DNA from: an uncultured Bacteroides sp.
GTDB lineage: Bacteria > Bacteroidota > Bacteroidia > Bacteroidales > Bacteroidaceae
Assembly (NCBI GenBank): GCA_944320295.1
Contig: CALUGY010000005.1
Location: 1-63,824, forward strand
DNA: 63,824 bases
Reading direction: 5' to 3'
The notes beneath the pieces are model-generated. The model did no database searches. It saw only the letters and a program-made list of their open reading frames with translations, and had not been told where the DNA came from. The translations under genes were made by a program, and so were the position numbers. This document shows positions 1-63,824 of this stretch, piece after piece; position 1 is the stretch's first letter; every line of letters starts with the position of its first letter.

Positions 1-306
1 CAAGACCAGAGCCACCAACCTGAACCTTAGTCTCTAAAAATTCATTTCAAGCACGAGACGAACCTGAAACTATTCCCGATTTTGCTGCACCGCTTTATCA
101 AACGCTTCGGAACAAGGGCTTTTGATCGATATCTCGTTTCCACCACTCTGACGGAAATAAAGTCAATCTACTGTACTTCGATTAAGCAGCGAGAGCATAG
201 TTTTCGTTGCCAGATAATCTTCTGAAGACTGGGATTATAGTGCCAATCCACCACGCACTGCATGCTTACCTACCATTTCTGCCCGCTGTCAAATCCAGTC
301 AACCCC
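1..306 (-). ncRNA. ssrA: tmRNA (partial, 3' end off the window)
   Basis: Transfer-messenger RNA, which rescues ribosomes stalled on broken mRNAs and tags the nascent peptide for degradation. Read on the minus strand, the 5' end is GGGGTTGACTGGATTTGACA, the hallmark tmRNA start, beginning at about 306. The tag reading frame lies at 211-182 and reads GGC AAC GAA AAC TAT GCT CTC GCT GCT TAA, giving the tag GNENYALAA, with the usual hydrophobic ALAA end. The T arm and 3' acceptor strand are not seen, so roughly 80-100 nt are missing beyond position 1. A CATCTTTG sequence overlaps the 5' end and may be part of its promoter. Identification rests on the 5' motif plus the tag; the exact 5' nucleotide is inferred. 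Confidence 0.93.
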
Positions 307-484
307 AAAGATGATAACCGTCAGAAACATCGGCCTGCGCAGACCCGCGTCCGGCTTGTCAAGGGAATCCCCCGTGCAAGCGGCACGCATACCTGCGCGC
401 GACATCCGTCATGATTCAATTGGCAAAGGTACGCAAATCTTTCATAACTGCAAGACCCGCTGCATGAAATAAGCGTTTTTTCAC

Positions 485-590
485 AGCCTTTGCCCGCAAC
501 ACGTTGCGCGTTTGCTCCGTACATGTTGCGCCCGTGCTCGGAACGTGTTGCGCTTGCGCTCCGAACATGTCGCGTCCAAAAGCGCGGCAT
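485..590. repeat. Type-1 quadruple-palindrome element, copy A
   Basis: Four 14-bp palindromes at 495-508, 517-530, 539-552 and 561-574, with cores ACACGT, ACATGT, ACGTGT and ACATGT and 8-bp linkers; centres are exactly 22 bp apart. It sits in the 463-bp gap between tmRNA and the EF-G paralog, about 100 bp upstream of the candidate promoter of the latter. The 8-bp linkers end in GCT on the plus strand. The flanks GCCTTTGCC and the reverse of CCAAAAGCGC are loosely inverted. The rest of the gap shows only the two promoters. Confidence 0.85.
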
Positions 591-669
591 AACTGCCCCA
601 GAAGCCTGTCAAACAGGGAGAAAGGAGGTTGCATGTTTTATAACATAGTTTAGTAACACATAATCAAGC

Positions 670-700
670 ATTGCTTTTCTTTCGATTAATTCCTATTTTG
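670..700 (+). promoter_or_regulatory. Candidate promoter of EF-G paralog
   Basis: TTGC near 671-674 and CTATTTTG at 693-700, about 20 bp apart, resemble the Bacteroidetes -33/-7 elements, with the last T/A pair imperfect. It lies 70 bp upstream of the chosen ATG at 770, which argues against the longer reading frame opening at 671. Confidence 0.4.
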
Positions 701-769
701 CGCGGCGCAAAACAAAGCGGCTGTCAGCCGCGGCTTAACAAGAGTATTCACTTAAAACCTTGCTCTATC

Positions 770-2926
770 ATGAAAGTATATCAGACAAGCGAAATTAAAA
801 ACATTGCCCTGCTCGGCAATGACGGTTCAGGAAAAACCACTCTCACGGAAGCCCTGCTCTATGAGAGTGGTATTATAAAACGCCGTGGCAGGATTACTGC
901 CAAAAACACAGTTAGTGACTATTTCCCAGTAGAACAGGAGTATGGCTACTCGGTGTTCTCGACCGTATTCCACGTGGAATGGAACGGCAAGAAGCTGAAC
1001 ATCATCGACTGCCCGGGCAGCGACGACTTCGTCGGGGCCGCCATCACGGCACTCAACGTGACGGACACCGCCATACTGCTGCTCAACGGCCAGTATGGCG
1101 TGGAGGTGGGCACGCAAAACCACTTCCGCTACACCGAAAAGCTGGGAAAACCGGTCATCTTCCTCATCAACCAGCTCGACAACGAGAAGTGCGACTACGA
1201 CATGGTGCTTGAGCAGCTGAAGAGCATCTATGGCTCGAAAGTCGTGCCCGTACAATACCCCTTGGCCACAGGCCCGAACTTCAACTCGTTGATAGACGTG
1301 CTCCTTATGAAGAAGTACTCATGGGCACCCGAAGGCGGAGCACCGACCATAGAAGAAGTGCCTGCCGAGGAGATGGAAAAGGCCACCGCCCTGCACAAGG
1401 CATTGGTGGAGGCTGCCGCCGAACACGACGAGGGACTGATGGAGAAGTTCTTCGAACAAGACTCGCTGACGGAAGACGAGATGCGCGAAGGCATCCGCAA
1501 AGGCTTGGCCTCGCGCGGCATGTTCCCCGTGTTCTGCGTCTGCGCCGGAAAAGACATGGGTGTGCGCCGCTTGATGGAGTTCCTGGGCAACGTGGTACCT
1601 TTCGTGGATGAAATGCCGCCCGTGCACAACACACGCGGCGAAGTGGTAAAACCCGATGCCAACGGCCCCACATCGCTCTACTTCTTCAAGACTGCCGTGG
1701 AACCGCACATAGGCGACGTGCAATATTTCAAAGTGATGAGTGGCAAAGTACACGAGGGTGACGACTTCACCAACGCCGACCGTGGTTCGAAAGAACGCAT
1801 AGCACAAATCTACGCCTGCGCAGGCGCCAACCGCATCAAAGTGGAAGAAATGGTGGCCGGCGACATAGGCTGCACGGTGAAGCTGAAGGACGTACATACC
1901 GGCAACACGTTGAACGGCAAGGGAGCGGAGAACCGCTTCAATTTCATCAAATACCCCAACTCCAAGTATTCCCGTGCAATCAAGCCGGCCAACGAAGCCG
2001 ATACGGAAAAAATGATGGCCATACTGAACCGCATGCACGAAGAAGACCCCACATGGGTGATAGACCAGTCGAAAGAACTGCGGCAAACCATTGTGCACGG
2101 ACAGGGCGAATTACACCTGCGCACGTTGAAGTGGCGCTTGGAGAACAACGAAAAACTGCAAATCAAGTTCGAAGAGCCGCGCATCCCCTACCGTGAGACC
2201 ATCACCAAGGCCGCCCGTGCCGACTACCGCCATAAGAAACAGTCCGGCGGTGCTGGCCAGTTCGGTGAAGTACACCTCATCGTAGAGCCTTACTACGAAG
2301 GCATGCCCGCCCCCGACACGTACAGGTTCAACGGGCAAGAGTTCAAGATGAACGTCAAAGGCACGGAAGAAGTATCCTTGGAATGGGGCGGCAAGCTCGT
2401 CTTCGTCAACTGCGTAGTGGGTGGAGCCATCGATGCACGTTTCATGCCCGCCATCCTGAAAGGCATCATGTCGCGCATGGAACAAGGCCCGCTGACCGGC
2501 TCATATGCACGCGACGTGCGCGTCATAGTTTACGACGGCAAGATGCACCCGGTAGACTCCAATGAAATATCGTTCATGTTGGCTGGCCGGAATGCCTTCA
2601 GCGAAGCGTTCAAAAACGCAGGCCCGAAGATTCTGGAGCCTATATACGATGTGGAAGTATTCGTTCCATCAGACAAGATGGGCGACGTGATGAGCGACCT
2701 GCAAGGACGCCGTGCCATGATAATGGGCATGAACAGCGAAGCCGGCTACGAAAAGCTACAAGCCAAAGTGCCCTTGAAAGAAATGTCGTCATACTCCACG
2801 GCACTCAGTTCGCTCACCGGAGGACGCGCCTCGTTCATCATGAAGTTTGCCAGCTACGAACTCGTGCCGGGCGACGTGCAAGAGAAACTCATCAAGGACT
2901 TCGAATCAAAGCAGGCTGAAGAATAA
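770..2926 (+). CDS. fusA2: EF-G paralog (FusA2/EF-G2-like translation factor)
   Basis: 718-residue elongation factor G homolog with the full domain order: G domain (about 1-280), domain II, III, IV and V. The GTPase signatures deviate from canonical EF-G: the P-loop is GNDGSGKT (residues 16-23), the G3 motif is DCPGS (80-84) where EF-G has DTPGH, so the catalytic histidine is missing, and G4 is NQLD (134-137) rather than NKxD. A Bacteroides EF-G paralog lacking GTPase activity (EF-G2 of B. thetaiotaomicron) is known and needed for gut fitness; the sequence here fits that class, though orthology is inferred. The ATG at 770 is chosen because the upstream extension has no conserved content and overlaps the promoter region. 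Followed by a strong terminator. Confidence 0.9.
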   Translation: MKVYQTSEIKNIALLGNDGSGKTTLTEALLYESGIIKRRGRITAKNTVSDYFPVEQEYGYSVFSTVFHVEWNGKKLNIIDCPGSDDFVGAAITALNVTDTAILLLNGQYGVEVGTQNHFRYTEKLGKPVIFLINQLDNEKCDYDMVLEQLKSIYGSKVVPVQYPLATGPNFNSLIDVLLMKKYSWAPEGGAPTIEEVPAEEMEKATALHKALVEAAAEHDEGLMEKFFEQDSLTEDEMREGIRKGLASRGMFPVFCVCAGKDMGVRRLMEFLGNVVPFVDEMPPVHNTRGEVVKPDANGPTSLYFFKTAVEPHIGDVQYFKVMSGKVHEGDDFTNADRGSKERIAQIYACAGANRIKVEEMVAGDIGCTVKLKDVHTGNTLNGKGAENRFNFIKYPNSKYSRAIKPANEADTEKMMAILNRMHEEDPTWVIDQSKELRQTIVHGQGELHLRTLKWRLENNEKLQIKFEEPRIPYRETITKAARADYRHKKQSGGAGQFGEVHLIVEPYYEGMPAPDTYRFNGQEFKMNVKGTEEVSLEWGGKLVFVNCVVGGAIDARFMPAILKGIMSRMEQGPLTGSYARDVRVIVYDGKMHPVDSNEISFMLAGRNAFSEAFKNAGPKILEPIYDVEVFVPSDKMGDVMSDLQGRRAMIMGMNSEAGYEKLQAKVPLKEMSSYSTALSSLTGGRASFIMKFASYELVPGDVQEKLIKDFESKQAEE

Positions 2927-2962
2927 TGCTTTTCTTCATTCAGCTATGATTCAACCATAGCA

Positions 2963-3006
2963 AAAGGCCGTTACCTGTTTCGTGAGAATTCGGTAACGGC
3001 CTTTTT
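2963..3006. terminator. Bidirectional intrinsic terminator
   Basis: A 13-bp stem (2963-2975 with 2992-3004) of AAAGGCCGTTACC type with T runs on both sides, lying between the convergent EF-G paralog and HAD genes. Confidence 0.85.
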
Positions 3007-3020
3007 CATGCCCAATGTCA

Positions 3021-3770
3021 TCAAGACTGGGCAAAAGTGCCACGCAGCTCCTCCCACCCGTCACACAAAGCTTGCATGGAAGGGAAAAGCAAATCCGCTC
3101 CGGCATCGAGCAACACTTGCCCGTCCAGCGGACCGGTATTGACAGCCACGGTAAAAATTCCAGCCGCCTTGCCTGCTTGCACACCAATGGGGGCGTTTTC
3201 CACCACAATGGCCTCGTTCGGGGCGACACCGGCCTTCTCAAGTCCCATAAGATATGGTTCAGGATGGGGCTTACCATACTTTACATCAAAAGCAGTCACC
3301 ATACGCTCCTTATCGAACATGCCGGGAAAACAATGTGCCAAACGGTCGAACAAGGAGTGCTGCCCGGAACCTGTAACCAACACAGGAACAATACCGTCGG
3401 CACGAAGCTTCTGCAACAACTCCCATGCACCGAGCATACGTTCCGGCTCAGGGTGCGTGCTGAACTCGGCACTCTTCTCGGCGTAAATCTTCTCCACCAA
3501 AGCAGGATCGGCATCACGCCCGAACTGGCGCTGATAAACGATATTGATGGTGGACGAACCAGTACGTCCCTCGTGCAAGTAGGCTTCCTCACGGCTCAGG
3601 TGCAGGCCGTGGCGTTCCATCACCTTATGCCAGGCATCGGCATGGTAAGGCATGGAGTTGAACAACACACCATCCATGTCGAAAAGGACGGCACGCAAGC
3701 GGATTCTTTCCCAGCCATGTGCCTCCAAGAAGCGGGCAATGGAAGAACGATACATGTCGACATTACTCAT
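3021..3770 (-). CDS. HAD-superfamily hydrolase, beta-phosphoglucomutase-like
   Basis: Haloacid dehalogenase family phosphatase or phosphomutase. The nucleophile motif FDMDGVLFNSMP (DxDG), the motif II threonine in VLVTGSG and the motif III/IV lysine and acidic stretch (KYGKPHPEPY, then VENAPIGVQAGKAAG) are all visible, with a helical cap of the PGM/CbbY subfamily between motifs I and II. The substrate cannot be told; sugar phosphates are usual in this subfamily. Three in-frame ATGs lie at 3779, 3770 and 3755; 3770 is preferred but not certain. Separated from pgi upstream by a terminator, so it is probably transcribed separately. Confidence 0.85.
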   Translation of the reverse strand: MSNVDMYRSSIARFLEAHGWERIRLRAVLFDMDGVLFNSMPYHADAWHKVMERHGLHLSREEAYLHEGRTGSSTINIVYQRQFGRDADPALVEKIYAEKSAEFSTHPEPERMLGAWELLQKLRADGIVPVLVTGSGQHSLFDRLAHCFPGMFDKERMVTAFDVKYGKPHPEPYLMGLEKAGVAPNEAIVVENAPIGVQAGKAAGIFTVAVNTGPLDGQVLLDAGADLLFPSMQALCDGWEELRGTFAQS

Positions 3771-3862
3771 AACATTCATACAAACTACATTCTTTGTTCC
3801 AACAAACAACACCCTGTAAATAAGGGCTCCAAACATTTATTGCAATAAGATAAGCGATAAAA

Positions 3863-3898
3863 AAACGAGGCGCAGAGTTTATGAGCCACGCCTCGTTT
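3863..3898 (-). terminator. Intrinsic terminator downstream of pgi
   Basis: A 10-bp stem AAACGAGGCG (3863-3872) pairs with 3889-3898, followed on the minus strand by a run of Ts. Confidence 0.8.
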
Positions 3899-3921
3899 GT
3901 CATATCACTTGATACTGTGCA

Positions 3922-5259
3922 TCACAATCTTGCACGAATAGCCTTGCTTTCCTCCTCATAACCCGGCTTATCAAGCAGGGCAAACATGTTTTTCTTGTAG
4001 GCTTCCACACCAGGCTGGTTGAAAGGGTTCACACCCAACAAGTAGCCGCTAATACCACACGCCTTCTCGAAGAAGTAAAGCAACGCACCGATACTTTCCT
4101 CATTAAGGGCGGGGATAACGATACGCATGTTGGGTACCCCACCATCCACATGGGCCAGTTGCGTACCCAGTTCAGCCATTTTGTTTACCTCGTCCACGTG
4201 CTTGCCAGCCAAGAAATTCAGGCCATCCAGATTTTCTCCGTCGGAGGGCACTTGCAGGCTGTAGTTAGCATGCGCCACGGAAATGACCGTTTCGTATATG
4301 GTACGTTCGCCTTCCTGAATCCATTGCCCCATGGAGTGCAAATCGGTAGTAAAGTCCACCGAAGCAGGAAATATTCCTTTGTGCTCCTTGCCTTCGGATT
4401 CACCGTAAAGTTGCTTCCACCACTCGCTGACATAATGCAATTTGGGATTGAAGTTCACGAGTATCTCTATCTTCTTTCCGTTCTTGTACAACTCGTTTCG
4501 TGTAGCTGCGTAAATGGCAGCCGGGTTTTCTGCAAAAGGCACATCCTTGCCACACGCCTTTTCCATGCTTACTGCGCCGGATATTAACTTCTCTATATCG
4601 AAACCTGCAACAGCAATAGGTAACAAACCTACTGGCGTCAACACAGAAAAACGTCCTCCCACATTATCGGGAATAATAAACGACTTATACCCCTCCTTGT
4701 CCGCCGTGATACGGGCCGCGCCTTTCTTGGCATCGGTGATGGCCACAATGACTTTGCGAGCCACGTCTTTACCACGTTGGTCTTCACATTGTTTCTTCAG
4801 GAGGCGGAAGGCCAAGGCAGTCTCAGTAGTCGTACCGGACTTGGAAATGTTGATGACACCGAACTTCTTCCCCTTCAGGTATTCAGTCAGTTCATAAAGA
4901 TAGTCCTCACCGATGTTATGCCCGGCATACAGGATGACAGGAGAGTCCTTTTTCTCTTGCAGCCAAGCGAAACTGTTAGACAGAGCCTCTATCACAGCAC
5001 GCGCACCCAAATAACTTCCTCCGATTCCGGCTACTACCACTACGTCGCAATTCTCACGCAACGTCTGTGCGGCAGCCTTCAATTCGGCAATATGTTCCGC
5101 CGTAATGGATGAGGGCAGATGCAACCAGCCCAAGAAGTCGTTCCCCTTCCCGGTACCGTTTTCCAATGCATCCATTGCGTCTTTAACTCGGTTCTCGTAA
5201 GCCTGAACGTTTTCCTTGGAAATGAATCCTAAGGTCTTTTCAATGTTCAAAGTAATCAT
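3922..5259 (-). CDS. pgi: Glucose-6-phosphate isomerase
   Basis: Interconverts glucose 6-phosphate and fructose 6-phosphate in glycolysis and gluconeogenesis. 445 residues, the length of the short bacterial form. Signatures include [11 protein letters not shown] (sugar-phosphate-binding SIS fold, about residues 79-89), [12 protein letters not shown] (about 136-147), and the [14 protein letters not shown] signature (about 201-214). Catalytic Glu and His candidates lie in the ESEGKEHKG region and the C-terminal segment. A 7-bp hairpin (5292-5298 with 5305-5311) lies in the leader. Downstream of gpsA on the same strand with a 166-bp gap. Confidence 0.96.
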
Positions 5260-5425
5260 GGCACTTAATGTTTAAAAGCCTCTCGCCCATCTCCTTCCAC
5301 TAAAGGAAGGAAGGTTTGAAACTATGTTGGTTATACTTATTATATATTACTATCCTTTTTCCTACATTCTCTGCTACTGCTTCCATTGCCACGCTATCCG
5401 CACCTTCTACACGAAAAGGAGAGTC

Positions 5426-6421
5426 CTAACGAAACGAGTCCGTCAGCAGCTTTATCTCGATGGAAGGAGAGATGCGTTCGTACAAGATGTTATACACAGC
5501 ATCCACGATGGGCATGTTCACGTGGTAGTGTTTGTTTATCTCTTTGATGCATTTTGTCCCGTAATATCCCTCCGCTATCATCTCCATCTCCATCTGAGCG
5601 CTTTTTACTGAGTAGCCTTTGCCTATCATGGAGCCGAACGTACGATTACGGCTGAAGTTGGAGTATCCCGTCACCAACAGGTCGCCCAAGTAAGCAGAAT
5701 CGCTCACGTTGCGGTTCAGCGGATGCACCGTCTCCAGAAAGCGGTTCATCTCCTGCACGGCATTGGACATCAGCACGGCCTGGAAGTTGTCGCCATACTT
5801 CATGCCGTTGCAGATGCCGGCGGCAATGGCATATACGTTTTTGAGCACCGAGCCATACTCGATGCCCGCCACGTCGTTGCTCACCGAAGTCTTAATGAAC
5901 GAGTTGGCAAAGCGGCCTGCCAACAAAGTAGCCTTGTTTATGTCAGGACAGGCTATGGTGAGATAGGACAGGCGTTCAAGAGCCACTTCCTCTGCATGGC
6001 ACGGGCCTGCAATGACGGCTATGTTCTCGGGAGGCACGTTGTACTCTTTCGTCAGGTATTCGGACACAATGAGGTTGTCATCCGGCACGATGCCCTTGAT
6101 GGCCGTCACGATGAACTTGTCCTTTATCTTCGTCTTCAACTTCTTCAAGTGACTCTTCAGATACGGGGAGGGCGTGACGAATATGAGCGTATCCGATTCA
6201 CGTACCACATCGTTGATGTTGGAACTGAAGTTGATGCGCTTCGTGTCGAACTTGACACCGGTCAGGTATGCGGGGTTATGGCCAAGGCGTTTGAAGTCGG
6301 CAATACGGTCATCGCGCCGCATGTACCAATTCAGCGTGTCGGCTTTCATCATCACCATTTTGGCAATGGCGGTCGCCCAGCTTCCCCCGCCCATGATGGC
6401 TATCTTTCCCGGTAGTTTCAT
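5426..6421 (-). CDS. gpsA: Glycerol-3-phosphate dehydrogenase [NAD(P)+]
   Basis: Reduces dihydroxyacetone phosphate to sn-glycerol 3-phosphate for phospholipid synthesis; cytosolic. 331 residues, the usual length. The N-terminal dinucleotide-binding motif is [13 protein letters not shown] (about residues 10-22), and the [17 protein letters not shown] stretch is the conserved catalytic Lys region in the C-terminal domain. Its start overlaps the lysS stop by 4 nt (ATGA-type overlap), so the two are translationally coupled in one operon. Confidence 0.96.
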
Positions 6422-8154
6422 TTCCCTATCTTCTCAATCCAAGCCTGCACGTCGGCTACGCTCGGACTCGTCAGTTCCAGCTTGTATTTCTTATTGATGC
6501 CGCAGATGTCCATGTGCAGCTTCTGCGGGTTGACCTCCTTCATGCTGTCCACCGTATTATACCCGGCTTTTTGGATTACAGGCACCCAGTCTTGCGGAAT
6601 GCCCAGCTCCATATAGCGAGCAGGCGCGTCTTTCGGGGCTGCCTTTTCAGGGCGCATCTGCGGGAAGAAGAGCACTTCCTGTATGAAAGGCTTGCCGGTC
6701 ATGAGCATTGTAAGACGGTCGATGCCGATACCTATGCCCGATGTGGGCGGCATACCATATTGCAAGGCTTTGAGGAAGTCCTGGTCGATGAACATGGCCT
6801 CGTCGTCACCCTTTTCGCTCAGGCGGAGTTGTTCCTTGAAACGTTCTTCTTGGTCGATGGGATCATTCAGTTCGCTATAGGCATTGGCCAGTTCCTTGCC
6901 GTTCACCATCAGCTCGAAGCGTTCGGTCAGGCCGGGCTTGCTGCGGTGCATCTTGGTGAGGGGCGACATCTCGACAGGATAGTCGGTGATGAACGTGGGC
7001 TGGATGAATGTCCCCTCGCAGAACTCGCCGAAGATTTCGTCAATCAGCTTGCCTTTACCCATGGTATCGTCAATCTCCATGTTGAGGGCCTTGCAGATGG
7101 CGCGAATCTCGTCCTCGCTCTTTCCGTCGAGGTCATAGCCAGTCTTTTCCTTGATGGCGTCCAGAATGGGCAAGCGGCGGTAAGGAGCCTTGAAGCTGAT
7201 GGTCTTGCCGTCTATTTCCACTTCGGTGCCACCGTTCACAGCTATGCAGATGCGCTCCAGCAGCTTCTCGGTGAAGCCCATCATCCAGTTATAGTCTTTA
7301 TATTGCACGTAAAGCTCCATGCAGGTGAACTCGGGATTATGGTTCTTGTCCATTCCCTCGTTGCGGAAGTTCTTCCCGATTTCGTACACGCCCTCGAAGC
7401 CGCCCACGATGAGCCGCTTCAGGTAAAGTTCCGTGGCAATGCGCAAGTAGAGGTCAATGTCCAGCGAATTGTGGTGTGTGATGAAGGGACGTGCGCTGGC
7501 ACCTCCGGGAATGGATTGCAGAATGGGCGTCTCCACCTCGGTATAGCCGGCCTCATCGAGCACGGCACGCATGGTGCTGATTATTTTAGAGCGTTTCAGG
7601 AAAGTCTCCTTCACGCCATCGTTCACAATGAGGTCCACATAGCGCTGGCGGTAACGCAGTTCGGGATCTTCGAACGAGTCGTAGGCCACCCCGTCCTTAT
7701 ATTTCACCACGGGCAGCGGCTTCAAACTCTTGGCCAGCACGGTCAGTTTCTTGGCATGGACGCTGATTTCACCCATCTGGGTGCGGAACACGAAGCCCTC
7801 GACCCCGATGAAGTCGCCCAAATCGAGCAAACGCTTGAACACGGTATTGTACATCTCCTTGTCCTCGCCGGGGCATATGTCGTCGCGGGTGATGTATACT
7901 TGTATACGCCCCTTCGAGTCTTGTAGCTCTACGAAAGAGGCTTTGCCCATGACACGGCGGCTCATCATGCGCCCGGCAATGGATACCTGGCGCGGCTCGT
8001 CCTCGTCTTTGAAGCGGGCTTTTATGTCGGTGGAGAAAGCGTTGGTTACATACTCTGCTGCGGGATATGGCTCTATGCCCATGGCACGGAGCTCATTCAT
8101 GCTGTTGCGGCGGATGATTTCCTGCTCGGTCAGTTCTAACACATTCAAATTCAT
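6418..8154 (-). CDS. lysS: Lysyl-tRNA synthetase, class II
   Basis: Charges tRNA-Lys. 578 residues, longer than the roughly 505 of E. coli LysS. It has an N-terminal OB-fold anticodon-binding domain (about 50-150), class II motif 1 around [21 protein letters not shown], motif 2 around [19 protein letters not shown], and motif 3 [13 protein letters not shown]. The extra 70 or so C-terminal residues (after MRPEKA) look like a helix-hairpin-helix type domain with [20 protein letters not shown], an appendage seen in Bacteroidetes LysRS. The -7 box TACTTTTG lies at 8190-8183. Confidence 0.96.
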
Positions 8155-8182
8155 GTTCGCAATAATTCACTCAATTTGGGGA

Positions 8183-8190
8183 CAAAAGTA
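8183..8190 (-). promoter_or_regulatory. lysS-gpsA promoter (-7 box)
   Basis: TACTTTTG on the minus strand, 29 nt upstream of the lysS ATG, matches the Bacteroidetes TAnnTTTG box. Confidence 0.65.
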
Positions 8191-8319
8191 CGAAAGTTTT
8201 TCGAGATAAGTGACATTTCCACAGGAATATTGTATGCGGGGCCGGGCGGATGCGTCTCCCGTGACCGGACACGAAAGAAAGAAGAAGTCCTTATCAATCA
8301 ACGGATTAAAGCACAGCAT

Positions 8320-8436
8320 ACTGAGTACAAGCTCGCAACGTGTACGGAGCATGGCCGCAACATGTTGCGAGCGCAAGCGCAACGCGTTCCGAGTACGGAC
8401 GCGACACGTTGCGGCCAAACCCGCCATATATACCGC
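8320..8436. repeat. Type-1 quadruple-palindrome element, copy B
   Basis: 14-mers at 8334-8347, 8356-8369, 8378-8391 and 8400-8413 (cores ACGTGT, ACATGT, ACGCGT, ACACGT), exact 22-bp period, linkers starting AG on the plus strand. It sits in the 406-bp divergent gap between lysS and the lactonase gene, between the two promoters. The downstream flank CCAAACCCGCC...CAGAAGCCT resembles that of copy A. Confidence 0.85.
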
Positions 8437-8497
8437 CCAGAAGCCTCTAAAACAAAAGTTTTACGGGCTACAGGAAACAGGAACCGGCAGATTGTGT

Positions 8498-8505
8498 TAT
8501 CTTTG
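8498..8505 (+). promoter_or_regulatory. Promoter of lactonase gene (-7 box)
   Basis: TATCTTTG, a perfect TAnnTTTG match, 55 nt upstream of the ATG. Confidence 0.7.
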
Positions 8506-8560
8506 TCCATCGGGCGGCCGACGGCAAGACCCAGGACGCCTTTCCTCAAACTACTGAACA

Positions 8561-9673
8561 ATGAAACTACCTGTATTCCTTATGATTGCACTTGGACTGT
8601 CCGCCCACGGATGCCGCCCTGCGACAGAAGGCATGGAATCTCCACTCACCATGGCGGTAGGCACCTACACCGGCGGCACGAGCCGGGGCATCTACACCTT
8701 CCGCTTCGACCAGGAGAGCGGCGAATGCCTGGCACTCGACTCGGTAGAGACGCCGAACCCCTCGTTCCTCATCTTCTCGGCCGACGGCCGCAGGGTGTAT
8801 TCCGTAAACGAGATGAACGACTCCACCGCCGCGCTCAGCACCTTCCTGTTCTACAAATCGAGCGGAAAGCTGAAGCCCGAAAACACCGTACTTACGCACG
8901 GGGCCGCCCCTTGCCACGTATCGACCAACGGACGCATCGTCATCACGTCCAACTACATAGGCGGAAGCCTGTCGGCCCTCCCCCTGCATGGCGACGGGGA
9001 GGTAAAAGGCCACGGCCTGGCGCAATACTTCGGCGAGGCGCATGGGGTGGACAGCGTGAGGCAAATCACCCCGCACGTGCATTGCACAGCCTTCTCGCCC
9101 GACGGGCGTTACCTGCTTGCCAGCGACTTCAGCGCCGACCGCATCCTCCGCTTCCGTCTGACGGAGGGGCGCGACAGCCTGCTGGCCGACGGCACGGCAG
9201 CGGAAGTGGAACCCGGTTCGGGCCCGCGCCACCTGACCTTTGCGCCCGACGGGCGGCACGTCTACCTCATCAACGAACTTTCGGGCATGGTAACGGCATT
9301 CCGCTACGCCGACGGGCAGTTGGAGCAGACACAGTCCATCGTCGCCGACAGCCTTCATGCACGCGGTAGTGCGGACATCCACCTCAGCCCTGACGGCCGT
9401 TTCCTTTATGCCAGCAACCGCTTGAAAGGTGACGGGATAGCCATATTCACCGTCGACAAAAAAGACGGTACGCTGGCCCCGGCGGGCTACCAGCCCACCG
9501 CCGCGCACCCGCGCAACTTCGCCATCACGCCCAACGGGAAATTCCTGCTCGCAGCCTGCCGCGACGGCAACGTCATCCAGGTGTTCCGCCGCGGCCCGCA
9601 AACCGGCCTACTGACAAACACGCAGCGCGACATCCGCTTGAGCATGCCTGTGTGCATACAGTTCGCACCATAA
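8561..9673 (+). CDS. Lactonase-family beta-propeller protein (6-phosphogluconolactonase type)
   Basis: 370 residues of the YbhE/Pgl-like seven-bladed propeller family. An N-terminal signal sequence ends in LSAHGC, a plausible lipobox, suggesting a lipoprotein; the mature part starts with VGTYTGGTSRGIYTF. Repeated blade motifs such as FSPDGRYLLASDF, FAPDGRHVYLINE and LSPDGRFLYASNR are spaced about 50 residues apart, and the LLAACRDGNVIQVFRR end is typical. In E. coli the cytosolic homolog hydrolyses 6-phosphogluconolactone; an exported lipoprotein probably has another lactone or sugar substrate, so the function is not certain. Ends 64 bp before the next promoter. Confidence 0.88.
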   Translation: MKLPVFLMIALGLSAHGCRPATEGMESPLTMAVGTYTGGTSRGIYTFRFDQESGECLALDSVETPNPSFLIFSADGRRVYSVNEMNDSTAALSTFLFYKSSGKLKPENTVLTHGAAPCHVSTNGRIVITSNYIGGSLSALPLHGDGEVKGHGLAQYFGEAHGVDSVRQITPHVHCTAFSPDGRYLLASDFSADRILRFRLTEGRDSLLADGTAAEVEPGSGPRHLTFAPDGRHVYLINELSGMVTAFRYADGQLEQTQSIVADSLHARGSADIHLSPDGRFLYASNRLKGDGIAIFTVDKKDGTLAPAGYQPTAAHPRNFAITPNGKFLLAACRDGNVIQVFRRGPQTGLLTNTQRDIRLSMPVCIQFAP

Positions 9674-9736
9674 CGGGCGAAGCGGGCGGAAGGCGTTAAT
9701 AATCTATAAATAAGACAGCCGCAACAGATAACTTGC

Positions 9737-9744
9737 TACCTTTG
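9737..9744 (+). promoter_or_regulatory. Promoter of DUF4831 gene (-7 box)
   Basis: TACCTTTG, 34 nt upstream of the ATG at 9779. Confidence 0.7.
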
Positions 9745-9778
9745 TTCTTGACAAAGTTTGCAAAAACGCATTCATCAT

Positions 9779-10843
9779 ATGAAAAAGAAGAACCTATTGG
9801 CATTTTCGGCCATGCTGCTCGGCACCGCCGCATTCGCACAGACGGAAGTCACGGTGGGGGTCATGCAAGGCAAGGAATACGGCGTGACCTACATGCTGCC
9901 CAAGACAGAAATCGCTATCGTGCTGCATGCCACGAAACACCAGTACACGCCGGGTGAATATTGCAAATATGCGGGACGCTACCTGCGCATGAACGGCATC
10001 TCGCCCGACGCCGCCGAGTACTGGACGCTGGACAAGCTGGAGGTACGCAGCGTGGGCGTGCCCGACATGGAAAACGTTTACTTCGTGAAACTGAAAGACA
10101 AGAGTACCGCCCCGCTCATGGAGCTGACCGAAGATGGCATAGTGCGCTCCATCAACATGCCGTTCAGCGGAAAGAAAAAAGATGCACAAGCAGAGAAAAG
10201 TCGTCCGGCCAAACGGGAAGTAGATCCGCGACAATTTCTGACCGAAGAAATCTTATTGTCGAACTCCACAGCGAAAATGGCTGAACTGGTAGCCAAGGAG
10301 ATATACGACATCCGCGAAAGCAAAAATGCCCTGTTGCGTGGCGAAGCCGACAACACCCCGCAAGACGGCGAGCAGCTGAAGCTGATGCTCGACAACCTGA
10401 ATGTGCAGGAAGAGGCATTGACAGCCATGTTCACCGGACGGACCGTTAAGACGGAACAGACATTCACCGTGCGCATCGTCCCGGAAGAGATGACGGACGA
10501 GGTGGCTTTCCGCTTCTCACGCAAACTGGGAGTAGTGGACAACGACGACCTTGCCGGAGAACCGTATTACATCAGCATCAGCGACCTTCGCGCCCCGACA
10601 TTAAGCGAAGAAGCACAAAAGGGCGGGAAGAAAAAAGAAGAAGGCGTGGTGTACAACGTGCCTGGCCAGGCGAAAGTGACATTGACCACAGGTGACAACC
10701 GCATGTTGTTCGAAGGCGAACTGCCCGTCACCCAGTTCGGGTCGAAAGAGTATTTGGCACCAGTATTGTTCAACAAGAACTCAACCATCAAAGTTTTGTT
10801 CGACACCACAACCGGCGGTCTGCTCAAGATAGAACGGGAATAG
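9779..10843 (+). CDS. DUF4831 family exported protein
   Basis: 354 residues, matching the Bacteroidetes DUF4831 family of unknown function. The start at 9779 gives a clean signal peptide (MKKKN, hydrophobic core LLAFSAMLLGTAAFA, cleavage before QTEV); the upstream in-frame region overlaps the promoter. No catalytic motif is evident. The first part (EVTVGVMQGKEYGVTYMLPKTEI) and a central basic-acidic linker (about 130-150) precede a second half rich in beta strands. Monocistronic, followed by a terminator. Confidence 0.8.
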   Translation: MKKKNLLAFSAMLLGTAAFAQTEVTVGVMQGKEYGVTYMLPKTEIAIVLHATKHQYTPGEYCKYAGRYLRMNGISPDAAEYWTLDKLEVRSVGVPDMENVYFVKLKDKSTAPLMELTEDGIVRSINMPFSGKKKDAQAEKSRPAKREVDPRQFLTEEILLSNSTAKMAELVAKEIYDIRESKNALLRGEADNTPQDGEQLKLMLDNLNVQEEALTAMFTGRTVKTEQTFTVRIVPEEMTDEVAFRFSRKLGVVDNDDLAGEPYYISISDLRAPTLSEEAQKGGKKKEEGVVYNVPGQAKVTLTTGDNRMLFEGELPVTQFGSKEYLAPVLFNKNSTIKVLFDTTTGGLLKIERE

Positions 10844-10901
10844 GATAAACCCAGGCGGTAACACGGGGAACGTTTCTCCTCCCCCGCCTCACGATACAAA
10901 G

Positions 10902-10941
10902 ACGCCCGTGCGTTCCTCCAGAAAAAGGAACGCACGGGCGT
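10902..10941. terminator. Intrinsic terminator between convergent genes
   Basis: A perfect 16-bp stem (10902-10917 with 10926-10941), with a short loop, between the DUF4831 gene and the minus-strand PqqD-like gene. Confidence 0.8.
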
Positions 10942-10966
10942 TGTTCTTTCATTCCGTCAAACAGGT

Positions 10967-11317
10967 TCAGGTGGTCGGATGACCCACGGTCAGGCGTATG
11001 AAACCGTCTTTCCGCAATTGCAAGAGGTATGAGGCAATGCGCGATTCATACCCCTCCTCGCCTTGGAAATGCCCGGCCAGCAGTTCCACAATATCACGCA
11101 CGGTGCGCTGCCCGTCGATGCTCTGCCACACGGCGGTGCCGTGCTCCTCAAGCGGCACATGGATGTCGGGCGACATGCCTTTTGGAAGAAAGAGGCGACG
11201 CGTCCACGCCCGTTTGAAGCGTGGGAAAGCGAGCACTACGCACTCGCCCTCCCATTCGGTTTTCACGTGCCCGGCACGCACAGGCACCGCATCAAACAGG
11301 TTCACCTTCCCTGCCAT
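10967..11317 (-). CDS. PqqD-superfamily (RRE-like) protein
   Basis: 116 residues with the PqqD fold: a beta-hairpin followed by a winged-helix region, EEHGTAVWQSIDGQRTVRDIVELLAG then a helix and the closing strand LLQLRKDGFIRL. PqqD-like domains bind leader peptides of ribosomally made, modified peptides, but no precursor peptide or radical-SAM partner is nearby, so the role is unknown. It starts 9 nt after the MFS transporter gene and is probably co-transcribed with it. Confidence 0.75.
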   Translation of the reverse strand: MAGKVNLFDAVPVRAGHVKTEWEGECVVLAFPRFKRAWTRRLFLPKGMSPDIHVPLEEHGTAVWQSIDGQRTVRDIVELLAGHFQGEEGYESRIASYLLQLRKDGFIRLTVGHPTT

Positions 11318-11326
11318 GCCTGCGCC

Positions 11327-12991
11327 TTAGTCTTTAATGTTAGGTTCTTCCAAGCCAAGGCCCTTTTTCCGGTCTACCACTTTCAGCACGAAGCCCAGCA
11401 CCAAAGCGGCTACACCAAGGCAGGCCAGCATGACGAGCGGGGCCGTGTAGTCGTACGACACCGCAGCCTGTTCAGGCGTAATCAGCCCATTCTCCAAGTC
11501 GGCCACCAATTGCGGGTTTGTCTTGTCAAGCACCTTGCCAATCAGCAGCGGGAAGAGCCACAAACCGATGTTCTGTATCCAGAAAATAAGCGCATAGGCA
11601 CTACCGATTATTTTGGCATCGACCAGCTTGGGCACGCTCGGCCACAAAGAGGCAGGCACAAGCGAGAAGCTGGCTCCCAGCACCAGTATGGTAAGATAAG
11701 CCACAAGGATTCCCCAGACGGGGCTACCCTCCAAGCCGGGCAATACGAATGCAAACGTCAGATGGCAGAATACCAAAAGCACCGAGCCCAGCACCAACAT
11801 GGAAGCGGCCTTACCTTTATGGTCTACATAGTTTCCAAGTATCGGCGTGATGCCCACGGCCAGCAAGGGGAACACGGCAAACACCGTCTCCGCGCTTTGG
11901 CGCATATAGCCCATGTAGCAGAAAACAACCAGGGCCACACCGGCCAGCACAAGCAAGCCGTACTTCAGGTTTGCCCGCTTCATGAAGTTACTGGTAAAGG
12001 CTGCTGCTGCCACTACCAGCATGATGACGTATTGTATTACCGTCACCGTGTTTGTAGCCCAAAAAGAATCTTCGGGCACTTCGGTAAACACAAGGTTGCA
12101 TTGCAACATGTTTACGGCATACTTCTGGAAGGGGAAAATGGCCGAATAATAAAGTACACACAGCAAAGCCACCAGCCAGAACCCGCTGCTCGACAGGATT
12201 TGTCCAAGGTCTCTCAACTTGAATGGGTCGTCTTTCTCCTCGGCTTCCCCGGTCTGTGCATCCAGTTTCTTGTCCATGAAGAAATAAACAATGAACATGA
12301 TGAGTGCTATCAGCAACAGCAACACGCCGAATGCCACAGAGCGGGACACGTCGATCACCCCTCCCCACTTGGCAAACATCGGCGAGAATATCATGCAAGT
12401 AGCCACTCCCAAACGCGCCAAGGCCATCTCCGACCCCATGGCGAGAGCCATCTCACGCCCTTTGAACCACTTCACGATGCCTCGTGACACGGTAATGCCC
12501 GCCATCTCCACTCCACAGCCGAATATCATAAAGCCTACCGCCGCAAACTTGGCAGAAGCCGGCATCCCTTCATAAAAAGGAGAAATGCCCAACTCATCGA
12601 AACCGGGAATGTAATTCAGGTTGTTGGTGAACCATGCCTCCAGGCTGCTTCCTTGAAAAGCCTCCGTTACTGCATACCAATTGATCGTTGCGCCTACCAG
12701 CATCACCGCACCCGATAGCACCGCCGTAAAGCGCACCCCCATCTTGTCCAAAATGATTCCGGCAAAGATCAGGAAAAACACAAACACATTCAAAAACGTC
12801 TCCGAACCTTGCATAGTCCCGAACGCGGTGGAATCCCAACCACGTGTGGACTGCATCAAATCTTTTATGGGAGAGAGTATATCCATGAAGATATACGAAC
12901 AGAACATGGCAAAAGCCAAGAACAATAAAACCATCCAACGTATCCCGGCCGAATCGCGCAAGGTATGCTGGATTCTTTCTTTTGTATCCAT
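11327..12991 (-). CDS. MFS transporter
   Basis: 554-residue major facilitator superfamily protein with about 12 hydrophobic segments in two halves separated by a charged cytoplasmic loop (about 245-270, FFMDKKLDAQTGEAEEKDDPF). The first transmembrane segment is WMVLLFLAFAMFCSYIF. The first half carries the conserved loop FKGREMALAMGSEMALARLG. Substrate unknown; it could import an organic acid, sugar or nucleoside. Followed by the PqqD-like gene. Confidence 0.88.
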   Translation of the reverse strand: MDTKERIQHTLRDSAGIRWMVLLFLAFAMFCSYIFMDILSPIKDLMQSTRGWDSTAFGTMQGSETFLNVFVFFLIFAGIILDKMGVRFTAVLSGAVMLVGATINWYAVTEAFQGSSLEAWFTNNLNYIPGFDELGISPFYEGMPASAKFAAVGFMIFGCGVEMAGITVSRGIVKWFKGREMALAMGSEMALARLGVATCMIFSPMFAKWGGVIDVSRSVAFGVLLLLIALIMFIVYFFMDKKLDAQTGEAEEKDDPFKLRDLGQILSSSGFWLVALLCVLYYSAIFPFQKYAVNMLQCNLVFTEVPEDSFWATNTVTVIQYVIMLVVAAAAFTSNFMKRANLKYGLLVLAGVALVVFCYMGYMRQSAETVFAVFPLLAVGITPILGNYVDHKGKAASMLVLGSVLLVFCHLTFAFVLPGLEGSPVWGILVAYLTILVLGASFSLVPASLWPSVPKLVDAKIIGSAYALIFWIQNIGLWLFPLLIGKVLDKTNPQLVADLENGLITPEQAAVSYDYTAPLVMLACLGVAALVLGFVLKVVDRKKGLGLEEPNIKD

Positions 12992-13033
12992 TAGTAGACT
13001 ATGTTTAAAAGGTTTCTATATTCGAATAAAGAA

Positions 13034-13076
13034 GAAGCGGAATTGTGCAACGTCGCTTTTGCAACAATTCCGCTTC
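13034..13076 (-). terminator. Intrinsic terminator downstream of secG
   Basis: A 13-bp stem GAAGCGGAATTGT (13034-13046) pairs with 13064-13076; on the minus strand it is followed by TTCTTTATTC. It closes the DUF4837-pdxA-...-secG operon. Confidence 0.8.
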
Positions 13077-13105
13077 CCGTAATCGTTTGAATTATCTTAC
13101 TGCCA

Positions 13106-13477
13106 TTATTGAGCTGCTTCAGAATTAGCATCCGCAGCCCCTGCGGCTGGAACGTCCGCCTCCGGAGCTGTCGTACCTACAGGCAAGTTATAAGGATTCG
13201 TAGCTTCTTCCTGCTGGGCCTGTTCCATGATGACACTATCCTCGTGCGATGCAGAAGGAAGCACATAAGCCGTGGCAACGCTCATTATCACCATAAAAGC
13301 GGCCAGTCCCCATGTGGTTTTCTCAAGAAAGTCGGTTGTCTTGCGGACACCCATTATTTGATTGGATGACGAAAAGCCCGAAGCCAGTCCTCCACCTTTG
13401 GAATTCTGAATCAACACGATGAAGCACATCAACACCGAGGCTATCAACATTAAGATAACTAATAATACGTAGAACAT
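13106..13477 (-). CDS. secG: Preprotein translocase subunit SecG
   Basis: 123-residue inner-membrane SecYEG subunit. Two transmembrane helices: YVLLVILMLIASVLMCFIVLIQ (about 3-24) and TTWGLAAFMVIMSVATAYVL (about 53-72), joined by the conserved cytoplasmic loop NSKGGGLASGFSSSNQIMGVRKT. The Bacteroidetes-type C-terminal tail is acidic and Ala/Gln rich. Begins 1 nt after the stop of the upstream gene and is last in the operon. Confidence 0.95.
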   Translation of the reverse strand: MFYVLLVILMLIASVLMCFIVLIQNSKGGGLASGFSSSNQIMGVRKTTDFLEKTTWGLAAFMVIMSVATAYVLPSASHEDSVIMEQAQQEEATNPYNLPVGTTAPEADVPAAGAADANSEAAQ

Positions 13478-13478
13478 T

Positions 13479-14240
13479 TTATTTTGATTTAGCGTTAGTA
13501 ATCAATTCTTCCAATGCCTTAATTTGGCCTGCAAAGTAAGCATTTTTTTTTGGATAATTCAAGCTTAATTTTCTAATTATTTCGAGAGCTTTCTCATAAC
13601 GTTGCTGTTTGATGTAGATTTTGGCCAAGGTTTCCGTAAAACAGCTATCGTCCAAATCCACCGTAGAAACGTCCGTACTGCTCGTTCCTTTAACTTCATC
13701 AACATCATTTGGAGCAAAGGCAAATGGTTGCCCACTCTCTTCTTGCTCTTTAATAAAACCGTCTATCAGTTCATGCCCGCGCAACTTCGGAGCAGAAGGC
13801 GAGGAATCTTCATCCATTAGCGTTTGCCCTTCATCAGGAACCTGCATCAGATAACCTGTATAATCCATGGTATAATCAAGCGGAATACTACGGGAATGTT
13901 CCTGTGGTGCTGTAGCCAAAAAAGCATTTATCAACGAAAGGGTACGATCTATGGTCGGTTCTTCAACCATAGGAGCTTTAACGCCACAGCAGGAAAGAAG
14001 TTCATAGTGTTCTCCTTCAATGAGATAGAACAACATACGTCTATCCGCCACATATGGCACCGTCTTCCGTAACTCCGAAGCGAAACCGGGATCGTGAAGC
14101 ACATGCAAATTCTTAAGGTATAGCAAACGTAGCAACTGGAAATAAGGATAACGCTCCAGTAACCCTCGAAGTTCATGCAAGGTGTTCACATTCAGCATCT
14201 CGGGATGCTCCATCCATTGTTGCAAATGCACGTAGTCCAT
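13479..14240 (-). CDS. TPR-like hypothetical protein of the secG operon
   Basis: 253 residues, no signal peptide. A helical N-terminal part (LRGLLERYPYFQLLRLLYLKNLHVL) and a C-terminal TPR-like pair of helices (AKIYIKQQRYEKALEIIRKLSLNYPKKNAYFAGQIKALEEL) suggest a cytosolic scaffold or interaction protein. The position between lptE and secG, with 1-3 nt gaps, implies a link to envelope biogenesis, but no function can be assigned from sequence. Confidence 0.78.
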   Translation of the reverse strand: MDYVHLQQWMEHPEMLNVNTLHELRGLLERYPYFQLLRLLYLKNLHVLHDPGFASELRKTVPYVADRRMLFYLIEGEHYELLSCCGVKAPMVEEPTIDRTLSLINAFLATAPQEHSRSIPLDYTMDYTGYLMQVPDEGQTLMDEDSSPSAPKLRGHELIDGFIKEQEESGQPFAFAPNDVDEVKGTSSTDVSTVDLDDSCFTETLAKIYIKQQRYEKALEIIRKLSLNYPKKNAYFAGQIKALEELITNAKSK

Positions 14241-14243
14241 AGC

Positions 14244-14768
14244 TTACCAGTTTGCTACCGTTGAGTTGAAAATCTGTTCCGTAATATCTTTCACCATCAC
14301 AGTAATCAGCCCGTCCTGTACAGCCGTCAACAATTGGGAGGAGTCGTAGGTCTGAAACGCGGAAAACTGCTGTTCAAAATCCTCCTCATGGTTCGTGTTA
14401 TTGACATAGCGCACATTGACGGTCAACGTAAGTTTTACTTCGGAAGAATATCCGCTCGCATCCACCGCTTGGTTATACTGGTTGTAACCAACTATCTCGC
14501 CATCCAGTTCCAAATCGCCACCAGTATTTACCAAACGCAGGCGTGTCTGCTGTATGAACATGTCCTTAAGCTTCTGATTGAACTCAATGGCCAAAGGGGC
14601 ATAAACATACTCTGCATGATTTTGGAACTCGGCAATAGTAATGGTCTTCACCTTCGTATAATCAATGGAACTGATGGGTGCCAGACCCAGTTGTATCTTA
14701 CACGAATCCAACACGATTCCCGCAGCAAATAGCAGGATACAAAGTTGTATCTTCTTAATCCAAGCCAT
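14244..14768 (-). CDS. lptE: LptE-family LPS-assembly lipoprotein
   Basis: 174 residues. The signal sequence LCILLFAAGIVLDSC carries a lipobox-like cysteine near residue 23, consistent with an outer-membrane lipoprotein. The mature part follows the LptE (lipopolysaccharide-assembly) family pattern: ITIAEFQNHAEYVYAPLAIEFNQKLKDMFIQQTRLRLV, then GDLELDGEIVGYNQ and a C-terminal helix ending ITEQIFNSTVANW. LptE plugs the LptD barrel that inserts LPS into the outer leaflet. Overlaps the end of the sigma-54 activator gene by 14 nt, so the two are coupled. Confidence 0.85.
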   Translation of the reverse strand: MAWIKKIQLCILLFAAGIVLDSCKIQLGLAPISSIDYTKVKTITIAEFQNHAEYVYAPLAIEFNQKLKDMFIQQTRLRLVNTGGDLELDGEIVGYNQYNQAVDASGYSSEVKLTLTVNVRYVNNTNHEEDFEQQFSAFQTYDSSQLLTAVQDGLITVMVKDITEQIFNSTVANW

Positions 14769-16002
14769 ATTCCTTGATTTTTCGGTACAACGTGCGTTCG
14801 GAAATGTTCAAATCATGCGCCGCGCTTTTACGCTTGCCATGATGCTTCTCAAGGGCTTTACGTATCATTTCCTTCTCCACATCGTCCAGCGAAAGTGATT
14901 CTTCCACGTATTCCGCCGTATCTTGGATATCTGCGTCCATTGCAGGGGCGCTCTTCATTGGAGGACGAATAATCGTGGGCACGTCAGATTCTGCCTTGGA
15001 GGGCACGATGGCCGGAGCCGAAGGATAATATGCAGCCGAAGCCGGAGGATTATCCACCATCTGACGGCCAGACATGATTTCATGTACCAGTTTCTTCAAT
15101 TCCGTTACATCTTGGCGCATGTCGAAGAGCACTTGATACAGGATTTCACGTTCACTACCAAAGCTCTTGCTGCCCCCTGCCCCAAGCAATGCGGGCAGGC
15201 GTTGCACATTGTCCTGCTCCGGCAAATAACGCCCCAATATGGCAGCGTCTATCTCGCGGTTCGTCTCTATGATGGATATCTGCTCTGTGATGTTCTTCAA
15301 CTGTCTTACGTTGCCCGGCCACGAATAAGAACGCAAAAGCTTCTTTGCCTCGTCCGTCAACTGAATGGCCGGCATATGATACTTCTCTGCAAAATCGGAC
15401 GCGAACTTACGGAACAAAAGCACCACATCATCGCCGCGCTCGCGCAAGGGCGGTATCTGAATGGGGACTGTACTCAAACGGTAGTACAGGTCTTCGCGGA
15501 AACGTCCCTCGGCAATGGCCTGCCGCAGGTTGACGTTGGTAGCGGCGACAATGCGCACGTCAGTCTTTTCCACTTTGGAAGAGCCCACCTTGATAAACTC
15601 GCCGCTCTCCAACACACGGAGCAGGCGCGCCTGGGTAGACAGAGGCAGTTCACCCACCTCGTCCAAGAATATCGTGCCGCCATTGGCTTCGCCAAAGTAT
15701 CCTTTCCGCTCTCCTATGGCACCGGTAAACGCACCTTTCTCATGGCCGAACAGCTCGGAATCGATAGTCCCTTCGGGAATGGCCCCGCAGTTTACGGCAA
15801 TGTATTGCCCGTGCTTGCGACGGCTATACTGATGGATGATTTGAGGGAAGCTTTCCTTACCAACACCACTTTCGCCCGTAATCAGGACGGACAAGTCGGT
15901 GGGAGCCACTTGTATGGCCACGTCAATGGCACGCTGCAAGTCTTCGTTATTGCCAATAATGCCGAAGCGGAGCTTGACCTGTTGAATTTCTGCTTTCGTC
16001 AT
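14755..16002 (-). CDS. Sigma-54-dependent transcriptional activator (AAA+ / Fis HTH)
   Basis: 415 residues from the ATG at 16002, chosen because it lies 1 nt beyond the pdxA stop. Domain order: very short N-terminus with no receiver or GAF domain, AAA+ domain with Walker A GESGVGKE (43-50), the sigma-54-contacting loop GAFTGA (90-95), Walker B IFLDEVGELP (111-120) and an arginine-finger region, a variable linker (about 290-370), and a C-terminal Fis-type HTH (KRKSAAHDLNISERTLYRKI). It activates RpoN promoters; without a sensor domain its activity must be set by level or by a partner. Its place inside an operon with lptE and secG suggests envelope control. Confidence 0.93.
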   Translation of the reverse strand: MTKAEIQQVKLRFGIIGNNEDLQRAIDVAIQVAPTDLSVLITGESGVGKESFPQIIHQYSRRKHGQYIAVNCGAIPEGTIDSELFGHEKGAFTGAIGERKGYFGEANGGTIFLDEVGELPLSTQARLLRVLESGEFIKVGSSKVEKTDVRIVAATNVNLRQAIAEGRFREDLYYRLSTVPIQIPPLRERGDDVVLLFRKFASDFAEKYHMPAIQLTDEAKKLLRSYSWPGNVRQLKNITEQISIIETNREIDAAILGRYLPEQDNVQRLPALLGAGGSKSFGSEREILYQVLFDMRQDVTELKKLVHEIMSGRQMVDNPPASAAYYPSAPAIVPSKAESDVPTIIRPPMKSAPAMDADIQDTAEYVEESLSLDDVEKEMIRKALEKHHGKRKSAAHDLNISERTLYRKIKEYGLD

Positions 16003-16003
16003 A

Positions 16004-17107
16004 TCACACTTCCTCTTCTGCGCTGTCAAGTTTCAGTTTGTCGCTGTCATCACGCTTCTCATAATACTGCTTGCGCAAAGGGTTGGCACGTAATGCCTTC
16101 TCGGATTGTCTGTTGCGGAAGACATCGATAGCCACATACACAGCCTGGCGGAAAGAATCTTCCGAAGCCACGCCTTTGCCGGCAATGTCATAAGCCGTGC
16201 CGTGGGCAGGCGAAGTGCGCACCACCGGGAGACCTGCCGTATAGTTCACCCCTTCGTCCATGGCCAATGCCTTGAACGGTGCCAAGCCCTGGTCGTGGTA
16301 CATTGCCAATATCCCGTCGAAGTGTGTGAAGTGCCCGGCTCCCATGAATCCATCTGCCGGATAAGGCCCGTAGCACAATACCCCCTTGCCCGCCATTTCT
16401 TTAAGGGCCGGGATGATAACTTTTTCCTCCTCTGTCCCCAACAGGCCTTCATCGCCCGCATGGGGGTTCAAGGACAGCACGGCAATACGGGGCGCGCCGA
16501 TCCCGAAATCGCGTTTGAGCGACTCATTGAAGATGGCCATCTTCTCCTCTATCAACTCCTTCGTGATGGCAGAAGCCACATGGCTCAAAGGGAGGTGCCC
16601 GGTGACCAAGGCCACACGGAAGTCGCCTTTCATCAGAATCATCAGCGCCTTGCTTCCGTCGCCCAACCTGCGTTCTATGTACTCCGTATGGCCGGGGAAG
16701 TCGAACTCGTCCGAATGAATGGTATGTTTGTTGATGGGAGCCGTCACAATCACATCAATCAGCCCCTCCTTATACTCCTCCGTGGCTTTCTCAAGTGCGC
16801 TCAAGGCCGCCTTGCCGGCTTCCGGGTCGGCTTTGCCGAACTCCACTTTCACCTCATCGTCCGTGCAGTTCACAATGTTCACACGCCCATCTGCCGCTTC
16901 GGATGCGGAAGGGATGATGGTAAAGTTCGTTGGCAAATCCAACGCTTTCCGATGGTAGGCCGCCACCTTGGGCGAGCCGTATATAACCGGTGTACACAGT
17001 TCCAGCATCATGGGCTCGGCAAAGGTTTTCAGGATGACCTCATAACCCACGCCGTTCACGTCTCCTTGCGTGATGCCGACTTTTATCTTGGCATTTTCCA
17101 TTTCCAA
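16004..17107 (-). CDS. pdxA: 4-hydroxythreonine-4-phosphate dehydrogenase
   Basis: 367 residues; catalyses the NAD-dependent oxidation and decarboxylation of 4-phosphohydroxy-L-threonine in the DXP-dependent pyridoxal phosphate pathway. Signatures: GITQGDVNGVGYEVILK at the N-terminus, TAPINKHTIHSDEFDFPGHTEYI (metal and substrate His/Lys, about 127-150), and GFMGAGHFTHFDGILAMYHDQGLAPFKAL (metal-binding Asp/His). The C-terminal 40 or so residues are a charged extension. Second gene of the operon, 5 nt after the DUF4837 stop. Confidence 0.95.
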   Translation of the reverse strand: MEMENAKIKVGITQGDVNGVGYEVILKTFAEPMMLELCTPVIYGSPKVAAYHRKALDLPTNFTIIPSASEAADGRVNIVNCTDDEVKVEFGKADPEAGKAALSALEKATEEYKEGLIDVIVTAPINKHTIHSDEFDFPGHTEYIERRLGDGSKALMILMKGDFRVALVTGHLPLSHVASAITKELIEEKMAIFNESLKRDFGIGAPRIAVLSLNPHAGDEGLLGTEEEKVIIPALKEMAGKGVLCYGPYPADGFMGAGHFTHFDGILAMYHDQGLAPFKALAMDEGVNYTAGLPVVRTSPAHGTAYDIAGKGVASEDSFRQAVYVAIDVFRNRQSEKALRANPLRKQYYEKRDDSDKLKLDSAEEEV

Positions 17108-17112
17108 ACCTA

Positions 17113-18168
17113 TTATTTTTGTTCAACTTCCGCTTCGGGCGCGGGGGCTGCGGCCGCAGTTTCTTCCGCCAACTTGTCGGGCAGTTTCAGCGTATAGAGC
17201 GATGCCTCCATCTGGCGCACCAAATTGCGTTTCATTCCATCGGGCGAATAAACGAATATTTCCGCCACTACCACGCGGTGGTTCACCTCGTCCACACGTG
17301 CATGCGACACGTAAGGGCCGCCCATGAAGTCGCCCTTCACCCGCCACAGGCCACGGGCTTCCAGCGCATACTTGTCCTGCACGGTAATGGGGCGCACGTC
17401 GGTCATCAGGGAGTCCGTAGCCATGTACATGCCTTCCTGCGCACCCGGTATGTTTACTTTCATGACCGAATCGCGCTTGTGCACGAAGTATTCTTTGGTA
17501 AACGTGTCCGTATCGGTATACGGGTATGAGTATATCACGAAGTTCCTGTCGCCGGTGGCGGTGTTCGTCCCGGCCCAGAAGAAGTTTTCGCCCCGCTTGG
17601 TAGAGGTCAGTTCACCGGGCACCCACACGTCACAACCGAACATCTCGCGCACGGTTTTCGACACCAGGTCGCTGTGCTCATGCTCCAGGACCATCATCTG
17701 CCGGTTCATCTCGGCACGGGTGAAGAAGTCAATGATGACTTGCGCATGCTGCGTGACGTAGTCCTCGAAAGAGGCTTCGTCCGGTGCCTGGATGGTGAAG
17801 ATGGACTGCGGATAAGCATAAACGTCTTTGGCCGACTTGAACTTGGGCTGTGTGTATTGCTCTTTGTTTATATCTACCACGATGATGTTGCGAATGAGCT
17901 TGAGCGTCATGTCGTAATTCTCCGGAGAGGTGTACATGATGCGGAACGAGCGCTCGGACTGCGGCAGGCCCGGCACGTCCGTATCGAGCACATTGTAGAG
18001 GGCACGCCCGGCAGGACGCTCCCACACGTCCATGTCCACCACGACCAGAAGCTCATATGCCCTGCCGCTCGAAGTGGGAGTGAAAACGCCTTTCTTACTC
18101 TTACCGCCACACGATGCCAACAGCACCGTTGCCAAAAGGATAAACGAAACAAACAAATACCTGTTCAT
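17113..18168 (-). CDS. DUF4837 family lipoprotein
   Basis: 351 residues. Signal peptide with lipobox LASC (cysteine about residue 20), then a Gly/Lys/Ser tether. The remainder matches the Bacteroidetes DUF4837 family: GRAYELLVVVDMDVWERPAGRALYNVL, a heavily aromatic middle (ENFFWAGTNTATGDRNFVIYSYPY) and a C-terminal GGPYVSHARVDEVNHRVVVAEIFVYSP. Function unknown. First gene of the pdxA-sigma-54-lptE-secG operon; its long leader contains element copy C. Confidence 0.85.
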   Translation of the reverse strand: MNRYLFVSFILLATVLLASCGGKSKKGVFTPTSSGRAYELLVVVDMDVWERPAGRALYNVLDTDVPGLPQSERSFRIMYTSPENYDMTLKLIRNIIVVDINKEQYTQPKFKSAKDVYAYPQSIFTIQAPDEASFEDYVTQHAQVIIDFFTRAEMNRQMMVLEHEHSDLVSKTVREMFGCDVWVPGELTSTKRGENFFWAGTNTATGDRNFVIYSYPYTDTDTFTKEYFVHKRDSVMKVNIPGAQEGMYMATDSLMTDVRPITVQDKYALEARGLWRVKGDFMGGPYVSHARVDEVNHRVVVAEIFVYSPDGMKRNLVRQMEASLYTLKLPDKLAEETAAAAPAPEAEVEQK

Positions 18169-18221
18169 AAAAAATGGTGTTATTTAGTGTGAGACCGACA
18201 TGCTGCCACGCCCTCCAAGCC

Positions 18222-18342
18222 CCATATTTCCGGCCAAAACCCGCGACATGTACGGAGCACGGACGGAACGCGTTGCGCTCCCGGACGGAACATGTTGCGC
18301 CCGTGCTCCGTACATGTCGCGCTTCCGGGCGTAAAATGGCAC
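18222..18342. repeat. Type-1 quadruple-palindrome element, copy C (internally inverted)
   Basis: 14-mers at 18242-18255, 18264-18277, 18286-18299 and 18308-18321 (cores ACATGT, ACGCGT, ACATGT, ACATGT), exact 22-bp period. Unlike the others, the outer units and linkers are mirror images: 18242-18262 and 18301-18321 are a perfect 21-bp inverted repeat. It lies in the 315-bp gap, downstream of the candidate promoter at 18444-18437, so it is probably transcribed in the 5' leader of the DUF4837 operon. Confidence 0.85.
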
Positions 18343-18436
18343 GGCCCGAAGCGGCATCGGCACCTGTTGCAATGGCGCAATCCTGCATGTGCCCAGGCAG
18401 CAGGACGACATCAGCCTCCGATTACTTTAATTCATA

Positions 18437-18444
18437 CAAAACTA
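18437..18444 (-). promoter_or_regulatory. Candidate promoter of DUF4837-secG operon (-7 box)
   Basis: TAGTTTTG on the minus strand, with a TTG about 15 nt upstream. It would give a leader of about 260 nt that includes element C. No nearer TAnnTTTG box is seen. Confidence 0.45.
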
Positions 18445-18483
18445 CGAAGAATAGGTTACAACTTTCCACGTGCGGGGGATAAT

Positions 18484-19524
18484 TTATATTATTTTGTGTT
18501 TCTCCTCCTCTATCTTGGCCGTGGACAGCATGCCGCATGCGGCAAAAATGTCCTCCCCACGCGAAGCCCTGATGGTAGTAAACAAGCCGTGCGAGGTGAG
18601 GTAGTCGCGGAAAGCCGTCATGGCATCCATGTCCGCCCCCTGCAAATCCACCCCCGGAATGGCGTGGAAACGTATCAGGTTGATGCGGCAGTCCAAGCCC
18701 CGCAACAACTTCAGCAGTTCCCTGGCATGAAGCATGGAATCGTTCACGCCCTTGAACACGATGTATTCAAACGACAGCCTGCGTTGCTTGCTGAAATCGT
18801 AGCCGCGCAACAGCTCCACGATTTCCGCTATGGGGAAAGCCCTCTCGGCAGGCATCAACCCGGCCCGTTGCTGTGCCAACGGCGAGTGCAGGCTGATGGC
18901 CAAATGGCAGTCTGTCTCCTCCACGAAACGGCGCAAGCCTTTCTTCAGGCCCACCGTCGAAAGGGTGACGCGCTTGGGACTCCAGCCGTAGCCATAAGGT
19001 CCGGTCATGATTTGCAATGCGCTCAACACTTCCGCCAGATTATCCAGCGGTTCGCCCATGCCCATCATGACGACGTTGGTCAGTTTGTCCCGTTCGGGCA
19101 ACGAATGTATTTGATTGATTATCTGATTAGCTGTAAGGTTGGCTGTGAATCCCTGTTTGCCTGTCATGCAAAACTTGCAGTTCATTTTGCAGCCCACTTG
19201 TGAAGATACACACAACGTGGCACGGTCTCCATCCGGAATATACACGGACTCCACATAGTGGCCGTCTCCCACTTTATATAGATATTTCACCGTGCCGTCC
19301 ATCGAACGCATGGCATCTACCGGAGGCTCGGCACCCACCTCGTAGGAGTCGGCAAGCAAAGCGCGGTGCTTCAACGAGATGTTTGTCATTTCATCTATCG
19401 AAAGCACCTTTTTGTCATACAACCACGCAGCCATTTGTTTGGCCGCAAAAGCCGGCATGCCTATCTTCCCCGCGACGGCTTGCAGCTCGTGCAATGTCAT
19501 GCCCAAGAGAGGTTGTTTTTGCAT
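18484..19524 (-). CDS. rlmN: 23S rRNA (adenine2503-C2)-methyltransferase RlmN
   Basis: 346 residues from the ATG at 19524; radical-SAM enzyme methylating A2503 of 23S rRNA (and A37 of some tRNAs). The [4Fe-4S] motif CKMNCKFC gives C112, C116 and C119; the second catalytic cysteine lies in IFAACGML near the C-terminus, and the GMGEPL motif follows NVVMM. The upstream in-frame ATG at 19554 is rejected because it lies inside the TACCTTTG promoter box (19559-19552). Monocistronic. Confidence 0.95.
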   Translation of the reverse strand: MQKQPLLGMTLHELQAVAGKIGMPAFAAKQMAAWLYDKKVLSIDEMTNISLKHRALLADSYEVGAEPPVDAMRSMDGTVKYLYKVGDGHYVESVYIPDGDRATLCVSSQVGCKMNCKFCMTGKQGFTANLTANQIINQIHSLPERDKLTNVVMMGMGEPLDNLAEVLSALQIMTGPYGYGWSPKRVTLSTVGLKKGLRRFVEETDCHLAISLHSPLAQQRAGLMPAERAFPIAEIVELLRGYDFSKQRRLSFEYIVFKGVNDSMLHARELLKLLRGLDCRINLIRFHAIPGVDLQGADMDAMTAFRDYLTSHGLFTTIRASRGEDIFAACGMLSTAKIEEEKHKII

Positions 19525-19551
19525 ATATGTCACATTTTCTGATTCGTGCCG

Positions 19552-19559
19552 CAAAGGTA
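19552..19559 (-). promoter_or_regulatory. rlmN promoter (-7 box)
   Basis: TACCTTTG on the minus strand, 28 nt upstream of the chosen rlmN ATG. Confidence 0.7.
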
Positions 19560-19620
19560 AGGATAAAGAACAATAACGACAACCGCCCTAATAGAAAATA
19601 AAGGCAGGAAAAAGGAACAA

Positions 19621-19653
19621 AAAAGCCGCCGGATACCCAATCCGACGGCTTTT
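19621..19653 (-). terminator. Intrinsic terminator downstream of ppiD
   Basis: A 14-bp stem AAAAGCCGCCGGAT (19621-19634) with 19640-19653 (one mismatch), followed by TTTTTTG on the minus strand. Confidence 0.85.
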
Positions 19654-19694
19654 GATCTACACTATAATATGAGTTTGAGTTTTACCGCAAAAAG

Positions 19695-21845
19695 TTAGAA
19701 GAAGATGTAACGCGTATCCTTCACATCCGCCTTCAGATACAAATCGCCGATGAACTGCGAAGCCATACGGACATAAGTGTTTGTCAGCATCGTCTCCTCA
19801 GCCTTTGCATCGTACGTTTCGTTCATCTTCTCTGTTGCATACGGCTGCAGGACAAAGACACCGGCATTTCCCTTTATCGGGGCGCTCAGCTTGTTCATCT
19901 CGCCTACTGAAGCATAAGCGCTGACAAGCGGCTCGCTCATAAGCAATGCCGACACGAAAGCCGGAGCGGCAAAGTTCACGTGCTTCACCGAGTCACTTAC
20001 TGCATTCGGCAGGGCTTTGTATGCCTCCAACGTAGTCGGGTTGGATGTTTTCATATCGGCCATAATTTTCTCAGCTTTCTTATCGCGAAGAATCTCAAAG
20101 CGCAACTGGTCACGAACCAATGCCAACGGACGATAGCCCTCACGTATCACTCCGGAAAGAGCAACCACCATAATATGGTCGCGCACGCCTTCTCCGCATT
20201 CAAACAAGGGGGACACTTCACCCGGTTTAGCATTGAAAACCCAACGCAACGCTTCTTTCGAAGCACCGACATTTCCGATGCCATGCTCTGCGCTAGTCAG
20301 ATCCATTCTGTCCAGCAACCTGTAGCCTGCTTCTTCTGCATTGGCCGAGAACTTCTCCAAGCTATTGTTGGCTGCGACGAATTGGCTCAAATCATTATAT
20401 GCCTTGCTGTATGTAGCATCGCTAAAGTCCACCGTACGCTTTATCACAGCAACCTTGTATTTGTCTTTCACGGCTTTCTTATCCAGCACTTGCACAATCA
20501 CGTTCGCTTGTGCCAAAGCCAAATTCTTCAGCGAGTTCTTGTCCGAAGTCATCACCGTATTTATGTACTTCAGGCCATCACCATCTATCTGTTGGCCTTC
20601 ATAATCGGTAGATGACATCCACATGGCCTCGCCAGTTTGTCCGTACTTCTGTGCGAGTTCTGCAAAGTCTGCTCCGCCTTTGATAGCGTTATATATACTA
20701 TCGGCCAAGGCTGCTGTTTTCTCTGCACTACCTAAACCTGCGACTTCAATTTTGCGGAACTTCACAGAGTCGGCCATTGAGGTTTTTGCTATTTTCTTAA
20801 AGGTATTCAGGGTATTATCTGCTGCATTATAATACGGTCCGAAAACATCTCCGGTCGCAACGGAATCCAAGCGTGCCACCACATCAGCAGGCAATGCACG
20901 AGTAGTGCAATACAAATCGACATACGGCGTTTCTGATTTCGTATAACGCACGAACGACGTAAAATCGTTTTGCTTAGCAGACAGCTCCTTTGTGTATTCC
21001 TCCAATTCTTTCTGCAGTTCGGCCCTGTCTTCTGCACTTGCAGTAACCTGCACGTCAATGAATTTCACATTCCGAGCTTCTACGTATTGGCGGAACTGCT
21101 CTTTCTTCTTGTCATAAGCAGCTTTCAAGTCAGCCTCCGTAACTTTTACAGTCGAATCGGGTACAGAAGAATAAGGAACAGCAGCCAACAATAAGTCCGA
21201 TTGGTTCACTCTTCCATCAAAAGACGCTTGCGCTTCCACCGGGTTGGAAAGCAAAGACTTCGAGAGTAAAGCATAATATTTCTCTTGCAGACGACGTTGC
21301 CTCAGGCTCTTTTCAATAAATGACCAGTAGCGATAAGTCGCTTCGTAATATTCAGCATATTGTGCCGGCAACTGAGCCAAATTCAATTTGGCATACTCAG
21401 CAAGAAATTTCTTCAGACCATCTTTATCAAATGCGCCAGTCTGCGGGTTACGGAACGGAGTGCCTTGCAGCATCTCATGCGTACCCGCGTCTATTATTGC
21501 TTGTATTTCTGCATCGGATACTGTCAAGCCCAGTTTCTCGGCTTCTGCCTCCACAAGCTTGTTTTCTACATAAATCCGCCACACTTCATCCTGTAACTGT
21601 GCTGTCTGTTCTTCTGTCAGGGAAGCTACTCCGCGAGAATATTTCAGCACATCGGTATATTCATCAACCAACGCTTTATACTCTTGAACCGAAATGCTCT
21701 CTCCGTTCACTTCACCCACATCCTGCGATTGGTGAGGCCGGAATATTTGCAGAAGTCCATCTCCCGCAATAAAACCAAGCAAGCCTAAACCAATAGCAAT
21801 CACCAATAGAGGTCCTTTAGACCGAATTTTTTGTAATGTTGCCAT
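19695..21845 (-). CDS. ppiD: PpiD-like periplasmic chaperone / peptidyl-prolyl isomerase
   Basis: 716 residues. One N-terminal membrane anchor (LLVIAIGLGLLGFIAGDGL, about 13-32), then a SurA/PpiD-type N-terminal chaperone domain (VNGESISVQEYKALVDEY...), a central parvulin-like region (about 345-460) and a second SurA-like segment before the C-terminal part. It helps secreted and outer-membrane proteins fold at the exit of the Sec translocon. Last of the envelope cluster starting with the OMP gene at 26498, though 123 bp separate it from the CorC gene, so it may have its own promoter. Confidence 0.88.
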   Translation of the reverse strand: MATLQKIRSKGPLLVIAIGLGLLGFIAGDGLLQIFRPHQSQDVGEVNGESISVQEYKALVDEYTDVLKYSRGVASLTEEQTAQLQDEVWRIYVENKLVEAEAEKLGLTVSDAEIQAIIDAGTHEMLQGTPFRNPQTGAFDKDGLKKFLAEYAKLNLAQLPAQYAEYYEATYRYWSFIEKSLRQRRLQEKYYALLSKSLLSNPVEAQASFDGRVNQSDLLLAAVPYSSVPDSTVKVTEADLKAAYDKKKEQFRQYVEARNVKFIDVQVTASAEDRAELQKELEEYTKELSAKQNDFTSFVRYTKSETPYVDLYCTTRALPADVVARLDSVATGDVFGPYYNAADNTLNTFKKIAKTSMADSVKFRKIEVAGLGSAEKTAALADSIYNAIKGGADFAELAQKYGQTGEAMWMSSTDYEGQQIDGDGLKYINTVMTSDKNSLKNLALAQANVIVQVLDKKAVKDKYKVAVIKRTVDFSDATYSKAYNDLSQFVAANNSLEKFSANAEEAGYRLLDRMDLTSAEHGIGNVGASKEALRWVFNAKPGEVSPLFECGEGVRDHIMVVALSGVIREGYRPLALVRDQLRFEILRDKKAEKIMADMKTSNPTTLEAYKALPNAVSDSVKHVNFAAPAFVSALLMSEPLVSAYASVGEMNKLSAPIKGNAGVFVLQPYATEKMNETYDAKAEETMLTNTYVRMASQFIGDLYLKADVKDTRYIFF

Positions 21846-21968
21846 TTTTACTATAACTATTTACTTTTTGTTTATTACTTTTCTGCTATTTACCAAATAA
21901 GCGCACGAAGATACAAAAAAAGCAAATATGCGTCTATCGATTGCAAAAAAAAATCGTACTCTTAAACC

Positions 21969-23222
21969 TTATTCCATCACTTTCAGACGAACTAACTCTA
22001 TTTTTGTGTTGGAAAGTTTCATAATTTTAAAATGGAATTTACCAACAGCCACGACCTCATGCAATTTCGGGAAGTTCTGATAGCAATTTAAAATCAAGCC
22101 TCCTATTGTCAAATAGTCATCGTTTTCCGGCAGGTCAAGTCCGAAAGTCTCATTCACCTTTTCTATCTCCAAACGAGCAGACAAGACATATTCGTGTTCT
22201 GCCACTTGCCTACAAGTATATGATGTATTATCGTGTTCGTCTTCGATATCCCCCAATATCTCTTCAACTAAATCTTCCAAAGAAACGATGCCCACGGTAC
22301 CTCCGAATTCGTCCACGACCACAGCAATTGTTTTCTTTTGCTGCATAAACAATTTCATCAACTTATGCGCAGACATTGTTTCCGGCACAATAGGAATTTG
22401 TTTCACACCATCCGTCCAATTCTCCGGACATCGAAACATCTCAGCCGAATGTATATATCCCACCACATTATCCATATTCCCGTCATAAACAATAATCTTT
22501 GAAAGGCCAGACTCAACAAATAAATTTTTCAGGTCTTCAGCCGATGCATTCAAATCTACTGCCACAACTTCTGTCCGGGGTACTATACAATCTCTGATTC
22601 TCACATTCGAAAAATCAAGTGCATTCCTAAATATCTTCACTTCCTCGTCCACAGTATCATCATCGCCAACATTCTCTATACTTGTCTGAAGCAAATAATC
22701 CAACTCCGCTTTCCCTGCGCCAGATTCCAATCCTTTATCTACTCCGGTTCCAGACATCCGCCTAAAAAGCCGAGATATCGCAACAAAGACTTTCGAAACA
22801 GGATATAATATGAAATAACAGATCAACAAAGGTAAAACACAAGAAAACATCTTACCCAAGTTGATTTGGAACAATGCATTCGGAAAGAACTCACCCACCA
22901 ACAATATAATCAAGACTGCCGTTACAATCTGAGTAGGTAAGCCAAAGAATGTATCCGGAAGGCCGTTCACCGAGAAATACTTATCAACGACCAGCACCGA
23001 GAATATGCCAAACACGGCAAGCGAAATACAACTCCCGACAATCAATGTAGCCAGAGTTTCATCGGGATGACGAAGCAAAAAAGAGGCAGCTTTAGCTTGT
23101 AACCCGCCCATCATTCTTCCTGGCTCCACACGCAACTTACCTGCCGGAGCGAACATGGTTCTCACTCCGGAGAAGAACGCAAATAAAACGATAGCGGCTA
23201 ATAATACAAGAATCTCCATCAT
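21969..23222 (-). CDS. CNNM/CBS/CorC-family membrane protein (hemolysin family)
   Basis: 417 residues. Domain order: CNNM/DUF21 transmembrane region (about 1-150, hydrophobic segments ILVLLAAIVLFAFFSG, TLIVGSCISLAVFGIFSVLV, IVTAVLIILLVGEFFP and a fourth), paired CBS domains (about 195-325, from the RDCIVPRTEVVAVDL entry motif through AVVVDEFGGTVGIVSLEDLVEEILGDI), and a C-terminal CorC_HlyC transporter-associated domain. Members act in Mg/Co efflux or, as GldE, alongside gliding genes. Starts immediately after the lptC stop. Confidence 0.9.
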   Translation of the reverse strand: MMEILVLLAAIVLFAFFSGVRTMFAPAGKLRVEPGRMMGGLQAKAASFLLRHPDETLATLIVGSCISLAVFGIFSVLVVDKYFSVNGLPDTFFGLPTQIVTAVLIILLVGEFFPNALFQINLGKMFSCVLPLLICYFILYPVSKVFVAISRLFRRMSGTGVDKGLESGAGKAELDYLLQTSIENVGDDDTVDEEVKIFRNALDFSNVRIRDCIVPRTEVVAVDLNASAEDLKNLFVESGLSKIIVYDGNMDNVVGYIHSAEMFRCPENWTDGVKQIPIVPETMSAHKLMKLFMQQKKTIAVVVDEFGGTVGIVSLEDLVEEILGDIEDEHDNTSYTCRQVAEHEYVLSARLEIEKVNETFGLDLPENDDYLTIGGLILNCYQNFPKLHEVVAVGKFHFKIMKLSNTKIELVRLKVME

Positions 23223-23813
23223 TCAACGAATAGTATCAGTTTTCAAGCTATCGGGCGAGGCAGAAACAGCTTGTTCATCCACATAAAAGATGCCCTCCGG
23301 CTTATGAATAGTGTATGCCGTCATTTGTTGGTTGGACTCAAAACCGCGTCCTGTTATCACACGGTCTGGCTGCTCAATGCGGATAAAACGATCGGAATAA
23401 ACTTTCTCTTTCCGCTGGTCCCAATACAACAGTTCCGTGTCAAACTTTTCGCCTTTAAGGTTCTGCACATGCACGTTCCCTATCAACTTCCACAACTCTT
23501 TCTTGTTATAATAATAAGCTGTATCGGCCTCTATGCTGGCTTCTATCTGGAACAGAGAATCGAACTTCTCCAGATAAACGCCCTTCTCAAAAGCCCAATA
23601 AGGCGGATTTTTCCTATCGAATACCAGCCATTCTTCCGCATTAACACGATAGCGCGTCACGCCGGAATCGGAAACCAACGTCGTAACTCCCCGCGTATCC
23701 ATTACCGGCAATGAGTCACGTTCCGTAATGGCTTCACCAAGATTCTTCTCCCTACCGGAACATGAAGAAAACAAAAGGAGCATAACCACTACCGAAGTAG
23801 CGGCTATGCTCAT
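23223..23813 (-). CDS. lptC: LPS export periplasmic protein LptC
   Basis: 196 residues from the ATG at 23813; the reading frame is open to 23852 but the downstream start gives a compact lipoprotein signal (MSIAATSVVVMLLLFSSC). The mature part follows the LptC/YrbK family: GVTRYRVNAEEWLVFDRKNPPYWAFEKGVYLEKF, then ASIEADTAYYYNKKELWKLIGNVHVQNLKGEKFDTELLYWD, a beta-jellyroll. It bridges the LptB2FG ABC transporter to LptA in LPS transport. Adjacent to the TPR gene upstream and the CorC gene downstream with no gaps, in a conserved Bacteroidetes envelope cluster. Confidence 0.85.
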   Translation of the reverse strand: MSIAATSVVVMLLLFSSCSGREKNLGEAITERDSLPVMDTRGVTTLVSDSGVTRYRVNAEEWLVFDRKNPPYWAFEKGVYLEKFDSLFQIEASIEADTAYYYNKKELWKLIGNVHVQNLKGEKFDTELLYWDQRKEKVYSDRFIRIEQPDRVITGRGFESNQQMTAYTIHKPEGIFYVDEQAVSASPDSLKTDTIR

Positions 23814-23861
23814 ATTTCTGCTTACCAAAACGCTAACAAGAGGTAACGTCATGGTCGCGTG

Positions 23862-25184
23862 TCATCTGACTGTTGTCGTCTCACCTATCCAACCGCCTAT
23901 CGTTACACGGTCACCTTTCTTTATACCAAGCATGAAGAGATCTTGTGTGCTCGGTGTGTGGCGAGAGTACGTAGAAATCATTTCATTCACCCTGTCTGTA
24001 AGTTCCGGATCTACAGACTTGGCTTTAAGCAGTTTGTCAATAACCAAGAAATAAGTGGCACGGTTCAAAGCACCCTCATCGCTCCAGTTGGGATTCGAAC
24101 CGTACATCGTGGCCAGCAGGATATAAGGTTCGCCGAACTCCGAGTTATACTCTGCAGACATATAGCAATACTTCTTAGCCTGGGCCAGTTTCTTTGCTTC
24201 GTACAAGGCCGTAGCTGCAAGGTAAGCCATTTCAGATTTCTTGGAATTATCTGTTTCCTTAGCCAACGCCTCATCGAAGAACTTGACCGACGTATCGTAA
24301 TCACCTTTCTTATAATACATGTAAGCGACACCTACGGCTGCATCAGCAGTAGGATTCATGGCATACATATACTCCGAAGCATGGAAGTACGCTTCGCTGT
24401 CGTTGCACTTCATCAGTTTGAGGATGGCGATGGCCTTCTTCAAGAACACGGAATCCGTCTTATGTTCCTCTACTTGGGGACCGTAAATGCTTTGCAGGGA
24501 TTCGCAATCGGCCACACCGCTGTTGATGAACATGGCAACGATGTTGTCCTTGATAGCTTGCAAGTTCTTCTTCGTGCTTGCTTTCGTGGCTGCAGCAATA
24601 GCCTCGTCGGCATATTGTGAAGCATCCAAGTAATTCTGGAAGAACTGGTCGGTAAATGTCTTATCAGCCTTTACCTTGCGCATGGAAATGTCCATGAAGT
24701 AGTGCAACACGGCACCCGTGCTTTTACCTTTGTCGGAATCCACAGCCTCTTTCAGCCAAGCGTAAGCCTGCTCCACATCGGGAGTGGGGGCATATTGCAG
24801 ATAGTCTATAGCCTTGGCTCCCAGAGCGCCTTTAGCCGTAATGGTCAGCTTCATTCCTTTGGCAAGGAATTCAGGGATGTATTGGATACGCCAATCGTGT
24901 ACTTGCATCAGCTCGTCGAAGTACTTCTTGTAATCGGCGGAGTTCCTGTCTTTGTTGTTCTTCAGGAAATAAGTCAGGATGTCGAAAGCATCGCTATACG
25001 TATAGTACTTCAACGTCGGGCAGTCCTTCAACACGGCCATACAGGGAGCATAAGCGTCCTTGTAGTTCTTTGCTTTTACAGCTTCGTGAGAGATACTGCT
25101 GTTGGCGTTACAATCGTTTTGTGCGAAAGCGCTGGAAGCTCCACCCGACAGGAGCAATACAGCCACAAGCGTCTTAATTTTCAT
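23862..25184 (-). CDS. Periplasmic TPR-repeat protein
   Basis: 440 residues with a clear signal peptide (KTLVAVLLLSGGASSAFA, cleaved before QNDCNA). The mature protein is all helical; TPR-like helix pairs are visible at AAVGVAYMYYKKGDYDTSVKFFDEAL and MAYLAATALYEAKKLAQAKKYCYMSAEYNSEFGEPYILLATMYG. Such proteins commonly organise outer-membrane assembly, but the partner is unknown. Second gene of the OMP-TPR-lptC-CorC group. Confidence 0.85.
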   Translation of the reverse strand: MKIKTLVAVLLLSGGASSAFAQNDCNANSSISHEAVKAKNYKDAYAPCMAVLKDCPTLKYYTYSDAFDILTYFLKNNKDRNSADYKKYFDELMQVHDWRIQYIPEFLAKGMKLTITAKGALGAKAIDYLQYAPTPDVEQAYAWLKEAVDSDKGKSTGAVLHYFMDISMRKVKADKTFTDQFFQNYLDASQYADEAIAAATKASTKKNLQAIKDNIVAMFINSGVADCESLQSIYGPQVEEHKTDSVFLKKAIAILKLMKCNDSEAYFHASEYMYAMNPTADAAVGVAYMYYKKGDYDTSVKFFDEALAKETDNSKKSEMAYLAATALYEAKKLAQAKKYCYMSAEYNSEFGEPYILLATMYGSNPNWSDEGALNRATYFLVIDKLLKAKSVDPELTDRVNEMISTYSRHTPSTQDLFMLGIKKGDRVTIGGWIGETTTVR

Positions 25185-25244
25185 TGTATTTAAATTTTTA
25201 AGTTAGTATTATATCTATTCGTCTTTTCTGTCCCGGTAGCGGAA

Positions 25245-26498
25245 TCAATCCACTTTGCGTTTGAAGAACCAGCGTTCATTGAACGTCACGCCAATGCAAA
25301 GGCGCATCGTGTTTTCGTCCAAGAAAGCGGCCTGTGTGCCTTTCGTCCTGACGTATTGGCCAGCGATATTCAGCATGGACCGTGTACGCGGTATCGGGAG
25401 GGCAAATCCAGCCGTCAGTCCGAATTCGCGTGCGGCACGCACTCCCGCTATTTTATAATAAGGCTGGGAATAATAACCTCCCAAACGGTATTTCACATGC
25501 GACAAATAGTTACGCCCCATGGGATTCGGCTGCAGTTCCGCGCCCAAAGAGAAACGCGTGCGCTTGCAAAACGCATCCGTAGAACCTTGATAAGATACTT
25601 TGTCCCAATCTTGCGACATCACATCGGCAGCGACAGTCAAACGTTTGTCGTACACATAAGCAAGGCCAGCCCCCCAAGTGGAAGGAATGCCATAGGCAGC
25701 AGTCAAATCCGTCTGGCTCACGGTAATGTTGCCGGAGGTCTGGTCGCCAGTCTGCCTCAGCTCCACGGCATCGCTCTTCATATCATGCCCTGGCGTGAAC
25801 GCCACACCCAGCGTAATGGCATGCTTCTTACCGAACTGTTGCGTATATTGCGCGCCGATGTCGAGCTTGTAACTCTTCATGTCCACCGACGACTGGATGA
25901 CCACCGGGAACTTGCTCGTGTCAAGCGGGAAGTTCTGGGCAGCCGTATGCGTCACGTTTCCCCAAAGATACGAAATATTCGCGCCAATGGAAAAATTTTC
26001 AAATAATTTAAACCCCGCACCTACATAAAGCTGGTGCAAACCACCGTTGCCGTAATATTGGACAGACGTGTTAGCCTCGTCTTCGCGATACTCGCCCAGG
26101 TTGTATCCCACATTGGAATAAGGCAACAAGCCCAAGCTGATGGCCGCCCATTTAGCCGCGCGGAACTCCATCGTAATGTAGTCAAAACTGGAGTTCTTCG
26201 CATTCTGCTTCAGCGTACCGTTACTGAAATTCGTATTTTGCAGGGAAAGCCCGCCATCGAAAATAAATGTCAATGAATCGACAGCCGTATAAGAAGCCGG
26301 GTTCATGAAGTTCACCTGATACTTGTCACGCAAGCCGTAGGCCGTTCCTCCCATTGCCAGACTGTTCGCCGAACCCATATCGGAAAGTTGCCCGTACCCG
26401 TAACGTGTATAAGGAGAGTTCGTATTATTCTGAGCCACAAGCGTCCCCACACACATCACAAGCATGAGCGCCGTCAACGAGAGTATATTTTTTGTCAT
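25245..26498 (-). CDS. Outer-membrane beta-barrel protein (FadL/OmpP1-like)
   Basis: 417 residues. Signal peptide MTKNILSLTALMLVMCVGTLVA then QNNTNSPYTRYGYGQLSD, followed by a hatch-like AMGGTAYGLRDKYQVNFMNPASYTAVDS region typical of FadL/OmpP1-type channels, and alternating beta strands to the C-terminus, which ends in a hydrophobic strand plus KVD. FadL-type proteins carry hydrophobic molecules across the outer membrane; the substrate here is unknown. First gene of the envelope cluster; the CATCTTTG box at 26558-26551 may be the promoter. Confidence 0.8.
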   Translation of the reverse strand: MTKNILSLTALMLVMCVGTLVAQNNTNSPYTRYGYGQLSDMGSANSLAMGGTAYGLRDKYQVNFMNPASYTAVDSLTFIFDGGLSLQNTNFSNGTLKQNAKNSSFDYITMEFRAAKWAAISLGLLPYSNVGYNLGEYREDEANTSVQYYGNGGLHQLYVGAGFKLFENFSIGANISYLWGNVTHTAAQNFPLDTSKFPVVIQSSVDMKSYKLDIGAQYTQQFGKKHAITLGVAFTPGHDMKSDAVELRQTGDQTSGNITVSQTDLTAAYGIPSTWGAGLAYVYDKRLTVAADVMSQDWDKVSYQGSTDAFCKRTRFSLGAELQPNPMGRNYLSHVKYRLGGYYSQPYYKIAGVRAAREFGLTAGFALPIPRTRSMLNIAGQYVRTKGTQAAFLDENTMRLCIGVTFNERWFFKRKVD

Positions 26499-26550
26499 CT
26501 ATTATAGACTTAAAATTCGGTTTAATCCTTTCGTCCTGAAGTTTTGCCTG

Positions 26551-26558
26551 CAAAGATG
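26551..26558 (-). promoter_or_regulatory. Candidate promoter of OMP-TPR-lptC cluster
   Basis: CATCTTTG on the minus strand (one mismatch to TAnnTTTG), 52 nt upstream of the OMP start. Confidence 0.45.
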
Positions 26559-26767
26559 ATACTTTTTAAATTTGTATCAAAAGGTTTTCCGGCTTCGCCC
26601 GTTAAAAAAAACAAAACTTCGGGATATTTATGTTTAGCCAAGGCAAGCGAGAGCCCTGCCCGTGAAGCGCATGCCGCAAGCCTTACCGGCCTTCCCTTTT
26701 ATACCATATTAATATATAAAGGTATCTTCCCGGCTCACAACCCGCACGAAAGGGGAAAAACAGAGGA

Positions 26768-26888
26768 AGGCTCCGCCCTTTTGCTCCGGACACGTTCCGC
26801 GCCCGGACGCGACATGTTCGGAGCACGCTCGCAATACGTTCGGAGCGCGCCCGCAACGCGTTGCGGACAAACGCCTGATACACGCCCA
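26768..26888. repeat. Type-1 quadruple-palindrome element, copy D
   Basis: 14-mers at 26786-26799, 26808-26821, 26830-26843 and 26852-26865 (cores ACACGT, ACATGT, ATACGT, ACGCGT), exact 22-bp period. The right flank GACAAACGCCTGATA is the same as in copy E and nearly so in F. It occupies the 433-bp divergent gap between the OMP and DUF4105 genes, between their promoters; nothing else is seen there apart from the promoters. Confidence 0.85.
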
Positions 26889-26918
26889 TGATTTACCCGC
26901 AAAACGAAAAAGTTTTTA

Positions 26919-26926
26919 TAAATTTG
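26919..26926 (+). promoter_or_regulatory. Promoter of DUF4105 gene (-7 box)
   Basis: TAAATTTG ends only 5 nt before the ATG at 26932, implying a very short or absent leader. Confidence 0.6.
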
Positions 26927-26931
26927 CGGCC

Positions 26932-28164
26932 ATGAAAACAGGCTTTCACATACGGGTTTGCTGCATGGCCCTGCTCATGGCCTTCGTGCTCCACGGCACC
27001 GTCCGGGCGGGAGAAATGGAGCCGGCCGGGCACGACTCCCTGCGCATCAGCCTACTGACATGCGGTGCGGGGCAAGAGATTTACACACTCTTCGGCCACA
27101 CAGCCATACGTTGCGAGAATCTGACACGCGGCACGGACGTGGTGTATAATTATGGCATGTTCGACTTCGACACACCGAACTTCGTGCTGCGCTTCGCCCT
27201 GGGCGAGACGGACTACCAACTGGGCAAGAGCAGCTTCCGGCATTTTGCCATGGAGTATGCCTACTACGGCCGCAGCGTATGGCAACAGGTGCTGAACCTG
27301 AAGCAAGACGAGAAAGAACGGCTCGTAACCCTGCTCGAAGAAAACTATCGCCCCGAAAACCGTGTATACCGCTACAACTTTTTTTACGACAACTGTGCCA
27401 CGCGTCCGCGCGACCAAGTGGAGCGCGCCCTGCACGGCCAGCTGCGCTACGATGGCGACATGGAAGCCCGGCAACCCGACATCACCTTCCGCCACATGCT
27501 GCATCTTTACAGCGAGGGACATCCGTGGTCGCGTTTTGCGATGGATCTGTGCATGGGGCGCAAGGCCGACCTGCCCATCAGCAGGCGAGAGATGATGTTC
27601 GTGCCATTCAACGTGCAATCCGAATTCAGGAACGCCACGATAAGCGGCGATGCCGCAGGAGAAGTCCGGCCGCTGGTAAGCGGGGAACAACTCCTGATAG
27701 AAGCGGACGGGGAACAGCCCCCCGGCGGAGGAATTACGCCCATGCAATGCGCCCTTATGCTACTGGCCGTCACCCTCGGCATCACAGCCTATGGCATTTG
27801 GCGCAGGCGGACATTCTGGTGGTTCGACCTCCTGTTGTTCGCGGCAGCAGGCCTGGGGGGATGCGTGCTGGCCTTCCTGGCCATGTTCTCGCAACATCCG
27901 GCCGTAGACCAGAACTACTTGCTGTTTGTCTTCCACCCATTGCATCTGCTTTGCCTGCCGTGCATGCTCCGCAAGGTGGCAAAGCGGCGATTCAGTTGGT
28001 ATATGGCGGCGAATTTTACGGCGTTAACTTTATTTATGACCTTTTGGGGCATCCTGCCGCAAAGATTCCCCTTGGCAGTATTACCTTTGGCACTCTGTTT
28101 GCTGACGCGAAGCGTAGGCGCATACATTTTATATAAGACAAACAAAAACGGACAACCCGCATGA
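26932..28164 (+). CDS. DUF4105 family membrane protein
   Basis: 410 residues. N-terminal signal (VCCMALLMAFVLHGTVRAG), then a DUF4105 extracytoplasmic domain with conserved LTCGAGQEIYTLFGHTAIR and NYGMFDF...RYNFFYDNCATRPRDQVERAL, the His and Asn/Cys-containing motifs suggesting an enzymatic (possibly papain- or NlpC-like) fold. The C-terminal third has four hydrophobic segments (about 270-400). Function unknown. Its stop overlaps the start of the next gene by 4 nt, so the pair is translationally coupled. Confidence 0.82.
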   Translation: MKTGFHIRVCCMALLMAFVLHGTVRAGEMEPAGHDSLRISLLTCGAGQEIYTLFGHTAIRCENLTRGTDVVYNYGMFDFDTPNFVLRFALGETDYQLGKSSFRHFAMEYAYYGRSVWQQVLNLKQDEKERLVTLLEENYRPENRVYRYNFFYDNCATRPRDQVERALHGQLRYDGDMEARQPDITFRHMLHLYSEGHPWSRFAMDLCMGRKADLPISRREMMFVPFNVQSEFRNATISGDAAGEVRPLVSGEQLLIEADGEQPPGGGITPMQCALMLLAVTLGITAYGIWRRRTFWWFDLLLFAAAGLGGCVLAFLAMFSQHPAVDQNYLLFVFHPLHLLCLPCMLRKVAKRRFSWYMAANFTALTLFMTFWGILPQRFPLAVLPLALCLLTRSVGAYILYKTNKNGQPA

Positions 28165-29738
28165 AACTTTCGGCCACAGGACTGATAACTTCCATCCTTG
28201 CGTTGACATTCAGCGGCCTGCAAGCACAGGCGCAACCGCCCGTGCCAAGGCTGGTGGTGACACTCACCATCGACCAGTTGCGCACGGACTACATGGAGGC
28301 ATTCTCGTCTTTGTACGGCGAAGGCGGCTTCAAGCGGCTGATGCACGAGGGAAAGGTATTCCGCCAGGCCGAAATGCCGTTCACAAGACCCGACCGGGCT
28401 TCGGCCATCGCCAGCATCCATACAGGAAGCACACCCTCGGCGAACGGCATCATAGCCCGGAGGTGGATGGACAGCCAAACGCTGCGCCCTGTGAACTGCG
28501 TGGACGACCCTGCCTTCATGGGCAACTACACGGACGAAAATACCTCGCCGGCCAAACTGCTGACATCCACTTTGGCTGACGAACTGCGGATTGCCACGCG
28601 CAACGGAGGAATGATATATGCCATAGCACCTTTCCGCGATGCGGCTGTACTTGCGGCCGGACATGCTGGGAACAGTGCTTTCTGGCTGAACGCCGAAACG
28701 GGGAAGTGGTGTAGCACGACATACTACAGCGACTTCCCGTGGTGGCTGAGCAATTACAACGAACAACGCTCGCCCGACTTCCGCATAAAGGACATGGCAT
28801 GGGAACCCGTGTATCCCATGAACCGCTATGTTTTCCTGCCCGACTGGCGTACCATGCCGTTCAAATACAACCTCGACACGGAGGGCGACAACAAATTCCG
28901 CCGCCTGCTCACCACGCCGCTCATAAACGACGAAGTAAACCTGTTGGTGGAAGAACTGCTGGACAAGACTGCGGTAGGAAAAGACAGCATACCCGACCTG
29001 CTGGCGCTGACCTACTATGCCGGCAACTACCGTCACCGGACCAATGCCGACTGCGGCATGGAGATACAAGACGCCTACGTGCGCATGGACCAGAACATTG
29101 CCTCATTGCTCAATATGCTGGAACAGAAAGTGGGATTGCGCAACGTATGGTTCTGTGTTGCCTCCACCGGATATGCGGAAGCCGAAGCTCCCGACCCGGG
29201 ACAATACCGCATACCGGGCGGCGAATTCCACATCAACCGCTGCGCCACGCTGCTAAACATGTATCTCATGGCCACCTACGGTGAGGGACAATACGTGGAA
29301 GCCTACTACGACCGCCAGATATACCTGAACCATAAACTGATAGAAAACAAGCAGCTTGACCTGACAGAGATTCAGGAGAAAGCCGCCGCCTTCCTCGTAC
29401 AGTTCAGCGGGGTAGACAAGGTATATTCCGCGCACCGCCTGCTGCTCGGTTCGTGATCACCCGAGATAGACCTCATACGCAACAGCTTCCACCGCAAACG
29501 CTCTGGCGACTTGCTGATAGAAGTATTGCCGGGATGGACCATCGTGCAGGAAAACGGGACAAACCATCGTGCCGTACGCGCCGCAAACGTCCCCACGCCG
29601 CTCATACTGATGGGCAACGGAATCAAGCCGGAAGTCATACATACGCCGGTCAATATATTGCGCCTCGCCCCCACCCTGTCAGGAGCCATGCGCATACGTG
29701 CCCCGAACGCCTGCACGGAAAGGGCGCTCGATTTGTAA
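28161..29738 (+). pseudogene. Alkaline phosphatase-family gene interrupted by in-frame TGA
   Basis: Type I phosphodiesterase/nucleotide pyrophosphatase-like (PafA-type) exported phosphatase. Signal peptide ILALTFSGLQAQA; the nucleophile region is PFTRPDRASAIASIHTGSTPSANGI, with metal ligand candidates at VTLTIDQLRTDYM and further on. The frame stops at TGA (29454-29456) after 431 residues, then continues open in the same frame to the TAA at 29736-29738 with recognisable family sequence (SPEIDLIRNSFHRKRSGDLLIEVLPGWTIV). The intact gene would be 525 codons. The TGA sits where homologs, as I recall them, have a tryptophan, so a single TGG-to-TGA change fits. Either a nonsense mutation, a base-call error, or readthrough; the truncated product would lack the last strands and metal ligands. 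Confidence 0.8.
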
Positions 29739-29879
29739 CACGAAGACGCCTTTCCTCTCCCCCAATTATGGGGATTCATTCATTACAAACCAATTACGAA
29801 CCAATGCCGGAACGCACCTCTTTCGACACCCATCAAGAAAAGAATGAGGACGAGTGTGGTTTATATGTGACAAAAACAG

Positions 29880-29887
29880 TAACTTTG
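29880..29887 (+). promoter_or_regulatory. secA promoter (-7 box)
   Basis: TAACTTTG, 67 nt upstream of the secA ATG. Confidence 0.65.
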
Positions 29888-29954
29888 CCGCGCAAGTGCG
29901 CCGTTCCGCATTTTACCATAAACCAATAGCCAATAATACAAAACATAATAAAGA

Positions 29955-33251
<3,297 letters not shown>

Positions 33252-33276
33252 CCATTGCGATACATACTGACAACCC

Positions 33277-33317
33277 AAGGCCGTGCCAGAGCGGAAATAC
33301 CGCCAAGGCACGGCCTT
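33277..33317 (+). terminator. secA intrinsic terminator
   Basis: An 11-bp stem AAGGCCGTGCC (33277-33287) with 33307-33317, followed by a T run. Confidence 0.85.
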
Positions 33318-33338
33318 TTTGTTTGCCTTCTCCCCAAG

Positions 33339-33454
33339 GTATACAGGCGTTGCGGACGCAACGCGTTGCGCATCTGCCCGCAACACGTTCGAAGCACGCC
33401 CGCGACACGTTGGAAGCACGCTCGCAACGCGTTGCGGACAAACGCCTGATATAC
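33339..33454. repeat. Type-1 quadruple-palindrome element, copy E
   Basis: 14-mers at 33357-33370, 33379-33392, 33401-33414 and 33423-33436 (cores ACGCGT, ACACGT, ACACGT, ACGCGT), exact 22-bp period. The outer units are identical. The flanks form the clearest terminal inverted repeat: GTATACAGGCGTT (33339-33351) with AACGCCTGATATAC (33441-33454). It lies in the 330-bp gap between the secA terminator and the DUF6340 promoter. Confidence 0.88.
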
Positions 33455-33546
33455 AACCCCTGCACACCGGCTTGCGACAACCGGAAACGAAAACAGCCCG
33501 AACGGTTAAAAACAGCCCGATACTTTCGTTTATCCGGCCAAAAGCG

Positions 33547-33554
33547 TATTTTTG
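33547..33554 (+). promoter_or_regulatory. Promoter of DUF6340 gene (-7 box)
   Basis: TATTTTTG, 27 nt upstream of the ATG at 33582. Confidence 0.65.
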
Positions 33555-33581
33555 TGGGACATAACAAAAATACGAAGCAAA

Positions 33582-34685
33582 ATGAAGATAAACAAATACA
33601 GCCTCTACCTGGCGGGCGCCCTCACGCTCGGTGCATGCCAAAGCGTGGAGCAACTGTCCATAGACCACATGATTCCGGCAGAAATCAGTTTTCCCACCAC
33701 GTTGAAGCGGGTAGCCGTGGTAAACAACATGCCTGCCGTCCCCCCAGGCGACACCATCCTGATTGAAAAAGAAGTGGAAAGCAAGGAAGACGGCACGCTG
33801 CAACAAACGGCATACTACACGGGCGACGCGGCCCTGACGGCCGAAGCCTTGGCGGCAGCGCTGGCCGAGGAAAACTACTTCGACGAAGTGGTGATATGCG
33901 ACTCCGCCCTGAGGGCAAACGACACCATCCCGCAAGAAACGGTTTTAAGTGCCGAGGAAGTGAAACGGCTGACCGACGACCTGGACGTGGATTTCCTTAT
34001 CTCCGTAGAACGGGCACAGATCAAAGCCACGACAAAGATAAGCTTCGTTCCCGACTTCGGCGGTTACTACTATGGCGCGACAGACGTGAAGGTATTCCCC
34101 TCCTTCAAGATATACCTGCCCGGCCGGACAACCCCCATGGCTACTGTCAACAGCACGGACAGCATCTTCTGGGACAATACCGGAAGCACCGAACGCGACC
34201 TGCGGGCACGCCTCGTGGACAAGGACGAACTGGTAAAGGCAGCCTCCGAATTCGCCGGTACCACCCCCGTGAAACACATCCTGCCACATTGGAAAACCGT
34301 CACGCGCTACCTGTTCAGCGGTGGCTCGGTCAACATGCGCGATGCGGCCGTATATGTCCGCGAAAAAAACTGGGAACAAGCCATCGTGCTCTGGAAGCAG
34401 GAATATGCCAACCGGAAAGGGAAATCCCAAATGCGCGCGGCATACAACATCGCGTTGGGATATGAAATGCAAGACAGCATACAGGCCGCCGTGGAATGGG
34501 CGGAAAAAGCGCAAAAGATTGCCTACGAGGTGGACAAGGTGGGCGAAGCACAAAAAGAGGGCAACAAGGTCAAGAACATGCCGAACTATCTCGCCACTAC
34601 CGTCTATCTCACCGAACTGCAAGAACGCCAAGCCGGAATCACCCGGCTCGACGCGCAAATGGGTCGCTTCGACGGCGATTTTTAA
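33582..34685 (+). CDS. DUF6340 family lipoprotein
   Basis: 367 residues from the ATG at 33582, which gives a lipoprotein signal with LGAC at residues about 17-20; the frame is open upstream to 33552 but that start lies next to the promoter. The N-terminal half is a beta/alpha domain (RVAVVNNMP..., LTDDLDVDFLISVERAQIK), the C-terminal part has TPR-like helices (AYNIALGYEMQDSIQAAVEWAEKAQKIAYE). Family of unknown function, common in Bacteroidetes. Confidence 0.78.
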   Translation: MKINKYSLYLAGALTLGACQSVEQLSIDHMIPAEISFPTTLKRVAVVNNMPAVPPGDTILIEKEVESKEDGTLQQTAYYTGDAALTAEALAAALAEENYFDEVVICDSALRANDTIPQETVLSAEEVKRLTDDLDVDFLISVERAQIKATTKISFVPDFGGYYYGATDVKVFPSFKIYLPGRTTPMATVNSTDSIFWDNTGSTERDLRARLVDKDELVKAASEFAGTTPVKHILPHWKTVTRYLFSGGSVNMRDAAVYVREKNWEQAIVLWKQEYANRKGKSQMRAAYNIALGYEMQDSIQAAVEWAEKAQKIAYEVDKVGEAQKEGNKVKNMPNYLATTVYLTELQERQAGITRLDAQMGRFDGDF

Positions 34686-34716
34686 CCGGAAACGACCACG
34701 GTAACCGTTTTTTCCG

Positions 34717-34724
34717 TATCTTTG
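34717..34724 (+). promoter_or_regulatory. Promoter of hypothetical gene (-7 box)
   Basis: TATCTTTG, 24 nt upstream of the ATG at 34749. Confidence 0.65.
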
Positions 34725-34748
34725 GACATCACTAAACTACAATAAACT

Positions 34749-35195
34749 ATGAAACTCAGCCAAACGTCGCTAACCGCGATAGAAGACACCATCAAGAGAG
34801 CAACCGACAGGTATGCCTGCGGATGTGAGAGCACCATTGTAACCGACCTGCACCTGCAAGCCATGCAAAACTCCGGCGAACTGTCCGTCTACGACGACGA
34901 GGATGTGGAACTGGCCTCCACCAACATAGAAGAGTGGATGACTTACGAAGGCGACGACTTCTACGAACAAGTGGAGCGCATACTGGCCGACAAACTGGCA
35001 GCAATGAAAAACACGGGCTGCTTCGACAAGCTGACCATCATGAAGCCCTACTCCTTCGTCTTGGTGGACGACGGCAAGGAGACCGTGGCCGAACTGCTGC
35101 TCATGGACGAAGACACGCTCATGGTGAACAACGAGCTGCTGAAGGGATTGGACGAGGAGCTGAACGCCTTTCTGAAAGACCTGCTCGAAAAGTAA
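34749..35195 (+). CDS. Hypothetical acidic cytosolic protein
   Basis: 148 residues, no signal peptide, strongly acidic, with a helical C-terminus (LLKGLDEELNAFLKDLLEK). N-terminal MKLSQTSLTAIEDTIKRATDRYACGCESTIVTDLHLQ precedes a YDDEDVEL strand and a TIMKPYSFVLVDDGKETVAELLLMDEDTLMV hairpin. No family recognised. It has its own promoter and is followed by two hairpins, so it is a real monocistronic gene. Confidence 0.78.
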   Translation: MKLSQTSLTAIEDTIKRATDRYACGCESTIVTDLHLQAMQNSGELSVYDDEDVELASTNIEEWMTYEGDDFYEQVERILADKLAAMKNTGCFDKLTIMKPYSFVLVDDGKETVAELLLMDEDTLMVNNELLKGLDEELNAFLKDLLEK

Positions 35196-35215
35196 ATCCG
35201 ACGGTCAAACACATA

Positions 35216-35266
35216 AATCCCCTCTCCCCGGGCTGCCACATGCGGGTATCCCGAAGCAGGGGATTA
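35216..35266 (+). terminator. Possible terminator of the hypothetical gene
   Basis: AATCCCCT at the start and AGGGGATT at the end flank a structured loop, followed by ACCTTTTAT. Confidence 0.5.
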
Positions 35267-35294
35267 CCTTTTATCCTGCATCCGCCCAAATACA

Positions 35295-35326
35295 AAACGG
35301 GTGGCGTATTCATACGCCACCCGTTT
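35295..35326. terminator. Intrinsic terminator between convergent genes (valS end)
   Basis: A perfect 15-bp stem (35295-35309 with 35312-35326) with TTT on one side and a poly-A/T context on the other. Confidence 0.8.
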
Positions 35327-35351
35327 CACGTTATCATATAGGCATCCCCGC

Positions 35352-38036
35352 TCAAGCCTTCTTCAGCGCGGCAATGCTTTCCTTGAGCGACTTGATGATG
35401 CTCTCGGCATCCGCCTGCTTCTTGCGTTCCAGCTCGATGACGGCGGCCGGGGCGTTGTTCACGAACTTCTCGTTAGACAGCTTCTTCAGTACGCCTTGCA
35501 GGAAACCTTCCTTGTGTTTCAATTCAGCTTCCATGCGAGCTATTTCGGCTTCCACATCTATCAGGTTGCCAAGGGGAACGGCATATTCCGTGGTACCAAC
35601 CATGAAGGCTGCGGCCCCGTCGGCCTTGCCCTCCACCACTTGAATGGCAGAAAGGTTGCACATCTTCATGACCACCGCGTCGAAAGCAGCTACTGGATTG
35701 GCGCCTATCGCCTGCAACTCCAGCGTTTCCTTCTGCGCAATATTCTTCTGTAAACGGATGGCACGGAGATTGCCCACCACTTCCTTCACAGCCTCGAACT
35801 GCTGTAACAACGCCTCGTCGACCTGTGCGTCAAGAGCAGCCATGGGGCTTACCATCAGGCTCTCTCCTTCCTTCCGCTCGCTGATGTGTTGCCACAGCTC
35901 TTCGGTGATGAAAGGCATGAAGGGATGAAGCAGATGCAGCAGGCTGTCGAAAAAGCAAATGGTGCGGTCGTACACCTCGCGGCTGATGGGCTGGCCATAA
36001 GCGGGCTTGATCATTTCCAAGTACCAGCTGGAGAACTCGTCCCAGAACAATTTGTAGACGGCCATCAGGGCTTCGCTCAGACGATACTTCGAGAAGAGGT
36101 CGGCCACCTCGGCGGCCACGGCCTGCAACTTGGCTTCGAACCAGCGCATGGCCAATGCGGAGGCTTCGGGCACCTGGGCTTCGTCGCTCACCTCCCAACC
36201 CTTTACCAGGCGGAAAGCGTTCCATATCTTGTTACAGAAGTTACGGCCTTGCTCGCACAGCGCATCATCGAACAGGATGTCGTTGCCCGCAGGAGCGGAA
36301 AGCATCATGCCCATGCGCACGCCGTCGGCACCATACTTGTCTATCAGTTCCAATGGGTCGGGCGAATTGCCCAAGGACTTGGACATCTTGCGGCCAAGCT
36401 TGTCGCGCACGATGCCGGTAAAGTACACGTTACGGAAAGGCATGTCACCCATATACTCGTAACCTGCCATAATCATCCTGGCCACCCAGAAGAAGATGAT
36501 GTCCGGACCCGTCACCAGGTCGCTCGTGGGATAGTAATACTTTATCTCCTCGTTGCCGGGATAGTTGATACCATCGAACAGCGAGATGGGCCACAGCCAT
36601 GACGAGAACCACGTGTCCAGGCAGTCGGGGTCTTGGCGAAGGGTAACGGCTGAAGTTCCGTCCTTCGACAAGGCTGCCGCCAACGAAGGGAATTGCTCAA
36701 CCAACTGCTTGCGGGCATCCTCTTCATTCTCTGCCACAATGACCTTGGGTAGTTCTCCTTCCGAAGGAGTGACTGTGGAGGTCACATACCAAGCCGGTAT
36801 GCGGTGTCCCCACCACAGCTGGCGGCTGATGCACCAGTCCTTGATGTTCTCCAGCCAGTTGCGGTACGTGTTCTTGTACTTTGCGGGATAGAACTTCAGC
36901 TCATCGTTCATCACCGGAGGCAGAGCCATATCGGCAAAGTGCTGCATCTTGAGGAACCACTGCATGGAGAGTTTCGGCTCGATGGGCACATTGGTACGCT
37001 CGCTGAAACCCACCTTGTTGGTATAGTCTTCCACCTTCTCCAGCAATCCAGCTTCGGCAAGGTCCTTCTCTATCTGGCGTCGCACGTCGAAACGGTCCAT
37101 GCCTACATAAAGTCCGGCTGCTTCGCTCAGCGTACCGTTATCGTTGAATATGTCGATGCTCTGCAGGTTGTGTTTCTCGCCCAGCATGTAGTCATTCACG
37201 TCGTGGGCGGGAGTCACTTTCAGGCAGCCCGTACCGAACTCGATGTCCACATAGTCGTCCTCGATGACGGGGATGACACGGCCAACGAGCGGCACGATGA
37301 CCTTCTTGCCCTTCAGCCATTGGTTCTTCGGATCGTTGGGGTTGATACACATGGCCGTGTCGCCCATAATGGTTTCGGGGCGCGTGGTGGCTACAATGGC
37401 TGCCCTCCCCTCCTCATCGCCTTCCACTTTGTAGCGCAAGTAGTAGAGCTTGCTATGTTCTTCCTTGTAAACCACCTCCTCGTCGGAGAGTGCCGTCAAC
37501 GCTTTGGGGTCCCAGTTGACCATGCGCACGCCGCGGTAGATAAGGCCCTTGTTGTAGAGGTCCACGAAAACCTTGATGACACTCTTGCTACGCACTTCGT
37601 CCATGGTGAAGGCCGTGCGGTCCCAGTCGCACGACGCGCCCAGACGACGGAGCTGCTTCAGGATGATGCCGCCGTGCTCTCGCGTCCAGTCCCAAGCATG
37701 TTCCAGGAACTCCTCGCGCGTCAGGTCGGTCTTCTTGATACCCTGCTGCGCCAGCTTGTTCACCACCTTGGCCTCAGTGGCTATCGAAGCATGGTCGGTG
37801 CCCGGAACCCAACAGGCGTTCTTGCCCTCCATGCGCGCGCGGCGCACAAGTATGTCTTGAATGGTATTATTAAGCATGTGTCCCATGTGGAGCACACCAG
37901 TGACGTTGGGAGGCGGGATGACGACGGTGTACGGTTGACGGCCATCGGGTTTAGAACTGAACAGTTTGTGGTCCAACCAATACTGATACCACTTGCCCTC
38001 CACGTCGGCGGGATTGTACTTACTTGCTAATTCCAT
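35352..38036 (-). CDS. valS: Valyl-tRNA synthetase
   Basis: 894-residue class Ia synthetase charging tRNA-Val. HIGH-type motif in [18 protein letters not shown] (about 41-58), an editing CP1 domain (about 190-400, with [13 protein letters not shown]), KMSKS in [17 protein letters not shown] (about 555), an anticodon-binding helical domain and a C-terminal coiled coil (about 830-890, alternating Lys/Glu/Ala). -7 box TAATTTTG at 38078-38071. Confidence 0.97.
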
Positions 38037-38070
38037 TGTGCTTTCTATTACATTATGATAATAACGGGTG

Positions 38071-38078
38071 CAAAATTA
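38071..38078 (-). promoter_or_regulatory. valS promoter (-7 box)
   Basis: TAATTTTG on the minus strand, 35 nt upstream of the valS ATG. Confidence 0.6.
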
Positions 38079-38111
38079 GTAAATTCACATGAGGCGTATG
38101 CAAAAGCAAGG

Positions 38112-38229
38112 GCATTTTTTGCGGCTCCGGGCGCAACGTGTTCCGTGTCCGGACGCGACATGTTCGGAGCACGGGCGCAACATGTTGGAAGCACGCCCGC
38201 AACGCGTTGCGGACAAACGCCTCATATAT
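38112..38229. repeat. Type-1 quadruple-palindrome element, copy F
   Basis: 14-mers at 38132-38145, 38154-38167, 38176-38189 and 38198-38211 (cores ACGTGT, ACATGT, ACATGT, ACGCGT), exact 22-bp period. Right flank GACAAACGCC is shared with copies D and E. It lies in the 316-bp divergent gap between valS and mazG, between their promoters. Confidence 0.87.
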
Positions 38230-38319
38230 GCAACCCACGGAGCCTGCACGAAGTATTAAAAAAGCAGGTGCACCCGCGAAAAGCGGGGCAAAAAAGAGCG
38301 GGATAAGGCAAAAAAGTCG

Positions 38320-38327
38320 TTCCTTTG
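38320..38327 (+). promoter_or_regulatory. Candidate mazG promoter (-7 box)
   Basis: TTCCTTTG (one mismatch), 25 nt upstream of the ATG. Confidence 0.5.
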
Positions 38328-38352
38328 CACGAAACTTTTAAAAGACAAAAAC

Positions 38353-39147
38353 ATGCCACATACACGCAAAGAACAGATGGAAGCCTTCGGCCGCTTCCTC
38401 GACATACTCGACGAGTTGCGCGAAAAATGCCCGTGGGACCGCAAACAGACCAACGAAAGCCTGCGGCCCAACACCATCGAGGAGACATACGAACTGTGCG
38501 ACGCCCTGATTAGGAACGACAAAAACGACATTTGCAAGGAGCTGGGCGACGTACTGCTCCACATAGCCTTCTACGCCAAGATAGGCAGCGAGACGGGAGA
38601 CTTCGACATGAAGGATGTGTGCGACCGCCTGTGTGAAAAGCTCATATTCCGCCACCCGCACGTGTTCGGCGACGTGAAGGCCGAAACGGCCGGGCAAGTT
38701 TCCGAGAACTGGGAACAGCTGAAGCTGAAGGAGAAAGGCGGCAACAAGACCGTATTGAGCGGCGTGCCTTCCGCCCTGCCCTCACTTATCAAGGCATACC
38801 GCATACAGGACAAGGCACGCAACGTGGGCTTCGACTGGGAAGAGCGTGAGCAGGTGTGGGACAAGGTAAAGGAGGAAATCCGAGAGTTCCAGGCCGAAGT
38901 GGCCCACATGGACAAAGACAAGGTAGAGGCCGAGTTCGGCGACGTGCTGTTCAGCCTCATCAATGCCGCCCGCCTCTACAAAATAAACCCCGACAATGCG
39001 CTGGAGCGCACCAACCAGAAGTTCATCCGCCGCTTCAACTACGTGGAGGAGCACACCATACGCCAAGGCCGCAACCTGCACGACATGTCGCTGGAAGAGA
39101 TGGACGAACTGTGGAACGAAGCCAAACAGCTTGAGAAAAACAGCTGA
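38353..39147 (+). CDS. mazG: Nucleoside triphosphate pyrophosphohydrolase MazG
   Basis: 264 residues with two tandem MazG all-helical domains, as in E. coli MazG. Domain 1 (about 1-120) has CPWDRKQTNESLRPNTIEETYELCDAL and ELGDVLLHIAFYAKI, with the metal-binding EExxE and ExxD acidic positions; domain 2 (about 140-250) has EEIREFQAEV and EAEFGDVLFSLINAARL. It hydrolyses (d)NTPs to monophosphates, helping remove damaged or excess nucleotides. Ends before a 12-bp terminator stem. Confidence 0.95.
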   Translation: MPHTRKEQMEAFGRFLDILDELREKCPWDRKQTNESLRPNTIEETYELCDALIRNDKNDICKELGDVLLHIAFYAKIGSETGDFDMKDVCDRLCEKLIFRHPHVFGDVKAETAGQVSENWEQLKLKEKGGNKTVLSGVPSALPSLIKAYRIQDKARNVGFDWEEREQVWDKVKEEIREFQAEVAHMDKDKVEAEFGDVLFSLINAARLYKINPDNALERTNQKFIRRFNYVEEHTIRQGRNLHDMSLEEMDELWNEAKQLEKNS

Positions 39148-39168
39148 CAACGACAGGACATAAACAAG

Positions 39169-39197
39169 ACGAGGCCGGGAAATACTCCCGGCCTCGT
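39169..39197. terminator. Intrinsic terminator between convergent mazG and the Spy-like gene
   Basis: A perfect 12-bp stem (39169-39180 with 39186-39197), 5-nt loop. Confidence 0.8.
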
Positions 39198-39208
39198 TAC
39201 GTAAACGG

Positions 39209-39676
39209 TCATTTCTTGTCGCGTGGCGGTTTATGACGCCCGTCGCGGTGCATTCCTTTCAGCATGTCGCGATGAAAGCGCATCTCGGCTTTCTGCACCA
39301 GATATATCTTCTTGCACGACAGAATCTTCTTGAACTTCTCAAAATACGTCTTCTCCAAACGGTTGGCGGATATGCGCGCATCATACACACCCTCCATTAT
39401 TTCTTCGTACTGTTTCTCGGAAGTATTCTCGTCCTTTCCTTGGCGCATCAGTTTCCAAGCCTCGTCGTTCAATTCCTTCTTCCTGTCCTGCAACTCGAAA
39501 TACAAAGGGAAAAACGCTGCGGCCTCCTGCTCTGTCAGTCCGGCTTTCTCCACGATATAAGCCTGTTGCTTGGCACGGAACTCTTCTTTGCTCAATCGCT
39601 GCCCGACGCCACCCGCAGCCCACAACAACGGCATGAATCCCCATGCCAAGGCGCACAATACAACAAATTTCTTCAT
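39209..39676 (-). CDS. Periplasmic Spy/CpxP-like hypothetical protein
   Basis: 155 residues. Signal peptide VLCALAWGFMPLLWAAGG; the mature part is a long charged helical protein with KAGLTEQEAAAFFPLYFELQDRKKELNDEAWKLM, followed by a basic tail. The arrangement behind an ECF sigma factor gene and a small membrane protein resembles Spy/CpxP-type periplasmic stress chaperones under sigma control; the resemblance is by composition and context, not motif identity. Confidence 0.7.
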   Translation of the reverse strand: MKKFVVLCALAWGFMPLLWAAGGVGQRLSKEEFRAKQQAYIVEKAGLTEQEAAAFFPLYFELQDRKKELNDEAWKLMRQGKDENTSEKQYEEIMEGVYDARISANRLEKTYFEKFKKILSCKKIYLVQKAEMRFHRDMLKGMHRDGRHKPPRDKK

Positions 39677-39703
39677 ATCTTCAATAAATTAAAAGCAAGC
39701 CTT

Positions 39704-40063
39704 TCACTCTGTTTCATCGCCTGCAAGATACACATATAAGGCATAGTCATCCAGCATGGAGCTTTCCATCATGGCATTTATGTACTCCATCTCTTGTTCA
39801 TCTTCTTTGTCTGTCAAAACTTCAACGGCAGCATCATAGCGCGCTGAAGCCACCCTGATGATTAGCGCCGCCCCAACGAACATGGCCGCCATGTAGACCC
39901 ATGGCCTCACTTTTTCCCACGTGGTGGGCTGATGGACAACGACCTTCTCCTTTTCAGGCAATCGAGTCATCAACTCCGAGGCAAAATGCTCGAAATATCC
40001 TTCCGGCACACGGAAAGGGTTCTCCCTCCCTATCTCTCCCAATACTTTTCCCTCTTTCGACAT
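39704..40063 (-). CDS. Small membrane protein, putative anti-sigma factor
   Basis: 119 residues with one transmembrane segment (VYMAAMFVGAALIIRVAS, about 53-70), a cytoplasmic N-terminal half containing FRVPEGYFEHFASELMTRL and an acidic C-terminal tail. The position directly after the ECF sigma gene (49-nt gap) and the one-TM layout suggest an anti-sigma or accessory factor; no ZAS zinc motif is present. Confidence 0.65.
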   Translation of the reverse strand: MSKEGKVLGEIGRENPFRVPEGYFEHFASELMTRLPEKEKVVVHQPTTWEKVRPWVYMAAMFVGAALIIRVASARYDAAVEVLTDKEDEQEMEYINAMMESSMLDDYALYVYLAGDETE

Positions 40064-40112
40064 AAGTTTTCCTCCTCTCTATATAGGTTAGACGTATGTT
40101 CCGCTCCGAGGT

Positions 40113-40670
40113 TTAATACTCGACAGACAAATATTGCTCTATTTTCTTGACGGCATGGTGATAAGATGCCTTCAAAGCTCCCACAGACGTCCCGAAAATG
40201 GCAGACATCTCGTCATATTTCATTTCTTGGTAATAACGCAAGTTGAAGACCATACGCTGCTTTTCTGGCAACGCAATCAAGGCTTTCTGCAACTTCTTCT
40301 GCATTTCGTCGCCGGAGAAGTAAGGGTCGCTTTCCAGCTTTTGCAAAAGCGCGTCCGCCTCCGGTGAATCGAGGGATACGGTACTTGAGGCTTTCTGCTT
40401 GTTCAGAAATGTGAGGCACTCGTTCAAGGCAATGCGGTAGAGCCATGTGGAAAGACGCGCCTCCGCGCGGAAGTACTCTATGTTGGCCCATGCTTTCAGG
40501 AACGTGTTTTGCAGCAAGTCGTTGGCATCTTCATGTGAAAGCACCATGCGGCGTATCTGCCAGTAAAGCTGCTCGCTGTACTGCTCCACCACTTTTTCGA
40601 ATCCTTTCCTCTGCGTGCTTGGGTCTTGCAAAAGCCCGAGCACCTCACGTTCATTATAAGAAGCACTCAT
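40113..40670 (-). CDS. ECF RNA polymerase sigma factor (sigma-70 family)
   Basis: 185 residues: sigma region 2 (about 20-90, with QIRRMVLSHEDANDLLQNTFLKAWANI and LSTWLYRIALNECL) and region 4 (about 120-185, PEKQRMVFNLRYYQEMKYDEMSAIFGTSVGALKASYHHAVKKIEQYL). Extracytoplasmic-function type, no region 3. First gene of a three-gene operon with the small membrane protein and Spy-like protein, consistent with an envelope-stress response. Target promoters not visible here. Confidence 0.94.
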   Translation of the reverse strand: MSASYNEREVLGLLQDPSTQRKGFEKVVEQYSEQLYWQIRRMVLSHEDANDLLQNTFLKAWANIEYFRAEARLSTWLYRIALNECLTFLNKQKASSTVSLDSPEADALLQKLESDPYFSGDEMQKKLQKALIALPEKQRMVFNLRYYQEMKYDEMSAIFGTSVGALKASYHHAVKKIEQYLSVEY

Positions 40671-40720
40671 ACATTATAAGAAACACGACCGCGGACAGCA
40701 CACGCAGGCGACATGCCTGA

Positions 40721-41038
40721 CTACTTGATGACGACTTTCCGGGCCACATTGCCAATCTTCAGAATATAATAACCTTTGGGAATGTCCAGCGTAACGGTAT
40801 GGTCTTCCGCCTCGATGCGCACGGTAAGGAGCTTGACACCAAGTATGTTGTACACCTCCATCAACGTGCCGGGAACGGCATTCTGTATGCGCACGCGGTT
40901 GTCTGTCACCGTCAGCACGAGCGTGGCTTGGGGCCTCTCGTCTGCCGGGTGCTCCTGCCGCCTGTCTTCTTGCGCCCCCACGGGAAACGCGAACCACAGG
41001 GCTGAAACCGCAAAAAAGACGCATACCAACTTTCTCAT
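40721..41038 (-). CDS. Small exported protein consisting of a T9SS-CTD-like domain
   Basis: 105 residues from the ATG at 41038. Signal peptide (VCVFFAVSALWFAFPVGA, then QEDRR), a charged linker, then a single beta domain: VLTVTDNRVRIQNAVPGTLMEVYNILG then VKLLTVRIEAEDHTVTLDIPKGYYILKIGNVARKVVIK. This is the pattern of the type A Por secretion C-terminal sorting domain (VYNxxG...GxYxxxI...KxxxK), but there is no cargo in front of it. The -7 box TAACTTTG lies at 41075-41068. Confidence 0.72.
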   Translation of the reverse strand: MRKLVCVFFAVSALWFAFPVGAQEDRRQEHPADERPQATLVLTVTDNRVRIQNAVPGTLMEVYNILGVKLLTVRIEAEDHTVTLDIPKGYYILKIGNVARKVVIK

Positions 41039-41067
41039 TTGTACCCGTTGCTTTGTATTCCTCCCCG

Positions 41068-41075
41068 CAAAGTTA
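41068..41075 (-). promoter_or_regulatory. Promoter of CTD-like gene (-7 box)
   Basis: TAACTTTG on the minus strand, 30 nt upstream of the ATG. Confidence 0.6.
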
Positions 41076-41141
41076 GCGTATTCTGCCCGATAAAGCAAAA
41101 TCCCCGACAAGAAAACTTACAACCTGCCACGTGCGGCAAGC

Positions 41142-41945
41142 TCACTCGGCACCGTCCAACTTGGCAGCCAGCTCTGCCGGAGTAGCAGATACCACGATGC
41201 TCTGGCCGGACGCGTCGCCCATGTAGCGGTATGCCAAACCTTTGTTGCAGGCCACGCAAAGCTCCAGCAACATGCGGATGCCCTCGTCGGAAACGTCAAG
41301 TGAGGAGAAGGTGACCGACTTCAGCACGTCCCGGTCTATGGACGACAGGGGCAACTGGTCCTCATCCACGTAATACTCGTACACCACGTTCATGGTTTCC
41401 AACTTCATGGCACGCAGCACGGTGCACTCGTCCAGACGTACGGGAAACGACAAGTTGGCCACGTTTACCATTTCCTGCAACTGCCTGAAAGCCATTTCCC
41501 TTTCAGACAGATTACTATTTTGCAACGCCTTCAGTTCGCCCGAAGTAACTATGCACGATGCGGACACCTGGGGTATGCCTTCTTTGTAGTACACGTATCT
41601 CACGCTGACACCAGCCCTTACCAACAAATCCAAAAACGCTTTCGAATCCGGATTCGACGGGCCGATGGCTGCCGTGGCCATGCTTTTCATCACTTCGGGA
41701 TTATGCTTCAAGGCTTCCACCTCCACAGGCAGCATCCGGTCCAAAGCATAATAGAACACCACCCTGTCATTCTCAAGCTTGACGCTCTCCACAGAGCCGG
41801 ACGCCCCCATATCCATGGGGCACTCGCTGTCAATCTCTGCTATCATTTCTTCCAGTTCCGCACGCGCTCCGCCATAAGGGGTTTGCGCCCATGCCATGGC
41901 ACAACACAGCGCCACGGCGAACAATGCAGCAATCAGTTTCTTCAT
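41142..41945 (-). CDS. Exported protein with two internal repeats, paralog 1
   Basis: 267 residues from the ATG at 41945. Sec signal peptide (LIAALFAVALCCAMAWA, cleaved before QTPYGG). The mature part has two related halves: the first begins SECPMDMGASGSVESVKLENDRVVFYY, the second NLSFPVRLDECTVLRAMKLETMNVVYEYY. About half identical to the gene at 43323, including leader and -7 box. Function unknown. Lies downstream of element G. Confidence 0.75.
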   Translation of the reverse strand: MKKLIAALFAVALCCAMAWAQTPYGGARAELEEMIAEIDSECPMDMGASGSVESVKLENDRVVFYYALDRMLPVEVEALKHNPEVMKSMATAAIGPSNPDSKAFLDLLVRAGVSVRYVYYKEGIPQVSASCIVTSGELKALQNSNLSEREMAFRQLQEMVNVANLSFPVRLDECTVLRAMKLETMNVVYEYYVDEDQLPLSSIDRDVLKSVTFSSLDVSDEGIRMLLELCVACNKGLAYRYMGDASGQSIVVSATPAELAAKLDGAE

Positions 41946-41987
41946 GATTCCGAACAATTATGAAATGTGATACTTGTTTATACCGTA

Positions 41988-41995
41988 CAAAGATA
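41988..41995 (-). promoter_or_regulatory. Promoter of paralog 1 (-7 box)
   Basis: TATCTTTG on the minus strand; the sequence from here to the ATG resembles that of paralog 2. Confidence 0.65.
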
Positions 41996-42125
41996 GCGAA
42001 AGGTGAGCGCAGAGGCAAAATGAAAACACAGTTTCCTATTTTGACTCTGCCGAACCGCATCCTATCTTCGTGAAACAAAGATAGAAAATTTTGACAATGC
42101 GTCCTACTACCACACAGAAAATAAT

Positions 42126-42230
42126 GAGGCTTTCCGCGCGACATGTTGCGGGCGGGAGCGCAACGTGTACGGAGCGTGGCCGCAACACGTTCGGAGCACG
42201 GGCGCAACACGTTGCGGACAAGCCGCTTAC
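42126..42230. repeat. Type-1 quadruple-palindrome element, copy G
   Basis: 14-mers at 42137-42150, 42159-42172, 42181-42194 and 42203-42216 (cores ACATGT, ACGTGT, ACACGT, ACACGT), exact 22-bp period. Flanks GAGGCTTTCC (42126-42135) and GACAAGCCGC (42217-42226) are inverted at 8 of 10 positions. It lies in the 425-bp gap between rnz and paralog 1 (both minus strand), upstream of the paralog promoter. A small CTATCTT/AAGATAG hairpin (42063-42084) is the only other item seen there. Confidence 0.87.
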
Positions 42231-42370
42231 ATGTCCCCTCCGCGTTTTCCATTAACAGCCTATGAAACAGGCATTTGAGCAAAGCGGAACCAGCATCCGC
42301 CAAGGCATGGAAGTTGGCGCATAAAAAACATGAATGCCATTTGCCGAACGAAAAATCCCGACAAGAAGGT

Positions 42371-43285
42371 TCAAACGTGCAGACGAAGCATCTCCTTGGC
42401 CAAAACAGTTTCAGGAAAAACAGCCGATGCCTCGGCCAGCAACTGCGCCTCATCATCGTAACGGGCGGAGAAATGCCCTATGAGCAAACGCTTGACCCCG
42501 GCACGCAGGGCAATGTCCGCAGCCTGAGCTGCCGTGGTATGGAATGTCTCACGGGCACGGGCCGCATGTTCCTGGCTAAAAGTGGCTTCGTGGAACAACA
42601 AGTCGGCCCCGCGCACCTGTTCCAACACACTTGGCAGGGGCACCGTATCCGAACAATAGGCATACCGGCGGGGCGGGGCGGCAGGAGTGGTCAGCACGGA
42701 GTTGGAAACCACGCGGCCTTCGGGCGTCACGTAGTCGGCCCCGTTCTTTATGCGGTTCAGCTCGTAGACCGGCACCTGATAGAAGTCCACCATGTCCCGG
42801 CGGATATGGCTGAGCCCCGGCTTTTCCTCAAAAAGGAAACCGCAACAGGGCATGCGGTGCTTCAAGGGTATGGTGGAAACTTGCACGGAACGGTCTTCGT
42901 AAAGCAACGACGGCTCTTTGGCGGAAAACTCGTGGAAAACGAGCTTGTAGCTCATCTGCCTGTTGAAGAAAGCCAGCATGGGAGCAAACAACTTCTCCAG
43001 CCCCGCAGGCGAATAGACATGCAAGTCGGCCGTGCGGCCCAGAAGGTTGAACGTGGACACCACGCCCGGCAACCCGAAGCAATGGTCACCGTGCAGGTGC
43101 GAGATGAAGATGTGGTTCAGCCGCGAAAACTTGAGGCGCGACTTGCGGAGCTGCAATTGCGCGCCCTCGCCGCAATCAATCATGAACAACTTGTCGCGCA
43201 CGTCGAGTACTTGCGACGTGGGATAGTGGCGCATGGTGGGCAGGGCCGAACCACACCCCAGGATATGCAAATCGAATTTCTCCAT
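42371..43285 (-). CDS. rnz: Ribonuclease Z (tRNase Z, ElaC type)
   Basis: 304 residues; processes tRNA 3' ends. Metallo-beta-lactamase fold with the metal motif HLHGDH (residues 63-68), the N-terminal HILGCGSALPTMRHYPTSQVLD (substrate loop), the later metal ligands in the YCSDT and HEATF regions, and the final H in IGHFSARY. Short ElaC-type enzyme length. Flanked on both sides by paralogous genes; the start is 38 bp after the paralog 2 stop, so probably transcribed with it. Confidence 0.95.
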   Translation of the reverse strand: MEKFDLHILGCGSALPTMRHYPTSQVLDVRDKLFMIDCGEGAQLQLRKSRLKFSRLNHIFISHLHGDHCFGLPGVVSTFNLLGRTADLHVYSPAGLEKLFAPMLAFFNRQMSYKLVFHEFSAKEPSLLYEDRSVQVSTIPLKHRMPCCGFLFEEKPGLSHIRRDMVDFYQVPVYELNRIKNGADYVTPEGRVVSNSVLTTPAAPPRRYAYCSDTVPLPSVLEQVRGADLLFHEATFSQEHAARARETFHTTAAQAADIALRAGVKRLLIGHFSARYDDEAQLLAEASAVFPETVLAKEMLRLHV

Positions 43286-43322
43286 AGCATGTCGGGCGGC
43301 CGCAGGCCGCGCACAAGCAGTT

Positions 43323-44126
43323 TTATTCGGCGGTGTTCAGTCTGGCGGCCAGTTCGGACGAAGTGGCACCCACGACGATTGTCTCGCCCGACTTATCTCC
43401 CGTGTAGCGGTAGGCCAGACCTCGGTCGCAGTCCACGCAAAGCTGCAACAGCATGCGTACGCCCATGTCGCTCACGTCAAGCGCGGAGAAGTTCTCCTGC
43501 TTCAGAATCTCCCGGTCAATGGACGACATGGGTATCTGTTCTTCGTCCACATAATAGTCGTACACCACGTTCTCAGGTTCCAGCGTCATACTGCGCATCA
43601 CGGTATATTCGTCCAGACGCATGGGACACGACAGGTTGGTGATATTCACCACTTCCTGCAACTTCTGCAAAGAAGCCTCCGTACCGGTAAGGCCATTTTC
43701 CGTCAAGTCTTTCAACTCATCGACAGTCAGGCCGCACTCGGCGGTCACTTCGGGCGCGTCTTCTTTATAAAATACGTATCTCACGCCCATGTCGGCCCCT
43801 ATCAGCAAATCCACGAACTTCGTGAGTTCTTCTCCCGGCGAACTGAAGTTGGCCTTGGCCATGCTCTTCATGGCGTCCGGGTTCTGTCTCAACGCCTCTA
43901 TCTCTATAGGCAAGTCATTCGCGTAAGCATAGTAGTACACCACATCGTTGCCTTCGAGCTTGATACTCTCCAACGTGCCGGACTCGCCCATGTCCATGGG
44001 GCACTCGCTGTTGAGGGCTTCCACACCCTTTTCCACCTGTGCGCGCTTCCCGCCGCACGAGCCAAGGAGCAATGCCGTGACGCACAACAATGTGACGGCA
44101 CAAAATGTCTTCAATGAGTTTTTCAT
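43323..44126 (-). CDS. Lipoprotein with two internal repeats, paralog 2
   Basis: 267 residues. Signal with lipobox LGSC (cysteine at residue 24). Two related repeats, residues about 38-140 and 160-262: CPM at 42-44 and 167-169, then an LE..NVVYYY-type strand, DLPIE and QIPMS, a long helix, and a closing Y-x-G strand. Paralogous to the gene at 41142 through its whole length. No catalytic motif recognised; possibly a periplasmic stress or binding protein. Probably co-transcribed with rnz. Confidence 0.78.
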   Translation of the reverse strand: MKNSLKTFCAVTLLCVTALLLGSCGGKRAQVEKGVEALNSECPMDMGESGTLESIKLEGNDVVYYYAYANDLPIEIEALRQNPDAMKSMAKANFSSPGEELTKFVDLLIGADMGVRYVFYKEDAPEVTAECGLTVDELKDLTENGLTGTEASLQKLQEVVNITNLSCPMRLDEYTVMRSMTLEPENVVYDYYVDEEQIPMSSIDREILKQENFSALDVSDMGVRMLLQLCVDCDRGLAYRYTGDKSGETIVVGATSSELAARLNTAE

Positions 44127-44169
44127 AATAACACGACTATTATTAAATATGATACATGTTTACGTCGTA

Positions 44170-44177
44170 CAAAGATA
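44170..44177 (-). promoter_or_regulatory. Promoter of paralog 2 and rnz (-7 box)
   Basis: TATCTTTG on the minus strand, 44 nt upstream of the ATG; followed by GTACGACGTAAACATGTATC, similar to the paralog 1 leader. Confidence 0.65.
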
Positions 44178-44220
44178 GGATTTTTTTACAATATCAAACG
44201 CTTCCGGACGAAAAATAAAA

Positions 44221-44324
44221 GGCATTTATCCGCAACGTGTTGCGGGCGCGCTTCCGACACGTTGCGAGCGCGCTCCGAACACGTTGCGAGTACGGACGGA
44301 ACATGTTGCGAACAACCGCCCTGA
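44221..44324. repeat. Type-1 quadruple-palindrome element, copy H
   Basis: 14-mers at 44231-44244, 44253-44266, 44275-44288 and 44297-44310 (cores ACGTGT, ACACGT, ACACGT, ACATGT), exact 22-bp period. It lies in the 391-bp divergent gap between paralog 2 and the DUF5686 gene, between their promoters. Flank symmetry is weak in this copy (GGCATTTATC against AACAACCGCC). Confidence 0.85.
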
Positions 44325-44490
44325 ATGTCGCGTCCTCAATCCTTGGCAACACACTAATCCACAGCAATATACAAAACCACCCGCCTCCGAAGGCCGGAAT
44401 ACGGATACCTAAACAAAGGCCCACGGGGAGCAATAGGCTGTGAAAAGAAAAAATTTACGTCCGCACAAACCACCCAACGGCGATTATCCC

Positions 44491-44498
44491 TATATTTG
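44491..44498 (+). promoter_or_regulatory. Promoter of DUF5686 gene (-7 box)
   Basis: TATATTTG, 19 nt upstream of the ATG at 44518. Confidence 0.7.
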
Positions 44499-44517
44499 CC
44501 CCAAGCAAAACAGGTAT

Positions 44518-46770
44518 ATGAAGCGTTTGGGGTCTATATGGATAAGCCTGTGCCTGCTGCTCGCCGCCATTCCGGGAGCACAGGCAGGACATGCGGCACG
44601 CCCCAGCGACCCGCCTTCGCGCACGGCGGACTCCATCATGGAAAAGGTGATATTCTTCGCCCCGCTTTACGAGCGCATCGTGGAAGATTACAAGGCGGAG
44701 CTTTACATCAAAGGCAAACTCAACATACGCAAACGCAACCACATCATGCGCTTCATCCCTTCCATGTTCCGTATGCGGAAGGGAGTGAACGAGTACATGA
44801 TGGAAACCTACAACGACCTGCACTTCTCCGCGCCCGACCAGTATGATCAAAAGGTGAAAGCAAGCGCAGGTACTGCTTCGGAGTTCTGGGAAGCAGACGG
44901 CAGGCTGCCCGAATACTTCCACGTCAATGTCTACTCACCCACCCTGCTGTACGACAAACTTATCTCGCCGTTGGCTCCCGATGCAAAAAGATATTACAAC
45001 TTCCGCGTGGACTCCGTATGGGGAACAGTACATGCCCGGCAATATAAAATACGCTTCACGCCGCGCAACAAGAGTTTCCAATTGGTGGAAGGCTACATGG
45101 TGGTGAGCGAGAATGTGTGGAGCGTGCGCGAGATGCGCTTTACAGGCCGGTCGGAACTATTCAAGTTCGACAATCTGGTCAAGCTGGGCGAGGTGGGCGA
45201 AAAAGACGAGTTCCTGCCCCTGCACTACGACCTGCAAGTAGACTTCCGCTTCCTGGGAAACGTAATAGAGGGAGACTACACGGCCGTATTGAATTACACG
45301 GATATCAAGCAGAGGGACGACCTGTCTATACAAGAAAGGAAAAAACAAAAGGTGGAATACGACCTGTCTGACAACTACACATTGCGTTGCGACACAAACG
45401 CCTGCCGGAACGACGTGGCCTATTTTGACAGCCTGCGCCCCTTGCCACTCTCAGCAAACGAGCAACAACTTTACACGGATTTCTTCCTGTGGCGCGACAC
45501 ATCGGCGGTAAAGAAACAAAGAAGAAAGGGACGCGTGTTCTGGGGACAGGTGGGCGACTGGCTGACAAGCCGCTACACCGTAAACCTGTCCCGCCTGGGG
45601 AGCGTGCGTTGCTCGCCGCTCATCAACCCCTTCCTGGTGAGCTACAGCGGCAAAGACGGCATCTCGTACAGCCAGGAGTTCAAGTACAGCTACCTGTTCA
45701 ACAACGACCGTTTGCTGCACATGGCGCCCGAAATAGGTTATAACTTCAAGAACAAGGAGTTCTACTGGCGAATAAACACGGACTTTTACTACTGGCCGCA
45801 GAAGCGGACGGCCCTGCACGTGGAGATAGGAAACGGTAACCGCATCTACAGCAGCGAGGTGCTGGACGACCTGAAAGCCATGCCCGACAGCCTGTTCGAC
45901 TTCGACCAAATCCACCTGAACTACTTCAAAGACCTGTATTTCCGCCTACGCCACACGTGGGAGATTGTGAACGGCCTGACGCTCGACGTGGGCCTGTCCA
46001 TACACCGCCGCACGGAGGGCGAACGTTCCAACTTCGTGCCCGTCAATCCTGTGGCGCCGCCCGTGACAGTAGGCGGGAAGTTCCCGGCGGACAACCCGTA
46101 CTTCCCCGGCACAGACACGGAAATACTGGGCCGCTTCCGGCACGAGTACAACAGCTTCGCCCCGCGCATCAGCCTGTCGTGGGCTCCCGGCCAATACTAC
46201 TACATGGACGGGAAGCGCAAAATCAACCTGCATTCACGCTACCCCCGCATCTCCGTGGAGTGGGAACGGGGCATCAAGGGCGTACTGAGGAACTCCGGCT
46301 CTTACGAACGTGTCGAGGTAGACCTGCAACATGGTATCGCGCTAAGCCCCATGCGCGACATATACTTCCGTCTGGGATGGGGCAAGTTCACCAACCGCAA
46401 CGAGCTGTACTTCGTGGACTTTACCAACTTCACGCGCCGCAACCTTCCCATTGGCTGGAACGATGAAATCGGCGGAGTGTTCCAGCTGCTGGACGGACGC
46501 TGGTACAACTCTTCCCGCGAATACCTGCGCGGGCATGTCACCTACGAAGCCCCGTTCCTGCTGATGCGCCACCTCATGAAGTACACGCAATACGTGCTCA
46601 ACGAACGGTTGTACTTCAACGCCCTCGCCGTGCCCCACCTGAAACCCTACATCGAAGTGGGCTACGGTATCGGCACGCACGTATTCGACTTCGGAGTGTT
46701 TGCCAGCTTTGCCAACTGGCAGTACCAGGAAATAGGCTGCAAGTTCACCTTCGAGCTGTTTAACCGTTGA
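44518..46770 (+). CDS. DUF5686 family outer-membrane protein
   Basis: 750 residues from the ATG at 44518; the frame opens upstream at 44440 but that stretch carries the promoter. Signal peptide (WISLCLLLAAIPGAQA, then GHAARP). The body matches DUF5686: IMEKVIFFAPLYERIVEDYKAELYIKGKL near the start, VEGYMVVSENVWSVREMRFTG in the middle, and a C-terminal set of beta strands ending in an aromatic strand (CKFTFELFNR), typical of outer-membrane barrels. Usually an N-terminal carboxypeptidase-regulatory domain is found in related proteins; it is absent here. Function unknown. Confidence 0.82.
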   Translation: MKRLGSIWISLCLLLAAIPGAQAGHAARPSDPPSRTADSIMEKVIFFAPLYERIVEDYKAELYIKGKLNIRKRNHIMRFIPSMFRMRKGVNEYMMETYNDLHFSAPDQYDQKVKASAGTASEFWEADGRLPEYFHVNVYSPTLLYDKLISPLAPDAKRYYNFRVDSVWGTVHARQYKIRFTPRNKSFQLVEGYMVVSENVWSVREMRFTGRSELFKFDNLVKLGEVGEKDEFLPLHYDLQVDFRFLGNVIEGDYTAVLNYTDIKQRDDLSIQERKKQKVEYDLSDNYTLRCDTNACRNDVAYFDSLRPLPLSANEQQLYTDFFLWRDTSAVKKQRRKGRVFWGQVGDWLTSRYTVNLSRLGSVRCSPLINPFLVSYSGKDGISYSQEFKYSYLFNNDRLLHMAPEIGYNFKNKEFYWRINTDFYYWPQKRTALHVEIGNGNRIYSSEVLDDLKAMPDSLFDFDQIHLNYFKDLYFRLRHTWEIVNGLTLDVGLSIHRRTEGERSNFVPVNPVAPPVTVGGKFPADNPYFPGTDTEILGRFRHEYNSFAPRISLSWAPGQYYYMDGKRKINLHSRYPRISVEWERGIKGVLRNSGSYERVEVDLQHGIALSPMRDIYFRLGWGKFTNRNELYFVDFTNFTRRNLPIGWNDEIGGVFQLLDGRWYNSSREYLRGHVTYEAPFLLMRHLMKYTQYVLNERLYFNALAVPHLKPYIEVGYGIGTHVFDFGVFASFANWQYQEIGCKFTFELFNR

Positions 46771-46811
46771 GTCCCGACTCCCGGAACCGGACATGCCGGA
46801 AGCCTGTATTC

Positions 46812-46916
46812 AGGGCATTTGTTCCCGACATGTCACGAGCGAACACGGAACATGTCCGGAGCGCGGACGCAACACGTTCGGAGCACGCCCGCAACACGTT
46901 GCGGACAAATGTCCCG
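46812..46916. repeat. Type-1 quadruple-palindrome element, copy I
   Basis: 14-mers at 46824-46837, 46846-46859, 46868-46881 and 46890-46903 (cores ACATGT, ACATGT, ACACGT, ACACGT), exact 22-bp period. Flanks GGGCATTTGT (46813-46822) and ACAAATGTCCC (46905-46915) are an inverted repeat with a one-base slip. Sits in the 276-bp gap between the DUF5686 gene and the pantothenate kinase promoter. Confidence 0.87.
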
Positions 46917-47026
46917 AAGCCACCGTGTTAAACGCCTATCCGATACCCGCAGGCCCGAATGGGGACAAAAACACGCCTTGGACGAATTATTTTTGACAAC
47001 AAAGCATGATAATCACTCGGATTTCA

Positions 47027-47034
47027 TACCTTTG
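47027..47034 (+). promoter_or_regulatory. Promoter of pantothenate kinase gene (-7 box)
   Basis: TACCTTTG, 12 nt upstream of the ATG, with TTTTTGAC about 30 nt further up. Confidence 0.65.
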
Positions 47035-47046
47035 CCGCAAAAAAGC

Positions 47047-47868
47047 ATGGGAATCGTAATCGGCATAGACGTAGGCGGAACCACCACGAAGATAGTAGGC
47101 ATGGACAACGGGACGATACAATCACCCATGTCCATCACAGCCACCGACCCGGTGACCTCGCTGTTCGGTGCCTTTGGCAAATACATATACGACAACGGCA
47201 TACAACTGTCCGACGTAGAGCAGGTGATGCTTACCGGCGTGGGCAGCGCCTATGTGGACAGTCCTCTCTACGGCCTTCCAACGGGCAAGGCAGACGAGTT
47301 CCTGGCCAACGGACTGGGTGCGCGCCATGCCACGGACATACGCCACCTCATTGTGGTGAGCATGGGCACGGGCACGTCGTTTGTACGCATCGACGGCGAC
47401 AAGATGTCGCACATTGGCGGCGCAGGCATAGGCGGTGGCACGCTGCAAGGTCTGTCGCGACTGCTGCTCAAGACGCACAACATCCGCCAAGTGGCCGAGC
47501 TGGCACAGCATGGCGACCAGAACCGCGTCAACCTGCTGATTGGCGACATCTGCAATGCCCCCCTGCCCGACTTGCCCATAGATGCCACAGCCTCGCTCTT
47601 CGGCAAGGCCGACAGCGACTCATCCGAAGCCGACATAGCCTGCGGCATCATCTACATGGTGTTCCGCACCATAGGCAATTCGGCCGTGCTGGCCGCCCTC
47701 AACAGCGAAGTGAAAGACTTCGTGCTGATAGGCAAGCTGACGCAGCTGCCGCAATGCAGCAAGCTGTTTGCGCGGATGGGTGAGTTCCACGGCGTACGGT
47801 TCCACATACCTCCCTACGCGGAATACCGCACGGCCATAGGCGCCGCATTGGCCTATACAAAGAAATGA
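47047..47868 (+). CDS. coaW: Type II pantothenate kinase (fumble family)
   Basis: 273 residues from the ATG at 47047; the longer frame from 46819 runs through element I and is rejected. Phosphorylates pantothenate, first step of coenzyme A synthesis. The ASKHA fold shows GIDVGGTTTKIVGM at the N-terminus (phosphate 1), LIVVSMGTGTSFVRI (phosphate 2) and the adenosine-type motif VLIGKLTQLPQ. Similarity is to the eukaryotic/Staphylococcus type II enzymes, not to the CoaX (type III) common in Bacteroidetes. Close to the rpsA promoter downstream. Confidence 0.85.
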   Translation: MGIVIGIDVGGTTTKIVGMDNGTIQSPMSITATDPVTSLFGAFGKYIYDNGIQLSDVEQVMLTGVGSAYVDSPLYGLPTGKADEFLANGLGARHATDIRHLIVVSMGTGTSFVRIDGDKMSHIGGAGIGGGTLQGLSRLLLKTHNIRQVAELAQHGDQNRVNLLIGDICNAPLPDLPIDATASLFGKADSDSSEADIACGIIYMVFRTIGNSAVLAALNSEVKDFVLIGKLTQLPQCSKLFARMGEFHGVRFHIPPYAEYRTAIGAALAYTKK

Positions 47869-47880
47869 ATGCCCCAGATG

Positions 47881-47911
47881 TTTGTGGTACAAGAAAATAA
47901 TGCTATCTTTG
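47881..47911 (+). promoter_or_regulatory. rpsA promoter (-33 and -7)
   Basis: TTTG at 47881-47884 and TATCTTTG at 47904-47911, 19 bp apart: the best two-element match in the window. Leader of about 60 nt before the rpsA ATG. Confidence 0.75.
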
Positions 47912-47977
47912 CGCCCGATTTATTGAGCCAACATAATGTCTCACTTAATTAACTGAGTTAAACAAATTTATTCATTA

Positions 47978-49768
47978 ATGGAAAACTTAAAGAACGTCGC
48001 ACCCCTCGAAGACTTCAACTGGGATGCGTATGAAAACGGTGAAGCAACCGTAAACGTAAGTCACGAAGAACAAGAAAAAGCGTATGACAGTACGCTGAAC
48101 AAGGTCAACGACCGCGAGGTAGTTGACGGCACGGTGATTGCAATGAACAAGCGCGAAGTAGTTGTAAACATCGGCTACAAGTCGGACGGTATCATCCCCA
48201 TGAACGAGTTCCGTTACAACCCCGACCTGAAAGTAGGCGACACGGTGGAAGTGTACATCGAAAACCAGGAAGACAAGAAAGGACAACTGGTGCTGTCGCA
48301 CCGCAAAGCACGTGCAAGCCGCTCTTGGGAGCGCATCAACGCAGCTTTGGAGAACGAAGAAATTATCAAGGGCTACATCAAGTGCCGCACCAAGGGCGGT
48401 ATGATTGTAGACGTGTTCGGCATCGAAGCATTCTTGCCGGGCTCTCAAATAGACGTGAAACCCATCCGCGACTACGATGTGTTCGTTGGCAAGACCATGG
48501 AATTCAAGGTCGTAAAGATCAACCAAGAGTTCAAGAACGTGGTTGTATCGCACAAAGCCCTCATCGAAGCCGAACTGGAACAGCAGAAGAAAGAAATCAT
48601 CAGCAAGCTGGAGAAAGGCCAAGTGCTGGAAGGAACCGTCAAGAACATCACTTCTTACGGCGTATTCATCGACTTGGGCGGCGTAGACGGCTTGATCCAC
48701 ATTACAGACCTGTCTTGGGGCCGTGTAAGCGACCCGCATGAGGTGGTTGAACTGGACCAGAAGCTGAACGTGGTAATCCTCGACTTCGACGACGAGAAGA
48801 AGCGTATCGCCCTCGGCTTGAAACAACTCACCCCGCATCCTTGGGACGCCCTCGACCCGAACCTGAAGGTGGGCGACCACGTAAAGGGCAAAGTTGTCGT
48901 GATGGCCGACTACGGCGCATTCGTAGAAATCGCTCCGGGTGTGGAAGGCTTGATTCATGTATCAGAAATGTCTTGGAGCCAACACCTGCGCTCCGCACAA
49001 GATTTCATGAAGGTAGGTGACGAGATAGAGGCAGTAGTGCTGACCCTCGACCGCGAGGAGCGCAAGATGTCTTTGGGCATCAAGCAACTCAAACCCGATC
49101 CATGGGAAAACATCGAGGAGAAATATCCCGTTGGCAGCAAGCACACGGCCAAGGTACGCAACTTTACCAACTTCGGCGTATTCGTGGAGTGCGAAGAAGG
49201 CGTGGACGGCTTGATCCACATCTCCGACCTGTCTTGGACGAAGAAAGTTAAGCACCCCTCTGAATTTACGCAAATTGGTGCCGACATCGACGTGCTGGTA
49301 CTCGAAATAGACAAGGACAACCGTCGTTTGAGCCTCGGCCACAAGCAACTCGAAGAGAATCCTTGGGATGTGTTCGAGACGGTATTCACCGTTGGTTCCG
49401 TACACGAAGGCACTATCATCGAGATTCTGGACAAGGGCGCAGTCGTTGCATTGCCTTACGGCGTAGAAGGCTTCGCTACTCCCAAACACTTGGTGAAGGA
49501 AGACGGTACGCAAGTGCAAGTAGACGAGAAACTGCCGTTCAAGGTTCTTGAGTTCAACAAGGATGCCAAGCGCATCATCCTGTCACACAGCCGTGTGTTC
49601 GAAGATGCTGCCAAGGCTGAAGAAAGAGCCGAGAAGAAGGCTGCCAAGAAAGCCAATGCACGCAAGGAAGAAACGCCGATGATCCAAAACCAGGCCGCTT
49701 CTACCACGCTGGGCGACATCGACGCCTTGGCCGCTCTGAAAGAGCAATTGGAAGCTGAGAAGAAGTAA
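47978..49768 (+). CDS. rpsA: 30S ribosomal protein S1
   Basis: 596 residues with six S1 RNA-binding domains; the repeat signature G.V....GAFVEI...EGLIHVSEMSW recurs (for example SYGVFIDLGGVDGLIHITDLSW, DYGAFVEIAPGVEGLIHVSEMSW, NFGVFVECEEGVDGLIHISDLSW). The acidic N-terminus and a Lys/Ala/Glu-rich C-terminal tail (about 545-596) are typical. S1 helps mRNA bind the 30S subunit in species with weak Shine-Dalgarno use, such as Bacteroidetes. Followed by a terminator. Confidence 0.96.
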   Translation: MENLKNVAPLEDFNWDAYENGEATVNVSHEEQEKAYDSTLNKVNDREVVDGTVIAMNKREVVVNIGYKSDGIIPMNEFRYNPDLKVGDTVEVYIENQEDKKGQLVLSHRKARASRSWERINAALENEEIIKGYIKCRTKGGMIVDVFGIEAFLPGSQIDVKPIRDYDVFVGKTMEFKVVKINQEFKNVVVSHKALIEAELEQQKKEIISKLEKGQVLEGTVKNITSYGVFIDLGGVDGLIHITDLSWGRVSDPHEVVELDQKLNVVILDFDDEKKRIALGLKQLTPHPWDALDPNLKVGDHVKGKVVVMADYGAFVEIAPGVEGLIHVSEMSWSQHLRSAQDFMKVGDEIEAVVLTLDREERKMSLGIKQLKPDPWENIEEKYPVGSKHTAKVRNFTNFGVFVECEEGVDGLIHISDLSWTKKVKHPSEFTQIGADIDVLVLEIDKDNRRLSLGHKQLEENPWDVFETVFTVGSVHEGTIIEILDKGAVVALPYGVEGFATPKHLVKEDGTQVQVDEKLPFKVLEFNKDAKRIILSHSRVFEDAAKAEERAEKKAAKKANARKEETPMIQNQAASTTLGDIDALAALKEQLEAEKK

Positions 49769-49794
49769 TCCCGTTACTCGGATATACTGACAGC

Positions 49795-49824
49795 AAGAGG
49801 GCACCCTTATCAGGATGCCCTCTT
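49795..49824 (+). terminator. rpsA intrinsic terminator
   Basis: A 9-bp stem (49795-49803 with 49816-49824) with a short loop, followed by TTTTTTG. Confidence 0.85.
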
Positions 49825-49971
49825 TTTTGTTAACAGGATTGAGGGCCACCGGATAACGATAACTTCGATAGCTTCCCGGCACAAGGAGAAACACCAATAA
49901 ACAGGTAAAAATAGCACTCACCCCCTATTTTTGAAGGGCATTCCAATAAATAAATGCACTTTTGTACAACA

Positions 49972-49995
49972 ATACCCCATTAGTATAGGGGGTAT
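49972..49995 (+). promoter_or_regulatory. Candidate operator upstream of glutamine synthetase III
   Basis: A 7-bp inverted repeat ATACCCC (49972-49978) / GGGGTAT (49989-49995), overlapping the expected -33 region of the promoter at 50011-50018. A third CCCCCTAT-type half-site lies at about 49921-49928. The layout fits a nitrogen-responsive operator. Confidence 0.4.
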
Positions 49996-50010
49996 ATCAG
50001 AAAAAACACA

Positions 50011-50018
50011 TACTTTTG
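50011..50018 (+). promoter_or_regulatory. Glutamine synthetase III promoter (-7 box)
   Basis: TACTTTTG, 30 nt upstream of the chosen ATG at 50049. Confidence 0.6.
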
Positions 50019-50048
50019 TGCCATCAAATCATAAAATCCCTCTTATTT

Positions 50049-52238
50049 ATGTCAAAAATGCGTTTTTTCGCCCTGCAAGAGCTGGCCAACCGCAAACCTC
50101 TTGAAGTTGTCCCGCCTTCCGACAAACTGTCCGACTATTACGGCAGCCATGTATTCGACCGAAAAAAAATGCAGGAATACCTGCCGCGAGAAGCTTATAA
50201 GGCTGTAACAAATGCCATTGAGAAAGGTACGCCTATCAACCGTGAAATGGCAGACCTCATCGCCAACGGCATGAAGAACTGGGCAAAATCCATGGGTGTC
50301 ACCCACTACACACATTGGTTCCAACCGTTGACCGATGGAACCGCCGAAAAGCATGATAGTTTCATTGAATTCGGCGAGGACGGAGATGTCATTGAAAGTT
50401 TCTCCGGTAAATTGCTTATACAACAGGAGCCAGACGCATCGTCATTTCCCAATGGCGGTATCCGCAATACATTCGAGGCACGCGGCTATACGGCATGGGA
50501 TGTGTCATCGCCCGCCTTTGTGGTAGACACGACACTATGTATCCCTACCATATTCATATCGTATACCGGCGAAGCCCTGGACTACAAGACCCCGCTGCTC
50601 AAAGCGCTGGCCGCCGTAGACAAAGCCGCCACCGAGGTGTGCCAGCTGTTCGACAAGAACGTGAGCCGCGTTTACGCCAACTTGGGCTGGGAACAAGAGT
50701 ACTTCCTCGTGGACTTGGCCCTGTATAACGCCCGGCCCGACCTTTGCCTGACAGGGCGCACGCTCATGGGCCACTCCTCAGCTAAAGACCAACAACTGGA
50801 GGATCACTACTTCGGCTCCATCCCGCCACGAGTAACGGCCTTCATGAAGGAGTTGGAGATAGAGTGTCATAAGCTGGGCATCCCCGTCAAGACGCGCCAC
50901 AACGAGGTGGCCCCCAACCAGTTTGAGCTGGCGCCCATCTTCGAGAACGTGAACCTGGCCAACGACCACAACCAGCTGGTGATGGACCTGATGAAACGCA
51001 TAGCCCGCAAGCACAACTTCGCCGTGCTGCTGCACGAGAAACCCTACCAGGGTGTGAATGGTAGCGGCAAGCACAACAACTGGTCGCTCTGCACCGACAC
51101 GGGCGTCAACCTGTTCGCCCCAGGCAAGAACCCGAAGGGGAACATGCTGTTCCTCACCTTTCTTGTCAACGTGCTGATGATGGTCTACAAGAACCAAGAC
51201 CTGCTGCGAGCCTCCATTGTCAGCGCGGGAAACAGCCACCGCTTGGGAGCCAACGAGGCACCTCCCGCCATTCTTTCCATCTTCCTGGGCAAGCAACTGT
51301 CCTCTGTGTTGAACGAGATTGCCCGCCAAGTGAGCGACACGAAAATGACAGCCGAGGAGAAGACGACTCTGAAGTTGGGCATCGGCCGCATCCCGGAAAT
51401 CTTGCTGGATACTACGGACCGCAACCGCACCTCGCCCTTCGCCTTCACGGGCAACCGTTTCGAGTTCCGCGCCGCAGGCTCTTCGGCCAACTGTGCCGCA
51501 GCCATGATAGCCATCAATGCCGCCATGGCCAGCCAGCTGGACGAGTTCAAGGTATCGGTGGACAAGCTGATGGAAGAGGGCGTAGGCAGGGACGAAGCCA
51601 TATTCCGCCTGCTAAAGGAGGCCATCATCGCCTCGGAACCTATCCGGTTCGAAGGTGACGGCTACTCCGAGCAATGGAAACAGGAAGCCGCACGTCGGGG
51701 ACTGACAAACATATGCCATGTGCCGGAAGCACTCATGCGCTACACCGACGCCCAGGCCCGCTCGGTGCTCATTGGCGAGCACATCTTCAACGAGACGGAG
51801 CTGAACAGCCGCGTGGAGGTGGAACTGGAGAAGTTTACCATGAAGGTGCAGATAGAGAGCCGGGTGCTGGGTGATTTGGCCATCAACCACATCGTGCCCA
51901 CGGCCGTCATCTACCAGAACAGGCTGCTTGAGAATCTGCGCGGACTGAGGGAGACCTTCACGTCGGAGGAGTACGACGTGCTGAGTGCCGACCGTAAGGA
52001 GCTCATCCGCGAGATATCGCAGCGCGTGACGGCCATCAAGCTACTGGTGCGCGACATGACTGAGGCGCGAAAAGTGGCCAACCACATGAAGGACTACAAA
52101 GACAGGGCCTTCGCTTACGAAGAAAACGTGCGCCCGTACCTGGACAGAATACGCGACCACATAGACCACCTGGAAATGGAGATAGACGACGAAATCTGGC
52201 CACTACCCAAGTACAGGGAACTACTTTTCACCAAATGA
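50049..52238 (+). CDS. glnN: Glutamine synthetase type III
   Basis: 729 residues from the ATG at 50049 (MSKMRF); the frame is open upstream but the promoter lies there. Makes glutamine from glutamate, ammonia and ATP. GSIII hallmarks: the N-terminal domain specific to the family (PLEVVPPSDKLSDYYGSHVFDRKKM), the metal-binding stretch WEQEYFLVD, the catalytic HNEVAPNQFELAP, and KPYQGVNGSGKHNNWSL. Much longer than GSI (about 470), a typical Bacteroidetes and cyanobacterial form. An operator-like inverted repeat lies in the promoter region. Confidence 0.95.
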   Translation: MSKMRFFALQELANRKPLEVVPPSDKLSDYYGSHVFDRKKMQEYLPREAYKAVTNAIEKGTPINREMADLIANGMKNWAKSMGVTHYTHWFQPLTDGTAEKHDSFIEFGEDGDVIESFSGKLLIQQEPDASSFPNGGIRNTFEARGYTAWDVSSPAFVVDTTLCIPTIFISYTGEALDYKTPLLKALAAVDKAATEVCQLFDKNVSRVYANLGWEQEYFLVDLALYNARPDLCLTGRTLMGHSSAKDQQLEDHYFGSIPPRVTAFMKELEIECHKLGIPVKTRHNEVAPNQFELAPIFENVNLANDHNQLVMDLMKRIARKHNFAVLLHEKPYQGVNGSGKHNNWSLCTDTGVNLFAPGKNPKGNMLFLTFLVNVLMMVYKNQDLLRASIVSAGNSHRLGANEAPPAILSIFLGKQLSSVLNEIARQVSDTKMTAEEKTTLKLGIGRIPEILLDTTDRNRTSPFAFTGNRFEFRAAGSSANCAAAMIAINAAMASQLDEFKVSVDKLMEEGVGRDEAIFRLLKEAIIASEPIRFEGDGYSEQWKQEAARRGLTNICHVPEALMRYTDAQARSVLIGEHIFNETELNSRVEVELEKFTMKVQIESRVLGDLAINHIVPTAVIYQNRLLENLRGLRETFTSEEYDVLSADRKELIREISQRVTAIKLLVRDMTEARKVANHMKDYKDRAFAYEENVRPYLDRIRDHIDHLEMEIDDEIWPLPKYRELLFTK

Positions 52239-52257
52239 CAACAAAGGGCAACAAGAC

Positions 52258-52296
52258 AAGCCCCCGGCATGGAAAAGCCTCCACCGCCGGGGGCTT
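52258..52296 (+). terminator. Glutamine synthetase III terminator
   Basis: An 11-bp stem AAGCCCCCGGC (52258-52268) with 52286-52296, followed by T run. Confidence 0.85.
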
Positions 52297-52430
52297 TTTT
52301 CATGTACCATAGCCCGATAGGCGAGTGCCATCAGGTACTACCGAAGGCGTCCGGACGAAACAGGCCAAATCTTTCCATACAATAGGGAGATATTTTTGCC
52401 TTTGTCTTGCCATGTTCGGTTTTTTCTTCC

Positions 52431-52438
52431 TACATTTG
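52431..52438 (+). promoter_or_regulatory. Promoter of CRP-family regulator (-7 box)
   Basis: TACATTTG, 32 nt upstream of the ATG. Confidence 0.6.
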
Positions 52439-52470
52439 TGCTTTATAACACAGTTTTATAACATTTATCT

Positions 52471-53172
52471 ATGCTCAGAATAAACTTATCGGAGGTGAAC
52501 GTACCCGCTTTGATAGCCGATATGTGGGCACCCCTGGATGCGGAGCAGCGCAGCTTCCTGGCTGAACAGTTCACGCTCCAAAGCTACAAGAAGAACGAGG
52601 TGATACATTGTGAAGGGGAGCCGCCCACCCACCTCATGTGCCTGCTCAAAGGTAAGGTCAAGATATACAAAGAAGGCGTGGGTGGACGGAGCCAAATCAT
52701 CCGCATGATCAAGCCCGTGGAATACTTCGGCTACCGGGCCTACTTTGCCAAAGAGGACTATGTAACGGCGGCCGCCGCCTTCGAGCCTTCGCTCATCTGC
52801 CTGATACCGATGACGGCGGTCATGACCTTGCTCCGGCAGAACAACGCCCTGGCCCTGTTCTTCATACGGGAGCTGGCCACGGACCTGGGCATAGCCGACG
52901 AGCGTACGGTCAATCTGACGCAGAAACACATACGCGGGCGACTGGCCGAGTCGCTCCTGTTCCTCAAGGAGAGCTACGGGCTTGAGGAGGACGAATCCAC
53001 GCTAAGCATTTACCTGTCGCGCGAGGACTTGGCCAACCTGTCGAACATGACGACCTCCAATGCCATTCGCACCCTGTCGCAGTTCGCCAACGAAAAACTG
53101 ATCGCCATAGACGGGCGCAAAATCAAACTCATCGACGAGGACAAGCTGAAGAAGATTAGTAAAATAGGATAG
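52471..53172 (+). CDS. CRP/FNR-family transcriptional regulator, probable Cur ortholog
   Basis: 233 residues: an N-terminal cyclic-nucleotide-binding-like beta barrel (about 25-140: LQSYKKNEVIHCEGEPPTHLMCLLKGKVKIYKEG) and a C-terminal winged helix (about 155-225: LSIYLSREDLANLSNMTTSNAIRTLSQFANEKLI). Its place directly after type III glutamine synthetase matches, as I recall, BT4338 (Cur, the B. thetaiotaomicron carbon-utilisation regulator that activates hundreds of genes including the EF-G2 gene); the window carries that EF-G2-like gene too. Assignment rests on synteny memory, so it is probable rather than certain. Starts its own operon with the hexosaminidase 3 nt downstream. Confidence 0.85.
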   Translation: MLRINLSEVNVPALIADMWAPLDAEQRSFLAEQFTLQSYKKNEVIHCEGEPPTHLMCLLKGKVKIYKEGVGGRSQIIRMIKPVEYFGYRAYFAKEDYVTAAAAFEPSLICLIPMTAVMTLLRQNNALALFFIRELATDLGIADERTVNLTQKHIRGRLAESLLFLKESYGLEEDESTLSIYLSREDLANLSNMTTSNAIRTLSQFANEKLIAIDGRKIKLIDEDKLKKISKIG

Positions 53173-53175
53173 ACC

Positions 53176-55617
53176 ATGAAGAGATTACTTACCATCGCAT
53201 TGACCTGGCTGAGCCTGTACGCCTGCCAACAACCCGGGCCGACGGCCAACACGTACCCCGTGATACCGCAGCCCAACTCACTCGTCCCCAAGGAGGGAAC
53301 ATTCCAGTTGAACAACCAAGTGACCATCAGCGTAGCCGGATGCACCAACGAGGTGCAGGCCATCGCCCAAGGCTTCTCCGACCGACTGCGGCTGACGGCC
53401 GGCATCGAGATGGACGTCACGGCGGAACAGGGGCCGGCAGACGGGTGCATCCGCTTCGTCCATACGGAGGGAATGGAGAAAGAGGCCTACCGCCTGTCCG
53501 TCTCCCCGCAGGGCATCACCGTCACGGCCACACAGCCCAACGGCTTCTACTACGGCGTACAGACGCTCTACCAACTGCTGCCCCCGGCCGTTTATGGCAC
53601 GCAGAGGGCACAGTCGGATGCCGACTGGTGCGTGCCGGCGGTGGAGATAGACGACGCCCCGCGCCTGCCCTATAGGGGACTGATGCTCGACGTGTGCCGC
53701 CACTTCTCGTCGCTCGAGTACATATATAAATATATCGACATGCTGGCCATGCACAAGATGAACGTGTTCCATTGGCACCTGACCGACGACCAAGGCTGGC
53801 GCATCGAGATAAAGAAGCACCCGCGCCTGACGGAGCACGCCTCGAAGCGCAAGCAGACCATGGTGGGCTACTACTACGAGAACTGGCCCTTGGTGTTCGA
53901 CGGGAAGGAGCACGGCGGATACTACACCCAAGAGGACATCCGCAAGGTGGTGGACTACGCCGCCGCACGCTACATCACCGTCATCCCGGAGATAGAAATG
54001 CCCGGACATGCCGTGGCCGCGCTGTCGGCCTACCCGCAACTGTCTTGCGACCCCACCCGCACGTACGAAGTGGAGGGCCGCTGGGGCATATTCAAGGAGG
54101 TGTTCTGCCCCCGCGAGGAGACGTTCCGCTTCCTGGAAGACGTGATAGACGAGGTGGTGGAACTGTTCCCCAGTCCCTACATCCACATCGGCGGGGACGA
54201 GTGCCCCAAGACGGCGTGGGAGCATTGCCCGCATTGCCAGGCGCTCATCCGCCAGCTCGGACTGCGTGACGACGTGACGCCCAACCCCGTCGACGGGAAG
54301 CGGCACACCAAGGAGGAGAAGCTGCAAAGCTACTTCGTGACCCGAATGGAAAAGTACATCAATGCCAAGGGCCGACGCATCATCGGCTGGGACGAGATAC
54401 TGGAGGGCGGACTGGCGCCCAACGCCACCGTCATGTCGTGGCGAGGCACGCAGGGGGGCATCAACGCCGCACGGGCGGGGCACGACGCCATCATGACGCC
54501 GAACCCCTTCGCCTACCTGGACCAGTATCAGGAGGAGCCGGACGCGGGCAACACCACCATCGGAGGCTACTTGACGCTGAAGAAGACGTACAGCTACAAC
54601 CCCGTGCCGGACGAGGCCGACTCGCTGCTGCACAAGCACGTCATCGGCCTGCAAGGAAACATGTGGAACGAGTACACGCAGACGGACGAACGTCGTGATT
54701 ACCAGACCTTCCCGCGCGCCGTGGCGCTGGCGGAGACCGGCTGGACACTCGATAGAAACAAGGACTGGAACTCCTTCTGCCAACGCATGGTGACGGACTT
54801 CGAGCGCATGGAGGCGCGCGGGGTCAAGGCGTGCCGCAACTTCTATGACGTGAACATCAACACGCGCCGCCACGGCGACACGCTGATGGTGGAACTCAGC
54901 ACATACTACCCCGGCGCGGAGATTCGCTACACCACCGACCGCACCGAACCCACCGCCGCATCCACGCTCTACACCGGCCCCTTCCCCTTGGAGGGCAAGC
55001 TGGACTTGAAGGCCGCCGCCTTCCTGCGGGGCCAGATGCTGGGGCGCGTCAGCAAAAAACACCTGTTCGGCAACTTGCTCGCCGGGAAGCCATATACCAC
55101 CGTACCTGCCACCGCCGGCCGGGACGGCGACACCTTCGACGCCAACGAGGTGCTGGGCGCCGACACCCTGACTCAGGGCCTGACGAACGGGAAACGGGGC
55201 GACCACTTCTCCTATACGGCGTGGTGCAACTTCTCCATGCAAAAGGGCCCGCGACAGGTGGTATTCACCGCCGACATGGGACGCACGCAACGCGTGGGCC
55301 GCGTGGTGTTCAACACGCTCTACAACGCCGCCTTCCGCATCCTGCCCGCCGGCGGGGCGGTGGTCGAAGTGTCCGACGATGGTAAAAACTTCCGACAGGT
55401 TGCAGCCACCGACTTCCACTTCACCTACCCTGCGGACAAGCGCCGGAAGACGTATAATTCCGTCCTGCGTTTCACCCCCGTGGACGCCCGCTACCTCCGC
55501 CTCACGGTGAAGCACGGCGGCATGATCCGCAACGGGGTCGACTGCCGGAAAGACACCCCGCAAGACCTCATTCCCGCCAACCTCTACATTGACGAGGTGG
55601 AGGCCTACGCCAACTGA
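53176..55617 (+). CDS. Beta-N-acetylhexosaminidase (GH20)
   Basis: 813 residues. Lipoprotein-like signal with LSLYAC. Domain order: GH20b beta domain (about 30-145), GH20 catalytic barrel (about 155-500, with RGLMLDVCRHF and the catalytic pair D341-E342 in IHIGGDECP), a linker, a chitobiase-like beta domain (about 565-625, with AEIRYTTDRTEPTAASTLYTGP) and a C-terminal F5/8-type carbohydrate-binding beta domain (about 655-805). Removes terminal GlcNAc or GalNAc from glycans such as mucin or chitin oligomers. Three nt after the regulator gene, so probably regulated together. Confidence 0.94.
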   Translation: MKRLLTIALTWLSLYACQQPGPTANTYPVIPQPNSLVPKEGTFQLNNQVTISVAGCTNEVQAIAQGFSDRLRLTAGIEMDVTAEQGPADGCIRFVHTEGMEKEAYRLSVSPQGITVTATQPNGFYYGVQTLYQLLPPAVYGTQRAQSDADWCVPAVEIDDAPRLPYRGLMLDVCRHFSSLEYIYKYIDMLAMHKMNVFHWHLTDDQGWRIEIKKHPRLTEHASKRKQTMVGYYYENWPLVFDGKEHGGYYTQEDIRKVVDYAAARYITVIPEIEMPGHAVAALSAYPQLSCDPTRTYEVEGRWGIFKEVFCPREETFRFLEDVIDEVVELFPSPYIHIGGDECPKTAWEHCPHCQALIRQLGLRDDVTPNPVDGKRHTKEEKLQSYFVTRMEKYINAKGRRIIGWDEILEGGLAPNATVMSWRGTQGGINAARAGHDAIMTPNPFAYLDQYQEEPDAGNTTIGGYLTLKKTYSYNPVPDEADSLLHKHVIGLQGNMWNEYTQTDERRDYQTFPRAVALAETGWTLDRNKDWNSFCQRMVTDFERMEARGVKACRNFYDVNINTRRHGDTLMVELSTYYPGAEIRYTTDRTEPTAASTLYTGPFPLEGKLDLKAAAFLRGQMLGRVSKKHLFGNLLAGKPYTTVPATAGRDGDTFDANEVLGADTLTQGLTNGKRGDHFSYTAWCNFSMQKGPRQVVFTADMGRTQRVGRVVFNTLYNAAFRILPAGGAVVEVSDDGKNFRQVAATDFHFTYPADKRRKTYNSVLRFTPVDARYLRLTVKHGGMIRNGVDCRKDTPQDLIPANLYIDEVEAYAN

Positions 55618-55644
55618 CGGCACACACATACACGGTTGATAATC

Positions 55645-55687
55645 ACGCCCGTACGCCATCGAAAGATGCGTACGGGCGTTCTTTTTT
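55645..55687 (+). terminator. GH20 terminator
   Basis: A 16-nt stem (55645-55660 with 55665-55679, one bulge) followed by TTCTTTTTT. Confidence 0.85.
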
Positions 55688-55699
55688 CCTGCGCCCGCA

Positions 55700-55855
55700 A
55701 GGGGGCGGTTGCCACGCACGTATGCAGGCCGATGCTACGGACGTGTGTAGGTCGTTGCTACACACGTGTGTCGTCGAGTGCTACGGACGTCCGTCGTCAG
55801 GGGCTGCGCACGTCCGTAGCATCGGCCTACGGACGTCCGTAGTAACGACCCCCTC
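55700..55855. repeat. Type-2 palindrome array (six units, 22-23 bp period)
   Basis: Six palindromes centred on ACGT at 55719.5, 55742.5, 55765.5, 55788.5, 55810.5 and 55833.5, i.e. 23, 23, 23, 22 and 23 bp apart, with motifs such as CACACGTGTG and CGGACGTCCG. The flanks GGGGGCGGTTGC (about 55701-55712) and GTAACGACCCCC are roughly inverted. In addition 55727-55745 and 55808-55826 are a perfect 19-bp inverted repeat. It lies in the 357-bp convergent gap after the GH20 terminator; the rest of the gap is the second terminator. Confidence 0.8.
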
Positions 55856-55892
55856 ACGGGCGGGGTTTCCACCCCCTTGCGGAAGGCACAAA

Positions 55893-55938
55893 AAAGCGCG
55901 CCCGTCCACCGGTTTTTCCGGCAGGCGGGCGCGCCTTT
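55893..55938 (-). terminator. Terminator of the GH57 gene
   Basis: A 12-bp GC-rich stem (55893-55904 with 55926-55938, one bulge) with an inner CCGG/CCGG step, followed on the minus strand by TTTTTTG. Confidence 0.8.
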
Positions 55939-55974
55939 CACCGAGGGGATGGAGACCCCTCCGGAGGGTCACTC

Positions 55975-57342
55975 CTATTGGTCAGTTTTCTTTACAGACG
56001 GTTTGCTGTGCTTGGCTGGTGCGGCCTTGGGCGTGGCGGCTGCCTTGCGTTCCTTCTTCTGGGCGGCTTGGGCTTTGGCCAGCTCCTTCTTCAGGGTTTC
56101 AATCTCCTCCCCCTGGTTGTGGATGGTGGTCAGCAGCGCGTTCAGCTCCTCGTTCTCCACGTCCACGGGATAGAGGGCGTCCACCCGCTTCATGAAGTCC
56201 GCCAGTATGTTCATGTAGTTGGTGAAGGCGTCGTAGGGCGACTCGTATATGCCCCGGTTCAGGCCCACCCCGCTGTTCTTGGTCGTCATGAAGCGGAAGT
56301 TGTTGCTGGCTTGCAGGTAGTCCCAGTCTTGCTTGATGCGGCGGTCGTCGCACAGGTGCACCCGCTCGGCCACGCTGTACAGCTTATTGAAGGCCTCCCG
56401 CTGCATGGCGTTGCCCAGCCAGCAGCTGGTGTCGCGCTCCTCGTCCGTCCACGACATGGGGTAAGGTACATCCAGGGACGACACCGACTTGAACTTCGCT
56501 ATCACCTCCGACGGCGTGGCGAAACTGATGCCCCTGGCCTTGGCACACTCGGGCAGGGCTTTCATGAATTCCAGTATGTTCGACGACAACGGTTGTGCCA
56601 CACCCAGCGCGCTAAGCTCCATGAAGATGTTGATGAGCTGTTCCTCAGGCGGCAGGGCGTTTATCTTGTCCATGTACGTGTCGGCAAAGAGCGGGTACTC
56701 GTCCCACTCGCTGTTGGAGAAGCGCAGGCTAATGTCGTCCGACAGGCGGAAGTCCCTGAGCAACAGCTTCAAGTTGGGGTTCATGTTGCTATGGTACAGA
56801 TAGTGGGGGCTTTTCCATCCCAGCACGTGCTTGGCGCCCTCGGTCAGTACTCCCTTGAAGCCCATCTCGGCTACCACGGCACCTATCTCGTCCGAATATA
56901 TCAGGCTGGAGTTACGGAACACCTTGGGCGCCTTGCCGAATACCTGCTTCATCTTGGCGGCCTGGCGTTTCACCTCCTCGCGGAAGCAGTCTTCGTTGGC
57001 CAGCGACGAGAGGCCGTGCGAGTACGGTTCTGCCAGGAACTCGCAACAGCCCGTGTCATTCAGTTGGTGCAACAGGTCTATCACGGCGGGAGCGTGTATC
57101 TCCAGCTGTTCCAGCGCCACGCCGGAAATGGACAGGGCCACCTTGAACGCCCCTTCCGACTTTTCTACCATCTCTATCAGGGCCTTCAAAGCCGGTATGT
57201 ACGACCGCTCCGCCACGTCGTTGATGCCCGTCTCGTTGGCATAGTCGTCATAATAATAGTGGTCATTTCCTATTTCAAAGAAACGATACCGCTTCAAGTG
57301 TATGATTTGGTGTATCTCAAAATAAAGACAAATGGTTCTCAT
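55975..57342 (-). CDS. GH57 family glycoside hydrolase (alpha-amylase type)
   Basis: 455 residues. GH57 barrel with the N-terminal EIHQIIHLKRYRFFEIGNDHYYYDDYAN; where homologs have HQPFR or similar, this one reads HQIIH. The nucleophile region is EFLAEPYSHGL, and conserved acidic and Trp-rich regions follow (FRNSSLIYSDEIG, FGVL-type). The C-terminal 60 residues are a Lys/Ala-rich coil. Cleaves alpha-1,4-glucans. Third gene of the glycogen operon, 11 nt after the GT4 gene. Confidence 0.88.
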   Translation of the reverse strand: MRTICLYFEIHQIIHLKRYRFFEIGNDHYYYDDYANETGINDVAERSYIPALKALIEMVEKSEGAFKVALSISGVALEQLEIHAPAVIDLLHQLNDTGCCEFLAEPYSHGLSSLANEDCFREEVKRQAAKMKQVFGKAPKVFRNSSLIYSDEIGAVVAEMGFKGVLTEGAKHVLGWKSPHYLYHSNMNPNLKLLLRDFRLSDDISLRFSNSEWDEYPLFADTYMDKINALPPEEQLINIFMELSALGVAQPLSSNILEFMKALPECAKARGISFATPSEVIAKFKSVSSLDVPYPMSWTDEERDTSCWLGNAMQREAFNKLYSVAERVHLCDDRRIKQDWDYLQASNNFRFMTTKNSGVGLNRGIYESPYDAFTNYMNILADFMKRVDALYPVDVENEELNALLTTIHNQGEEIETLKKELAKAQAAQKKERKAAATPKAAPAKHSKPSVKKTDQ

Positions 57343-57353
57343 AGCTTACATAT

Positions 57354-58616
57354 TTAATAGTTCTTTAATACGTTCTCGTACAGTCCGCGGATTTTCAGCG
57401 CCACCTTCTCCCATGTGATGCCGTCCACTTCCTTCTTTCCCTCCTCTTGCAGGTAGTGGAAGAGCGACGGGTTCGTGCAGATGGAGTGAATGGCATCGGC
57501 CAGGGCGTGGATGTCCCAGTAATCCACCTTGAACACCTTGTCAAGGATTTCACCGCATCCCGACTGTTTGGATATGATGGACGGCGTGCCGCATTGCATG
57601 GCCTCCAGCGGGGCGATGCCAAACGGCTCGGACACGGAGGGCATGACAAACACGTCGCTGTTCTTGTACACCTCGTACACCTGCTTCCCCTTCATGAAGC
57701 CGGGGAAGTGGAAGCGGTCGGCAATGCCGCGTTCGGCCGCCAAGTTGATCATGGCATTCATCATGTCGCCCGAACCGGCCATCACGAAGCGGATGTTGCG
57801 CGTGCGTTTCAGCACCATGGCAGCAGCCTCGACAAAGTATTCTGGCCCCTTCTGCATCGTAAGACGGCCCAAGAAAGTAACCACCTTCTCCTTTTCGTGT
57901 ACAGGACGCGGAATGTCCTGATATTCCTGCGGCAAGGGATACACGGCATTGTGCACGGCAAACACCTTGCGCGGGTCTTGGTGATACTCATTGATGACCG
58001 TGCGGCGCGTCAGCTCGGAAACGCACATGATGCAGTCGGCATAGTCCATGCCGTTCTTCTCCATGGCATATACCGTGGGATTCACCTTGCCGCGGGAACG
58101 GTCGAAGTCCGTGGCATGCACGTGAATGCACAGCGGCTTTCCACTAACCATTTTGGCATGCACACCAGCCGGATAAGTAAGCCAGTCATGAGCATGTATG
58201 ATGTCGAACTGCTGCTGGCGGGCCACTACCCCCGCAATGATGGAGAAGTTGTTTATCTCGTCATACAGGTTAGAAGGATAACCGCCGGCAAACTCCATGC
58301 AGCCTATGTCATTGACATGCATATATGAAAAGTCCGCATAAAGATGGTTACGCAGGTCGTAGTATAACTCCGGCGTCATACCCGCCCCCAAACGTCCTTT
58401 CAACCAATCGTAGTTTACATCACGCCATACGATAGGCACCTGGTTCATGCTGATGATGTTCAAGAACTTTTCTTCATCGCCGCAAGCTTTTGGCATACAA
58501 AGCGTGGTTTCCACGTCGCCTTGTACGCTCAGGCCCTTCGTGATTCCGTAAGTGGCGACGGCCAGACCGCCGTATATCTTGGGAGGAAATTCCCAACCAA
58601 ACATTAACACTTTCAT
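57354..58616 (-). CDS. Glycosyltransferase family 4 (glycogen synthase-like)
   Basis: 420 residues, GT-B fold. N-terminal MFGWEFPPKIYGGLAVATYGITKGL with the sugar-acceptor GG loop; HAHDWLTYPAG; and the C-terminal retaining EX7E motif EPFGIAPLEA (donor binding). It resembles the glycogen synthase type GT4/GT5 enzymes that extend alpha-1,4-glucan from ADP- or UDP-glucose. Between debranching enzyme and GH57, so part of a glycogen synthesis and breakdown operon. Exact donor not known. Confidence 0.88.
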   Translation of the reverse strand: MKVLMFGWEFPPKIYGGLAVATYGITKGLSVQGDVETTLCMPKACGDEEKFLNIISMNQVPIVWRDVNYDWLKGRLGAGMTPELYYDLRNHLYADFSYMHVNDIGCMEFAGGYPSNLYDEINNFSIIAGVVARQQQFDIIHAHDWLTYPAGVHAKMVSGKPLCIHVHATDFDRSRGKVNPTVYAMEKNGMDYADCIMCVSELTRRTVINEYHQDPRKVFAVHNAVYPLPQEYQDIPRPVHEKEKVVTFLGRLTMQKGPEYFVEAAAMVLKRTRNIRFVMAGSGDMMNAMINLAAERGIADRFHFPGFMKGKQVYEVYKNSDVFVMPSVSEPFGIAPLEAMQCGTPSIISKQSGCGEILDKVFKVDYWDIHALADAIHSICTNPSLFHYLQEEGKKEVDGITWEKVALKIRGLYENVLKNY

Positions 58617-58631
58617 TGTTCACCTCCTCTC

Positions 58632-60572
58632 TTAATGATACTTAGACAATAAATCCAAGATACGCAACATCTCGGCCACATTCATTGCGAAAGAAACGGC
58701 TCCACGGCCCGTAAAAGGCGGATTCCCATCAAACAACTCCGGCAAGGTACTGATGCAATGGCAAGTCATCTGGTCTTCCATGCCTATCAGGTAACGCTCC
58801 ACGAAAGAGAGGCCGCTCATTTTGTAGATACGCAGGTAAGCCTCCATATAGAAACCCATGAGCCATGGCCAAGCCGTGCCCTGATGGTAGGCATAATCGC
58901 GCTGTGTCTGTGGCCCCACATAATTGGGGTTGTAACCCGAACTTTTGGGACTCAACGTGCGCAAGCCTTTCGGAGTAAGCAATTCCTTTGTCACAATGTC
59001 GAGAATCTGCTTTTTCTGCGCCTTGTCCAGAGGAGAATAGTCGAAAGCAACGGGGAATATCATGTTGGGACGCACGCTCCAATCCACCGCGCCGTCCTCG
59101 CCTACATAGTCGAAGAGATAGCCATACTCATTGCGGAAAACATCCACAAACGAACGGCCGGTCGTTTTGGCCTGTTCCTCCAAATCTTCGGCCAGCGAAG
59201 CATTTCCGGCCTCACGTGCCATGTCGGCCACGAAACGCAGGGCGTTATACCACAAAGCGTTCACCTCGACAATATAGCCCGTACGCGGAATGACCGGCCG
59301 CCCGTCTACCGTGGAGTTCATCCACGTCACAGCCTTGTCCGTTCCGTGGGTATAGAGCAAGCCGTTGTCATGCAACTTCAGGTTGGCGTGCTTGTTGCCA
59401 AGCAGGTAAGCCATGATTTCTTCAAGCAACGTGCCATACAACTCGCGGCACCGTTCACGCGACACACTCTTGGCGTATTGCTGCAAAGCCCAAACGGCCC
59501 ACAACAACACGTCTGGATGCTCCATTTCATAAATCTTATAGGAAGTGGAGCCGGTAGCCATGAACTCGCGTATGGCTTTTGAAGCTGTTAGCATGGCGTC
59601 TTCGAACTCTTCCGGTTCGTTCAAGGACAGGGACATGCCCGGAAGGGCGATGAACATGTCGCGCGCCCGGCACTTGAACCACGGATACCCGGCCAGCACA
59701 TAATGTTCGCTTCCTTGCTTGTTGTGGAACTGGTGCGCCGAGTTTTTAAGGCAATTATAGAAGCTGTCACGCGGGGTACGGTCGGCCATCTCGGTTTCGA
59801 ACACGTGCTTCAACGTGCGCGGCGCTATCTCGGATATGCCCGCAGAAAACACGATGCTCTCGCCCTTCTTGATATCCACCTCGAAATAGCCCGGAACGTA
59901 CAGGTCTTCGGTAAAGTCATAGCCGCGTTCCTGCTCCTTGGGATACTCGATGTTACGGTACCAGTCGGGCTGGAAGTGGAACTCGTTCTTTTTGTTGAGC
60001 TGCATGTAGAGTTCCGGATACCCGGGATACATGCATGTCTTGATGCCGTTCTCCACCGGCTGGTAGTCGCGGCTGGCCTGCGCGTTTTCGTGCGTGTATT
60101 CGCGCACACTACGGAATGCAAGGAACGGACGGAAACGGAGCGTCGTGGCAGAATGGGCATCTACCAACGTGTAGCGTATCAGTATCCTGTTCTCATGATG
60201 TACAAACAGCTTTTCTTTGCGCAAGATGACCCCGCCCACACGATAGGTAGTGGTAGGGATATGCTCGCAATCGAACTCGCGGATATACTTGTGACCGTTA
60301 GGGCTGAAATGGCCGCCGCGGTACTTGTGCAGCCCCAAGTTGAACTCCGCGCCGTGCTGTATCACCGTCTCGTCCAGCGAAGACAGCAACACATGGTTTT
60401 CGTCATCCAAATTGGGAACAGGTATCACCAGCAAGCCATGATATTTGCGCGTGTTGCAGTCCACAATCGTGGTGCAATGGTATGCGCCCGAACGGTTTGT
60501 CCGAAGTATTTCACGAGGTAAAGACTCCTGAAGGTTTATCATCAGCGTCTTGTCAAATCGTAAATAACTCAT
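58632..60572 (-). CDS. Glycogen debranching enzyme (amylo-alpha-1,6-glucosidase type)
   Basis: 646 residues. N-terminal GDE_N-like beta domain (about 1-230, with LPREILRTNRSGAYHCTTIVDCNTRKYHGLLVIPV), then an alpha/alpha barrel GDE_C domain (about 270-640) with the acidic pair candidates in YPWFKCRARDMFIALPGMSLS and QRDYAYHQGTAWPWLMGFYMEA. Hydrolyses alpha-1,6 branch points. First gene of the operon; -7 box TATTTTTG at 60645-60638 and a 66-nt leader. Confidence 0.93.
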   Translation of the reverse strand: MSYLRFDKTLMINLQESLPREILRTNRSGAYHCTTIVDCNTRKYHGLLVIPVPNLDDENHVLLSSLDETVIQHGAEFNLGLHKYRGGHFSPNGHKYIREFDCEHIPTTTYRVGGVILRKEKLFVHHENRILIRYTLVDAHSATTLRFRPFLAFRSVREYTHENAQASRDYQPVENGIKTCMYPGYPELYMQLNKKNEFHFQPDWYRNIEYPKEQERGYDFTEDLYVPGYFEVDIKKGESIVFSAGISEIAPRTLKHVFETEMADRTPRDSFYNCLKNSAHQFHNKQGSEHYVLAGYPWFKCRARDMFIALPGMSLSLNEPEEFEDAMLTASKAIREFMATGSTSYKIYEMEHPDVLLWAVWALQQYAKSVSRERCRELYGTLLEEIMAYLLGNKHANLKLHDNGLLYTHGTDKAVTWMNSTVDGRPVIPRTGYIVEVNALWYNALRFVADMAREAGNASLAEDLEEQAKTTGRSFVDVFRNEYGYLFDYVGEDGAVDWSVRPNMIFPVAFDYSPLDKAQKKQILDIVTKELLTPKGLRTLSPKSSGYNPNYVGPQTQRDYAYHQGTAWPWLMGFYMEAYLRIYKMSGLSFVERYLIGMEDQMTCHCISTLPELFDGNPPFTGRGAVSFAMNVAEMLRILDLLSKYH

Positions 60573-60637
60573 GGTCTAATTATTATTTAAAGGTTAATTC
60601 ATCTAACTTCATGCACCGCTTCATGCGTTGCGACGTT

Positions 60638-60645
60638 CAAAAATA
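60638..60645 (-). promoter_or_regulatory. Promoter of glycogen operon (-7 box)
   Basis: TATTTTTG on the minus strand, 66 nt upstream of the debranching enzyme ATG; with the rhomboid promoter it sits in a 171-bp divergent gap that carries no palindrome element. Confidence 0.6.
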
Positions 60646-60743
60646 CAAAATATGGAACAGACACGAAATAAAACGGAAGTTTTTTTTCCGTTTACGGACA
60701 AATAATCGTAGTATTGCACCCGAATGAAAAAAAACAGCTACAA

Positions 60744-61484
60744 ATGAAAGGCGAAATACGCCGCATATTCCTCGCGGCAAGCTTCCCGCTGTTCCTGCTG
60801 TTCGTGCTTTACACATTAAAAATACTTGAAGCCGGCATGGACTGGGACTTCACGCGGTTGGGGGTATACCCGTTGCAGAAGCGGGGCGTGTTCGGCATAT
60901 TCGCCCACCCCCTGATACATGGCAGCTTCCGCCACCTGCTGGCCAACACGCTGCCGCTGTTCTTCCTGTCGTGGTGTCTGTTTTACTTCTACCGCCACAT
61001 TGCTTCGTACATATTTTTCACCATCTGGATAGGTTGCGGCATCATTACTTTCCTGATAGGCAAACCCGGTTGGCACGTGGGCGCAAGCGGCATCATCTAC
61101 GGGCTGGCCTTTTTCCTGTTCTTCAGCGGCATATTGCGCAAGCACGTGCCGCTGGTGGCCATCTCGCTGCTCATCACTTTCCTTTACGGGGGACTGGTGT
61201 GGAACATGTTCCCCCAGTTTGCCAAGTCCACCACTTCGTGGGAAGGGCATCTGGGAGGAGCCATAGCCGGCACAATCTGCGCGGCGGCTTTCAGACGGTA
61301 TGGCCCGCAACGCCCCGAACCGTTCGCCGAAGAGGAAGAAGAGAATGACGCCCCGGAAAGCACAGTCGACGCCCCCGCACCCGACAACGGCATTCAGGCG
61401 GAGGAACAAAGCAAAGAGCTTTCCCCGGAAGACGACATACTTGCAGAAAAAAGCATACATGGGAAAGAGGCCGACTCGACATGA
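60744..61484 (+). CDS. Rhomboid-family intramembrane serine protease
   Basis: 246 residues from the ATG at 60744; the frame opens at 60714 but overlaps the TAGTATTG box. Six or so transmembrane segments. Catalytic serine in HVGASGIIYGLAFFL (GxSG motif), catalytic histidine in SWEGHLGGAIAG; the HPLIHGSFRHLLANTLPLFFL segment is the conserved first-loop motif. An acidic hydrophilic C-terminal tail (about 195-246) follows. Substrates unknown. Ends 187 bp before the TrkH gene, with element J between. Confidence 0.9.
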   Translation: MKGEIRRIFLAASFPLFLLFVLYTLKILEAGMDWDFTRLGVYPLQKRGVFGIFAHPLIHGSFRHLLANTLPLFFLSWCLFYFYRHIASYIFFTIWIGCGIITFLIGKPGWHVGASGIIYGLAFFLFFSGILRKHVPLVAISLLITFLYGGLVWNMFPQFAKSTTSWEGHLGGAIAGTICAAAFRRYGPQRPEPFAEEEEENDAPESTVDAPAPDNGIQAEEQSKELSPEDDILAEKSIHGKEADST

Positions 61485-61598
61485 ACAGGCCATTCGGGCG
61501 GAACACGTTGCGGGCGCGCTCCGTACACGTTGCGGCCACGGCCGCGACACACTCGGAGCAAGAGCGCAACATGTCGCGCTTTCGGACGGCAAACAGCA
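61485..61598. repeat. Type-1 quadruple-palindrome element, copy J
   Basis: 14-mers at 61499-61512, 61521-61534, 61543-61556 and 61565-61578, exact 22-bp period. Cores ACACGT, ACACGT, ACACAC (degenerate) and ACATGT. Lies between the rhomboid and TrkH genes (186-bp gap) and, since no strong promoter follows it, is probably co-transcribed. Left flank GGCCATTCGGG and right flank CTTTCGGACGGC are weakly inverted. Confidence 0.82.
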
Positions 61599-61670
61599 CC
61601 GCCTGGAAGCCCATGGGAACGGCATCGGCTCAAAATGGATTTCAAACAACATCGGTAAAAAGAAGATACA

Positions 61671-63176
61671 ATGGGAGGATACATATCGAACACTTCGTAT
61701 TTAAGCAAGAAGCGGGACGGCAGCCTCATCAACCGCAAACTGATATTCCGCGTGATGGGCGTGCTGTTGCTGGTGGAGGTGTGCATGTTCTTGGTTTGCG
61801 CCGCCGTGGCATGGGGCTACGGCGAGGCCGACAAGTGGGACTTCCTGCTGACGGCAGGCATCACCGCCGCGGCCGGCATACTGTTGCTGTGGGGCGGGCG
61901 CGGGGCCGAACGCCGCATGAGCAAGCGCGACGGTTACTGCATCGCCTCGCTCACCTGGGTGCTGTTCAGCCTGTTCGGCATGCTGCCGTTCTGCCTGTGC
62001 GGCAGCGTGGGGAGCGTGGCCGACGCCTTCTTCGAAACCATGTCGGGTTTCACCACCACGGGAGCCACCATCATGGACAACATCGACTCGCAGTCGCACG
62101 CCATCCTGTTCTGGCGCTGCTTCACGCACTGGATAGGCGGCTTGGGAATCGTGTGCTTCGCCATCGCCCTGCTGCCCTTCTTCGGCGAGGGCAACCTGCA
62201 GCTGTTCTCCGCCGAGTCCGTGGGCGTGACGCACGACAAGATACACCCCAAGGTGGGCACCATGATGCGCATGCTTTGGAGCATCTACCTGGTGATGACC
62301 GTGGCCGACACCGTGCTGCTGCACATAGGAGGCATGGGATGGTTCGACGCCGTGTGCCACGCCTTCTCCACCATGGGCACAGGCGGCTACTCCACCAAGC
62401 AGGCCAGCATCGCATACTGGGACTCGCCCTTCATAGAATATGTCACTGCCGCGTTCATGATTCTTGCGGGCATCAACTTCTCGCTCTACTTTTCATGCAT
62501 AAGGGGACGTTTCGGAAAGATATGGCACGACGGCGAGACACGTTGGTACCTCGGTTCCATAGCCGTGCTCACCATAGCCATCGCCGTGGTGCTGGCATGG
62601 CAAAAGGGCTACGACATGGAGGAAGCCTTCCGAAGCGCCCTGTTCCAAGTGGTGACGCTGCACACGTCCACGGGTTTCGCCACGGACGACTACATGCTCT
62701 GGCCCTCGTTCACATGGGTACTGCTCATTTACGCCATGCTGGCGGGAGGCTGCACCGGCTCGACAAGCGGCGGCATCAAGAACCTGCGCCTACTCATCAT
62801 GGCAAAGGGCATACGCAACAACTTCCGCAAGATGCTCCACCCCAACGCCGTGTTGCAGATACGCGTCAACCGCCAGGCCGTCACGCCCCCGGTGGTGCTG
62901 GCCGTGGCCTTCTTCATCTGCTCCTACGCGCTGTGCATCCTCGTGGGCTGGCTGATACTGATGATACTCGGCGTGGACTTCATGGAAGCGCTCAGCGTCA
63001 CCGTCTCCAGCATGGGCAACGCCGGGCTGGCACTCGGCCAGTATGGCCCGGCCTACTCGTGGAGCGCGCTGCCCGAAGCGGGCAAGTGGGTGTGCTCGCT
63101 GCTCATGCTGCTTGGCCGTCTGGAGATGTTTGCCGTGCTGCTGCTCTTCTATCCCGGCTTCTGGCGGAAGCGTTGA
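61671..63176 (+). CDS. trkH: TrkH-family potassium transporter
   Basis: 501-residue K+-translocating membrane subunit. The four selectivity-filter loops are visible: MSGFTTTGATI, FSTMGTGGYSTKQ, HTSTGFATDDY and VSSMGNAGLAL, each preceded and followed by transmembrane helices (about 10 in all). No trkA/regulatory subunit gene is adjacent. Starts 94 bp after element J; a promoter is not obvious. Confidence 0.95.
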   Translation: MGGYISNTSYLSKKRDGSLINRKLIFRVMGVLLLVEVCMFLVCAAVAWGYGEADKWDFLLTAGITAAAGILLLWGGRGAERRMSKRDGYCIASLTWVLFSLFGMLPFCLCGSVGSVADAFFETMSGFTTTGATIMDNIDSQSHAILFWRCFTHWIGGLGIVCFAIALLPFFGEGNLQLFSAESVGVTHDKIHPKVGTMMRMLWSIYLVMTVADTVLLHIGGMGWFDAVCHAFSTMGTGGYSTKQASIAYWDSPFIEYVTAAFMILAGINFSLYFSCIRGRFGKIWHDGETRWYLGSIAVLTIAIAVVLAWQKGYDMEEAFRSALFQVVTLHTSTGFATDDYMLWPSFTWVLLIYAMLAGGCTGSTSGGIKNLRLLIMAKGIRNNFRKMLHPNAVLQIRVNRQAVTPPVVLAVAFFICSYALCILVGWLILMILGVDFMEALSVTVSSMGNAGLALGQYGPAYSWSALPEAGKWVCSLLMLLGRLEMFAVLLLFYPGFWRKR

Positions 63177-63312
63177 GCCGCCGCCGTGGCGCCGCGGACA
63201 TGCCCGGCCCCGATTTAATAAAAAAACAAAAAACGCGGGCAACGGGATGAACATGCCGTCTATTATGGTTAAATTCGCGTGACTATTGCAACGAAACGTT
63301 TTTTCTACCCAT

Positions 63313-63824
63313 ATGAATTCGATGTTCGACACGCTGCTGCTGCTCCCCCTGTTCCAAGGGCTTGCGCAAGAAGACTTCACCAAGATATTGGGGAAAGTGA
63401 AACTGCACTTCACCAAGCATAAGAAGCGGGAAGTCATCGCCGCAAAAGGCTCGCCATGCAGGGAGCTGATTTTCGTGCTGAAGGGGGAAGTGAGCGTCAC
63501 CTCGGCATCGGACGCGCCGGCCTACAGCCTTACGGAGACGCTGCCCGCGCCCTGGGTCATCGAACCGCAGTCGCTCTTCGGCATGCAGACGGCCTATGCC
63601 GCCGACTACCTCTCCACGGAAGAGACGAGCACCATCAGCATAGACAAGCTGGCCGTCATCAACGAACTGTTCAAATACGACATATTCCGCCTGAACTACA
63701 TGAACATGGTGAGCAACCGCGCCCAGCAGCTGTACGAACGCCTGTGGCGCTCCTGCACCGGCACGCTGGAAGAGCGCATCGCCGCCTTCATGCTGCTGCA
63801 CGCCGAACGCCCGTGCGGCCCGAA
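63313..63824 (+). CDS. CRP/FNR-family transcriptional regulator (partial, 3' end off the window)
   Basis: 170 codons of an open frame running off the window; starts MNSMFDTLLLLPLFQGLAQEDF. An N-terminal cyclic-nucleotide-binding-type barrel is visible (about 12-120: HKKREVIAAKGSPCRELIFVLKGEVSVTS), then the dimer helix (YMNMVSNRAQQLYERLWRSC) and the beginning of the winged-helix part (GTLEERIAAFMLLHAERPCGP). The weak box TAAATTCG at 63270-63277 may be the promoter. Ligand and targets unknown. Confidence 0.85.
   Translation, partial: MNSMFDTLLLLPLFQGLAQEDFTKILGKVKLHFTKHKKREVIAAKGSPCRELIFVLKGEVSVTSASDAPAYSLTETLPAPWVIEPQSLFGMQTAYAADYLSTEETSTISIDKLAVINELFKYDIFRLNYMNMVSNRAQQLYERLWRSCTGTLEERIAAFMLLHAERPCGP

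Follow-up and report, generated by a model that had tools for sequence, protein, structure and literature searches.

Four-unit intergenic elements in a Bacteroides genome share a 22-bp register with the surrounding DNA, genes included

Results

The window, i.e., the whole 63,824-nucleotide stretch of DNA analyzed here, contains ten blocks of four 14-bp units that follow each other in 22-bp steps, and all ten begin exactly where the original prediction had placed them. We refer to these blocks as tetrads and list them without a strand. The first (495..574) lies upstream of an EF-G-like gene, the second (8334..8413) in a divergent gap, the third (18242..18321) between DUF4837 and RlmN-like genes, the fourth (26786..26865) again in a divergent gap, and the fifth (33357..33436) after secA (these gene assignments, like those of DUF5686 and TrkH below, are from Pfam). 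Tetrad 6 (38132..38211) occupies the divergent gap upstream of valS, tetrad 7 (42137..42216) is followed, after one more period, by a bare ACATGT as a fifth core, tetrad 8 (44231..44310) sits in the divergent gap before a DUF5686 gene, tetrad 9 (46824..46903) consists of four units at the 22-bp period, and tetrad 10 (61499..61578) precedes a TrkH gene. In the relative L136, the gap matching that of tetrad 6 also holds a 22-bp array, but its sequence is unrelated.

As had been counted before, 38 of the 40 cores fit ACRYGT; the exceptions are unit 3 of tetrad 4 (ATACGT) and unit 3 of tetrad 10 (ACACAC). Pairs of ACRYGT cores at most 100 bp apart in the window are separated by 22 bp in 27 cases, by 44 bp in 19 and by 66 bp in 11, with any other distance occurring at most once, and no four-unit array appeared in 20 first-order Markov surrogates. 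Details of the initial description required correction. The 14-bp palindromic units exist, but their symmetry is often imperfect and their half-sites vary independently, with a symmetry of 0.236 within units compared to 0.289 expected (500 units of the source genome) and a pairing across linkers of 0.152 compared to 0.279 expected. Likewise, the 80-bp block is the core of a longer conserved element, whose outer arms (TATAT.GGGC.TTTG ... CAAA.GCCC.ATATA) prolong the 22-bp dyad pattern and possess no fixed non-repeat ends. The units of a tetrad differ from each other, and the 8-bp linkers between them are partly conserved.

Directly outside the arms, conservation drops to a weak signal that we call the lattice. 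In the window it extends over positions 1..63824 (no strand), comprises a weak ACATGT-like dyad per 22 bp together with an 11-bp alternation of W and S bases, is locked to the nearest tetrad and continues across genes. On the window's contig, 23 of 57 neighboring pairs of 1.1-kb windows agree in phase within 1 bp, compared to about 8 expected by chance.

The source genome of the window (G000) is one incomplete Bacteroides sp. MAG (81.5%), of which ~1.23 Mb of 2.53 Mb were sampled, including contigs taken because HU-HIG genes are present on them. Our final element list relies on a four-unit sum score of >36, a threshold that excludes weak arrays. It comprises 125 tetrads in 828 kb; 123 of these lie outside called genes, and the other two overlap a called gene, which corrects the purely intergenic location noted at first. 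The first observation is thus correct and larger in extent than first noted. Exactly four units are found in 117 of the 126 arrays with at least two units: the first survey set (453,508 bp) contributed 75 arrays (71 with four units, three with five, and one with two, in which four units are visible when the sequence is printed), and the second (374,475 bp) contributed 51 (46 with four units, three with three, and two with two). Consecutive unit matches at most 150 bp apart are spaced by 22 bp 226 and 146 times in the two sets, whereas the runner-up spacing occurs twice. Neither unit number nor spacing consequently varies freely across the surveyed genome.

The surveyed contigs carry ~0.15 tetrads per kb, a density biased upwards by the choice of stretches on contigs with model matches; other contigs of the genome carry far fewer. 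Tetrads are spaced more evenly than random (gap CV 0.63), and among gaps of at least 150 bp they are present in 36 of 68 divergent, 70 of 145 co-directional and 10 of 25 convergent ones. Pairwise identity among the 125 copies, compared over 120 bp, has a median of 0.62 and a maximum of 0.90; one pair shares an identical 80-bp core. None of the tetrads overlaps a box of the Bacteroides promoter motif TANNTTTG (95 boxes compared, each being the one closest to the start).

Spacing and unit number had been recognized correctly in the original prediction, but it missed that the register of the tetrads continues through genes. Their flanks carry a weak W/S and RY pattern with a period of 22 bp that is phase-locked to each tetrad and, with both sides pooled, reaches at least 2 kb, genes included. 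Base biases by phase attain z values of up to ~14, with W-rich steps peaking at phases 3, 8 and 17, and S-rich steps at phases 0 and 12. Around held-out elements, a 22-phase profile derived from 75 training elements identifies which of the 22 phases is correct in 11 of 12 distance blocks, out to 2.44 kb. When each contig in turn was left out, flanking sequence lying 500 bp or more from a tetrad sufficed to predict its register within 1 bp for 95 of 124 tetrads (chance 17), and sequence lying 1 kb or more away did so for 79 of 119 (chance 16).

Intergenic DNA carries the strongest pattern, followed by third codon positions, with positions 1 and 2 coming last. The profile behind these scores was trained at 44-264 bp from the elements and the nearest range tested overlaps this training range; at 600-1500 bp, beyond it, the excess scores are 0.49 (intergenic), 0.34 (position 3) and 0.19 (positions 1 and 2). 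In a synonymous-site comparison, a weak test, the true phase ranks 2 of 22, with a shift of +1 performing equally. In both contig sets, the element-masked spectrum of the genome peaks at 11.00 bp, up to lags of 2-4 kb. The Fourier amplitude of W/S is positive at 11.00 bp (z 6.2, 4.7, 4.3, 3.6) and null at period 22 (z 1.6, 1.4, 0.8, 1.5), so that detection of the 22-bp signal requires the full base profile.

The distances between tetrads are themselves quantized. Taken modulo 22, they yield R=0.56 (n=102, p~1e-14), a value reached by 0 of 20,000 randomized sets, and the phasing persists across two, three and four tetrad steps (mean 12.7, 19.0 and 25.1 kb), with R at 0.40-0.42. Over 5-7 kb, a creep of 1 to 3 bp shows that the register is not perfectly rigid. 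The lattice is also uneven among tetrad-rich contigs, with agreement in 9 of 48 window pairs on C39, 9 of 35 on C115 and 28 of 35 on C85. On contigs C31, C83 and C95, which hold a few tetrads, no lattice was detected. We rejected contamination as the origin of such tetrad-poor contigs, since these three still carry some tetrads, and for the same reason we consider them to be probable accessory parts of this genome.

At E <= 0.001, the tetrad model matched 9 of 157 other genomes of the genus, with the best hit (E 1.3e-11) in G087, and it gave a single weak match among 294 other genomes of the order. Where printed, the matched arrays have sequences of their own. Related arrays in other species differ in unit number, with about 3 to 9 or more units, which further corrects the initial description. 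Arrays outside the source genome are weakly palindromic on average, with a best-dyad pairing of 0.52 among the 44 whose period is 22 and of 0.48 among the 35 with other periods; values of at least 0.8 are attained by 5 of the former and none of the latter.

Kilobase coherence is absent in all four control genomes (Escherichia coli and the Bacteroides genomes G005, G033 and G087), where it is lost beyond ~120 bp; G087 has tetrads and no detectable lattice, and G005, analyzed with its own profile, gave one marginal value at 2.2 kb (p 0.013). G089, with few tetrads (3 in 294 kb), has a coherent 11.00-bp spectrum; in the 22-phase window test, 40 of its 236 pairs agree (chance 32), with R 0.16 (p 0.002) at 1.1 kb and no signal at longer lags. 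A clear 22-bp lattice was thus seen in one genome only. Pooling of 80 named loci gave no coherence. When 16 close loci (311 kb) are taken by themselves, a 10.98-bp peak, 4.1 times the median, is seen at lags of 400-1000 and none at lags of 1000-2000, a hint of a possible lattice-like signal in kin.

HU-HIG proteins (PF18291) have an HU fold and belong to a family expanded in Bacteroidetes. Private 22-bp arrays accompany 24 of 50 HU-HIG genes compared to 31 of 407 others (Fisher 7.5e-12; five of 15 earlier HU-HIG loci were removed as duplicates, L230 was removed from the plain-HU control, and tetrads were excluded). Because of this frequent association, an HU-HIG protein is our best candidate for the reader of the tetrads, although the link is one of neighborhood and 22-bp arrays are also found away from HU-HIG genes. 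The plain-HU locus L228 has a marginal array. In the source genome, 20 of 23 PF18291 matches were examined (one of those omitted is a plain HU), and a tetrad is present at the HU-HIG locus C4 alone; it lies upstream of the gene, but in tetrad-bearing DNA where chance placement is possible. As its orthologs in G087, G089 and G124 have no array at that place, we treat the C4 protein as a candidate.

Discussion

The suggestion that dimers of a protein sit side by side on the tetrads fits the 22-bp (2 x 11) phase, the dyads, the independent half-sites, and the helical W/S pattern beyond the element. We extend it, with a probability of roughly 0.5, to a model in which the core chromosome would be packed by a nucleoprotein array that spreads cooperatively from the tetrads, which nucleate it and set its phase. 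The protein would bend DNA and possess two-fold symmetry; each dimer would occupy 22 bp, with 11 bp for either subunit and the DNA at 11.0 bp per turn. Assembly would begin in gaps between transcription units, where four dimers would bind next to each other with high affinity. From there, the array would spread outwards into genes in register, where weak bendability preferences alone (W-rich at dyads, S-rich between them) would be kept, mainly at free bases. Neighboring tetrads would share this register, and their distances would consequently be close to multiples of 22 bp. That a protein array is the cause, that it spreads, and that selection or mutation has shaped the pattern are what we infer from sequence. 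A point against the model is that a bound array over 2 kb should hinder transcription.

Somewhat more tentative than this nucleation model is a wider picture, in which the core chromosome would lie in register with a 22-bp protein lattice. Elements of four dimers, placed between transcription units, would set its phase, which would continue through genes and be common to neighboring elements over kilobases. Foreign islands would lack the lattice until ameliorated, Bacteroides species would use sequence dialects of their own, and the reader would probably be an HU-HIG protein. Whether bacterial chromatin can be positioned by sequence has yet to be settled. In this genome, DNA alone reveals, often to within 1 bp, the register that a putative protein array would adopt at individual elements; it would impose an unexpected constraint on coding sequence and indels, and it directs attention to a candidate protein family without an established role.

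The same bound array might instead leave a passive imprint, with periodic protection and exposure biasing mutation and the distant lattice being functionless. The gradient from intergenic DNA through codon position 3 to positions 1 and 2, and the lattice-free contigs C31, C83 and C95, fit such slow accumulation as well as they fit selection. We nevertheless regard this alternative as rather unlikely; distances near multiples of 22 bp between tetrads separated by kilobases of genes are left unexplained by it unless new tetrads arise in register.

Alternatively, tetrads could be operators or boundary sites that are helically phased for looping or bridging, with no continuous array between them. 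Their occurrence in gaps of all gene orientations, their even spacing, and their phasing to each other would agree with this. Looping, however, needs whole helical turns (11 bp) and not 22 bp, it does not account for the register inside genes, and twist fluctuations of naked DNA, as is known from polymer physics, would blur the phase over 4 kb. We consider it unlikely.

An artefact of sequence or assembly comes to mind as we analyzed a single MAG and the strongest signal is confined to it. Yet the signal follows codon positions, is reproduced between contig sets, and is missing from contigs of the same assembly that bear a few tetrads, while similar tetrads exist in other genomes. This makes an artefact very unlikely.

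Slightly less probable still is a MITE or other mobile repeat, possibly inserted in register with an existing periodic structure. The abundance of the copies, their outer inverted arms, the one pair with identical cores, and MITEs with 23-nt repeats in Porphyromonas gingivalis (according to the available part of PMC4596501) speak for it. The near-identical copies of a recent spread and terminal inverted repeats around a non-repeat body are not seen, however; the copies are diverged, mostly have exactly four units, share no non-repeat ends, and have counterparts of similar design and other sequence in kin. A search with one element found nothing in phages or plasmids, and neither did a search of viral contigs with one consensus pattern. 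Together with the decay of conservation outside the arms and the quantization of distances modulo 22, this leaves the MITE-like reading of the original prediction unsupported. Least probable are RNA hairpins or transcription terminators, which we rejected despite the palindromic, GC-rich and stably folding sequence of the tetrads, because their half-sites vary without covariation, they are alike in divergent, co-directional and convergent gaps, and Rfam at gathering thresholds gave no match.

A literature search that reached few subscription journals retrieved no description of tetrads or of a phase-locked lattice. REP/BIME and ERIC/BOX sequences are likewise numerous intergenic palindromic repeats, but the half-sites of their hairpins covary, whereas tetrads have four units, a fixed phase and independent half-sites. 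They also differ from CRISPR arrays with identical repeats and unique 25-40 bp spacers, as their units differ and their linkers measure 8 bp. Closer at first sight is the BrickBuilt MITE of P. gingivalis, which is also intergenic, from the Bacteroidales, and built of tandem units that each span about two turns of the helix; the consulted portion of PMC4596501 describes 19 loci with 23-nt bricks that expand and contract in number between a leader and a tail with TIRs, cites earlier reports of 41-, 23- and 22-nt tandem repeats in strain W83, and does not describe a lattice. The number of tetrad units, in contrast, hardly varies between loci.

Chromosome-wide A-tract periodicity of ~11 bp is known from bacterial genomes (PMC3431218; PMC1242344; PMC4132750, each as far as accessible). 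It resembles the lattice as a helical-type W/S periodicity of genes and gaps, and prophage regions may lack the periodicity of their chromosome; the accessible part of that study treats the strength of periodicity along chromosomes and does not mention its phase (PMC3431218). The lattice has an 11-bp component of W/S steps of the kind expected from curvature (about 10-11 bp), but curvature-type signals are coherent over a short range (~100 bp), as in the control genomes, whereas the 11.00/22-bp pattern of the source genome keeps its coherence for kilobases and is phase-locked to individual elements.

Phased nucleosome arrays and archaeal histone hypernucleosomes likewise have a sequence-encoded, boundary-set register and W/S alternation that decay with distance, at repeats of ~147 bp plus linker and of 30 bp, respectively. 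The array proposed here from sequence alone would be bacterial, with a 22-bp repeat and a register common to neighboring anchors. The parS/ParB, matS/MatP and H-NS systems also rely on sites, palindromic or of high affinity, at which spreading proteins nucleate. These sites are single or irregular, and we know of no exact-period pattern in the genes next to them; tetrads, by comparison, are exact-period arrays with periodic neighboring genes.

A fixed four-unit element at probable transcription-unit borders

The sequence pattern formed by the intergenic tetrads, each with four 14-bp palindromic units at 22-bp steps, and by the weak 22-bp lattice that runs in phase with them into the flanking genes is well supported. 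All ten window blocks are present as the original prediction described them, and of the distances between pairs of ACRYGT cores at most 100 bp apart in the window, 27 equal 22 and no value other than 22, 44 or 66 turns up more than once; none of 20 Markov surrogates of the window contains a four-unit array. The window is contig C5 of G000, an assembly of 2.53 Mb in 116 contigs (81.5% complete). Its valS gene is closest, among named relatives, to that of an uncultured Bacteroides MAG (89% identity), which places G000 in or near Bacteroides.

The proposed fixed number of four units carries over to the wider genome. A position weight matrix built from the 40 window units and run on the window plus 20 further G000 stretches (set 1; 453,508 bp) returned 75 arrays of at least two units, 71 of them with exactly four, three with five and one with two; in 20 more stretches (set 2; 374,475 bp), 46 of 51 arrays have four units, three have three and two have two, and several of these shorter arrays show degenerate additional units. 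A single four-unit score over both sets gives 125 tetrads in 827,983 bp. Among 500 units, 472 hold the AC..GT pairs, and all four RY centers occur (AT 179, AC 129, GC 95, GT 69), as had been noted for the window. The symmetrized consensus of 75 elements reads TATAT.GGGC.TTTG in the left arm and its mirror image in the right arm. At 42137-42242 in the window, unit four is followed, after exactly one period, by a fifth, bare ACATGT core. One might regard the palindromes as hairpins; however, half-sites show no excess likeness, either within one unit (symmetric 0.236 versus 0.289 expected; 500 units) or across a linker (0.152 versus 0.279), which speaks against hairpins and for protein subunits that read half-sites.

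Only two of the 125 tetrads overlap a gene called by our home-made gene caller. They lie in co-directional (72), divergent (36) and convergent (13) gaps and at edges (4), and gaps of at least 150 bp hold a tetrad in similar shares, whatever their orientation (70/145 co-directional, 36/68 divergent, 10/25 convergent). The median distance is 82 bp to a stop codon and 167 bp to a start codon. A TANNTTTG box stands between tetrad and start in 95 of 144 genes pointing away from a tetrad, and none of these 95 boxes (the one nearest the start being used) overlaps the tetrad. We infer that tetrads occupy the borders of transcription units in any orientation.

A lattice in register with the tetrads

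Beyond the arms of the tetrads, a weak ACATGT-like dyad keeps the same 22-bp phase, with a column autocorrelation at lag 22 of 0.76 (-130 to -22), 0.64 (-240 to -130) and 0.38 (-440 to -240). In these flank tests, in which both element sides were pooled, the true phase came first among the 22 possible phases in 20 of 22 block tests on split halves of the 75 elements, with failures only beyond 2 kb, and the same test on three sets of random positions gave no signal. With a profile trained on set 1, the phase chosen in set 2 was the true one in 11 of 12 blocks, out to 2.44 kb. In leave-one-contig-out prediction, flanks starting 60, 200, 500 or 1000 bp away placed the tetrad register within 1 bp in 112/125, 105/125, 95/124 and 79/119 cases, respectively, with 16-17 expected by chance.

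In each of the three distance ranges, the excess ranks intergenic DNA above codon position 3, and this above positions 1 and 2. Base frequencies at 200-2000 bp depend on phase, with z values reaching about 14; maxima of W-rich steps fall at phases 3, 8 and 17 and those of S-rich steps at 0 and 12, which is a signal of the bending type. Where G000 and its relatives differ synonymously, the lattice at its true phase favors the G000 base (0.0186 bits, against a mean of 0.0006 and an sd of 0.0078 over the other phases), a result that is supportive only, since a shift of +1 scores equally.

The tetrads are also in register with one another. The 102 distances between neighbors average 6.4 kb and cluster when taken modulo 22 (R 0.56, p about 1.5e-14); there is no clustering modulo 21 or 23, the best period in a scan from 5 to 60 is 22.01, and none of 20,000 randomized sets reaches this R. 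The nine residues in the window are 7, 8, 8, 15, 1, 1, 4, 19 and 1. R is 0.86 for gaps below 3 kb (n = 14), 0.86 for 3-5 kb (n = 27), 0.56 for 5-7 kb (n = 27), 0.36 for 7-10 kb (n = 25) and 0.08 above 10 kb (n = 9); over two, three and four tetrad steps (means 12.7, 19.0 and 25.1 kb; overlapping pairs), it is 0.40, 0.40 and 0.42. Within the intervals, the best phase is that of the left element in the first six eighths and that of the right element in the last four. The mean residue drifts upwards by 1 to 3 bp, and the register is thus near-rigid rather than perfectly rigid.

Coherence in G000 and in control genomes

When the tetrads are masked, base matches in both G000 sets still autocorrelate most strongly at 11.00-11.04 bp over lags to 2-4 kb, in agreement with the W/S spectrum; triplet shuffling within 60 bp abolishes the set 2 peak. 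In 200 kb of E. coli K-12 and in the Bacteroides kin genomes G005, G033 and G087, the W/S 11-bp signal is confined to lags below about 120 bp. When adjacent 1.1-kb windows were fitted separately and their phases compared within 1 bp, 379 of 721 G000 pairs agreed (chance 98), by a profile trained on a portion of this G000 sequence, so that the cross-validated evidence consists of the set 2 phase blocks and the leave-one-contig-out prediction. The same test stayed near chance in G005 (18/145; chance 20), G033 (16/170; 23), G087 (16/102; 14) and E. coli (30/176; 24). The kin genome G089 is mixed, with a coherent 11.00-bp spectrum, a z of 3.2 at one lag, and only 40 of 236 pairs in phase by the 22-bp window test (chance 32). 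For a group of 16 close named loci, there is a peak at 10.98 bp (x4.1) that is confined to lags 400-1000; no peak is seen when all 80 named loci are pooled.

Within G000, tetrad-rich contigs are uneven in lattice signal, from 9/48 pairs (C39) to 28/35 (C85). Contigs C31, C83 and C95 (L279-L289; 213 kb, GC 0.47-0.51), which we read as accessory DNA, hold few tetrads and 15 other, private 22-bp arrays, some beside genes for HU-HIG (PF18291) proteins; no lattice was found there (11/70, 11/70 and 8/50 pairs; chance 9.5, 9.5 and 6.8).

Arrays of the same period in other genomes

Outside G000, the tetrad model has matches in nine of 157 genomes of the genus, the best of them in G087 (E 1.3e-11), and in one of 294 other genomes sampled from the order. 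The arrays inspected in other genomes are built of 22-bp units of different sequence, many of them with four units and some with three, five, or nine or more; several G087 and G089 tetrads retain the TTTG..CAAA arms. An array in G110 (L088:1729-2032) has nine or more TCCCACCGNNTTGGGA-like units, versus the fixed four in G000, and in G077 (L039, around 1501-1571) about six TTGTCGGGTAC-like copies follow, by eye, an 11-bp rather than a 22-bp period. Arrays with this period but unrelated sequence are common in Bacteroidales: 80 named loci around valS (L133-L212, 1.39 Mb) contain 36 with period 22, of which a few are of low complexity, against 1 to 15 for each of 19 other periods. On average, these arrays are weakly palindromic. 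In one of these loci, L136, the gap upstream of valS that tetrad 38132 occupies in G000 contains a 22-bp array (9706-9890) unrelated to it in sequence. Several species share this placement: arrays of differing sequence also lie shortly upstream of valS in L138, L196, L201, L202 and L177.

HU-HIG proteins as candidate readers

Proteins of the HU-HIG family, whose solved structural relatives are IHF and HU, are candidate readers of the tetrads. Each of the ten genomes tested has between 4 and 33 PF18291 matches, some being plain HU genes; the model also matches HU of other bacteria. A private 22-bp array lies upstream of many HU-HIG genes, at a distance of roughly 150-400 bp. By one criterion, this holds for 10/20 in G000 (tetrads excluded), 7/20 in four kin and 7/10 in other kin, versus 0/5 plain HU genes and 31/407 other genes (HU-HIG versus others, Fisher 7.5e-12). 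Nine other periods gave 0 or 1 in the three HU-HIG groups, except period 23 with 6/20 in G000.

Among the 20 G000 members read, only the one on contig C4 has a tetrad upstream. Its family is found in 93 of 158 genus genomes at E 1e-20 (G000 included), and no array lies upstream of its orthologues in G087, G089 and G124; HU-HIG is consequently a candidate at the family level only. The Gly-rich-tailed paralogues (G000 L258-L277; kin L298-L317) carry a species-specific C-terminal tag within each genome: GEGTLG in 14/20 in G000, EYPME/EYPIE in 6/10 in G089, ENPMG in 3/3 in G124, GDNPLV in 2/4 in G087 and TLG/PLG in 3/3 in G129, with C-terminal ends read for all but two of the kin proteins. The C4 protein is only about 30-40% alike to most of its paralogues, despite the common tag.

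A model for the tetrads and comparison with known systems

Beyond the sequence pattern, all that we say of a protein, its spreading and its function is inference. The simplest reading is a cooperative array of a DNA-bending protein, with 22 bp per dimer, nucleating in the gaps between transcription units at sites that take up four dimers. The helical repeat of DNA is 10.5 bp per turn; by simple arithmetic, an array at 11.0 bp per turn would hold the DNA about 4.5% underwound, near the usual bacterial supercoiling. Our literature search, incomplete in coverage, found no element-locked, kilobase-coherent register in bacterial genes, and we know of no bacterial case of this kind. We therefore call such a register in bacterial genes categorically new.
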